Of a DNA stretch of 64,000 nt, positions 1 through 64,000 are shown piece after piece; the first letter of the stretch is position 1, and the number at the start of each line of letters is the position of its first letter. The stretch spans positions 3,743,080 through 3,807,079 of the forward strand of contig CM022668.1 of NCBI GenBank assembly GCA_012295275.1, written 5' to 3'. The position numbers were made by a program, and so were the translations under genes. This DNA is from Chrysomallon squamiferum. Taxonomy: Eukaryota > Mollusca > Gastropoda > Neomphalida > Peltospiridae. The notes below the pieces were generated by a model. It was not told the origin of the DNA. It did no database searches and saw nothing but the letters and a program-made list of their open reading frames with translations.

Positions 1-119
1 AGTCTAACGCATTAAAATTAATAAATCAGTTTAACGCATCAAAATAACATCACAGAAATATTGATATTTCTATAAACACTGACACTGAAATTTCACTAAA
101 AAAGGTAAATGAATTTCTA

Positions 120-775
120 ATACAAAGACAACTGATATTTCTATAAAAACGATAACTGGTGTTTCTGTAACAAAGATAACTGATACCTGTGAAACAAAAA
201 TAACTGAGATTTCTAGAACAATGATAACTGATATCTCTGTAACAAAGATAACTGATATGTCTGTAACAATGATAACTGATATCTCTGTAACAAAGATAAC
301 ATATCTCTGTAACAAAGATAACTGATATCTCTGTAACAAAGATAACTGATATATCTGTAACAATGATAACTGATATCTCTGTAACAAAGATAACATATCT
401 CTGTAACAAAGATAACTGATATGTCTATAAAATGATAACTGATATCTCTGTAACAAAGATAACTGATATCTCTGAAACAAAAATAACTGAGATTTCTATA
501 ACAAAGATAACTGAGATTTCTGTAACAAAGATAACTGATATCTCTGTAACAAAAATAACTGATATTTCTATAACAAAGATAACTGATATCTCTGTAACAA
601 AGATAACTGATATCTCTGTAACAAAGATAACTGATATCTCTGTAACAAAAATAACTGATATGTCTGTAACAAAGATAACTGATATCTCTGTAACAAAGAT
701 AACTGATGTTTCTATAAAAAAGACAAGTAATATTTCTATAACAAAGAGACTAATATTTTTGTAACAGAGATAACC
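120..775. repeat. 24-bp minisatellite in intron 1 of the left nAChR gene
   Basis: About 27 tandem units of roughly 24 bp with the core GATAACTGATATCTCTGTAA, with single-base variants and a few short deletions. It lies downstream, in minus-strand sense, of the first exon of the left nAChR gene, so it is probably in intron 1. Because 24 is a multiple of three, long reading frames appear on both strands; these are repeat artefacts and not genes. No receptor exon is visible between position 1 and 1235. Confidence 0.9.
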
Positions 776-1035
776 GGTATTTCTATAATGCAGCTTACTG
801 GGAAAATAAGGATTAAAAACAAATAGTTTGATACCAGCCTGTGAAAAGGTAAATCTGTTGACAAAATATTAACGGATCGATAGACAGTGTTAAATCATGC
901 ACTTGATCAGAACAAATAACAATGATGAGATAAGCCTAGTACTCCCTACACTGAAACATAACAGATTTAATCAGGGAACATATCAGTGTTTATACTAGGT
1001 AATACACGTATATACATACATACTCACACACATAT

Positions 1036-1120
1036 ATATACATACATACATACATACATACATACATACATACATACATACATACATACATACATACATA
1101 CTTATATAGCATAAACATAT

Positions 1121-1165
<45 letters not shown>
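1036..1165. repeat. CATA and CA microsatellites
   Basis: A (CATA)n tract from about 1041 to 1100 is followed by a (CA)n tract from about 1129 to 1165. Both are simple repeats in the intron just after the first exon of the left nAChR gene. The apparent ORFs rich in Cys, Val, Tyr and Met here are translations of the repeat. Confidence 0.95.
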
Positions 1166-1175
<10 letters not shown>

Positions 1176-1235
1176 CACACACACAAACTATAATATAACA
1201 TCAAATATACAGAGATATAATCTGTATGTACTCAC

Positions 1236-1433
1236 CATATCCATTATCTGGATGAGGTTGAAGTTGAAGATGACCTGGACGTTGTGAGAGGAGTTGTAGA
1301 CGGGTCTGACGTCAGAACTGTACAGCTTGAAGAGTTTTTTCAGAAGTCGCTGCTCGTCGGGTATATCCACGTGTTCGGCTTTGGCTGTGAGAAGAAAGAT
1401 GAAGGACAGAGTTAAATATCCCACAGTTAACAT
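1236..1433 (-). CDS. nAChR subunit, first coding exon (gene continues left of the window)
   Basis: This encodes the first 66 residues of a nicotinic acetylcholine receptor subunit. It starts at ATG 1433-1431 with a hydrophobic signal peptide (MLTVGYLTLS then FIFLLTAKA), then the N-terminal helix and first beta strand of the ligand-binding domain, with IPDEQRLLKKLF, DVRPVYNSS and FNFNLIQIMDM. The exon ends after ATG at 1236 and a consensus donor GTGAGT follows on the minus strand, in phase 0. The first exon at 11463 has the same end phase, and the two share 33 of 43 residues from IPDEQ to MDM. The Asn of YNSS is a likely glycosylation site. The remaining exons should lie at negative window coordinates. 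Whether this is an alpha or non-alpha subunit cannot be told from this exon. Confidence 0.93.
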
Positions 1434-1834
1434 GACTGATCACAGCGCACCAGACCCGGCTTACTGCACAGTCTGAAATATCAGCTTTCGTTTGTGACAG
1501 AAATTATAGGGACAGACTTGTTTGATAGTCCACAATGAGTCGTAAAAAAAAATACACTTTGATTTCATAGAAATCACACCACCCTTTTATTCATTATATC
1601 AAAAGTTCAGACAGTTTCTGCTTGTATCCATTTACGTTTTTTTGTTATTTTTGATGTTGTTGTTGTCGTTTTTCTCTGTGTTATTCTGTTTGTTGTTTTC
1701 TGCACAGCTGTGACCACGAGGTGCCACAGTTACCCGGAGTCCTGCGTGGTGTTAGATTCCAGTGCCCTGTAATAACGTAACGATAGCTTCATTTGAACAC
1801 ACTGCAGTTCACAGCATTTGTCAATATTTGTCTC

Positions 1835-1925
1835 CACGCTCGCCTGAGCTAGGATCAATCCCTGGCAGTGGACCGGGGCGCTGTTCCTGTTCCTGTGATG
1901 CCAGTTTGTGAAACGAACATTATGG
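1835..1925 (+). mobile_element. tRNA-derived SINE fragment (head region)
   Basis: The segment GCTCGCCTGAGC, then GGATCAATCCC (fits an internal Pol III B box, GWTCRANNC), then AGTGGACCGGGGC resembles from memory the tRNA-like head of a SINE abundant in mollusc genomes. The 3' core and tail are not evident, so it is a truncated, old copy. The match was made by eye without a consensus library. Confidence 0.5.
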
Positions 1926-4900
1926 TAGTTTATATCTTGCCATTAAGAAAGTGCATCTGCTCAAAGATTGTCTGCTGATATCAAACTTGATGTGAGGAGT
2001 TTAGCAGATTTCTCACTTAGTGATCTAGAGGTTTTAACTTCCACCGTCAGCAGATAGTCAAAAATATCTCTAGGAATAACAGAAGCTTATTTTCTTTGTT
2101 AAATTTATTGTATAAATAACATGATACTAATAACATTTACCTGAAAGCAAGTGATTTTGTGATATCTATACCCATATATTATTTATATATATATATATTT
2201 TTTAATATATTATTATATATATATTTTGGTTTGTTTGTTTGTTCGTTTGTTTATTGGGTTTTATTGTTGTTGTTTGTGTTTGGTTTTGTTATTTTAAAAT
2301 AATAAAAACAAAATATTTTTGAAATGAACTGAAATGTAAAATACAGGTCGAATAAACAAAAATATTAAAAGAAGAAGAAAAAAAAAATTCAATTAAACTC
2401 TTCAAATGATGTATACGTACATGTATATATAGCAAAACATTGAGAACGTCTCAGATTTAAACAAATTACCGTGGCGAATTTTTTTATACAAAATGCGTTT
2501 AAAGGAATTCAAATTACCAAACATATCCCTCTTTTCTATACGTATTAGATTCTTAAGCAGACGACACTGTTATATACGTATGCTTTATTCCGCGTTACTT
2601 GGGTGCCGATCAAATTCTAACAAAGAATTTCGAGTCACAAAAGGACTGGAGATTTGCTTTATTTACCGAGCGCGGTGACAAAACGCATTAATTCCGTTTT
2701 ATTTTTATTCTGGTTGTACAGCTTACAGCTGCATGTTTAAGTTTGTTTACGTTTTAAATGTGTCAAGCAGTTGCCAAAAAAAATTATGGTTGGTTTATTG
2801 TCACTCATTATCAAGACCTTCGTTAAACGCCTTCGATTGAAAAGGTTCACAGATCAATCCCCTAACACACAGTGAATGAAGAAGGTGAGCAATATTTAAC
2901 AAAAACAACCTACGTTTATACGTAACGTAACGCGAGACACAGTTCTAAACTGATAAATAAAAGTCTGAAATTGATAGTTAAATACTGTGACGTAACTTCG
3001 TACGTCCATATGTGAAAATGATATATATATATACTTTGTCGTGCTGTGACGCCAGTAATAAGTAATCAAATATATAAACAAACAAACAATAATTTAGAAA
3101 AATATATAAATATAATAAAATAAAATAAAAACAATCACTAGACTGTCATAGAACAATATCAAAAAAAAATAATAATAATAATAATAATAAATTAAATAAA
3201 ATTAAATTAAATTAAAAAAAAATAATAATAATAAAAAAATAATAATAATAATAATAATCAAAAGTATCCAGGTTTGTATTAAGTATTAATCGGTAGTACC
3301 CATGCCAAAGATCTAAAGTACAACCTTCTTTCTTTTTTTCTTTTCTCCATACCGAGTCGGTCCCATGAATTAAGTAAACGGTAAATGGTCCAAGAACGTG
3401 AAATAATTCTGTTTTCATCTTTAATGTAAAATTTCCTGTTTATTTATTGACATATCTATTTTCTTCAATTCTAACTGCCACAACATTTTTGTAAAAAACA
3501 AAAAACTGACCTCTTCTAACGCTGTCCTAATACACGTTAAGTTAAATTATGGCTTATTATTCTAATTACTTATCCTACACTCAAAACCTGTATGTCGTCC
3601 ATAGCGTGCACGTGTGTGTTTACTCGATCCTGTAAATTTTGAAATGCTGGGATAGCATTAATTATGTTAAACTAAATAGAAAGATATAAAATTTTAAGAA
3701 GTTGTTTGAAGAATAAAAGAAATTAATGTTATACATTCTCTCGATATAATATTTATCACTGATGAATGTTTTTATCCGGAAAGTAATTTGCTTTGATGCT
3801 TCCCATTAACTTTTTATGTTCTACAATTCTGATAAACACAGTTCGCCTCCTTCAAGTCATTTCAATTTATTTATTTATTTATTTACTGGTTTGTTTATTT
3901 AATTAGTTCATTAGTTTATTTATTTATTTATTTACTTATTTATCTGTTTATTTATATATTTGTCTGGTTGTGTGTTGATTTGCTTGTTTGTGTGTTTGCT
4001 TAGTTTAGTTTAGTTTATTTATTTATTTATTATTTATATTTTTTGTACTTTTTAATTATAGTACTTTATTTACTTTACAACGTGACAAGTTAACATTAAT
4101 GACATTTTGTTATCATTAAATGTCGGAGATTACATGTTATATAAGGCTTATTACAATAAAACGGAAATGTTTCCTGACAGCGACTCTGTTAAAACGAAAG
4201 AACTGGGGTTAGAAATGTAATAAACAGAACTATTCTGCTCCCCCTGTGTAATAAAGTCTTTTAAAACATTCCTAATTAAACTCCACGTCTGTTTGAGGTT
4301 GCAGTTCGGTTAGTCTCAGGGTGGATGTGAGGTTAATGCTATAGTTATCGTTAGCAAGGAGTGTGACACGTCGATAATTTAGGAAAGGAAGGAGAAGACT
4401 AAAATCCATGCAGATAAATGTTCTCATCAACGTTTCATCCATTATGGCTGCAGCATTTGATTAATCAATTTCCTGTTCTTTTTTTTTTTGGTTGTTTTTG
4501 TTATTATTGCTATTTATTTGGTTATTTATTTATTTATATTTTTATTTATTTATTTTATTTTTTATTTTTTATTTATTTTATTTTTGTATTTTAGTTCTTT
4601 TTAAAGTTTTTCACTACGTAATTTGTCTGTTCTTATGTCATTTCGTATTTTTACTTTATTGACTGACTGCATTTTTATTTATCTCTTTGAGCAAATAATT
4701 TAATAAGAAAGAGTCAAAAACCTCAGAGAAAAATAATCACAAATACACAGAGAGAGAAAGAAGAGCGAGAGAATATATATCTATACATCTTAATCCAACT
4801 GTCTATCTGTTTGTCTCTACATACATACATACATACATACATAAATACATATATATACAAACACGCGCGCGCGCGCATACACACGCACGCACACACGTGT

Positions 4901-6679
4901 CTTTCAAACTGTGTGTGATTGTTCTCTCTCATTATTGCCTCTCTCTGTTTAACACTCTAAGTATAGGACAAAATGCAAAACATAGATGTATATGTAATAT
5001 GGAGAACACAATATCGATTGTTGCTATGGTATTACACACGGTAATTCATTTGATACAGGAAATGACTGTTACCGCACTGAAATATGTCGATTATTTAGAC
5101 TTGTATTGCTTACTAACTGGAAGTAATAAAATAACTAAAAGGAAAAAAAAATAACAATCATAAAGTCAAATTATATAAATAACATTATGAAGAAATGAGT
5201 CATAATAGAGTAACTTATTGAGTAAAATATGTATTCACTTATATATACATACATACAAACATACACACACACACATACATACATACATATATAAAATATA
5301 ATACAACAGCAAAAATAACAACAATAATAATAATTATGATAACAACAATACAAATATGATGCTAAATTATCTGAAGAGGTGAAAAGTCATAGCATTATGA
5401 CGTCATAAAAAATGGAAGACATTTGGACCAGTAACAGTTTCTAAATGTTCAAAAACAAATAAAACTGAGTGATACACAAACTGATATTAGGAAACTTGTG
5501 GAGTGTGTGGTTTCTGTGTTATTAGCCTCACGTAATAAAGAACATGTGATTTTAAGCGCTTGTTTTCACAAATCTGTCACATACAAATTCTTACTTTATA
5601 CTGACATTGCTCTGCTAAAACATGCTTGCCTTCACAGTTAATATATATATTTTAATTTTAATGTGCACGCAAAAGTTCTGTATGCATCTTTCTGTGTACT
5701 GATTTACCAAAAGAAAAAGAAAATCGAATAAAAAGAAATGTTTTATATAGTTTTATTTTACTTACCTCGTTTTGATCTTCTTGTGTCACACCGCCTCGTT
5801 AGAAAGAACGAGAGAATAATCAAAACATAATATGACGTCATCATTTAAATATTTGGAATATAACACGGAATAGATTCTTCTGATTCGTTAAATTAGAAAT
5901 TAATGGTATGTCCAGTAAGACAATATAAACGTTTTATACTTTTATGTGTATAATATATTACTCAGTTTTCGATTAGGCTAAAAGAGGATTCACTGAATGT
6001 CAAAACTAGCTATAAATACATCAGTTGTAGAAGGTAAGGTAACTGTGAGATACCTGCTTACTGTTTTAGCCTTGGATTCTGCGGTTATGTTAATAATTTA
6101 CAAGTAACGTGACTGAAACAAGAAAGACAGACATTGGTTTAGAGCTGAACAAACAATTAGCGATCATCCAACATTTGTATAACCCCTTCACGTGTCATTA
6201 CGACATCGATATCGATTTAACGAAGTCTTTTACAAGACCACCAGCATATGAATAACAATAACATTTCTGAACCGATGTCTTAGTTGTAATTGTGTGGTTA
6301 CGTCATTTAACAGTCGACAGAAAGCATCGGAACACACCATGTCAGTTGAAAGTTTGTGTTTATGATTCTTCCACCAAGACAAAGAAAACAGAGACGGCGG
6401 ACAAATGATTAGAACGTTGATTTGAGAAAATGTCATTCTGAAATGAGTTTGTCTGGTAGAAGTACTATTCTTCGTTGTCAAAATGCATCAAACGTAATAT
6501 TTACAAAAAGTTAATGTATCCAAGAGAACATATGTTTGTATATGCATGCGTGTCTTCGTACGTACATACTTGTGTATTTATATGTGTATGTATGTTTGTA
6601 TGTCTGTAGGTATTTATGAATTCAGAAATCTTATGCACATCTATTTAGACGTGATAGTCAGGAACGCGCTGCACTAGAG

Positions 6680-6785
6680 GACAAAGTCCAGTAAAACCTC
6701 ACAGAAGTCAGACACCGCTCACTAGACTCGAACACGTGACGCAGACTTCACTGGCGGATGTTGATACCACTCCACTATGAAGAAA
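6680..6785 (-). mobile_element. Probable tRNA-derived SINE head
   Basis: On the minus strand the sequence runs TAGTGGAGTGGTATC (A-box-like), about 30 nt of spacer, then GTGTTCGAGTCTAG (B-box-like, close to GTTCGANTC). This spacing suits a Pol III internal promoter. No intact cloverleaf with a CCA-ready acceptor stem is visible, so a SINE relic fits better than a working tRNA gene. Confidence 0.45.
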
Positions 6786-7590
6786 ACTGTTTTCAGTTGT
6801 CTACTAACTGGGGTAATCATTGCTTCCTGCTAAACAAATCATTCGTTCTCTTTGTTTATTTTTTTTTTTTTTTGATTCCATTTATTTTTAGTGGAAACCT
6901 GGCACTGACAGATTTATATTTAGAAATGAATATTGGCAAAGTATATCTAATTAGACTCTGCACATAAACGATATTTGGAAAGCACTGGCACTGGAGGAAG
7001 AATTCCAATCATAAATCTCACAAACGTCATATAAACGAACAGTAACAAATTACATTACCTTCAAGTATATCTATAGTTACGTGAATAACAAGTGAATTTA
7101 CAGTATATGACATTTCACTTAACTGTATCTGCATAATAGAGTTATCTTCTCTTTTCTACATCTTCATACTCCGGGGATCGATAGCTTTGTCAGTTTGTTA
7201 CCTCGAAGCTAATATTTGATAATGTAGAAAAACAGATTCCAAAGAGGAAACTGCAAGACGGAGGCGCCAGGCTCGTACAGAGAACATCTGACAAGTTAAA
7301 ACTGAAATCTCTCTTCTACCTTCAGTTTATCTTATTATTACTGCCACATTCCAAGACAAATACAAATTAACATACGGCAATATCAAAAAGTATTAGACAC
7401 AGCAATGAGTAGAAAGTACTAACCGGCTTTAAATTAAAACTGTGTGTGTTGATCTACGTTTACATTTGTGTTGTTACTGAAGGCTGAAATACTAGATTGT
7501 CTGATTTGTATTGTTTGTGTGGTCTGCAGTTTACCTTCGTCTGTCTGCTTCATCAATCACTCCTGTCAGTGTCATCTCGTTTATAGCAGT

Positions 7591-7691
<101 letters not shown>

Positions 7692-8744
7692 TTAAAAAAA
7701 ATGTACTTGACAGTTTCTTTTCATTACAACAAACGTGTTTCAATTTGCTCCGCTGTTTGTTGCCTTCTCCACACTATTTTAAAAGAGCGATACTTTAAAC
7801 AAAATCTTACAGCCACGTCTAACTGGGATCTGAACTTAATTTGACTGTCAGTATTTATAAAGCTGGATATTATGAGACTGAAGAATGGATAACCTTGTAA
7901 TTATCTGTTTTATTTAACCCGTCTATCAAATGAATCTCTGCTTTGCAAATACATTAAATTGTTTGCTAGTAAATGAGAAATTCAGTCTGTGTGACAGGAG
8001 TTTCTGTGTGAAATGTTTTGTATTTGAAAACATAAACAATAAAACATATTTCATGAGTTACATTTAGTGAAGTACAAAGTTATTATTTCTAAAAACAATG
8101 GATAGCACATATTACTTTGAAGTATAAAAAGTTATTATTTTTTTAAATAAGAGATAACACATATTACTTTGAAGTACGAAGTTATTCTATTTAAAAACAT
8201 TTTGCAATAACACATATTACTCTGAAGTACAAACTTATTCTTTTTGAAAACAAGACATAACATATTACTCTGAAGTACAAAATTATTATATTTGATAACA
8301 ACGGATAACACGTATTATTTTTGAAGTTAACGTTTTTGAAAACAAGAGATAACACATATTAATTTGAAGTTCTATTCAGTTCTATTCAGTTTTAGACTCC
8401 TCTGTTTTGTTATCCCTTCTCACGACTCCTCTGATTGTATGACTGTTTATAATATAAAAATTAAAAAGATACAATTGAGTTTATTATACATTTATTCATA
8501 AATAAATTTGTAAAGTGGAAATCTTGTGTAGGTCTAATAAAATTTAAAGTTCAGTTTGAACACAGATAAGTGTTTATTTTCGCTTTACGTAATCTGTTAT
8601 CATCATGAATTTATGTTTCCAGCAGTCCAGTGTATTTTCTTTATAGAAAAAGAAATGAAGAAAAAATAAATAATTGCATAACACAGGTGTTTATTATCGG
8701 ATTGGATGTCTTCCAGTTAACGTCAACATCGAGGTTCTTCATCT

Positions 8745-9345
8745 ACCTGCCTACATGTTTATATTAAATCTACCCCACCTACATGTTTATATTAAATCTA
8801 CCCCCACCTACATGTTTATATTAAATCTACCCACCTACCTACATGTTTATATGAAATCTATCTACTTACCTATATGTTTATATTAAATCTACCTACCTAC
8901 ATGTTTATATTAAATCTACCCACCTACCTACATGTTTATATTAAATCTACCCACCTACCTACATGTTTATATTAAATCTTTCTACCTACCTACATGTTTA
9001 TATTAAATCTACCTACCTACATATTTATATTAAATCTACCTACCTACATGTTTATATTAAATCTACCTACCTACATGTTTATATTAAATCTACCTACCTA
9101 CATGTTTATATTAAATCTACCCACCTACCTACATGTTTATATTAAATCTACCTACCTACATGTTTATATTAAATCTACCTACCTACATCTTTATATTAAA
9201 TCTACCTACCTACATCTTTATATTAAATCTACCTACCTATATGTTTATATTAAATCTATCTACCTACATGTTTATATTAAATCTATCTACCTACCTACTT
9301 GTTTATATTAAATTTACCTACCTACATGTTTATATTAAATATGGC
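8745..9345. repeat. 27-31 bp minisatellite, CTAC plus ATGTTTATATTAAAT
   Basis: About 21 tandem units. Each unit has a constant part ATGTTTATATTAAATCTAC and a variable number of CTAC or CCAC tetranucleotides, so unit length ranges from about 23 to 31 bp. It lies in the spacer between the nAChR genes. Confidence 0.95.
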
Positions 9346-9676
9346 CTTCTGATTAGAATCGATATATAAACGGACCAACAGAGACTGAATTCATTTTTTT
9401 CAGGTTTATCGAGTTTTGATTACACAGACACAATAATTAAGATTAACTGAAAAACTGCTTTTGAAATTTGGGTCACGTGATATGATTAATCTTTTAAATT
9501 ACATGATATTTGAAAACATTCTTATTTAGTGATGTCAAGATATTTTTTAATAATTCAAAGAATTTTTAAAATTTTATTTAGTTATTTATTTTGTTTCATT
9601 ATACTGAGGATGTTATTTTTTTCAAGTATTAGTCTAACATTAAAAAGGTAGAACTATTTTACTGTGTTTCGTCAAG

Positions 9677-9970
9677 CGTGAGTGGATTGTTGTTACATTC
9701 AGAGTGGATTGTTGTTACATTCAGAGTGGACTGTTGTTACATTCAGAGTGGATTGTTGTTACATTCAGAGTGGACTGTTGTTACATTCAGAGTGGACTGT
9801 TGTTACATTCAGAGTGGACTGTTGTTACATTCAGAGTGGACTGTTGTTACATTCAGAGTGGACTGTTGTTACATTCAGAGTGGACTGTTGTTACATTCAG
9901 AGTGGACTGTTGTTACATTCAGAGTGGATTGTTGTTACATTCAGAGTGAACTGTTGTTACATTCAGAGTG
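9677..9970. repeat. 22-bp minisatellite
   Basis: About 13 near-identical tandem units with core GTGGACTGTTGTTACATTC, differing mainly at one C/T position. Since 22 is not a multiple of three and the unit has no stop in the plus-strand frames, several overlapping ORFs appear; none looks like a gene. Confidence 0.96.
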
Positions 9971-10271
9971 TGTTGCTTTAATTACAGTCAGTCTGAACTG
10001 TGTGCATCGTATTGGTTATTAAAGTGCCAGATGTCAATAAAACGTGAAAAAATTAATTATTTACATATTGTCATCTAGTCTAATGAGAGATGTAAAACAT
10101 TAATACAAATACTTAAAAAGAAAACTGATAAATAATTAAATTAGTATTTAAAACAGTAAGTTCAAAATGAAAAAAATTTCATGAAATTAATAACAAGAAA
10201 GTAGTCACTGGGCTAATGGATTTAAAAATAAATTTCAACAAAATCAGTTTAAAACATTTTAACTCAAAGAC

Positions 10272-10388
10272 GATTTAAGAGAGGATGTTAAGAGAAAAGT
10301 ATTGTAACTAAAAGAGGCACTTCTCAGATTTAAGAGAGGATGTTAAGAGAAAAGTATTGTAACTAAAAGAGGCACTTCTCAGATTTAA
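10272..10388. repeat. 55-bp tandem duplication
   Basis: Two almost identical 55-bp copies starting GATTTAAGAGAGGATG, with the start of a third copy. It is non-coding spacer DNA about 1.1 kb upstream of the right nAChR gene. Confidence 0.9.
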
Positions 10389-11462
10389 GTGGTGTCCAAG
10401 GTGTCCGTCCCACATCAAATAAACAAAAGAAAAAAAACACACGCGCTATACCACATACTAAACGGGAATATATTTGCGAAAATGTAAAAATATTCAACAT
10501 ACATAATAAATAATACTTTATTTAGTCAATAAATGTTGAAAATGAAATTTTATTTAACACTTTTTTGATTTTTATTAAAAGAACAAAAAGATCTATCATG
10601 ACCATTGATAATCCATACTTAGACCACTATTTGAAACGATAAATATGTATGTGTTGTGTATGTGTGTATCTGTGTATGTGTGTATATGTGTGTATGCGTG
10701 TGTGTTGTGTATGTGTGTGTATCTGTGTGTATGGGTGTATATATATGTGTGTTATGTGTGTTGTGAATGTTTGTATGCATATGTGTGTGTGTGTATCTGT
10801 ATGTATGTGTGTATATCTGTGTATGTGTGTGTGTATCTGTACGTATGTATGTGTCACATTTTTTTTCTCACGTTCCTAACTTTACAGTTAATTTTACTGA
10901 TATTTTATTTGTATTAAACTCTAGGGGTTTTTTTTATTTTTTTTTTTTTTTTTTATTTTTTTTTTTTAAAAAATAGAAAGAAAAAAATAAGAAGAAATGA
11001 AACAAATAATATTAATAAGATTAACAATAATGACAGCAATAACAACAAAAATAAATATATTACAGAAATATATAATTCTCTGCTTTGATATCAGACCACA
11101 GAATAAAACGGTAAATATATCAACAAAACAGTTTTAGTGCAGTTTCGACAGACCGTCCAATGCTAAGCATCTCCCTATGTTTATAAATACACATATAATG
11201 ATTATATACCTGAATAAACCTATACTTTAGATCTACAACACCGCCATGCAGGGTTCCAATCGCATTTTGCATTATATTACAGAAAACCAGCGATAGATAT
11301 CCGTACAGAAACTGTACAATGGTTTTTAACGGCAGACTCGTCGAATCAGGTTTTAACCTGCACGACAGAAAACTCGCTGTCAACAAGTAAGTGAACTTCA
11401 CACAAATGTTGCGCATGGATTTCAGATTTGGCTGGGAGGCTCCCAAGTTCACAGATTAGTTA

Positions 11463-16355
<4,893 letters not shown>

Positions 16356-16473
16356 CTGCAGCTGACTTTCTGTTTATGTCTGTCGTCTGGACACAAGTTA
16401 TTTTAACTCTTACAGCGGGGCTGGTTCTGTCGCACAAATACTAGACATCTCGCTTGGTTTTTTACCAAAACTT

Positions 16474-16479
16474 AATAAA
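16474..16479 (+). promoter_or_regulatory. Polyadenylation signal AATAAA of the nAChR gene
   Basis: The first AATAAA downstream of the stop codon lies 119 nt past it, in a position suitable for 3' end formation. Other AATAAA-like strings in the following ATAA repeat (from about 16636) could also be used. Confidence 0.6.
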
Positions 16480-16660
16480 AATTAAAAGCGAACCAGTCGT
16501 TATCGGTGTAAGAAAAGAAAAGTGTTACCATGGCAATCAACTAGTTAAACTATCAGATATATGCTAGGAGATAGTTATGAGGACTGTTTCAGTGTAACGA
16601 CTGATCTTCTCAGCTTCCAGAAAGCCTGAGTATAAATAAATGAATGAATGAATGAATGAA

Positions 16661-16699
<39 letters not shown>

Positions 16700-18104
16700 A
16701 ACACAACAACAAAAATATTTGAGCTACATTTTATTTAAAATATAAAAAAAGAACTTTTCTTATATATATAACAAGTATTTGTCATGTCACAGATAAAGTA
16801 TGTTTATGTTGTGTGAGTGTGTGTGTATGATTGTGAGAAAAAAGTGTTTAAAATATGGAAATAGTCAAAGGCATGAGTTCAACCACAGAAAATAAATTTC
16901 AAAGATCACAGTTTACATAAAAAAAATGTAAATAGTATCAGTTTTAAATATGTGTGTAATGAAAAGAAATAAACAAGATTATTTTATTCTGAAGAATTCT
17001 TCAAGGGAGGTAATATTACCGGAGGGGAAAAAATCTAGAACACAGACAGAAACACACACACACACACACACAACAATATATATATATATCTGTATGCTAT
17101 ATTTTAACGTTTAGTGATTCGAACACTGATGTCATCACTACTTGGGAAAAATGGCGGCAGAAAGATAATTTTAATGATACTTTTTGTTGTTAAATAAAAA
17201 ATAAAAAATATTTCTACGTATCAGCAGAGGCAGAATGTATGATACACACAGAAAATTTATTGCAAGTGAATTATCAACATAATGTTTTGAAATTTAAAAT
17301 AAATAATTTTTCTTTTCAGAATAATTAGACAACTATGAATTTCATTTAAAAAACAGGACCAAGCAAACAAATTTAAAAAAAGAAATAAAGAAATAAGTAA
17401 ATAATTAAATAAACGAAAAAATAGATAATAAAATTAAAAATGAAGTAAAATAAAATAAAAGCAAAGATAAGAAAGAAAGAAACCTTAAGTTTGGTTCATG
17501 ATCGAACTATTGTAATACAGTTTATAATGAGAGGAAAAGATGAAAAGAAAAAAAAAAAAAAAAGCAGGAATATGTGTCACGTGAGCCATTTCCTAGAAAA
17601 ATGAAAGAAAAAGAATAATTTCAGTTTTAACTATAGTATTGAGCGGAGAAACATAAACAAACAGTAAGTGCTATATGTAACGATTAAGATCTCTGTTTAC
17701 ACTTTATCTGTGTCTTTTGTTTCTAAGAATCTAGATCTTTACTGACATATGAACAGCTTTGAATAACTCTTCGAACTGTAGGCACAAAACACCCGCTTTG
17801 ACCTTCTCAACATACAGTAAAGAAAGAAAGAAAATGTATGTTATCTTGTTAATAATTAAAACTGATAGAGGAGTATCGTCAAACAAATATTTCCCCTTTA
17901 TGTGTCAGTGATAAATATTTACAAATAGGTAATTCCAAGGACTATCTAGACTCTGGAGTAATTGAATAATGAACAGATACTGTTGATCTTTTTGACATGC
18001 AAACACATCTTATAAATGTCAAGTATATGACTAACATTTTTTTAATTTCATATATTAAATCGACAGCGTGATCAATATATGTTTGATAAAATACAAACAC
18101 ATTT

Positions 18105-18290
18105 TTCATAATTTCGGCTATGTAATGTCACTTCAAAGGCTACGTTCTTACTATATACGGGAAGGTAAAATACATGACCCTTTGCTGCTAATCAAAAAAA
18201 AGTACCCAATGACGTGACAGCAACAGCTTTCCTCTCTCCATTATCCAAATAGTCCCTAGACATAATCTGATATATTATCAATATTTTTGA
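18105..18290 (+). mobile_element. SINE relic, core and 3' part
   Basis: The series CACTTCAAAGGCTACG, CTATATACGGG, CCTTTGCTGCTAATC, AGTACCCAATGACGTGACAG, TTTCCTCTCTCC and GTCCCTAGACATAATCTGA follows in order the central and 3' part of a tRNA-derived SINE common in molluscs, recalled from memory. The copy is diverged, with many substitutions. Confidence 0.65.
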
Positions 18291-18642
18291 ATATTTTTTA
18301 ACTTTTATATGTCATCTTATCTTTTCGTAGCGCATATAATAATTGTTTGTTTAGGACTTACTTTTTTCTTTCTTTTTTCATCTTCTCCTTTTTTGTCATC
18401 TTCTTTCTTCTTGCTGTCTAGTCGCACTGATATTTGTCTTGTCTGTAGACTGCCAGGAACAAAATACTGAACATTTTCACAAACTCTTCAAACCAGTGAT
18501 CCACATCAAAAACATATTTCATGTAATATTATCCACATATATCAGTAGTGTAAGACTCAAATCTTTATTAATAAACTCATCTAGATATGCATCTTCATTT
18601 AACAATATATATATATATATATATGATACTAACATCAGTATA

Positions 18643-18750
18643 GCTGTTATTATTATTATTATACTATCATTGTTTATTTATTATTTTATTTTATTTTTCT
18701 TAATAATTGGTTTGTTATATTTTTTTTTTTTTTCAGATAATGACTCTCAA
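18643..18750 (+). pseudogene. Partial duplicate of nAChR intron 1 end and exon 2
   Basis: Positions 18643-18721 match 12751-12829, the 3' part of nAChR intron 1, with only a few differences over about 79 bp. After a T run, 18734-18750 matches 17 bases of exon 2 (12871-12887). The stretch between, including the original acceptor and first codons of exon 2, is missing. It has the same orientation and lies 5.9 kb downstream. No further receptor exon follows, so it is a dead fragment. Confidence 0.8.
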
Positions 18751-18924
18751 ATAGATATAAATTTCTCTTAATCTTTTTATGTAATTTTCTGCTGATGTTT
18801 ACTACTTTTGTTCACTATTTCCAGTTCGTCACATTTTAACTTCTCTCTTTAAAGGTAGAATAAAATAATTTTTATTACAAAACAGAAAAGTCCGTTATTT
18901 GTAGATAACTTTTACCTTTTTTAT

Positions 18925-19319
18925 ATATACATACCTACATACATACAAACATATATACATACATACATACATACATACAAACATACATACTACATACCTA
19001 CATACATACAAAGATACATACATACATATACACATATATACATATATATACATATACATAAATACATACATACCTACATACATACAAACATACATACATA
19101 CATACATACATACATACATACATACATACATACATACATACCCACATACAAACATACATACATACATACTTGTATACCTCATGCATTCATACATCGCACA
19201 TACATACATACATCGTACATACATACATACATACATATATATATACACGCGTACACACATATAAATAAATACACATATGCATACATACACGCACATACAA
19301 CTTATACACATGCACACAT

Positions 19320-19345
<26 letters not shown>
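18925..19345. repeat. CATA/CACA microsatellite cluster
   Basis: A long cluster of CATA tetranucleotides with CA interruptions and a (CA)n end. Minus-strand ORFs rich in Cys, Met, Tyr and Val are translations of it. Confidence 0.95.
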
Positions 19346-19357
<12 letters not shown>

Positions 19358-19623
19358 AAACATTCACAGTTATGCATACAGTTATTTGTATCATTATGTA
19401 ATAATAAATAAATAAATAAATAAATAAATAAATATAATAACAACCTGTTTTTCTTCGAAAAAGAACTTATCTGGATCAAATACTTTTGTTGTTGTTAAGT
19501 GAGTCTGACGTAAACTGTTTATGACGTAATACAGTGGCTACATGCTGCAGATTATTCGGTTTTCAAATTCCGAAACAGATGAAAACTAGAGGTGAAAAAA
19601 CTGAAAAAAAAAAAAAATTAACA

Positions 19624-19655
19624 TGCTAATCAGAGCAAGCTGTTGTGAAGCACGT
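19624..19655 (+). repeat. Dispersed 32-bp repeat, copy 1
   Basis: Starts TGCTAATCAGAGCAAGC and ends GTGAAGCACGT. It matches 47427-47457 with one substitution and one indel. The flanks do not match clearly. It may be a fragment of an interspersed element. Confidence 0.6.
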
Positions 19656-20282
19656 TAAATAGAGGTAATATTATTTGTAAGTCATAGTTGTAAAATCTAA
19701 GTTGTTTAATTACTAATACTTCAATATACATTTGATTAACTATTATTATTAATTACTATAACACTGCTGAGTTAAATGTTTCAGTCAAATGTTGTTAGAT
19801 TGCTCTTGCGATAGTCAGTTATACATCAGCTGTCAGTACCTGCTTAGATATAACACTGGCTAACTGTTCTTAGCATCATTTATTTATTTACTTACAATTA
19901 ATTAATTAGTTTGGAGGTTGGTGTAGGAAGCATATCTTATTTTTTTTAAATTATTTTTGTTTTCACTTTTAAATTTACGGATGTTTTCCTCTCCGTTGAA
20001 CTTGAAACGCATTTGTAAAATTATATAACAACTCTGCTGGTAACAATTTTAAATATGAAAGTATATAAAAAGTAAAAAGTAAATATAAAGTATCATCATC
20101 ACCTTAGAAAAAACATAACCATTGTTTAGCTAAACAGTTTTTAAAATTTTCTATCGATCTCAAGAGAGACTCAATTGCAGACAAATACGTATGAGATGAG
20201 TTCGCCTCGACGATGTCTATAAACACTTCACAGTTTGTTATTCTCATTCTAGTCTACAGAGGAGGTGTTTTCTTAAAATCCA

Positions 20283-20700
20283 CGAGGCAGAGGTAAGTAT
20301 AACACACAGTCACATACACGAACACACACACATATACAGTCACATACACGAACACACACACATACACAGTCACATACACGAACACACACACACAAACACA
20401 GTCACATACACGAACACACACAGTCACATACACGAACATACACATACACAGTCACATACACGAATACACACATACACAGTCACATACACGAACACACACA
20501 CACACAGTCACATACACGAACACACACATAGTCACATACACGAACACACACACACATACAGTCACATACACGAACATACACATACAGTCACATACACGAA
20601 CACACACATACACAGTCACATATACGAACACACACACATACAGTCACATATACGAACACACACACATACACAGTCACATACACGCGCACACACACACATA
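20283..20700. repeat. Minisatellite of CACA repeats with CAGTCACATACACGAA
   Basis: About 14 units in which CAGTCACATACACGAAC alternates with variable (AC)n and ATAC runs, unit length about 25-35 bp. Minus-strand ORFs rich in Val, Cys and Tyr are artefacts. Confidence 0.93.
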
Positions 20701-21584
20701 TATATGAGAATAATTTTAACGAGAAATTATTATATATTTGTTTCCAAAAACATATCTGCAATTTAGAAAAAAAGAAAATTTTATTTTTTTTTTTTTTTTT
20801 TCGTTTAACGATAATACTGAAACACAGAAATTAGCTTTTGCCATCGGCAGTTATTTATCAGTTTTTACATAGTTTTTATAAGCCATCCTTCAGGTTATTT
20901 TCCTTTTGGTGGGTGCAGATACATTTGTAAGAAAATCAGAGAATTGTTAAAGCATGGCTGTAATGTCGCAGGCACAATTTATAATATTTGATCATTTATA
21001 TTCAGATAATCGTAGCCTAAATTAATGCCTGTTAAAAAGAGACGACAGATATCGGCACTGGAGGAATATTTTTTTTTTTTTTTTTTTTTTTATTTATCAT
21101 AATATTTCTGCATCTGGAAGGAAAAATATATTTTATATATATGTATCTAAAAACCAAGAGCGCCAATGTTATAACTACCTAAAACAACTTATTTTATGTT
21201 AGACATGTGTTTTATCAAAGACTTTAAGAAAGAAAGAAGTAAGAAATTATTTATTTAATGACATAACACATTTTTATATTAAACTGCCTGTTGGTGCCTA
21301 CATTAAATTAAAGTTTTATATTTGTCACTTTATATTTTATATTTTCGTCTGAAACAGCTTTTGTTTTTCTTGTCTTCTTTTGATGCCATTATGAGAGAGC
21401 TTATATTGTTATAGATACACATGACTAAATGATTTTAAATTTTTATTTATGTAGCAGGTTAACTAATTTATAATTAATTTATTAGATGTTTATAAATATC
21501 TGTAATAAATATACACACAGACACACAGACACACACACACACACACACACACACACATTTGGTTGTTTGTTTTCTTTTTACTAG

Positions 21585-21851
21585 GACAACGGACAAACTG
21601 CTGAGTCTGATGCTCACGCGCGACTTTGTGTTCGCTCAGTACAAAACGTTCAGCGCCTCGGAGTGTACACGATAACAGAGCTGTCCTTGACATTTTCACG
21701 TCACCGGAAATAGCAGCAGATACAAGGAAAGTCACTGTCCGCTTTCTGGAGCTGGGCGAGGTTACCAACGACGGCAGCTTCCCTTCAAAAAAGACACGCG
21801 ATCTGATGAGTTTGACCCAGCAAGACGAACGGAATGGATGACAGCTACACA
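21585..21851 (+). pseudogene. Frameshifted coding relic, part 1 (family not recognised)
   Basis: A segment of distinctly higher GC than its surroundings follows a T-rich tract and an acceptor-like TTTTTACTAG. One frame reads KLLSLMLTRDFVFAQYKTF with strong G/C third positions until a stop near 21674. A second frame then carries the sense from AVLDIFTSPEIAADTRKV to VRFLELGEVTNDGSFPS. This frame change and the lack of a donor suggest decay. On the minus strand, 21878-22120 is also open (NFHVNIANDNSILFTINGPL), and could be a second, inverted relic. I do not recognise the family. Confidence 0.4.
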
Positions 21852-22405
21852 GTCACGTCTGGTTCGCTCACCAGTCCTCACATAGTTTTCATGTTTTTAT
21901 CTTCAGCAGCGAAGGAGAGTGGACCATTGATGGTGAAAAGAATGCTGTTGTCATTGGCGATGTTGACGTGAAAATTAGTCTCTGTTGATATCAGGAACTG
22001 ACGGAGTCGCGTACGAGATGGGTGTGGAACAATATTGAAACTGTCAAAAAAAGTTGGTTCTGTTATGTGGAAACAAAAGAGCGTTTTATTGGTAAATAAA
22101 GATCGTGACGTCATCAACATTATACATGCAGACCAATCATTGTGTATCCTATATTAATGTCCTTTGTGTCAACCATGACGATTTTGTATCTCAAACCAAA
22201 ATTTATTAAACAAACAAAGACCACAAAAACAATTTAAAAAAAAGATAATAAATATGCATTGGTTATATACTCAGAGACGACCAGCAGTCAAATATATCTA
22301 AAATATAAAGAATTGAAATTTAAAAAAATTAATAATAATAAAAACAATAAAATAAAAAAATACAATTTTGTTTGGTTGTTTATGTGTTTCTTTGTGTTTG
22401 CTCAG

Positions 22406-23045
22406 GTGGTCAACACAGGACAGTACAATAACCTAGACGACCAAAGGCTTAGGTACGAAAATGACTACTTTCTGTTTCGGTTTCCACGATCCACTTCTAG
22501 TGTTTCAACATCCTATGAAATGTTTGTAGTTCCTGCACCTAGAGATATCATTTTCAATACTGCTGACAGTCACCTCAGTATTGCAGGTTTGACAGAAACA
22601 ATTACAACTGCATCTACACCGAACAGCGCCAGACCAATTATCATTAAAATTGTCTCAGATAAGAATAGTCGACGCTGCTAATGCCACTTCAGTTTCCTCT
22701 AACTTCGCTAAAGCAAGATTCCGATTCGATGACGTCAAAGACATAACTGTTTCCAAGTCACAAATTCCAGCCACTGTGTTCAAAGGTTCTGCCAAAATAA
22801 TGGGAGGAATATTTGAAATGTCTCTCCTTATCTGCAAAGCTGATGGCACAGATTTCACTAACCTGATTGTCAGTGTGGGTGACGTGAGGGTGCAACTGCA
22901 CGGTTGCATGTTTCTCGAGCTTGCCGTACAAAGTCTGAATTTTAACCTGACACAGCTGAAGTGAAGTGAATGCTGACGACGTGTTCTACCACCTCGGCAA
23001 CAATTACATCCTCGTCCTTGCCAACCACGTTCACAGCGTTTTCTG
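22406..23045 (+). pseudogene. Frameshifted coding relic, part 2 (family not recognised)
   Basis: It starts after a pyrimidine-rich tract ending TTTGCTCAG. The first frame reads VVNTGQYNNLDDQRLRYEND to NSARPIIIKI. Near 22650 the sense moves to another frame (VDAANATSVSSN, FRFDDVKDITVSKSQIPATV, LIVSVGDVRVQLHG, LNFNLTQLK). At about 22962 a short repeated GTGAA moves it again to NADDVFYHLGNNYILVLANH ending at TGA 23043-23045. Two frame changes in a protein-like reading suggest a recent pseudogene of some 200 residues. No catalytic motif, signal peptide or membrane segment is evident. Confidence 0.45.
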
Positions 23046-23274
23046 ATTTATTTTAGTGGTTTAAATGTAGAAGATACCATTCGTTATAAACTGAGAGTGT
23101 ATTATAACACACATTCAAAATTTTCCTGTTTGAGCTAGCAACAGTGTCATCTGATGACTGTTTTGATAATATCTCAACGACAGCAAAAGAAACATATTTA
23201 TATTTATCTCCATGCAGCTGATATTCTTTTAATATCATCGTTGTTCAGTTTGAGTAAAATTTTTAAAAGTAATG

Positions 23275-23312
<38 letters not shown>

Positions 23313-23339
23313 TTTTTTTCTTTTTTTTTTTCTTTCCAG

Positions 23340-23453
23340 ATTTCAGTCAGTGCTGAGATATATGACATTGAGACCGACTATTCAAAACTTGAGTGTAATA
23401 ATCCGTTTTCCCAGTTTCAACGGGGAAAGTTTGACTGTAAGGATTTCAGTTAG
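23340..23453 (+). pseudogene. Possible terminal exon of the same relic
   Basis: It follows an (AAT)n tract and a strong acceptor TTTTTTTCTTTCCAG. It reads ISVSAEIYDIETDYSKLECN then CNNPFSQFQRGKFDCKDFS and TAG. The two Cys are 17 residues apart. It may be the last exon of the gene of which 21585-23045 is a remnant; the link is by proximity only. Confidence 0.35.
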
Positions 23454-24789
23454 ATTTACCTTGTATGTGGTTATTTTAATTACCTCTATATTCATGTATT
23501 AATTGTTTAATTTATTTTATTTTATTAAATAGTTTAGTTATTTAACGAAATACTCATGACAAAATGACTTTAAATAAGTAATCTGTATTAATAAATGAGA
23601 GTGGAATTGCATAATGTAATGAATATTATATAAAACATTTAAAAAAAAGAATTTAAAAAACCCAGCAAAAATAATTTTTGTTTTTCCTAAGGTGAAAACG
23701 TATTTTGTTATTTAAATCCTGAATAATAACAGCCTTACATGACACACAACATTCCAGAAATGAGTAAAAGAAAGGGCAGCAGTCCCTTAGTTTAAATTAC
23801 AGCACTTGAATTTCAAAATATTTTAAGAGGAATTGAAAACCACTGACAAATAATATAATTATTTGATAATCAGAAAGTTGTTTTAAAGCTAGACAAATTT
23901 ACTGAAACATTTATTAGTCTAGGTCCAGTGCTAACAACTGTCCTTTGCATTAACATCAAATGCTGCGTCATTACAGATTTTAGACTTGGAGACTTTTACG
24001 TATGCATATTTGTGTATGTTCTTTAATACTTTATACACTTTTCTTCTTTCTTTTTTTCTTTTTTTTGTGTAGCTATGTTGAATAGTTTGATATAATTATC
24101 AATATTTTTAAGGATGTTCTTCCTTCTGATGGTCATAGTTTATTGAATTTTTGTATCAGCTCTACTTTTAGGAGACTAAATTATTATGTGTTTTTGTCTT
24201 AACATTTTAACTGTTTCAGTTCTGATCTAAGTTAATCCAAAATAAACATAAACAAGCTAGTATATAAAACTGAGTTGAGTAATAAATTTATATACCTAGT
24301 TAATGTACAGACATTGTAATAAACAGAAATTACCAAAAATACAAAAATAAAATAAAAATGAATATCAACATCAGAATATCTCCAAGATGAGATGTCATTT
24401 AACAGATATTTTTTTAAACTCCCAAGTTAGATTTTTTTGTTTGGCTCATCAACAGTACTTTAAAAATATCTCAGTGGTTTTTTTTTTTTTTTTTTTTTTT
24501 GTTGTTTGTATTTATGTTCAACAGTGTTACACAAATATGAAACACATGGGAATTCGAGAAGGATTCAATGTATTGTTTGTTAAATATTTTTGTCATACAT
24601 CTAAAAAAAAAAAAAAAGACCCATTGAGTGTTATGGTTCTACTGGTATTATTATCCTATGCATATATCATACTAAATTACATAGATACATAACTGCCATG
24701 TTTGTCAGTCAGGGGATAAAATATGGTTATTTACATATATACATGGCAACAAGCAGTGAAAATCTGTTACTTAAGTATAAACAAAATTA

Positions 24790-24829
<40 letters not shown>

Positions 24830-27800
24830 GTTATTCATTTCCTCTTCTTGAACAAGTTGTATAATTAATTCAGTTATAACATTCAAACTGGTAAAACATG
24901 CAGTGTTAATAGTCTGAGGTGACTGTTGTTGTGATAAAACAGCTCAGCAGACTAATGTCACCAATTTTGGTGAATAAATATAAATTCCTGCACATCAATA
25001 AAATCAGTTTTAAAACCTGTGATTTCATGCTTCATATTTTGTATTTCAAAAGCATGTGGACAGTACTGTGTACATGTATGTCATTGTTCTCTCAGTAGCC
25101 TTTGTTTCAACCTTTCTTGTTTACAAAACTCTAAGGTTTGCTGACCAGTTCCAAATGTCTGAGTTTTGACTGACAGCTGAAGGCAGTGATGTAGACAGAA
25201 TGAGTCCCTAGTTACAAACAAACAACAAACAATATGTAGACAGAATGAGTCCCTAGTTACAAACAAACAACAAACAATCAGTGAATGTGAACATGAGCAT
25301 GTTTCAGTTATTTTTATGTACAAAGCCACCAACTTCATGTTGTGTAGTTATACAACTCTTATCAACAAATGTGACCCTACGTATCAAAATCATCTCACTT
25401 TTAACTTACTTGAAAACAACACTTTTTAAAATTAATAAATCTGTTCACTAACAAATCCATAGAGAAAATTAAAAATACTGTTATGAGAAACTGGTATCTG
25501 TAAATTGTATTTGTAACGTTATTAACTACACTGGTGTTTATATTGTTTTTTCACTGACTTATACAGTAAGAACATTTTCAAAATAAAATCCCCAGTATCC
25601 TGACTTGATAACCACAACCAACTCAAAATAAAAACATGATAAAAATGAAGAAAACCCCCCAGAAACAAAAAAAACAACATCTGTGTTTGTTTTATCTGCT
25701 GATTAAAAAAAATAATATACCAAAAAACAATGTTGTGACAAGCAGTCAGATTTCAACAGGTAGGGTCACCAACGGTAAAAATATTGTTCTAAACAACAGG
25801 TCTAAATGCTTAATGAAACACTATTTCAGTCATTGATTATACAAAAATAATTTGGAGTGAACTATGTCTACTTCAACGCTATAACTACATGGCTTGTTGT
25901 ATATAAAACATTAACAATAAGATGTATCTAAACACTCTGCAGATTCAAATAAAAAATAATCATTTAACTTAAGTTTTATTAACATTATTTAACATAATAG
26001 CAGATTTTTTTTTTTTTTTACCTTTGTGGTGGACGACAAAATATGAAAGACAGCAAAATTAAGGAATAACTTTATTTTTTAATAACTGTCAACTATTTAT
26101 GTACATACAAGATGATTTTAGCGACTGTAAAAATAATAAAAATAGTATAAAATAAAATATCATCAGACAAAAAAAAAGAAATAAGAAAATTAATAAAGTT
26201 TAAATAGACAGAAAGAAAGCAAGCAGTTATATAAGTATATAAATAATAAGTAAGTAAAAAATTAAAATAAAATTTAAATCAATAAAGTGGTCCACATAAA
26301 ATTATATAAAAGAACATTTTATTTTCATGAGCTTTTGCTGGGAAATAAAACCCAAGAGAGGAATAATAATTTTAATAAATAAAAATATAAATAAAGGCAT
26401 TTACAAGGCCCAAATCTTAACAGAACAAATTAAAAGTTTAAAAACAGTAATCTCAACACACAGCTATTAACATTAAAATTCATGTAACAAGAAGAACATG
26501 GCATTATGTACACAATCCTTTCTGAGAAAAACAAGAGAGATTATTATTGTTGTAGCATTCTCACTAATTACAAGCTGATTTTTGTTACAGATCCACTTGT
26601 AGAAAGTAAAAATATAAAATGGAAGAAGCAAAAATAAAGCAAGAAAACATTTTATAATTATAAACTCATTTAGATGCATGTGTGTGTGTGAGACAGAGAG
26701 AAAGATCCCTGTTCTATATGTTCAGACTGTGTATTATTTATATGTATGTAAGCTGAAATCACACGATTATTTTATTTGCTGGCTGTTAATGTTTCTAATA
26801 AATATTTCATCTCACATCATTTTAAATTATAAAAAACTAAAAAATTATTTTATATACATATGAGAGACTATAAATGAGTGAAGAGTAAATAGTAAACAGA
26901 ATAATTCAGATAGTAAATAGAATAATTCAATAGTGAACTAAATAAATCAAATAGTAAACAGAATAACTAAAATTATAACAGAATATTTCAAATGCAAACA
27001 GTTCTTTGTGATAATTCATGCAGTCCATGTTCTGTGAAAACCAGTGAAACAGGAAAATATTTTTTTATCTGAATGATGCAGAGAAATGAAGTTCCTAAGT
27101 TTAAATATTTTGTGCTTTTCAAATGAGTGGTAGCTACTGTAGCAATCAAATGCTGTGGCAAAGTATGACTAAAACAAGTAAACAGTGCTTGGCAGTAAAA
27201 CTGCTTTCATGTACATGCAGTATAAACTAGATTATTACAGTAAATTACTTTAGTGTGACATTCCATGTAACAGATGAACAATATTGTATTGTCTTGTTAG
27301 TAGTCTCATGTTCTTTTAAATAAAGCTTTTAAACCAAATGTTATTGATTGTAAGAACTGAAGAAGAAAAAAAGAGAAAATGAAAAATAAGAATTAAAACT
27401 GATAATAAAGGTAACAGTAACTATATCATTGTTATAAAAACAGACTGATGTTAATCATGTGAAAACTCAAATAAATCACTGATGAACTATTTCCACAGAC
27501 ATCTCACAACACTCAAACACTGAGAATGAAACACTGTTTCTCATTTTGTCCTAAACAGAAAATCTGCAAGCAAGTGTGTGTGAGAGGGAAAGGTGAAGGT
27601 TTCACTACATTTACACAACATGCATGGCTTGGATTAACTTTCATAACAAACAGCTGACTACTGCAGGACAAAATGAAGCAGAGGGAGCTGATTATACGGC
27701 TTTACCAGCACATTACAACTATAAAAAGAGGATTATTTTTAAAATCTGGAATCATGACACAAGCTGTGAAACTAGAATTATTGCTTATATTATTTGTTTT

Positions 27801-29349
27801 ATTAATTTTTAATGTTTTTAATTTCAAGTCTTTTATTTTTTCCCTTTACTTTGAAGGGACATAATAAATACGTTTGAAAAAATTAAAAAAGATCTGGTTA
27901 ATTATTGAAAAGAGGAAATATTAAATTGATAAATAAAAGTATCAATGTGGGAATATTGAAATATTACACTTTGTTTTGAAACTTGTAAATATAGATCAGT
28001 ACATATGAAACAGTTCTAATAGTGATATGTTATCAGGAACATGTATAAACGGTGTACAAAAACAAATTTTAAACTCTCAAGAAATTTTTTTCTAAATTTC
28101 TTTATAAAAGTAAAAGTGAAGAGAGAAATAGAGATATAAAGAGGGAGTGATCTACGTGACACATCAGGGATGTGTAGTTTTTCTGAACATATTTAAAGTG
28201 ACACATTTGATACTAGAAATAGTCTAAATATGTCTATGAACTTCATGTGTTTGTTTCAAATAACAACTGTAACAGTAAAATAACAATCTTCATATAGTTA
28301 TTTTTTTGGGTGATAAACAGAAATATAAAAATAATAAATGGATAAAATCATTAGAAAGTATCCTCAGTCCATTAGCCATTTTGTTCTTCAGACTATCTGC
28401 AACAGCACAGGTAAAATTAAAAAAATAATACAAAACATACAAAAGTGGAAGGCTTTGGAGTCACTTTTAAAAAGAACACTAGAGAAGAAATCATCATTTA
28501 GCAGATTATAAAACATTATTCAAGTCAATAATAATCATCCTCCAAATAACAGTATGTCCACAGTGAGGCTGGAAGCAGCATCAGTTCAAAGTGCCAGTGA
28601 GTGCCTCACAGAGAGTATTATGGGCTAAGAAGATTTGAAGTAAAACTTGAATCACACATGAATGGACTAGACCAGCAACAACCAGCCTGTCTAGTATCAC
28701 ATACAAACAGTTTATGTAATAGAGTTGATTATAAACATACATTAATATTTATACTGATCAGTCCATTACCACTTGGGTAAAAACCAATCATAACATCCAC
28801 ATTAAAAATTTCAACTTGCTAATTTTTCAGTTCAGGCAAAGAACTCAGCAGTGTCTGTGCAGTAAACAGCTTTGTTAACATTCAAGTTAAAAAGTTGACT
28901 CAAGGGATGATCTGCTAGCTACTGATTTAGAAACACACAAAACTGGAATAAAGGAAGTTAAAAAATGTCCAGTTCTCCACTGAGAAGAGTTCACCTTTGA
29001 CAAAACATTTGCTTATAACAAACATCCTGTTGCTATGGAAAAATATCCATTCTAGTGAACAAGTTGCTAGGGGAAAATATGCACTGATAATGAACAAGTA
29101 TCCTGGTGTTATGAATAACATCCAGTTACAATCAACAAGTATCCTATTGCTAATAACAATCATACAAACAACATTTTAAAAACATCCAGTCATCATTAAA
29201 AATAAAAAGAATAAATTAAACAAAATTCCATTCAATCTCCTTATTGCATATTTGATCCAATCAGCAGGCAGATTACATTCAACAGCAGCCAAAGAAAACG
29301 TCTGATACAATGACTTGGTGAAAGAAAATGGAGATAATGTGACTTCCTG
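23454..29349. other. Non-coding region, includes 3' side of MYO9
   Basis: About 5.9 kb of AT-rich DNA with T and A homopolymers and no supported gene. The right end must hold the 3' UTR of the minus-strand myosin gene; several minus-strand AATAAA strings exist (for example near 27797 and 26085) but the working one cannot be chosen. Confidence 0.6.
25190..25278. repeat. 45-bp tandem duplication
   Basis: Two copies of a unit starting TGTAGACAGAATGAGTCCC and ending in CAAACAAACAACAAACAA. Non-coding. Confidence 0.9.
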
Positions 29350-29633
29350 TCAAACCATTATCTCATCATCTTCCTCATCCTCTTGTCTGATTCCTGGAAT
29401 AGAAACATAACTTGATTCAAGACTCATAGAGTCACTGAATAAGCCAACTGCATCTGGCTGCTGGATAGTTATCACTGGAACACTTAGGTGGTCAAACTCA
29501 TCACGTACAATGTATTTTAGAGACTGTTTTCTAGAACGTTCTCGTTCAACCACTGTGCAGTATTTCTTAGGAGCATGTCTCCATGGCAAAGCTGTTCTTC
29601 GTTTATTCAAGTGTTGAAGTGATGGAGGAATTG
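29350..29633 (-). CDS. MYO9: MYO9 last exon and stop
   Basis: [20 protein letters not shown] to [12 protein letters not shown], residues 1428-1520, then TGA at 29352-29350. Basic start, acidic end. Acceptor TTTTACAG. Confidence 0.94.
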
Positions 29634-29787
29634 CTGTAAAAAAAATTAAAATATTTGTGTTTATTTCAATGAAATAACCCTTTTATATATAATATAAAAG
29701 AGGTCTTCATCAAAGTCATTTATTCAAAAATTTCACTTTGAGGATTTCATTCATTATGTATCCTCAGATTTAATATAAAGCTTAAAA

Positions 29788-29834
<47 letters not shown>

Positions 29835-30462
29835 ACATCACCATTAACTAAAACATAATATTTACATTTTATATTAAATATGAAAAATTTAAACATTATT
29901 ATATTAATATTTCAAATACAAATTATATATTTGTGTAGTTAAGACCAAATTTAAAAATTACATTATTAATATTTAATATTTTCAAACCAAGACAACTTTA
30001 ATCATAAGATCAATCATTATTAAAAATAAGCAGTTTATAAATTGTTCATTACATATGAGTAAACATGCAGATAAAGCCATGTGATAAGTAAGACTAAGTA
30101 ACAAATATGTGGTAAATGCAACTAATAAACTTAATAAACCAGTTAATAATGGCCACTGAAGCTGTATTGGTTAGAAATTTGTTATATAAACAGAAATACA
30201 AGACCATGCATTATAGACTGAGACCAAAACTTAATTTCTAGCTTTATTAGTTTGTTGATTAGTGTCACTGCTCTAAGACTGCAAAGTAAGTAAAATACTT
30301 ATAATAAATATGCACTGTTGTACACGCTCATCCATAATTTAGTAATACTTAACTAATTAGTATTCACTGTCAATAGTTTACATTTAAAATTAGAATTAGT
30401 ATCACTCTTATTACTACCATTTATTATTATTAATATTATTATTGTTATTGTTATTGTTAGTG

Positions 30463-30518
<56 letters not shown>

Positions 30519-30916
30519 TTTATGACTGGAGGGGCCAATTCAAATACATCATATTCCAGTTCATAATAAATCTAAAAAAAAGTATTTTCTCATTTTAATA
30601 TGTCATGTAAGAAACAATTTTCTAATAGTTATAATGTAAATATATGGAGTCTAAATCGTCACATCTTTACATTTTTCACTGCTTCATCACTTGTGAACTG
30701 GTCCCATTTCAAATTTTCTAATTTCAGTATGTATTAATAACACAGACAACAATTATACAAAAATCATCTTTGTTAATCTGAACTTTAATAACAAAGATAA
30801 CAATTCTACATGCATAAAAGTTGGATGGTTAAAACAAATGTTTTCCCCCATTATGCAAGTGTATATAAATTATTGGTAATTTTATTCCTATTATTAATAT
30901 TATTCAGAAATCAATA

Positions 30917-30978
<62 letters not shown>

Positions 30979-33900
30979 CAACAACAACAACAATAAATAA
31001 AATAAATAAATAAATAAATTTCTCTTTCTTCAAAATAAATTTCCAACAATCTGTATCATTACAAAACATTTCAAAACTATAATATTAATTCTTGTTGTAG
31101 GCTAATGGGTGAAGTAATGTATTTTACTTTAAATCCGAAACAGAGTAAATTACACATTCACATGCTTATACCATGTTTGATATTATTAGTGCACTCTCCA
31201 TATATTATCATACAAGATGAAAATAACATGGTACAGAGCTGCTTCTGTAACTGATATGAAAATAAGTCAAGCATTACCATTAAAGTGGTATGAAATGAGC
31301 ATGGTATAGAGGTTTCTGCTTAAAATACAATGAAAATATTCTGTTTGACTATCTTTTAAATTCATTTTACAAGACACTGAAAAAGGTAGACAGTATATCA
31401 AAGAAATGACCTCTAGCAGTAAACTGTGACTGCACATGCTCAGTGTGCTACTCACTCTGTCAGTGACCTTAACCTTCGTAATGTCAGTGTTCTGTCTACT
31501 TCTAGTAACAGATCATAGTCTTGTAAAAACAAAATCAATACTTAAAATAACAACAAATCACTAATTAAAAGAAAACAACAAATAAAATAAAAACCTCAAA
31601 TATATATGAAACAAAGTATTTAATTATAAAAATGATAAAAAACAGAACAAAAAGTATGAGAAAGAACAATAAAATAAAGACAAATCTAAAAAAGAGAATT
31701 AAAATATAAGCAAAAAAACAATAATAATAATAAAAAAAGTAAAAAATAAAATGGAAGCATAAAAACTTAAGAGAAGATAACTTTGTAAGTTATCTACCTT
31801 TGTTCCTTTAATTTTCTGAAATACACAGGTAACTATTGTTAAACTTTCCTGGCATAGAAAACCACAATAATGATAAATATATATTTAAAAAAAGTGAAAC
31901 AAAACAAAACAAATCAATGATCAAAACAAAGCCACTATCTACATCAACAAATATTAAAGAAAATGTCCACCAATAAACACATTTATTAATAGTGTTTAGT
32001 AAAATTTAATGTTGTATAAAATATAGAAAAAGAGTTTGACACAAAGAGAAATCACAAAGAAAAAAACAACAAATTATAAAAAACATATTTTAAAATAAAT
32101 AAATAAACTAAAAAAATAATTAAATAGATTTTTCTCATGTTCAAAACTTAAGTTTCCCATTTAGTTTTTGTTAGAAAGTTTCTAATATTAATGTTGCTAT
32201 GGTTTAAGGTTTGAAGCAGGTATAGAAATGGAATAATATTAAATTTATAAAAAATCTAATCTGGTTTAGGTAAAATAATGGCTGTATTTAAAAACTAGGG
32301 ATATTACCTGGAAGCAAAGGAATCTTCTAGAAAAAAGTTAAAATGCAATCATAGTTTGTTTTCTGTCTAATTAGCCAATCAGAAATTGTGATGTGTATGT
32401 TTAGTTACATGGACAGAATTAACCAGTAGAGCTGATGATGGAATTTATATTGAAATTAAAGACAATAGTCTTTATTGTGTTGAATGTTTTCTTGAAATGT
32501 AAAACTCAATGTGTGTAGATTTAAAAAATAGTTAGTTTAATCACCAAATATTAATATTGATTTAAATTAACCAGTGGTCATGGTAACAGCATAAATACAT
32601 TTTGTTCACTTGTCACATTTCGTTTTTTGTTTGTACATAATTACAACAAATAAAAGATATATAATCTAAAGGTTTTGGAAACCAACCTTTGCTTATAGAA
32701 AATTACTACAGCTAGAAACACAACAAACTGCCAAGAAGCTCAGAAAAAAAAAAAAAAAATAGTGGAGTCTATTTCTGGCTTTCTGTATTATGTGATTTTA
32801 GCAGTAATGATTTCTTTAATGACACAGATAATTCAGCAAGACAATGAGAATCATTGTTAATCTTGCCATTATATCACTTTTGTCTGCAAAATGTCCAAAA
32901 AATGTGACAATGAACAAAACAAATGTAACAATTGCTTGAACAAAATGTATTATTAGTTCACCTGGCCATATGTCAGCACACTCAACCAAAAATAAAACAT
33001 CAAGATGCACAAAAACAACAGCATTCATCATCAACATTGTTATTATTATTATTGTTATTATTATTACTATTGTTATTATTATCATCATCAACATTGTCAT
33101 CATTATTTATTTATTTTTTATTTTTGGCTGTTTTTAAAAATTACACAGATTGCTAAGTAAGTTTTATAAGCTTTTATATTATATTAATTTGCTTCAGTTA
33201 ACTGTATTAAGATCAAATTACTACTATTTTACAATTGTTATTAATTAGAGGTGAAAATAATTTAATTACAAAGCATCAAAGCAACTGGAATGATCCTCCA
33301 AATTATTGAGCTGATAATTAATAAAATGTTAGTTAAAATGAAAACAGATTTAATAAATTAATTTTAAGTTTATTTCGAATCAGTTTCAGATTAATTTTTA
33401 AAATTTCCAGGATAATTACTGTTTAAACTTAACATCCCAATACTTTTTTTCTTTTCTTTTTTTTATTAAATCACAATCACATTTTTTTTTTAAAGGTAGC
33501 TGCAAAAACTTTTCCTGCAGTAAATAATGCTTAAACAGAAATAACAGTCAATGCATACACAACTTTCAGTGTTTGAATTTTTCAGTCTGTTTACTGAGTT
33601 ACTGTAGCAAAAGAAAATTCCTCTTTCCTTTTTAGACCAAAGATTACCAGTGTTGTAAAATTATATTTCATTCTTTGTTATTGTGGCACATTTTTTTTTT
33701 TTTTTTTTTCCCACCTTTAATTTTCAGTAGAAAGTAATTTTTTATTTATTTTTCAATATTATTAACAACATATTTATTCTACTTTAATTTGTAAGTTTTA
33801 CCTACATTGTTACAATTGTATATATGTATGTATGTATGTATGTGTCATTGTGTATATTGTCAATCCATTCAGATTTTTTAATTTGTTGGTTGTTACTATC

Positions 33901-36900
33901 TTCCAAAATATTAGTTTCATACAATTGTCTTTAATGGTGACTACATTTAAAAATGTCAAATAGTGTCTGACTTCATACTTTAAGCTGCACAGCCAGGATT
34001 CACACAAGAGGTCACTCTTTTGTCCTAAAGTTCACTTTACTTTTTAAAAATATATCACTTGGAAGTTGAAAGTATTGATACTTTTTTTCTCCATTTTTGT
34101 ACTATGATCAAGTGAATATATCTTGCAAATGGCAAGTTGACTTCTATTATTTTCATCAAATTATATTTTTTAAATTAATCATGTGACCAGCTGTATGAAT
34201 GGCTGTATGAATGGCTGCATTTTAGTCTTGTGATTAGAGGTTGACAATAAGCACAGTTCTTTTAAACTTGTATACAAATTAAATTAACTGAGATGGACAT
34301 GATAAATGACTACATAATTGCATATACAGTAAAGAGTACAATTAACAACCAAACATAAATAGAGTTCCTAGATTTGAGAAAGCAAGTATTCTTAAACAAT
34401 TGTAAGAATAAAACTTTGTTAAATAATTTTATCACTTTTTATCACAATATTTTATTAGAATCAGGACATCAATGTAGACATGTAGATGTCTAATCTTGTG
34501 TTTGTAACAATGGCTTGGCTTTAGAAAGTTCAATATGTTGCCATTTGGGGTTTTGGTCTGCAATTACGATGAATTCAATAAGACTGTTCCAAAAATTGTT
34601 ATACATATTTATGCAGATTTCTACTTTTGACAAAGGCCGAGTTTCACAGAGTTCACTATGTTTGTGTGTGTGTTTATATATACACATACACACGTATACA
34701 CACAAACACACACGTGTATGTGTGTATATATTTATGTATATATACATACATGTGTATGTGTGTATTAATTTATTTATTTACTTATTTATTATTTTCTATC
34801 TAAATTTAAGTTAAAAATAAACATCTTTTACCTGGTAAATCAAAAGTTGATGCATACTCTTCATTTTGATCATAATCTTCTGCAGGGTCAAACGAACTTT
34901 CACATTCGTCCCCTGTCAGCAGCTCTTCGTCAGAACTGGCGTGTCGGGGTTCTAGGACAGGCAGCTCGGAGGTCAGTTTATCTCTGAAATCAGTTTAAAT
35001 TTAAATTAAAACAGCCACCTTTCATTTTGTTTTACATTATTTCAAAATTAATAACAATAAAACTTTATAGAATTCTAAAACCTAAATTTCTTTATGTGAT
35101 AAAATTCACCTTTATTTGTGATAAACCTCAGTTTTCTTTATGTACTGAAGTGATGTGTTGATAAAACTCACCTTTATGTATGGAAGCATTGTGCTGTTAA
35201 AACTCACCTTTCTTTATGTATTGATAAAACTCATCTTTCTTTATGTATTGAAGCAATGTGCTGTTAAAACTCACCTTTCTTTATGTATTGAAGCAATGTG
35301 CTGTTAAAACTCACCTTTCTTTATGTATTGAAGCAATGTGCTGTTAAAACTCACCTTTCTTTATGTATTGATGCAATGTATTGATAAAACTCATCTTTCT
35401 TTATGTATTGAAGCAATGTTCTGTTAAAACTCACCTTTCTTTATGTATTGAAGCAATATGCTGTTAAAACTCACCTTTCTTTATGTATTGAAGCAATGTT
35501 CTGTTAAAACTCACCTTTCTTTATGTATTGAAGCAATGTGCTGTTAAAACTCACCTTTCTTTATGTATTGAAGCAATGTGCTGTTAAAACTCACCTTTCT
35601 TTATGTATTGATGCAATGTATTGATAAAACTCACCTTTCTTTATGTATTGAAGCAATGTATTGATAAAACTCACCTTTCTTTATGTATTGATGCAATGTG
35701 GGCTGATAAAACTCTCTCCTCTTCCATCAAGTCTGTGTCCTCTTCATTTTCAACTTCTTTCACGGGAACTGGAGTTGATGGCACATTGACTGACCCTGGT
35801 TGTATCTGAAATTTGTAAACACTAATTACAATTTCAGTTCACCTACAGTATCAGAACTTACAATTTCAGTTCATACACAGTATCAATACTTACAATTTCA
35901 GTTCATACACAGTATCAATACTTACAATTTCAAGTCATGTACAGTATCTGTACTTACAATTTCAGTTCATATACAGTATCAATACTTAGTTTCAGTTCAT
36001 ACACAGTATCAATACTTACAATTTCAGTTCATATACAGTATCAATACTTAGTTTCAGTTCATACACAGTATCAATACTTACAATTTCAGTTCATACACAG
36101 TATAAATATTTACAATTTCAATTCATGTACAGTATCAATACCTAAAATTTCAGTTCATACACAGTATCAATATTTACAATTTCAGTTCATATACAGTATC
36201 AATACCTAAAATTTCAGTTCATACACAGTATCAATACTTACAATTTCAGTTCATACACAGTATCAATACTTACAATTTCAAGTCATGTACAGTATCAATA
36301 TTTACAATTTCAGTTCATATACAGTATCAATAAATAACTAAAGTAAGATGTGGGCTTTCTTTTTTTATTAAAAATAAATTATTATTATTGTCATATTTAC
36401 CTGAAAAAAGAGAAAATGTTTATAGCTGTCAAATATATTTTGTTTTTTTCTTTTTTTTACAGGACACAAACACGCTAAATCTAATGATCATCCAGCAGTT
36501 AATATTACGTACACACTGAAACAAAAAAGACAGTCACCCAAATTAATACAAACTGTACATAGATAAACAAAAGACTTCATTTCTGCCTCAGGTTCTTATA
36601 AAACAGAAATTTTCTGTAGGCACACTGACAGCTTTACCTTTGAGCCTCGTATACTAGCTCTGACAAAGGACAGACGGGCCGATGCTGTTTTCTCTGCAGA
36701 CTCCAGTGTGTTGATATCTGCCAGTGTTGATTTGATCTTTTCTAACTGCTCATTTAGTATACATTCTATACACCTGTAATAAATAAATAAATAAACTAAT
36801 ATATATAATTGTCAGTCAGTGTAGCATGTTAGATACTCAAATAGAAAATAGAAATAAACATTTAGTAATTTGATCATTTTGTGATTTAAAGAAGAAACCT

Positions 36901-37990
36901 TTTTAACACACTGGTATTGCATTAATGTTAATTCTTTTTTACATTTTTGTTTTAAACCCTTTCTAGTATTATATTATCACATTCTGAAAATCAAACAAGT
37001 TAAATAAACAGATAATGAAAATCTTTCTCAGTATGCACTTGAATTTTAAAGATAAATAAATATTAAGTGTCCATGCAATTAATACTTATTAAGAGTTTTT
37101 CAATACACATACTGTACTTATATCAGACACAGATAGTAAGCACTTGAGTTTTAAAGATAAATAAGTATTCCATGTCTATGAAGTTAATACTTACTAAGAG
37201 TTATTCAGTATACATACTGTACTTGTATCTCACACATGTATACTGTGTTAACACTTACGCAGTTTGTCTGGGTATCTGGTTGAGAGACTCCTGAGCTTGA
37301 AGTTTCTTGTTGCTACGAAGCAGACAAGGAGAGAAGATGATGGCCAAACCGTTTACTGTCATCTTGTTACTTTGTTCATGCATGGCCACTCTACAAACAG
37401 GAATTATACATTGCTATGTAGAACATAGATTACATAGTCTTTTATTCACTGGGTCTCTGAAATATCTTTGTTAAATATGTCTTTAAAATATCTGACACAA
37501 ATTCCTGAATAAAAACAGTATGAAAAAAAAAAAAAAAAAACTTCAATGAATATTACAAGGTATTTTTAAATATTTACTTTAGCAAAATAAGTCATATGAT
37601 TTTTCTACATAAATGTATATATGTGCATCAGTGTGTTTGCAAGTGTGTGCATTTGTTACAGAAAGTGAATGAAGGGGAGAGACAATAATACAGAAAGAAC
37701 AATAGAGAAGAAAATGTAAATGAGAGAAAGGCACCCCCACACACAGAAACAACACACTCGCAATTTACCTAGCTAAATGGAAGATGAGTCTTTCAAACAA
37801 ATCATAGTTGATTTTTGGCAGTCTCTCTATCGTAGCAAACAGTGACTGAACCTTTTCTTTCTGGTCCTGTATCTCTGTAACAAAACAAAATCATTTACAC
37901 TCCTGTAATACAGCTGTACACTTCTGATATCTAGGCTTTAGTTTTTATTATTATTATTATTATTACTGTTATTATTATTATTTTTGTTGT

Positions 37991-38035
<45 letters not shown>

Positions 38036-41000
38036 TTTTCTTCTTCTTCTTCTTCTTTAAATGTCTCACAACAAAAACAAGCGTTGTTTTTGAACCAGGC
38101 TATCAAAAATCAATTAGTCAAAATAAACAATTTATAGAATGATAAATGTTAAATTTCAAATTTACCTGAGGCTCGTAGAAAATCATCATAGAGGTCAAAG
38201 GTGAGGAGAGGTTCTGGAAGTTCTCTGAAGTAACATTTTAATGTTGATGTGAGAACATGAATGGGAAACTCTTCAAAATCCACTGTGTGGATGTCTGATC
38301 AAACAAAGATTAAAATACAATACAAAAAGGCTAAGATAACAGAATTCTTTCAAACCAAAACAACAACATCCAAAAAAGACAAAACCAAAAAAACTAAAAT
38401 AAAAGGAAACAAAAAAACAAAAACAAAAAACAAAAAAAAAATATATATATATATATATGTAAAATATTATTTACAGTCAGAATGGAAAAGATTAAACAAT
38501 GAAAACAACAACAAGCAAAAAAAAACATAATAATAATAATAATAAATAAATAAATAAATAAAATTAAAATATGACATTTGTCTATGATTATATTTTAAAC
38601 TGGCAGTTTTCTCACCTTTCTCTACCAGCTCTTTCAAATGTCTGACTTTAGGAGCAGAGCCAGACTTCCTGTACAGCCCCTCTGTGTACATCCCATGTAG
38701 TTCTATAGCAGCTACAAGCCTCTCTGCCACCTCAGGAACTTTGTACCGCTCGTTGATCTGCGACTGTAAGGGCGCTCCAAACACATGGAATGGTCCTCCA
38801 CTCTGAAACACAACTGCCATCTAGCACTTGACTTGTATTTAATCTCAAAAACATAGCATTATTTAACAATATTCTGTTTTTAAATGTCACTGGTAAAATC
38901 ATACAGTAAGCGTAACCAACAGAAAACAAACTGTCAGAAGTGATTTGTAATTCTAGAAAACAATTTGTGTAAATAGTGGATTTCATTTCCATAAAATAAA
39001 ACATTTGTAAATTGTAATTTCAGAAAACAAAACATTTGCATATTGTAATCTTAGAAAATAAAAAAGTTGTAGATTGTAATTCCAAAAAAAAATATTTGTA
39101 CTGTAATTTTAAAAATTAAAATCACTGTCTGCAGTGTACAGTAATTCTGGACTAATACATGTAGCAGACTGTAATTCTAGAAAACATTTTTTAAAAATGT
39201 TAATATATATATATATATATATATAAAAAAATACTGGAACTGGTTGTTACAGAAGTGAGAAAAAGAAAGTGATGAGATTTCAAGACAAACCTGATTATCT
39301 GGAATTCCCTTACACACCGCGGTAGACTTGGAACAGCATTTCTTATGACATGTGTATTTACAAACTGAAAATAAATTATTTTTGTCACAAAATAAAAACT
39401 ATTATTCCTTTATGTGAAATTTGTCACTTACTGTATTGTTAAAATAGACATTAATTATAACTTTCATAATATATTATTCAGATTCCATAAAAAAATTAAA
39501 TGTATTTTTTCCTAAATCATTTAAAAAACCACGAAAACAAATCAAACAGTTTATTAACATGCTTTATTTTTATTGTTTTTTGTTGTTGTTGTTGTTGTTA
39601 TAATATTATTACTACTATTATTATTATTATTATTTCAAACAGCTACACAAGCTAAGCAATGGCATGAAATGATGTACTGACCTTGACATACTTGACCTTT
39701 CTCCATGATCCAGATGATATTTGAGCAGTACTCACAGAATGTAGGAATATTAAACTGAACTTGGAAAAATTTGTGACCTAAATGTTCCTGCAAGTAAAAA
39801 TTCATATATCACATTTTAAAACTGATTTTTTGATTTTCAGTATAAAAATCCAGTAACAGATTAAAACTATTTTATTTTTTAGTCACTTGGAATGATCTCA
39901 GAACTGTTTAGGAACAAACCTGATTATTACTACTACTATTATTATTATTATTATTACTACTAATACTACTACTATTATTAGTATTAATTTTTACTTACTA
40001 TTATGGCATCTTTTTTGTGTTTGTCTCTCTTCACTGGTTTATTTTCTACTTTTTTAAATTTCTTTCTCACTTCAGGAGTTTTCATAAACTCATCAAGGAA
40101 TCCACGGAAAGCATTGATTCCCAGAGTTATTGGAAGCACAGCATTCGTTCTCTCACCTTTGACCTCCGCTGACATGATCTGCTCGAAGTTTGCCAGCAGG
40201 TCACGGTACCGAACACAAACTGTCTCTTTCTGAAAAACAAAGCCAATAATCCAGTTAGAAATACCACAATCAGGCCATTTAATTTTAAAAGTTTATATAA
40301 TCCCTTTTTTTTCTCAAGAAACAACAATAAAACTTTCAACACTTTTAAAGTATATAAAATATATTTAAGGTGTCTTTGTACACAACAAGTACACCTTGCT
40401 TTAAGTCTAGCACTGAGGAGTTACCTGCATCTCTACAGCTATGGAAGACTTGAGTTCCTTGCGGAAAGATTCTATTGAGCTACGGAAAATTGTTTCAAAA
40501 ACTGTCGATCTCTTTCCTTCATCTTTCCCATACAGTTCCTCTTGCTGGAAAAACCATGTAAGTGATAAAAATGTGTAAATCATACAAAGAATGCACATAC
40601 TAGAATGCACAAAAAACACATAATATATCTCCATATATTTATGAAGTAAATAAGATTATTTCATGTTTCTCTGATAAAAATAAAACATATGTATACAAGT
40701 TATTCACATAAACTAATTTCCTTGAGCTAAAATGACACAGTTTTCTAAGAAAGCTAGATGTGAATTTGTAATGGAAAATATTATAAAAATCAGCCAGTGT
40801 GACTGACTGCAGCTTCAAGGTGAGAAACTCATCAGCAGTGAAAGAAAATTTAGTTTTAGACTACACATCAGACAACTCACTTTCAGGCTGTTATTACTGA
40901 CAGTTACATAATTTATTACTGACAGCAGGGGAGATAACTGACCTTCTTGGCTATGAATGTGTCGAGACAGTAGAGGTCGGACAGGTCGGTGATGCACAGT

Positions 41001-42423
41001 TCAGCGGGGTACTGCCACTGCGTCATCCCTGCAACGTTCCAGTTACTGCGTGCTGTCTGGGGTTCACTCAACTTCCTGTTTCGCATTCTCTTCTTCTTTG
41101 GTTTGCCATTTCTCTGTTTGAGGGGCTCACCCCCTGGTACGACAGGGTGTTCCTTCTTGTGCAGTGGGGGTGTAACAGGGGAGTCTGGAGGTTCCTCTGC
41201 ATGACAAGGTGGGAGAACAGGCACACCCACTGAAACAGAACAACTTTGCTTAGCACATTTACAAACAAACATGTTCTGTGTAACAGGGTTACGAAATCTG
41301 CTACCATCAATTCATGGGTTACGGTTACTGAATAATAGCAAGAGATATGCATAATCTGACAGAAAAAATATTAGGAAGATTAAGTGATTATGCAGCAGTC
41401 CAAATGACAAAATGTATTAGAGGAATGATCTTCTAAAATTTGTTTCAAGTAAGCATTCTAAGCAAAAAGCTTTATTATTAAGTAACAATTATTATATTAA
41501 AAAAAACATAGAAAGGAGATGTTCACTGGTACAAAAAAATTCATAAACTGGTCCTCAAGTTACATATTAGAATATAGTGAAAATAAAATGGATAATTATG
41601 TTTAAACAGTGTTAACTAACAATCTTGAGGTCGTCTGTGGGGTGAGGGTTTTGCTGGGGACCCACTTTCCTCTACCTCCTCATCACTGTCCTTCTTCTTC
41701 CGACCTGAAACAAAAACACGTCATCTGTTACACACCTAGACATTACCTCTTCTTGTAAGAAAAACAACAGTCAAACATTAATGTGCTTAAAACATATTAA
41801 ATTTAAAATATATCAAACAAATGAGTTAAAGATATGAAATTTGTTAATGTTGAAATTAATTAAAAATTCTGCTTAAAGACACATGCTGACACACACACAC
41901 GCACACACGCACAGACACACACACACATTCATTCTCTTTCTTGCCTTCTAAAACACACATCATTAATAAAAATTAAAGCAAAACCTTTTAGTGGTATGCT
42001 AAACTTTAACTTCTGAAATATTATTATTTGATAAAAAACTAAATTAAATCTAATCTATACTGAGTATATCATATTTATGCAATTAATCTTAAACTTTATA
42101 ACTTAAAGGTAAATAATTATTTGTGAAATTCTAGTAGATTGTACAATGTGTTACGAAGCAAATCCCCCACAATGAGGAAACACACAAAAAAGCATGATGC
42201 AATGTAAATAAAGGTCAAAAATAAATAAATAAACAAAAGTTTCACTTCAACAAGCTCATTACTTTCTAAATTTCAAGCTAAATTATCTTGCAATCTTTCT
42301 TAGTCATGGAAATAAATAAATAAATAATAGTAATGAAAGTAATAAAAGCAATAATGTAAAATAAATAAGTAAGATAAGTAATAAATTAATATTTAAAATA
42401 ACATATTCTATAATTAAAACAGC

Positions 42424-42455
<32 letters not shown>

Positions 42456-44978
42456 AAATAATAAATGGAAATTAGTATATCTAGGTATGTGAAAGGTATG
42501 TGAGTTATGCACACAACATGCATCATACCACATTCCTCAAAGACTGTTTGGGAGAGAAAGAAGAAGTAATGTCTTTAGTAAATTACAAACAAGACAACTG
42601 TTAATAACTGAAAAGAAATTTATTTTTCCCTACCATCTGAAAAATTAATCAAAATTCATCTTGATTTCCTCATTACAAATATTTTTTTTTTTTTTTTAAA
42701 TGGTTTTGTTTTATTAGCCATGAATTACCTTGGTAAATTTAGTATTTAAACAACACACTGCCTACAAAGACTGTTTCTGTATTTCAGAAATGAAAATGAT
42801 AAAGACTGAGACTAATTTCTGATGATAAGAAAATAGTTACTAAGAAGGCGAATTTGTTCAACTTGAACTGTGCTACTGGTTCTTCACCAATAAAAAACTG
42901 TTCAAAACACTTACTTTTTATTGATAACACAGGTTTTTTAATGATGTTAAAAAAATAAAAACCAGTTTCATGTAATGTAACATTTATAGACTGGTCAAAT
43001 AAACATTTTTATATATTAAATATTATTATATATTAAATACCAAAACAAATGTTTGGGTATATTGTGGACATTTTAAAGGGTCTATATTAATCTTTGAAAG
43101 AGGTATTTATTTATTAATAATCTAATCCATAGAAACTGTTTTTACTTGTTCATGCATACCAACTGATACAAGTATAAAGATTATCTTGTACATAACAGAT
43201 ATATATCAAAGTGAATGCTGAATAATAATACTATTAAAAGTTATTACACTGAGGAATACAATTCTGAGGAGGTTTGGGGACAGGTATTAAGAAGAAGAGA
43301 CTGCTGGTTGAGAGCAGGGTGTCTATCATTACTTACTTCGACCTCGCAAGTATCGCAGTGAATTGCGAGTATGACGAATGAGACTGTATGAAGGAACACA
43401 ACCTTTCCCATCTTTAAAATCAAACACAACAGCACTGTTGTCATGTTTTAAAGGACTATAAGCCTAGCAAATCTGTGTTCTTGTTTAATCACAACCACTG
43501 CTATCTTATTCTTAATCATAAAAGCAAGTGAAAGTAACTGTTCATCATAGTAAAAATAGAGGAAATTCTGCCCATTCAAGTTAAAACTAGCTAGTTGTAA
43601 AGTAGACCTGTTAGCTCTATGTTAAAGCTAAACATTAGCAAAACCCTAAAGACATAAAGATTTTAATTTTTGACTACCAATTAGTTATATGTGTGTGAGT
43701 ATAGGGAATTATGTATGTAATAATTTTGAACTGGCAGATGTATCTAGAGTACAACTACAAATTAAAGATTAGTGAATATAGTGAATTATTTACACATGAA
43801 ATTGTGTACTGACCTATGTATCTAGAGAAAATGAGTGAGTGTGTGTGTGTTTGAGTACACTGACCTATAACCACACTTTTGAGATGTTTAATGGCTGATC
43901 CCAGGGCACTCCGGTGTTGGGCTTCTGGTGGGATGTTCTTCTCACTGTCCGAAACCTGCTGTGTTAGTCTCTCCCTCCCCTTCAACACTGCATCACCAAT
44001 AGCCTGGATCTTCTCCTGGGCAGGGAATACATTCTCTGAGGTTTCAGGCGTGGCTGGAGATGAATCCTGAATGAGAAATAATTAGTTTCACTAGTAGAAC
44101 ATGTATCAGTGTTAAATAGCAGTCTCAGAACCAGTGCTTGGTTGATTATAGATCATGTAGAAACATGACCAACAGCTATTTGACTTTAAATTTTAATAAT
44201 AATAAAACAATACCATGAACATGTGATTACTGATCAGTAAAATAAACATTTTGCATCTAAAGGTAATGAGGATAAAGTAATTTGATAAATTGCACACACA
44301 CACACACACGCACAGACACACACACACACACACACACAAATACACACATGTATGTTTAATCAGGTTTTGTATTAAACAACTACTATTTAATCTATAAAAC
44401 AGTTTATTTAAGAAATACCAACATAAAGCTTTTTATTAGTACCCAGAACACAACAGGATTAACACAAGTACAAAACACTTAACACTGTACAACAAAGCTT
44501 TTCTCCAAACACATTACATTTTCCTATTGTTGTTTCTTTTTTCTTTTTTTAATGTTGTAGCACATTCAGAATCATTCCATGCTTCTTCAGTTTACAAGTT
44601 AAAAAAAAATATGTTCAACAATCTTTATTCAATAATAAAGCAATGGGTGCATTTAGTAATGTGCAGACTTTATTTCTAATTTTAAACAGTATGTTCAGTT
44701 TATATTATCTTAATAAACACTTTTCATGAAAACTTTGTAATTACTACTTTTTTATTGAGTTCACTGAAAACTGTTACTCCTGTTCTATGATTCAGTGTTT
44801 ACTTATCTGAAATGGTGGATTACAAGGTTTTTATCTCACCTTGAAGACAGTTTTCTTTAGAAATAAATAATATCTATATACTGTACAATATGTGGGATGT
44901 TTTACAGAACATCTAAAAATAATAAATATACATTTCCATTATTTAAAAAATAATAATAATAATAAAAATAGAAAAGAA

Positions 44979-45010
<32 letters not shown>

Positions 45011-46293
45011 CACAGCAAAATTTAAATAACAGACTGGAATGCTAAGATTTATTTCATATGAAATATATTTCTTTAGAAACCTTTCCATTTATAGAGAAAC
45101 ACTGACATCATTTGTATGTATTTTCAAAATACTATTATGGTTTATATTGTCGAACATGAACTGGACATACAAAAAAAAAGTAAAAAAATAGAACTTTAAA
45201 AGAAAAAAGTACCCACTACTTTATACACTGCCACAGCAAAGCTGCTATTTTATCAAATTAAGAAATAAAAGTGTGTTAAAGTGTTAATGATGTTTTAGCA
45301 TGAAAACACTGTTACTGAACACTGTTAGTAGTCACAATGAATGCTTTAACACAGCAAATAGGTATCAAATCCATTTTTAAATTAAAAAACCAAGAAAAAC
45401 CCAACTCACAAACACAAACACACACATTATATGCATGCACTAAACAGACACATAAACACTTACATGCTCACCCCCATGCATGCACGTAACACACACAAAT
45501 GTAAATGAAAACAATTACAGAAGTGTATGTTCAAGGCATGATAATGATGACTGCCAGTTTTTGTATCACTTACAAACAAGATGTGTTCAGTAACAGAGAG
45601 ACACTACAACATCATAATGCCAACACAAACATGAACATATGCAGTCACAAAATAAAAAAATAAACAAAAATAATAATAATAATAATAATAGTAATAATAA
45701 TATTTAGGAATAGTATTACTTATCCGAACTTTGCAACAAAACAAGACAATGCAGCAACAAACAAGTCAAAAATGAGACTGGTGCCACTTTTCAAAATACA
45801 TCAACACAGGAGAAGTAGTGCACAACGGAACAGTATGAGGTTATGACTGAAAGCTCTACACTAAGCTGTGTGAGTAAAACGTGAAAAGAAGCAGCTGGCT
45901 CACCAAGTCAGAAAAAGATTCCTGTGTGGCCAGTGGTGCTGGTGATGGTTTTAACGGTTTCCATTTCTGAGAGCCTCGTCGTATAAATACCATACGTCCA
46001 TCCGTCTGACATGTTAGAAAGACAAGTTTAATTCTAGCAACTGTCTTACTTTAACAAAATACTTACTCACTCACATTCACACACACTCACACACTATATA
46101 TACATATACACACACACATTTGACATGTTAGGCAAGTTTAATACTAGCAACTGTCTTACTTTAACAAAATACTTACTCACTCACATTCACACACACTTAC
46201 ACACTATATATACATATACACAGACACATTTAACATGTTAGAAAGACAAGTTTAATACTAGCAACTGTCTTACTTCAACAAAATACTTACTCA

Positions 46294-46359
<66 letters not shown>

Positions 46360-49040
46360 CATACATACACACACACACACACACACACACGCATACATGG
46401 ACACACTCACAGATACATACACATGTACTCAGAGATGGAATTGCACGTACTCACATATGTAGACACTTTACATACACAGAAACACAGACACACACACACA
46501 TGCATATAGGCACATAATCACACACATGTACTCACTCACTCACATGCAAACTATATTCTCACAAGCACACATTCACATGCAAGCACATCACACAAAACAT
46601 ACTCAAATAAATATATATTTATACCGACAAACATACACACACAGACCACCAAAATTATATACCTTTACAAAACCTTGCACACGTGTGCACACACACACAC
46701 ACACTCACAACAAAAAAACACACACATTTTTATGTGAAATGTTATTTGTTGATTATGTCACACAGGCTACCATATTAAAACAATCAAAACAAACACATAA
46801 AGAAAAGTAATTTATATCAGTGTCAGAGAATATTTGTTCCCTCATTATGTGATTGTTTTCAGGTATAGTTCTGTATTCTGTTTGTGGTAAATACTGTGTC
46901 TACTAAAACTGACTAAACACCATGCAGTAGATATTCATAAAAACACATTTAAAATGTAGATTGGTAGAGAAATAATTGGGGGATATATTTTACTAATACC
47001 ACCTTGAAAAAAAGAGATATTCTTCTTTTTTTAATATGAAGGTGAAAATCCTTTTATCACTGATTATTCTTTTTATTATCAATAATTCTGTGTAGATTTC
47101 AAAGCATACCTGCAGTAATTTTGAATTTCTTTGAAATTTTGCTATTAATTTGACTCACCTGATACTTATGATAATTATCTTCAGTATCACTCTACCTGAA
47201 GTCTCAGATGGATGACAAAAAAGACCAAGTAATGAAGACAATAACCCAACCAAGTAAGAAACAGAAATCTATGCCAACATCACAGAAAGGGAAGAATCCT
47301 CAGCCTCATCTGAAAAGTCTGAGGACTCTCATGGAGGAAAAGAAGAGAATCCATGTCAACAGCACCAAAATGGATACAAATCTGCAAACTCCTTGGGCTT
47401 TTATGAATGAATGAAGAAAATGAACGTGCTAATCAGAGAAAGCTGTGTGAAGCACGTCTACGACAGGCACACTTTCTCACAGGTCAGCGGGCGTGTCCGT
47501 CACAGAACTTGGGCTTTTATCATGTTCGGCATGTTAAGAGTGTCTACTTCAGTACAGAGGGACATAATCTTTCACAACCAAAGTGCATACTCCACATAAA
47601 TGGGAATCACTTCAGTGTTGTCCTATCATTAAATTCATAGAGACTTAGAGGAAATCAGATTAAAGTAGATTAAGTTAGAAGGAAATGCTACGTGTATTGT
47701 ACAGTCAGCAGGTTAAGTTACCTGATAGTCATATTTCCACTGGGTGATGACAAAACATTTAAGTAAAGTGTTTATTTTGTGGAAATTGAAAGAAGGAAAG
47801 TAGCTTTAAATTGGGCAAATCTCATTGAAAACTTTCATTATGTCTTTTACCTTACAGCATCAAAAACCCAGATTTTCTGGGTAACTGTAAAGTTCTGGTA
47901 TGCTTTTTATGCAACCAGCAATCACTAAGCAAAAGTTTGTCTCTTAACTGTCACACACACACCCTGTATACATACATCTACTGAATACGCATTCTCGTCT
48001 ATTTATCATTTAACATTAGGAAAATCTGAAGTTTAGACTGGATAATCTGCTCTCGCACTTCTGCAGCTTTTAACTTTATTTTTCAAAGTTATATTTCTAG
48101 TTATCAAACAGGTGTGAAAATATTGAAGAAAATGAGTTTTAAAAAATGCATAATTATCCAAGTATGAAAATTCCACTTTAATTCCATAACTTAAGGCACT
48201 GGGAACCAATAGTTCCTCCATGCGTGTAGGGGAACAAATGTCCATGGATAGGAACAAATATTCTTTTACACCGACCATTAAAATATAAAACATTATATCC
48301 TGCACTGAGAGATTTTAAAACTTACTCAAATAAAAATAAATAAAAGACAAAAACACAAAGAAAACAAATCTTTTCAAAAAGGAACCTGAAATAATAATGT
48401 AATTAAGAACTAAGTAAGAATGTACTTAATTGATAAAAGGATCCTTGTTAGTAATTTTCTTTTAATATGTATTTTTGGAAAGGGGATCTTCTTGACAAAA
48501 ATTCAGTTAATTTGAAAACATTTAACAACAACTAACCTGTTCTCTGTCTGGTGTGTTGAAGGCTTTTGCCAGTTGAAGAACTCTGAAAGAAAACATAAAA
48601 TTATATTCTCTCACATCTCCTGTACATTTACCTTTGTCTCTGTATCTGTGTTGACAATATTTACTTTGATAATTGTTTCATAACTTTGATAACATTAATG
48701 TTAAACATGTACCACTGACTACAAATGAGCTATTTGTTATGCATACAACAGGTATAAAATTTGCTGTCTAACCTTCCTGAATTTCTGTTTGACTCTGAGT
48801 CATCTTTCTCTGCAGGAATGAACACGTGGCCAGAGCCAGTGGGTGTGACCGGTGGACTGACCACTGAGTCCATCTGGCTCCTACTGTCTGTCAACATTGT
48901 TTCTGACTCAGAGTCTTCTAGGATTCCACTGCTCCTTTTAAAAATAAATGAATAATATTACATGAATTAAATTAAACTAATTTAAAACAGACAAAAAATA
49001 AATAAATTAATTAATTAATTAAATTATATTAATTTAAAAC

Positions 49041-49083
<43 letters not shown>

Positions 49084-52000
49084 AATAAAAAAAGCTTTCA
49101 AAACCAAATAAAAGTGAACTACCAACACAGAAATAATTCAGTTAGTAAAGTATTATTGAGTTAGAAACATATTAGTGTATTTTTCAATCTTCATGCTAAC
49201 ATACTAATACAATTTACACTTTGATTTGTCATGAAACTCTTTATATTTCAACTCTGTATTGAAAGTGACTAACAAAGAACACACAGAAGAAACAGCAAGT
49301 TCAACAAAGACTCACTCCTCCGAATCTCTCCTCTGTACTGGACCAATATCACGTTCCAACTCTTCAGCACTTGACTCCTTTATCAGCACCCCCTCATCAC
49401 TGGTGGAGGACTGCATGTCCTCACCTTGCTTCAACCTCACCCTCTCCTCCTCATCCCTCCTCTGTTTCATTCTCAACATCTCACTGTACCTACAAAACAT
49501 TGTCCATTAACATTATTTTGATGCGAATGACATCTTGTTTTAAAATTCACGTAAAGTATAATTTTCTTGAACTATTTATATAAATATCTAATCAGTTTAG
49601 AATATTAAAAGTAATATATTAGTATTTTAGAAGCACTATGTCTATGATTGTAGATTCTCTTTTGTGTGTATACATGAGGAGAACCTACAATCATACTGCT
49701 TTAAGATACAAAATGATATACATATAGTGAAATGTGTCCGAACCTATTGATACTGGGGATTGTTTTGTTTTTGATTCAGTAAGAAATAGGAATGACTGAG
49801 GTCTGCCATCAGAATCTAAGAAAGACTTTGAGGAATGGAGTAATCTAAGGATTAGACCATTTTTATTTGTTACTGGATGACAGTCTCACTAGAAACATTT
49901 TTCACTGACTGTGAAAGTGAAAATACAATTACAGCTTATTTTAGCCCTATACTGGACAAAGTCTGTGTTAACGACTTACTTTCTCCTTGCCAGATGTCTG
50001 CGACACGCTGTCTGAACAACAACCACGCGAGACAGATACTGTCGATAGCGTCGACGTACAACCTGTCCACGATACCACTTCTGTACAGTGACAGCAGCAC
50101 TGTGACGTTCACGCAGTCGTGCCAGTTGTCGCTGAGCAAGATATCGTCTTGTGAATTTCTGAAAAAATTTATTTGAAATGTTTATATCTTATATAAAATG
50201 TCAACATAAACTTGTAACACAATACAAAGTATTTATAAAACATAATACTAAAAAAGTATTCAATAAAATACTAATATAAAGTTGCATTATAAAGTATTTA
50301 TAAAACATGATACTAAAAAGCTATACAATAAAATAGTAATATAAAGTTGTATTACAAAGTTTCACTACACAATTTTGAATCTCAAGGTATCACAATTTAA
50401 TATATGTGTCTTAACGGGAAACTTCAATACAAAATATCAACACCAAACAGTGTGAAAATAAAGCTGAGCTTTCTGCTCTCTAAAAGATATTGTAACTCAA
50501 AGACTTTTTACCTGTACTACAATTACAGCAGCTCTGAGCCGAAGGAAGTTTTGATGTTCAAGGATTGTTTTTGCCCAGCGCTGAATTTTGACAACTCTCT
50601 CCATGATGGCTCGGTGCAAGGCCTCGTCCAGTAGTATCTTCTCACTCTCTCGTAAAAACAGCTGACAAAACATCACATTCTCATTTAAAACATGAACCAA
50701 ATATCTTCTCACTCTCTCGTAAAAACAGCTGACAAAACATCACATTCTCATTTAAAACATGAACCAAATATCTTCTCACTCTCTCGTAAAAACAGCTGAC
50801 AAAACATCACATTCTCATTTAAAACATGAACCAAATATCTTCTCACTCTCTCGTAAAAACAGCTGACAAAACATCACATTCTCATTTAAAACATGAACCA
50901 AATATCTTCTCACTCTCTCATAAAAACAGCTGACAAAACATCACATTCTCATTTAAAACATGAACCAAATATCTTCTCACTCTCTCGTAAAAACAGCTGA
51001 CAAAACATCATTCACATTTAAAACATGAACCAAATATCTTCTCACTCTCGTAAAAACAGCTGACAAAACATCACATTCACATTTAAAACATGAACCAAAT
51101 ACCTTCTCACTTTCTCGTAAAAACAGCTGACAAAACATCACATTGTCATTTAAAACATGAACCAAATACCTTCTCACTCTCTCATAAAAACAGCTGACAA
51201 AACATCACATTCACATTTAAAACATGAACCAAATATCTTTCTCTCTCTCTCGTAAAAACAGCTGACAAAACATCACATTCACATTTAAAACATGAACCAA
51301 ATATCTTCTCTCTCGTAAAAACAGCTGACAAAACATCACATTCTCATTTAAAACATGAACCAAATATCTTCTCACTCTCTCGTAAAAACAGCTGACAAAA
51401 CATCACATTCTCATTTAAAACATGAACCAAATATCTTCTCACTCTCTCGTAAAAACAGCTGACAAAACATCATTCACATTTAAAACATGAACCAAATATC
51501 TTCTCTCTCTCTCGTAAAAACAGCTGACAAAACATCACATTCACATTTAAAACATGAACCAAATACCTTCTCACTTTCTAAAAAAAACAGCTGACAAAAC
51601 ATCACATTTTGTCATTTAAAACATGAACCAAAACCTTCTCACTCTCTATCATAAAACAGCTGATAAAAACATCACATTCACATTTAAAACATGAACCAAA
51701 TATCTTCTCACTCTCTTTATCTAAAACAGCTGCTGAAAAAACATCACATTCACATTTAAAAAACATAACCAAATATCTTCTCACATTTTAAAATAAATTT
51801 CTAAGATAACAAATTAAAAACAGCTGACAAAACATCACATTCTCATTTATTTGAACCAAATATCTTCTCACTCTCTCGTAAAAACAGCTGACAAAACATC
51901 ACATTCACATTTAAAACACGAACCAAATATCTTCTCACTCTCTCGTAAAAACAGCTGACAGAACATCACATTCTCACCAACCAAATGTCAAATTCAAAAT

Positions 52001-52586
52001 GAAGGTATATGTGTGTGTGTGTGTGTGTGTACAAACAGACAGGTCAACAATGAAATGATTTAATAAAGAGAAATACCTTTAATCCATCTATCCACTACAA
52101 ACAATATTAATAATCACTGAGATAAATATAAATTAAACAATTCTTATGTGTTCATAGTGGGAAAAAATAAAGAAAATGTTTGTGTTCAACTTGTTGAATG
52201 TTAATTATATAGAATTCAAAAATGTTTAAATCTTTATCTGAAACTTCACAGACAGTGCTGAGCAAATTAATTAAGGAGGAAATAAACATACAATGACAAT
52301 TTTTTTTAAAACTACACAAAACATTTTAAAATAAATTTTAAGATAACAAATTAAAAACAACTTTAACAAGAAATAAACACACCTTGTTGATGCCAATCTG
52401 ATAATTTTCTTGATTCATTGCCATTTTGTCGAGAAAAGATTTCACATCCTTTTTGGAACTGAGCAATCCTTTTGGCAGCAATATTTTATACAACTGAATA
52501 AACTCCTAAAACAAACCAGTACAGTTTATATCTGTCACTAATAATGCAATGTTCAATTGGTGTAGTCCAACAGTACTACTGCTACC

Positions 52587-52617
<31 letters not shown>

Positions 52618-55600
52618 CTTTAAATACTAAATACTATTATCTCACAAACTGTATTTTAGAAGCTTTGGATAAAATTATTTTTCAATAAAAGTATCTTCAA
52701 GTAAAAATCACAGCTTTATGTGTATGTTATTTCTTTAGGTCAATTTTTATTAATTTTATTAAGTTTATTTTATTTATTTATTTATTTATTTATTTATTTT
52801 GAAACAGAAGCTGAATACTGGAAGACTTTGATTCAGAAATGCTGCCTGTTTATAGACAAATTTATTCTTGTTTTTTAACATGTCTATTATAATGTGATTT
52901 TTTTTTTTTTTTTTTTTAAATATTATGTTTACATCTGTGTTTACCTCGAATGTTAGTCTGTAGTTGTAACCAGACTGTCTGATCTTCACCGTGGCCAGCA
53001 TCCCCGTGTACCTCAACTGTCGCAGAACAATTTCATCATCAAACACACAGGCAGCCTGAAACACAACACACAGAAGTTAAACAATTTCATCATCAAACAC
53101 ACGTGCAGCCTGAAACACAATACACAAAATTTAAACAATTTCATCATCAAACAAACACAAAGCTTGGAACACAATACACAAAATTTAAACAATTTCATCA
53201 TCAAACAAACACAAAGCCTGGAACACAACACACAAATTTAAACAATTTTCAAAGTTTGTTTCTGGGCATAAAAATTACTCTGTATATCCTTTATCTTTGG
53301 TTAATATAACAATTCAAATTTGGTATTTTGGTACTTATTATAACATTTATATATTTAAATAATAATAAGAACAACAACAACAAAACATTAACTATAAAAA
53401 TATTATTATTATTATTATTATTATTATTCTCCATCTTTATTAATTTTGTGCTCAATACTACAGGCTAAAAAAAAAGTTAAAAAAAATAATAATAAAATGA
53501 AATAATAATAAAATGAGTTTTGTGTTCTGTTTATCAACACTAAAGTTGATTTCTACTCTTGTTATCACACAGGACTGAGATGAGAGTTTTGTGTTCTGTT
53601 TATCATCACTAAAGTTGATTTCTACTCTTGTTATCACACAGGACTGAGATGAGTTTTTTGTGTTCTGTTTATCATCACTAAAGTTGATTTCTACTCTTGT
53701 TATCACACAGGACTGAGATGAGAGTTTTGTGTTCTGTTTATCATCACTAAAGTTGATTTCTACTCTTGTTATCACACAGGACTGAGATGAGAGTTTTGTG
53801 TTCTGTTTATCATCACTAAAGTTGATTTCTACTCTTGTTATCACACAGGACTGAGATGAGAGTTTTGTGTTCTGTTTATCATCACTAAAGTTGATTTCTA
53901 CTCTTGTTATCACACAGGACTGAGATGAGAGTTTTGTGTTCTGTTTATCATCACTAAAGTTGATTTCTATTCACTCTCTGTTATCACACAGGACTGAGAT
54001 GAGAGTTTTGTGTTCTGTTTATCATCACTAAAGTTGATTTCTACTCTGGTTATCACACAGGACTGAGATGAGAGTTTTGTGCTCACCTTATCAACATTTG
54101 ACTTGATGCAGCGGATGAAGAACGGGTTTGCTTGATTTAAAGCTGTCATCAGTCGAGACAAAGACCACTAAAACACAACAGTAAAATTTAAAATAAAAAC
54201 TCAATGAATTAAAACATTTAACATTATACTTGATCAAAATAACTTCAGATGTTTTTTTTAAAGTTTTTATTTATTACGCTGAAAACTACATCAAGCAAAA
54301 TGGTCCACTATGCCTGGGGCAACAACAACAAAAAATGTACTGTGGTTGCTAATGCACTAATGCAAGATAAAGATAGTTCAGTAAGTAGGTGTCACAGGGT
54401 AAAGTTATATTATCTCAAGGAGTGACTCAGAACACACTTATAAACATATATGATTTCAATCAATTCAGCTACAATTTCATTTCTATATTTTGTTTTACTT
54501 GTTGTATGAACAGATAAAACTGAAATTAGCTGCAGTTATTTCAAATTAAAACAGGCTGCTCTAAACAAAATGCAAAATAAATAGAAAATGAACTAAACAA
54601 GTAGTAAAGACATCATCTCACCTGGAACTGGGCACCAACACTCGGTGACTGCTTTTTAGATCCGTGACGACTTCCTCCGACATTGAGCATTGTTCTATGA
54701 GCAATTGCTTTTAATGTCTTGATATCCCTGAAACTCTGAGTGAAGATCAAAATAGTTCACAGTTATTTTATATACAACAGGTTACTTCATTCAAATCACT
54801 ATACAACTCTTTTGATACAACTGTTAAAACATAACTCTTTCAATTAGCACTACAATTCTAGTCACCACCTTGTTCCAAATACACAGTCATAATTATTAAA
54901 CTCACACTGACAGTAAGTCATACAAGAAAATAAATTAAAAGTCATTTAATTCTATTGGTCATATGATAATAAATGTTACAGTTATAAATTTCATATATTT
55001 ATTTCTATTTAAGTAAGCACATACCAGGGAAGGTCGAGGTCGTGGTTTGAAAGACTTGTTTTTTCTGAAACATCAAACATAAACATTTTATAACAACCAA
55101 AGCACATTAATATAAATATCTTTCTCTTTATTTAATTTTTACTTGTTAAATTTGATAAATAGGTAAGTTATTTAACTCAAATTATGAAAACAGTATTAAA
55201 CACATTTTTGTATCTTCAAGACATTCAAGTTTGCTAACTTTAATTAAATCACACACACACACACACAAAAAAAACCACAGTTACATCACAGACAAACAAA
55301 TTCATACAGTTACAAAAATATTATACACATACAGAGAGACATATCAAACATACAGGTGAATAGACATAAAAATGTATCCTTTTATTTTAAGACATATTCC
55401 ATTCTTATGTAAAGAACACATAAAAATACACAAAAACAAAAATCAGAAATACATTATCTCAGTTAAGCAAACAGTTAAAAAAGCTAGTAAACTAGTGACA
55501 ATATTAATTTTGAAATAAACAAAATAAAAAGAAAAAAAAAAAAAAAGAAAGAATAATTGTAACAATAACAACAACAACAACTGCTTGGTGACAACGCCAG

Positions 55601-55727
55601 CAATGCTGATGTGATAGGATGAAGCCATGTTATTATATGTACGCACACACACACACATTATTAATAACAACGATGGTTCATATTTTGGTGTTTTGAAACA
55701 AAATGCAAGCACACAGACACACACACC

Positions 55728-55791
<64 letters not shown>

Positions 55792-57616
55792 AACACAAAC
55801 ACATTATTAATAACAACGATGGTTCATATTTTGGTGTTTTGAAACAAAATGTGAGCACACACACACACACTGACACACACACACGCACGCACACATGTAC
55901 ATGCACACACAAACACGCACACACAAACACAAACACACATATATGGTTTTGCTACTGATTAAAAAAAAAGTAAAGTGGAAAAATTTAAATACTATAAAAG
56001 TTAAAAAGAATTGTTTTTCTTTGGTCTTTATAAAATGTTAGAAATTATTTTGAATTATTTTGTTTATTTCCAAGTTTAATTCTAGTTTATCATTATACAA
56101 GTATATGTATATATGTATGGTTTTTAACTACAGCAATTTATCATAAAGTAATTTCAAATTTAGACTATTTCTGGTTTATTTTAAACAATTTTATATTATT
56201 TCAGAGTTTTGGCTAGAACCAACTTAATGGACTTATTGTTAGACTAAGTATCTAGTTTTCATTTATATAGTATTTCACAGTTCAGACTATTTACATACTG
56301 TTTTTTGTTTTTTTACTTTATTCAGTTTTTGAGATTTCAAAAATAACTCAATTATCTGTTGATGTTTGTTTGGTGAAACAAAATTGTGAAACATACTTCA
56401 GAAGTTTTCTTGCTTTTCGGATCACTTTTGTATCAACTGCATTTAAGTATGACTCCAAAATATGTGTCTCCAATAACTCATGCTTGTTCATGTATGCATT
56501 CTCATCATCACTAACTGCAACAGCGAGGTCATCATTGCATGCAAACTGCTGACTGTCAAGCAGGGGAGACAATCTGTCTGGTCGGAGTGACAGGTCAGTG
56601 GAATGGACAGTGCTAAATGTAACACATCAACAACGTAAGTGCAAACAAACAAAATTAATAATGAAAGCATTTGAAACAAACATGCAACAACAATCGTATG
56701 TTAAACAACAACAAACAAAATAATAAAGGCAAAAAAAGCTAAGCTATTTGAGATTATTTTAAGATTTTTAGCATGTCTTTTTTTTACTTTTTTCAAAGTA
56801 CCGAAAATTAGGAAACTGGTTTTTTTTTATGTTTATTTTTTAAATCATATTAATATGTAATGTGTGTTTTGTGTTTATCTGGTGTTATTTTAAAAATTCC
56901 ACAGCCATAATTAGTTTTTCTGCTAGACAGCTGATGTCACTGATTAAAGTTTCCTTTTTATCTGACAGACACAGAACTGTGTGGATCTGGAAACAGTAAA
57001 AACAATGAATTTCTTATAAATTCTTTTAGAAAATATATAAATAAATTTATATTAAGTTTTATGGTAAATATTTCTTTTTCTTTTATTTATTTCTTTATTC
57101 ATTATTATTATTATTATTATTATTATTGTTTTTTGTTTATTGTTTTTTTTTAAATCAAAACTTTTAGGAACCAAATTACAGAATATCTGTATATCAGTAT
57201 GTAGCTTCCACATGCAGGCAAAACAGTGCAGTTTTGTAAGAGCATATTAAAAAAAAAAAAAATTATGTACTTTTACATTAGTTTGAAAGTTGTTTAGTTA
57301 TTAATTTGAAATTCCATGCTCATGTGTCATTAGTGGGTCTATTAATTAGTTTAAATGTGGGCAGCAAACACCACATTTAACTTACTGAATCTTACGAAGA
57401 ATTTTCATGGTATGAGCAACATGGTAAAATCTTCAATATAAACAAACAAAACATTAATTCTAAATCTATTTCACAGATTAAGATAAAGAATATCCATTAA
57501 CTCCAATACTAATCTTAATCCCATCTTACAGATGTAAGAGATATGTTGTATTAATCTGAAAACAATTTTTATAAAGCTCTGTGTAAAAGCTGAAGATTCT
57601 TAAAAATGTATTTATT

Positions 57617-57661
<45 letters not shown>

Positions 57662-58563
57662 TATGTAAAGAAACAAAAATACAAATTTAATTAAAAAGTA
57701 GCTTTAACTAAAATAAAACAAAAAAGTTAAAAAAGCATAGAAAAAAGTTAAAAACAAATAAATTAAATCTTATGTTTGCAAATCTTTATAATTTTAAAAA
57801 CATATTTTTCAAGTTGAGTGCTCTCTGACAGTTGTCAACAAACTATAATATCTTGTTTTTAAGAAAGACTGAACTGTTTGTGTAGTACATAAACTATGAA
57901 ACTACTCATGCCTGTTTGCTTATATGACTCTTAGTTTTGTATCTGTGTGTTTGAAAAGAAAGACTGTGACAGTAATATCTATTCATGCAAGAAGTAAGAA
58001 CTACTAAACAAGGCTGACTTGTGTGTCAGTCTGCAGCAGTAGAAATAATGAAACTTAAATAAATTAAAAATAACAAGAACTTAATGGAGTGATAACAGAG
58101 AGGAACATCTATGAAGCAGACAGAGGATTCAGTCAAACATGAGTTGTGTTACAGAGCATCACCACCCAAGCATTGTAATTAATCAGTTGAAAAATAAAAC
58201 AAAGTCAGGACTTAAATAAATAGTCAGACATTAACTTTTGTTATTTTTTGAGCATCACAGAATTCCTGTGTGTGTAATCATTTAAAATAATTTTGTCAAT
58301 TAATTCCCAGAGACAAGTGAAAGAGAGAAGTATGTAAACTGGAGAAGAAGAGACATTACATGTGATCATACTTTACAGATGTTCCTGAAGAGCTCAGAAA
58401 TAACACAATGCACAATAACTACTTTATAAATCAACCGATAATTCCTTGTTTATTTTTCTGTTTATTGTACATTTAATCTGAACAGTATTAAATTATTGCT
58501 ATCAAATTATAAAATACAAAAACTCTTGTTTTTACTTCAGTTTTTATAATAATAATAATAATC

Positions 58564-58609
<46 letters not shown>

Positions 58610-61600
58610 CAATAAACATCATATGATGATGATGATGATGATGATTATGATAATGATGATGATGATGATAATGATAATGATAATACCTGAGCAGGTTGTC
58701 AGTGTAAACAACATCTTGTAACTGGGAATCTGAAAGTCGTTTCAGGTGAGCAGGTTTGTTCTCAGAACCTACATACAGAAAGACAGAAGTAAGTTTCCAT
58801 GACAACAACATGTCTGGCAAAACTATTAATTGAATAGAATTCTTATATTTAAATTTTAAAATAATGCAATGAAATTTAGTAATGATAATAGCCATGGATA
58901 AATGAATTCAAATGAAGAGAGTTCTCTTCTGTGTTAATAAATGTATTTTAAAATGTTTGTGTATGTATGGGTGTTATGTTTCTGGATGGGGTTAGGTCTG
59001 CTGTCTATAATTATTTTTTAATTACATCTGCAAAGCTTCATGTTTTACCTCCATGTTTTCTGTAATTTTTACCAGCACCAATGAAAGCAAAGAAACACCG
59101 GAAAAATGCTCTAACAACAGACCAGCGTAGAACTGCCACGGGATCAATTCCTGAAAGAGAAAACTTTTAACATCAACAGTCACATTACTAGTCAATCATC
59201 AAACAATATATACAAGAGAAAAATTCACTTAAGAAACATTAATTTTCCATATATTACATTTTCCATTAGAGGGATTGTTTACACAGATCTTCTCTTAGAA
59301 AGGAAAGAAAACAGATTTTCATAAACAGTCAAATTTGGTATAAAGGTAAACAATTCTTGAACAGGGGGACTAATACTGTCTGTTCAGTTTTGTTTTGGAC
59401 AATCACGCACTAAATGTACACTGAATGAGAGAAAAATGTGTGACATTATTATAGATAAATAATATAAAACACTGAAGTCTCACCTACAAGTTCTCTGACA
59501 AAAGAAAAATTACTTTTCTTCAAAACACCAACAATGTCAGATCTGATCAGGTCAGAATTCTTCTCTCGGAAATCCTTATATTAAACAAAAGTATTTATAC
59601 ATTTAATGCTAAATTATGTAAATCAAATTTCAGTTCCATATGTCCTCTAGAGTTAATATTGTCTACAGTGTTCAAAAATTTTAGTGTTATGTATGTATGT
59701 ATGTATGTATGTATGTATGTATGTATGTACGTACATATGTATGTAATGTAATGTATGTATGTAATGTATGTAATGTATGTATGCATGTATGCATGTCATG
59801 TTCTCTATATGTATATATAAAAATGGTTGTGCATGTCTGTCTGTAGCTATACACAGACAGACTCCAAACACCTCTGTTTATTGTAATATTTGGAATCTGT
59901 GTCCACTGGTGTTATTTAACAACTACATCTAAAAGTAGGTGATTTTTAATGCACTATGTGTAATTTTTATAATGTGACCATCTACATGCGTAATATGCAA
60001 CAATTTTTGTTGTTATCTCTGTGATATTTGACTGAAGTTACTTTGATGTGATGTTTGACTGTATTTGGCACCTGTATTTACTTTGATGTGATATTTGACT
60101 ATATTTACCTTGATGTCATATTCGACTGTATTTAACTCCTACATTTACCTGATGTGATATTTGACTGTATTTACCTTGATGTGTTGTTTGACTGTATTTA
60201 ACACCTGTATTTACCTTTTGATGTGATATTTGTATTTACTGTGTATGTGATATTTGACTGTATTATCACCTGTATTTACCGTGATGAATATATTTGTGAT
60301 GAATATATTTACCGTGATGTGATATTTGACTGTATTTACCTTGATGTGATATTTAACTGTATTTACCTTGATGTGATATTTGACTGTATTTACCCTGATG
60401 TGACATTTGACTGTATTTACCTTGATGTGACATTTGACTGCATTTACCTTGATGTGATATTTGACTGTATTTACCTTGATGTGACATTTGACTGTATTTA
60501 CTGTGATGTGACATTTGACTGTATTTACTGTGATGTGATATTTGACTGTATTTACCTTGATGTGATATTTGACTGGACCAGCATAGTGCAGGATTACGAA
60601 GGACTCTTCTTTTCGTTGTGGTACTTCATAATATGGATTACTTTTGTGATGCTGAGTGAACTTCGTCAGCATCGTCTCATTAGTTGCTCCAGGAAAACTG
60701 ATCAGTGAAAACAACAGCATTAGTTAAAGAACAAAAAATCTTAAAGCCTTAACTTTTTGTTTAATGAGAGGACTGTTATTTTCTGTTATATATTTTTAAA
60801 TTTAAATAAAAGTATGGAAGACTGAACATTTTTATTTTTTATTGTTATCATAAGGATAACAATGATGATGATGATGATGATGATTATTTGACAAACTATA
60901 GTAAATGTTTATGAGACCAAAAAGAAATCATATGAAGAAATACAGACATCAAATAAAAATATTTTTTTATGTTTTTGCTATTATGGTCAAGTAACTATGT
61001 CAAACCAACAAACAAGGACATACTGAAAACAAAACACAAAGTTTATAACATGATGACAAAAAAAGAAATGTATATTATTTATAAACATTTACTTACTTGC
61101 ATTCCTCATCCAGCAGAGCAAACAAACCATTTGCTCTTTTAGAAAACAATTCCAGGCAGCCTGTGTTATCTATAAACTCAATATTTTTCCACTGTATACC
61201 TTCTCTTTGATATTCTTCCTACACAGAGACAAATAGTTTTATATACAAATTTAATATTTTTCCATTGTATACATTCTTTATATTAAATAAATAAATAAAT
61301 AATAATGATGATGATGATGATGATAGTGACAATAACAATAACAAAACATAAATAAATAAACACAACTGTTAAGCTTTATGCCTGGATTTATAAGTAATTA
61401 GAAGAAAGGAATCAGTAGTAGTTTTAAATGGTAGACAACTCTTAGCTATTTCTTTGTAGAGGTAAAAGTAATCAGAAAGATTTCTACCAGCTACTTACAC
61501 TAATCTTATTCATTCCCTAATTTCACTGACATATTTAGAGTGTGGCAGATAAGTTTGTAATCACATTCATAAATTGTTTATGCCAATTTGGTTGACATGT

Positions 61601-62462
61601 CTCTCCCTACTCGCTAAGTTCAATAAGAAATCATGGGTACATCAACATGTAACATAGGTATGCTAGTCAAACTGCTTTCACAGCCCAGATATGAATTCAC
61701 TGGCAGAAGCATGTCAGACCCAATTCAAACAATCCTGCACAAAACTTTTTTGGATGGCCTTGCATACAATACTATGTCTTGTCTTTCTGTGTAATTTTGC
61801 TTGAATAACAGCTCAAAAACCTCAGTTATGAGTGATTTCTATACTCTATTCCTATTTTAGGAAAAAGATCAATTTTACTGATTTTCACAGTCTCTTTTTT
61901 TCTTCAAATTACATGTCAAAACAACAGAAATAAATTCCTATAATTAGTGACTGATAATTAGTTATAAAATACTTAATATAAATATTAGAAGGCTGTTTAA
62001 GTATCATTTGTCTTCCCAGCAATAACAAGGATCTAATAAGTTTTAGTGTAATTTTTGTTTTTTGAAGGTTTTTTTCATTCCTGTCTCACACACAAACAAA
62101 CCTAGGATTCTGTGTTGTGTGACAAAGATGGATGTTCAATATAAACATTTTTCAAACAGCTGATTTACTGAATGGAAATTCAGTTTGTACCTAACTGAAT
62201 GGTGATTTCTCCTTTTTTAAGTGGAAGTGTGTTTGAGGTCAAGAAGAAAAGTGACACCAGAGTTTGTTACAAAACTTATACATGATATTTAACACTGCCT
62301 ATTTCCTGTTGTATGTTGTATTTAAACATAGATTATAATACCACTAATTTCTAATTTACTTATGTATATCTTAAACATTAATTAAACAGGGGTGGCATAT
62401 TTAATACCACCATTTTCAAAATTATATTATATATTTTTAAACTTTGTTATAACATTATACAT

Positions 62463-62532
<70 letters not shown>

Positions 62533-62713
62533 AAAACCAAATTTGGGTTGTATAACAGAAATTAAACTATATACTGACCTGCTCAAATTTGAAAATATGT
62601 TGATTGAAGTAATACTGAAGATGTTCATTGGCAAAATTGATACAAAACTGCTCAAAACTGTTGACACCAAAATCCTCAAAACCAAAAATATCCAAAACAC
62701 CAATAGAATTGCC
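29350..62713 (-). CDS. MYO9: Unconventional myosin class IX, 3' 34 exons
   Basis: Class IX myosins are single-headed actin motors with a RhoGAP tail that switches off Rho near actin. The 34 exons seen give 1520 residues to the stop. Order: switch II and relay (LDIFGFEDF, 7-15); lower 50K (to about 200); the long loop-2 insertion of this class (about 190-345, basic [12 protein letters not shown]); FFIRCIKSN (about 364-372); [16 protein letters not shown]; converter; IQ motifs near 479, 503, 529 and 552; a charged low-complexity tail; C1 domain (H1047, C1060, C1063, C1076, C1079, H1084, C1087, C1095); RhoGAP (about 1108-1300, arginine finger R1147 in [24 protein letters not shown]); acidic C-terminus. 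C1 spacing matches class IX. The P-loop, switch I and N-terminus are beyond 64000. Exon phases agree throughout except one uncertain donor near 41666. Several introns hold arrays of copied splice junctions. Confidence 0.95.
29634..34831 (-). other. Large MYO9 intron (5.2 kb)
   Basis: AT-rich intron with (AAAT)n at about 29788-29836, (ATT)n at 30460-30515, (AAT)n at 30915-30975, and T and A runs. I see no exon or RNA gene in it. Confidence 0.75.
34832..34983 (-). CDS. MYO9: MYO9 exon: acidic tail
   Basis: [20 protein letters not shown] to [13 protein letters not shown], residues 1377-1426. Completes R1376 and ends in phase 1 at GTAAAA. GC-rich and acidic. Confidence 0.94.
35130..35714 (-). 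repeat. 40-bp minisatellite copying an exon end and its splice donor
   Basis: About 13-14 units of 40 bp. On the minus strand each carries CATAAAGAAAG/GTGAGTTTTA, identical to the donor of the exon ending at 35675, and the last 40 nt of that exon (35675-35714) are themselves a unit. Nearly every copy therefore holds a strong consensus donor. One unit is shortened at about 35215. The unit is not a multiple of three. Confidence 0.95.
35675..35805 (-). CDS. MYO9: MYO9 exon: acidic tail
   Basis: [20 protein letters not shown] to [13 protein letters not shown], residues 1333-1375, phase 2 at AAAG/GTGAGT. The last 40 nt of the exon are one unit of the adjoining array. Confidence 0.93.
35828..36335 (-). 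repeat. 31-32 bp minisatellite upstream of an exon, with GTAAGT in many units
   Basis: About 16 units with core GTATGAACTGAAATTGTAAG on the minus strand. The intron end before the exon at 35805 contains the same TGAACTGAAATTGTAA about 25 nt before the acceptor, so the array grew from intron sequence near the 3' splice site. Many units hold TTGTAAGTAT, a donor-like string. Confidence 0.9.
36638..36773 (-). CDS. MYO9: MYO9 exon: end of RhoGAP and coil
   Basis: [20 protein letters not shown] to [11 protein letters not shown], residues 1288-1332, phase 0 at AAG/GTAAAG. A helical, probably coiled-coil segment. Confidence 0.95.
37030..37245 (-). repeat. Two-copy tandem duplication after a RhoGAP exon
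   Basis: Two copies of about 107 bp (about 81% alike) directly downstream of the donor at 37258, sharing AAACTCAAGTGCTTACTAT-like and AGTACAGTATG segments on the minus strand. No exon sequence is included. Confidence 0.75.
37259..37390 (-). CDS. MYO9: MYO9 exon: RhoGAP NKM motif
   Basis: [20 protein letters not shown] then [20 protein letters not shown], residues 1244-1286. N-K-M-x-x-x-x-L-A is the conserved Rho-binding helix. Donor GC/GTAAGT. Confidence 0.97.
37769..37874 (-). CDS. MYO9: MYO9 exon: RhoGAP
   Basis: [20 protein letters not shown] then [14 protein letters not shown], residues 1209-1242, phase 2 at AG/GTAAAT. Typical RhoGAP helix before the NKM motif. Confidence 0.96.
38166..38294 (-). 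CDS. MYO9: MYO9 exon: RhoGAP middle
   Basis: [20 protein letters not shown] then [18 protein letters not shown], residues 1166-1207. K[10 protein letters not shown] is a RhoGAP signature. Confidence 0.97.
38616..38802 (-). CDS. MYO9: MYO9 exon: RhoGAP start with arginine finger
   Basis: [20 protein letters not shown] to [10 protein letters not shown], residues 1103-1164. FGAPL opens the RhoGAP fold, and R1147 in GLYRKSGS is the catalytic arginine finger. Phase 1 at GTGAGA. Confidence 0.96.
39291..39364 (-). CDS. MYO9: MYO9 exon: C1 domain, second half
   Basis: [20 protein letters not shown] then PDNQ, residues 1079-1102. Provides C1079, H1084, C1087 and C1095. The full H-x12-C-x2-C-x12-C-x2-C-x4-H-x2-C-x7-C pattern is complete. 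Confidence 0.96.
39682..39787 (-). CDS. MYO9: MYO9 exon: C1 domain, first half
   Basis: [20 protein letters not shown] then [15 protein letters not shown], residues 1043-1077. Provides zinc ligands H1047, C1060, C1063 and C1076; phase 1 at GTCAGT. Confidence 0.96.
39999..40229 (-). CDS. MYO9: MYO9 exon: pre-C1 region
   Basis: [20 protein letters not shown] to [12 protein letters not shown], residues 966-1042. The [12 protein letters not shown] segment is followed by a Lys-rich linker into the C1 domain. Donor ATA/GTAAGT. Confidence 0.94.
40425..40544 (-). CDS. MYO9: MYO9 exon: pre-C1 helix
   Basis: [20 protein letters not shown] then [20 protein letters not shown], residues 926-965, phase 0, acceptor TTTTTCCAG, donor GTAACT. 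Confidence 0.93.
40943..41229 (-). CDS. MYO9: MYO9 exon: Pro- and Lys-rich tail
   Basis: [20 protein letters not shown] to [15 protein letters not shown], residues 831-925. A basic stretch [11 protein letters not shown] could be a nuclear localisation signal or acidic-lipid binder. Donor AAG/GTCAGT, phase 0. Confidence 0.92.
41666..41704 (-). CDS. MYO9: MYO9 exon: acidic tail, 3' end uncertain
   Basis: [12 protein letters not shown], starting after TTTCAG. The frame stays open to about 41622 ([15 protein letters not shown]), where GTTAGT would be a donor, but that end is in phase 0 and the next exon needs phase 1. The donor GAAA/GTGGGT at 41665 gives the right phase. A third option, A/GTTAAC near 41617, also gives phase 1 but is weaker. 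Confidence 0.6.
41705..43336 (-). other. MYO9 intron (1.6 kb)
   Basis: AT-rich intron with CA and AAT microsatellites (about 41890-41930 and 42425-42460). Nothing coding seen. Confidence 0.75.
43337..43411 (-). CDS. MYO9: MYO9 exon: tail
   Basis: [20 protein letters not shown] then LRGR, residues 793-816, phase 1 at A/GTAAGT, acceptor TTTTAAAG. Confidence 0.87.
43865..44066 (-). CDS. MYO9: MYO9 exon: tail
   Basis: [20 protein letters not shown] to [11 protein letters not shown], residues 725-791, phase 1 at GTCAGT. Helical, charged region. Confidence 0.9.
44067..45903 (-). other. MYO9 intron (1.8 kb)
   Basis: AT-rich intron with CA tracts near 44295-44345, an ATT tract near 44980-45010 and an AAT tract near 45672-45705. 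Nothing coding seen. Confidence 0.75.
45904..46005 (-). CDS. MYO9: MYO9 exon: tail
   Basis: [20 protein letters not shown] then [14 protein letters not shown], residues 691-724, phase 0 on both sides, donor GTGAGC. Acceptor AACATGTCAG. Confidence 0.87.
46006..46290 (-). repeat. Three copies of the intron end before the tail exon
   Basis: Units of about 107-115 bp, each holding TCTAACATGTCA (or a variant) and AGACAGTTGCTAGTATTAAA on the minus strand. The copy next to the exon ends in the true acceptor CAG; in the other two the AG is lost (CAAATG, TAAATG). A (CA)n tract follows at 46297-46400. Confidence 0.88.
46291..48536 (-). other. MYO9 intron interior with CA tracts and an open plus-strand patch
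   Basis: Long CA microsatellites run from about 46297 to 46720. The patch 47208-47640 has open plus-strand frames ([33 protein letters not shown]) and includes a dispersed repeat; no domain is recognised. A minus-strand ORF at 48033-48305 is also unassigned. Confidence 0.6.
47427..47457 (+). repeat. Dispersed 32-bp repeat, copy 2
   Basis: TGCTAATCAGAGAAAGC to GTGAAGCACGT, the partner of 19624-19655 with one substitution and one indel, same orientation, 28 kb away. Confidence 0.6.
48537..48582 (-). CDS. MYO9: MYO9 exon: short tail exon (46 nt)
   Basis: [15 protein letters not shown], residues 676-690, between TTTCTTTCAG and GTTAGT, ending in phase 0. Supported by phase and splice sites. Confidence 0.83.
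48773..48934 (-). CDS. MYO9: MYO9 exon: Ser-rich tail
   Basis: [20 protein letters not shown] to [11 protein letters not shown], residues 622-674. Low-complexity, likely disordered; phases fit both neighbours. Donor AG/GTTAGA. Confidence 0.85.
49316..49489 (-). CDS. MYO9: MYO9 exon: charged tail
   Basis: [20 protein letters not shown] to [13 protein letters not shown], residues 564-620, phase 2 at GTGAGT. Highly charged, probably helical at first, then Ser- and Glu-rich. Confidence 0.9.
49980..50158 (-). CDS. MYO9: MYO9 exon: IQ2 to IQ4
   Basis: [20 protein letters not shown] to [15 protein letters not shown], residues 504-562. It completes IQ2, holds IQ3 ([13 protein letters not shown]) and IQ4 ([12 protein letters not shown]). 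These bind calmodulin-like light chains. Unusually GC-rich for the window. Confidence 0.95.
50512..50661 (-). CDS. MYO9: MYO9 exon: end of converter, IQ1 and IQ2 start
   Basis: [20 protein letters not shown] to [10 protein letters not shown], residues 454-503. FLRE ends the motor; [19 protein letters not shown] is IQ1. The start CAG/CTG is set by continuity with INK/LFLRE. About 20 copies of this acceptor lie upstream. Confidence 0.93.
50635..51985 (-). repeat. 67-bp minisatellite copying the FLRE exon start and its acceptor
   Basis: About 20 tandem units, period 67 bp, spanning the acceptor at 50662. Each unit on the minus strand contains TGTTTTGTCAG followed by the first 24-27 bases of the exon (CTGTTTTTACGAGAGAGTG and on), then TTTGGTTCATGTTTTAAA. 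The 3'-most copy runs into the real exon. Most copies keep the CAG acceptor. Using an upstream acceptor would read [14 protein letters not shown] and then shift frame, since 67 is not a multiple of three. Units near 51600-51830 are more diverged. Confidence 0.95.
52383..52505 (-). CDS. MYO9: MYO9 exon: converter
   Basis: [20 protein letters not shown] to [12 protein letters not shown], residues 413-453, donor AAG/GTGTGT, phase 0. NYQIGxxK leads into the conserved FLRE of the next exon. Confidence 0.95.
52945..53055 (-). CDS. MYO9: MYO9 exon: [13 protein letters not shown]
   Basis: [20 protein letters not shown] then [17 protein letters not shown], residues 376-412, phase 0. Conserved SH1-region segment of the motor. 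Acceptor GTTGTGTTTCAG. Confidence 0.96.
53027..53250 (-). repeat. 54-bp array copying an exon start and its acceptor
   Basis: The first 29 nt of the exon at 53055 and the intron before it are repeated about four times with a 54-bp period (18 codons). On the minus strand the copies carry GTGTTTCAG/GCTGCAC, GTTCCAAG/CTTTG and GTTCCAG/GCTTTG, so two or three acceptor-like sites precede the true one. The array continues a frame open on the minus strand from 53231. Confidence 0.9.
53516..54086 (-). repeat. 69-bp minisatellite at the splice donor
   Basis: Eight or so near-identical units of 69 bp (23 codons), open on the minus strand, begin right at the donor of the FIRCIKSN exon. The unit shows about 30 of 42 matches to the exon end plus intron start, but the donor GTGAG reads CAGAA in the copies, so the copied splice site is lost. 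Distal units are nearly identical to each other. Confidence 0.9.
54087..54167 (-). CDS. MYO9: MYO9 exon: FIRCIKSN
   Basis: [20 protein letters not shown] then IKSNVDK, residues 349-375, donor AAG/GTGAGC. The F-x-R-C-I-K-x-N motif is conserved across myosins. Confidence 0.96.
54622..54735 (-). CDS. MYO9: MYO9 exon: end of loop 2
   Basis: [20 protein letters not shown] then [18 protein letters not shown], residues 311-348, phase 0 on both sides. SVGAQFQ leads into the helix after loop 2. Confidence 0.93.
55025..55064 (-). CDS. MYO9: MYO9 exon: basic part of loop 2 (40 nt)
   Basis: Completes K297 and encodes [13 protein letters not shown] (298-310). Short basic exon between TTTCAG and GTATGT, phase 0 at the donor. 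The basic sequence suits actin binding by loop 2. Confidence 0.9.
55640..55940. repeat. Duplicated segment flanking (CA)n
   Basis: Two copies of ATTATTAATAACAACGATGG plus TTCATATTTTGGTGTTTTGA lie at about 55655 and 55801, each followed by CACA repeats; a long (CA)n tract occupies about 55730-55785. It lies within a MYO9 intron (55065-56396). Confidence 0.92.
56397..56612 (-). CDS. MYO9: MYO9 exon: loop-2 insertion
   Basis: [20 protein letters not shown] to [11 protein letters not shown], residues 226-296, phase 2 at GTATGT. Acidic stretch VSDDENAY precedes a basic end, as expected of the class IX insertion. Confidence 0.9.
56613..58686 (-). other. MYO9 intron (2.1 kb)
   Basis: AT-rich intron with ATT tracts (about 57105-57130 and 57628-57660) and AAT/GAT tracts at 58545-58685 just after the upstream exon. 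No coding sequence seen. Confidence 0.75.
58687..58768 (-). CDS. MYO9: MYO9 exon: loop-2 insertion
   Basis: [20 protein letters not shown] then YTDNLL, residues 199-224, phase 2 at AG/GTATTA. Poorly conserved insertion sequence; supported by phase and flanking sites. It is followed by AAT and GATGAT microsatellites at 58545-58685. Confidence 0.85.
59049..59150 (-). CDS. MYO9: MYO9 exon: start of loop 2
   Basis: [20 protein letters not shown] then [13 protein letters not shown], residues 165-197. The donor chosen is GGAG/GTAAAA at 59048 because AGKNYRKHG fits the family. An earlier GTAAAA donor at 59072 has the same phase and would drop eight residues; it may be an alternative site. Confidence 0.88.
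59484..59574 (-). CDS. MYO9: MYO9 exon: DFREKN
   Basis: [20 protein letters not shown] then [10 protein letters not shown], residues 134-163, phase 1 at GTGAGA. DFREKN after VKYHIK is the expected motor order. Confidence 0.95.
60020..60556 (-). repeat. 27-nt minisatellite copying the exon end and splice donor
   Basis: About 18 units in the intron downstream of the exon ending VKYHIK. On the minus strand each unit is GTAAATACAG followed by TCAAATATCACATCAAG, that is the first bases of the intron plus a copy of the last 20 exon bases (CAGTCAAATATCACATCAAG). Most units retain a GTAAAT donor. The unit is nine codons (VNTVKYHIK) and the minus-strand frame stays open from the exon to about 60211. 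Units farther from the exon are more diverged. Confidence 0.93.
60556..60697 (-). CDS. MYO9: MYO9 exon: lower 50K, VKYHIK end
   Basis: [13 protein letters not shown] to [15 protein letters not shown], residues 87-133. The acceptor is CACTGATCAG and the donor GTAAATAC, phase 0. The last 20 nt of this exon recur many times in the following intron. Confidence 0.94.
61097..61218 (-). CDS. MYO9: MYO9 exon: relay loop to lower 50K
   Basis: [20 protein letters not shown] then [20 protein letters not shown], residues 46-85, ending in phase 2 at [15 protein letters not shown] is conserved in myosin motors. Confidence 0.95.
61219..62578 (-). other. MYO9 intron with (AG)n tract
   Basis: 1.36-kb intron. 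An (AG)n tract at 62464-62528 lies about 50 nt downstream of the donor at 62578 in the sense of transcription (as CT repeats). No exon seen. Confidence 0.8.
62579..62713 (-). CDS. MYO9: MYO9 exon: switch II and relay helix
   Basis: Residues 1-45 of the visible part, [16 protein letters not shown] to [15 protein letters not shown] is the myosin switch II/relay signature and [18 protein letters not shown] the relay helix. Acceptor TTTCCTGCAG, donor GTCAGT, phase 0. Confidence 0.96.
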
Positions 62714-63687
62714 CTGCAGGAAAACCAAACAATATACTGTAGTAGACATCATAAATTCTGAAAAAAGTTGTATTTCTAAATCTGCTATAAGAAAGATAGT
62801 GTTGAGATGATTAATTCAATAAAATAACTTCACTGCTGAAATGTTAAAATAATACAAAAACACTTCTGCAATGTATCATGAAAATCATGAAAATAAAAAC
62901 ATAATTTGTATGTGCAAATCCTCACAAGTTAAAAAAGCATCAATGAAACTTTTTGTTTTTCAAAAGTATTATTATTTCTTAATTTAATTTAAAATGTTAT
63001 TATTATTATTATTATTTTTAAAAAAAAAAAAAAGAAAGAAAGAAAGAAGAAAAAATCCAACATTTACATGGATTTCATAAAAATATTTAGTATTTGTCAT
63101 TACTGGTGAATAATAAATATCTGATTATATTTTGATATATTTCAATGTTTGTTTTCTAATTTGATATCATCAGCATATTGAATTATCACTGAAATAAAAA
63201 TCACAATAATGATGATAATGATGATGAAGATTCTATTAGTCACAACAATAACTTACTCTCTGCTACTTATGGCAAAATTTATATTAGGTCACTAGATAAT
63301 TTTAACATTCACTGCAAAATCAAGGAATAGGTACAACTACTAGGAATGCATTTGTGACAGTTTTTAATTACTGACACCTTGCTCAACAGAGTTTCTGTGT
63401 ACTGCACATAATCATCATTTTATTTCATTGATTTTTTTTTAAAATAATTTGTTAGTTTAATTATTACAAAATGTATTTATTTATTTATTCATTTACATAG
63501 ATATTAACATGATTTCAGCAGAGAACAACTGATGAAAAAAGGATTTCCTGTTAAAACTGTTTTATTATTATTTAGGAACTTTCACCATATATTTCTTTTT
63601 TTCAAAATGTATTATTAAAAACCAGAAATAATTAGATATTTATACCAAGGTAAGAAATATATATAAATAAGTGAAAGGTAGGCAGAT

Positions 63688-63718
<31 letters not shown>

Positions 63719-64000
63719 AAGAAAGACAGACAGACAGAGATAGATGGATAGATTGATAGAGAGATAGATAGATAGATAGACAGACAGATAGACAGATAGA
63801 TAGGGTACATCATCTATTTGTGTTTATGTCTATATAAAAAATGAGTAGAGAATTATAAAATATTCCTATAACAATAAAATAAAATAAAACTAAATAAAAA
63901 GTTATCATCACACTGTTGACATCTATAAAAAGATAAAAAAAAAAATGAAAGTGAATCACATAAACTGTTGAACAAAAAATATAAATCCATGAAGTAAACA
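62714..64000 (-). other. MYO9 intron running out of the window
   Basis: Sequence upstream of the switch II exon. It holds ATT, GATA and GACA microsatellites (about 63000-63020 and 63690-63805). No further motor exon was found with confidence before the window end, so the P-loop and switch I exons lie beyond it. Confidence 0.7.

Follow-up and report, generated by a model that had tools for sequence, protein, structure and literature searches.

Minisatellites built on exon-intron junctions in MYO9 and other genes of the gastropod Chrysomallon squamiferum

The stretch of DNA that we analysed (the window, 64,000 nucleotides of the Chrysomallon squamiferum genome) carries on its minus strand a gene for unconventional myosin IX, MYO9 (29353..62716). 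By splicing MYO9 of Gigantopelta aegis (P0001) onto this strand, with an aligner that accepts only GT or GC as donors and AG as acceptors, we defined 34 exons within the window, that is 66 exon edges and 33 introns, all of them GT-AG; the median MYO9 intron is 454 nt long. When the alignment was extended into flanking DNA, the first MYO9 exon of the window started at 62713, and 5' exons found in the flanking DNA together with genome hits indicate that the 5' part of the gene extends past position 64000. The authentic exons encode an uninterrupted protein, with 83% identity to that of Gigantopelta and no stop in 1516 residues. No close paralog of MYO9 was found among the 24 matches listed in the genome (23 of 196 candidates scored).

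Four MYO9 arrays, and four more in other genes, have units that span an exon-intron boundary, as do the amphioxus minisatellites known as mirages. Also as in mirages, either boundary (5' or 3') is affected: in MYO9, two of these arrays sit at donors and two at acceptors. At the donor of exon 3 (60697-60556), about 20 copies of 27 bp (60020..60575, minus strand as for all MYO9 arrays described here) contain the last 17-20 nt of the exon and the donor GTAAATA, with 11 decoy donors. At the donor of exon 32 (35805-35675), the array comprises about 15 copies of 40 bp (35080..35714) with the last 26-40 nt of the exon and the donor GTGAGT, and includes 12 decoy donors. On the acceptor side, four copies of 54 bp (53026..53251) carry the acceptor of exon 11 (53055-52945) together with the first 30 nt of that exon and include 2 decoy acceptors, and about 20 copies of 67 bp including the authentic one (50635..51995) carry the acceptor of exon 13 (50661-50512) together with the first 27 nt of that exon and include 17 decoy acceptors. 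A fifth array (53515..54081), made of 8 copies of 69 bp, starts 5 nt into the intron from the donor of exon 10 (54087). Of the terminal 27 nt of its unit, 18 agree with the edge of exon 10, a level reached at about 3 of 32,676 other MYO9 positions, and this array is a decayed donor case with dead donors. Arrays fill more than half, and up to 86%, of the four MYO9 introns that host them (536/981, 763/1031, 1334/1721 and 595/691 nt). A previous sequence-only reading of the window had announced at least four MYO9 arrays holding 20-40 nt of exon edge plus the splice site, an apparently decayed fifth one (53516-54086), and the copying of two acceptors and two or three donors. All of them lie where it had placed them, at edges that the spliced alignment confirms, and the tally stands at two arrays on acceptors and two on donors, plus a decayed one on a donor.

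Other MYO9 arrays come close to exon edges without including exon sequence. Next to exon 18, three copies of 110 bp (46009..46343) stop 3 nt short of the acceptor, the tract before the AG being copied and the AG and exon not, and next to exon 16 an AT-rich array of 2.4 copies of 52 bp (48939..49061) stops 4 nt short of the acceptor; both end at most 5 nt from an acceptor, with the exon excluded. In intron 31, 16 copies of 32 bp (35826..36332) stop 20 nt short of the exon 32 acceptor, with no exon sequence and no splice site above the score cut-off, and a purely intronic array of two copies of 105 bp (37030..37236) starts 22 nt into the intron from the exon 30 donor.

Whether MYO9 alone beats chance depends on the null that is chosen. 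First, 4 of 10 strong arrays straddle an edge, compared to 1.2 expected under a whole-gene null (p 0.02) or 1.6 under an own-intron null (p 0.06). Second, origin-based nulls, for which arrays and units were listed by hand and low-complexity arrays were dropped by hand in one of four sets, gave p values of 0.0005-0.023. Third, the proximal end of the array lay between 45 nt inside and 5 nt outside an edge in 7 of 13 cases compared to 1.8 expected (p 0.0008). Since TRF (Tandem Repeats Finder) splits two arrays, whose distal parts were counted separately in this third test, the count is biased against enrichment. An earlier permutation test on three array sets (p 0.13, 0.03 and 0.06) had counted as a straddler the wholly exonic array of exon 1 (62637-62682), which the origin-based, strong-array straddler and proximal-end tests exclude. 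In all, 8 of the 10 strong arrays straddle an edge or sit at most 25 nt from one. An occupancy test, in contrast, found no edge excess: a copy (score of at least 20) was present near 4 of 66 edges versus 12-16% of 3000 sampled intron positions. Edges are thus less covered than the intron interior, and the case for enrichment rests solely on counts of array origins. In the 5' part of MYO9 outside the window, no array was found at trusted exon edges; the stretch for residues ~293-411 was excluded from this count because its exons were not found and the aligner put false ones there.

These counts bear on the possibility of a coincidence, in which a minisatellite-rich genome has some arrays overlapping exon edges by chance. 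With 66 edges, about 1.2-1.6 straddlers are to be expected among the 10 strong MYO9 arrays anyway, so that the earlier statement that ordinary minisatellites would rarely straddle edges was right in direction and overstated in strength, and the intron interior is more occupied by arrays than the edges are. But the counts are above expectation in MYO9 and, to a lesser degree, in the out-of-sample set, and we consider coincidence unlikely.

We found the same structure in other genes, with three clear cases in nicotinic-receptor (nAChR) loci and one in another myosin (L011, L013, L053 and L055), all four at donors. The nicotinic-receptor sample comprises 48 loci and covers part of 81 hits: 29 of 30 excised loci (L033, inside the window, was omitted) and 19 hand-chosen stretches centred on additional hits or on hits already used. 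In this out-of-sample test, exon edges held 5-6 of 13-14 array ends compared to 1.5-1.7 expected (p 0.003-0.013); a case at a decayed duplicate exon (L015) was omitted from one of the two figures. This clustering is less strong than in MYO9, and the test was not blind, since its window (-45 to +5) and filter were chosen once the MYO9 distances and the first nicotinic-receptor passes were known. The other-myosin set alone, with exon edges inferred from distant MYO9 motor domains, gave 1 of 3 (p 0.31). In the nicotinic-receptor gene of the window, comparing its exons with the array list revealed no straddling minisatellite at 10 edges. The sequence-only reading had called for a check of enrichment against chance, and the outcome is divided, with an excess in array-end counts (MYO9, nicotinic-receptor and other-myosin loci) and none in occupancy.

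A plain neutral birth would not lead one to expect array ends to concentrate at edges. One alternative is an active process, in which splicing or transcription (through R-loops, paused replication or exon-edge nucleosomes) would generate tandem duplications at splice junctions. The 7 array ends of 13 at MYO9 edges, the 8 strong arrays of 10 on or near an edge, the out-of-sample excess and the involvement of both donors and acceptors in MYO9 all point that way. However, the samples are small and the filter and window non-blind, the other-myosin set and the nicotinic-receptor gene of the window offer little or nothing, all clear cases in other genes sit at donors, and the same pattern could arise if arrays persisted because a conserved exon copy anchors them. 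We hold this process to be possible though doubtful. The junction-amplifying mechanism proposed from the letters alone fares accordingly: a moderate edge clustering recurs in other genes, so that an amplification bias towards junctions is possible. Equally tentative is the wider idea that the splice junctions of this genome are true tandem-duplication hot spots, where an exon-edge process would seed minisatellites at 3-4 times the nearby-intron rate and mirages would be a general, ongoing cause of intron lengthening in a lineage distant from amphioxus.

Setting the cut-off at the lowest tenth of the scores of MYO9's own sites, we counted 42 decoys across the four arrays, so that, as in mirages, many but not all copies keep their signals; none of the exon 10 copies reaches this cut-off. 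Such scores, and the fact that the first six above-cut-off decoys of the exon 3 array are in frame and, if used, would lengthen the protein by 27 to 72 residues, are what could be expected if selection retained the arrays for their decoy or alternative sites, as had been suggested, either to tune the expression of MYO9 or to supply it with peptide repeats. But a reading-frame check predicts a premature stop for 36 of the 42 decoys tested. Moreover, in all four arrays the copies have diverged to a similar degree in their exon-derived and their intron-derived parts (Fisher p 0.32-0.75), the exon part being no more constrained than the intron part; for exon 13 the test took 20 copies including the authentic one, and without it the counts (28/513 and 34/760) are still similar. 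The exon 10 copies are without a live donor, and unrelated genes carry similar arrays. Selection on decoys is therefore not supported and is very unlikely to have retained the arrays. We infer that only the authentic MYO9 sites are used in splicing.

A minisatellite born via a short direct repeat is expected to show an overhang past its whole units. We measured overhangs of 8 nt for exon 32, 8 nt for exon 11, 10 nt for exon 10 and 3 nt for exon 3, that of exon 13 being unreadable; as a rough estimate from base composition, the chance odds of an 8-letter matching run are about 5 in 100,000. Six further arrays, two of them outside MYO9, gave -3, -1, -1, 0, 31 of 32, and 8. With five of these six lacking an overhang, birth via direct repeats is not established as a general route here. 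In three of four arrays, copies are more diverged the farther they lie from the exon (rho 0.63, 0.44 and 0.72; p 0.01, 0.05 and 0.0004), and the fourth, in which three copies were compared, displays no such trend.

This gradient also argues against an assembly artefact, in which the arrays would be misassembled or inflated copies of a single junction. Arrays are difficult to assemble, some nicotinic-receptor stretches contain N runs that are possibly gaps, and the accessible text on amphioxus reports one mirage as apparently misassembled in the draft genome (PMC3087553 / PMC3902484). But distinct variants are shared among copies, and the anatomy is identical at eight junctions in five genes, which makes an artefact highly improbable even if copy numbers may still be wrong.

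The similar divergence of exon and intron parts, the predicted stops for 36 of 42 decoys and the overhangs of 8-10 nt that three of the five arrays show together favour a neutral origin by slippage. Thus, the MYO9 arrays are quite probably mirage-type minisatellites, born neutrally by slippage between short direct repeats and then subject to array turnover, and exon-edge arrays seem to be a side effect of slipping DNA and not to serve splicing. The founding state would be a chance pair of short direct repeats flanking a splice junction, one exonic and one intronic, between which slipped replication may have duplicated the intervening segment. The extra copies would land in the intron and leave the protein unharmed, provided that the authentic exon-side site stays in use. 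Slippage and unequal exchange could then make the array grow or shrink and lengthen the intron, as the variants shared among copies and the divergence gradient suggest, decoy splice sites being by-products of this growth. As for the over-representation of edges among origins under neutral slippage, perhaps splice consensus motifs supply extra short repeats or, alternatively, the conserved exon copy may keep arrays recognisable. If mirages are common in the snail genome, they would be natural test cases for the spliceosome's choice of one among a dozen near-identical sites, and for whether exon-edge tandem duplication feeds intron growth and intron gain.

As a kind, the phenomenon is not new, having already been described in amphioxus as mirages, on which Canestro et al. 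2002 is said to be a further source. No report of mirages in a mollusc was found in the literature searched, outside which subscription journals mostly fall. A minisatellite of the human gene IFI6 (6-16) reportedly supplies several splice donors (Turri et al. 1995); it resembles the MYO9 case in lying at a donor with donor-like copies, and differs in that several copies are reportedly used in transcripts there, whereas ours are predicted from sequence. The birth of minisatellites by slippage between short direct repeats goes back to Haber and Louis 1998, as described in the part of PMC6162428 available to us; the 8-10 nt overhangs of three of five MYO9 arrays are alike, unlike the exon 3 array with just 3 nt and that of exon 13, which is unreadable. 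In human segmental duplications, internal tandem repeats occur at exon-intron boundaries (PMC2812944), likewise with units of about 30 bp that expand; what the accessible text documents there are alternative transcripts and new introns in recent paralogs, whereas MYO9 has no close paralog among the 24 matches listed. In potato RdRp, a tandem duplication over an intron-exon boundary led to intron gain (PMC4974935, in part); it too crosses a boundary and copies splice signals, and the MYO9 arrays are likened to it on the copied boundary alone. Closest are the mirages themselves, minisatellites of exon-intron boundaries in amphioxus Adh3, the globins BflGb6 and BflGb9, TnC and PGBD5, for which the authors' data, in the text accessible, suggest that regular splicing is undisturbed (PMC3087553, PMC3902484). 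In contrast to these, the host here is a gastropod, with four clear cases in one gene, known from the sequence of one assembly. Units of 27-70 bp compare with 10-160 bp in amphioxus and, as far as the accessible text on mirages describes them, both systems have array ends that differ from the middle and tandem copies of boundaries at donors or acceptors, many of which keep the AG or GT.

The window corresponds to C4:3743080-3807079 of a genome assembly whose 22 contigs total 404,604,130 bases. The window's minus strand codes, between positions 62716 and 29353, for all but the N-terminal quarter of myosin IX (MYO9). A crude join of open pieces showed 81% identity to MYO9 of Gigantopelta aegis, and spliced alignment against that protein gave 34 exons, GT-AG introns, 83% identity and a reading frame of 1516 residues with zero stops. 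No counterpart of Gigantopelta MYO9 residues about 293-411 was found at the expected place (stretches L002-L005, C4:3807080-3847079), perhaps reflecting an assembly gap. An imperfect 24-bp duplication (62637-62682) lies entirely within a motor-domain coding exon. Adjoining MYO9, two nAChR subunit genes form a head-to-head pair at 1188-1433 (minus strand) and 11460-16352 (plus strand); the latter, whose best match is also in Gigantopelta, runs on into stretch L037. Open pieces of a further gene, with several likely exons, are found at 21600-23500 (plus strand).

The sequence-only reading had described MYO9 introns carrying arrays of splice junctions, and we could confirm four arrays in which both the exon edge and the splice site are present in the units. 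Two are at donors: at exon 3, a 27-bp unit with 17-20 nt of exon is present about 20 times, and at exon 32, a 40-bp unit with 26-40 nt of exon is present about 15 times. The other two are at acceptors: at exon 11, a 54-bp unit with 30 nt of exon is present 4 times, and at exon 13, a 67-bp unit with 27 nt of exon is present about 20 times, counting the authentic copy. The sequence-only reading had also suspected a fifth array of being a decayed example, and this held: the array lies at the exon 10 donor and starts 5 nt inside the intron, 18 of the 27 positions at the end of its unit agree with the exon edge (equalled at about 3 of 32,676 other places), and no live donor was detected in it with matrices from the gene's own sites. 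Intron 10 is therefore arrayed at both ends. A further intronic array at 35826-36332 has a 32-bp unit, many copies reading GTAAGTATT and two TTTTAGGTATT; these resemble donor and acceptor motifs, none reaching the gene's own cut-off. At 9680-9970, outside any gene found, lies a probably young array of 13 copies of a 22-bp unit with 97% identity.

Among the 10 strong MYO9 arrays, four straddle an exon edge where 1.2 or 1.6 would be expected (p 0.02, 0.06); 8 straddle or lie at most 25 nt from one, against 1.8 or 3.0 expected. When units were collapsed to their origin, p ranged from 0.0005 to 0.023 with the array set. Occupancy of edges by array copies in MYO9 showed no excess. Since MYO9 had been selected for its odd look, a test outside the gene was needed.

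A Gigantopelta nAChR query gave 81 matches in this genome, and the 48 loci examined around part of them held 181 unique supported edges. Of the nAChR arrays, 12 have an end in the edge tracts, which run from 45 nt within the exon to no more than 600 nt into the intron; 5 of the 12 end from 45 nt inside the edge to 5 nt outside it, compared to 1.4 expected (p 0.009). Three loci carry clear mirages, that is, minisatellites of a copied exon-intron boundary, every one at a donor: L053 (47-bp unit, 19 nt of exon), L011 (about 70-bp unit, 18 nt) and L013 (49-bp unit, 11 nt). The array of L009/L038 shares only 4 nt with the exon, and that of L015 sits at a decayed duplicate of an exon. In the other-myosin set (four stretches, 46 edges), one of three arrays ends within the same interval around an edge (L055, 40-bp unit, 14-16 nt of exon), which is not significant alone (p 0.31). 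Pooled outside MYO9, the count was 6 of 14 against 1.65 expected (p 0.003), or 5 of 13 against 1.53 with L015 dropped (p 0.013). The counting rule for this test was not fixed blind; we therefore read these data as good evidence that mirages recur across the genome and moderate evidence that arrays are enriched at edges.

An nAChR intron in L036 (5207-6861, reverse orientation) and L015 contains the preceding exon as a decayed duplicate. The donor edge of this duplicate is itself a mirage array, with a 102-bp unit present 3.5 times; the donor of the copy on the exon side has apparently been lost. Around position 2002 of L011, the authentic donor appears to be of GC type (GCAAGT), whereas three of four intronic copies examined have GT.

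Exon and intron parts of the copies in the four MYO9 arrays diverge similarly from consensus (33/390 vs 23/210, 58/400 vs 15/140, 5/90 vs 5/72 and, with the authentic copy included, 28/540 vs 34/800 differences). Divergence grows with distance from the exon in three arrays. At exon 13, the three nearest intronic copies are identical to the authentic one, and adjacent copies read by eye have variants common to blocks, as after joint duplication of several units. Overhangs measure 8 nt (exon 32), 8 nt (exon 11), 10 nt (exon 10) and 3 nt (exon 3), exon 13 being unreadable; the lengths at exons 32, 11 and 10 suggest that these arrays arose between short direct repeats. An overhang of such length occurs in only one of six other arrays checked. 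By eye, the L053 array ends in a 6-nt partial copy.

We then scored decoys, the site-like copies inside arrays, with matrices built from the gene's other sites and a cut-off at the lowest tenth of its own sites. The repeat units hold 11 (exon 3), 12 (exon 32), 2 (exon 11) and 17 (exon 13) extra sites at or above this cut-off, the background per kb of other intron sequence being 1.3 sites that resemble donors and 3.3 that resemble acceptors. The reading frame predicts a premature stop from 36 of the 42 decoys; the first six at exon 3 stay in frame, and their use would lengthen the motor domain by 27 to 72 residues.

Taken together, the MYO9 arrays most likely arose as a side effect of how minisatellites form and turn over. 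The one part that could surprise is the concentration of array ends at exon edges. Topic literature searches, which mostly did not reach subscription journals, listed no paper on mollusc mirages among their matches. In the literature, PGBD5 and TnC are further mirage cases in amphioxus (PMC3902484), minisatellites occur at human exon-intron boundaries (PMC2812944), a duplication spanning a boundary leads to intron gain (PMC4974935) and polyubiquitin has tandem dual-specific splice sites (PMC10809524). The arrays are a case of a known kind, in a phylum apparently new for mirages.
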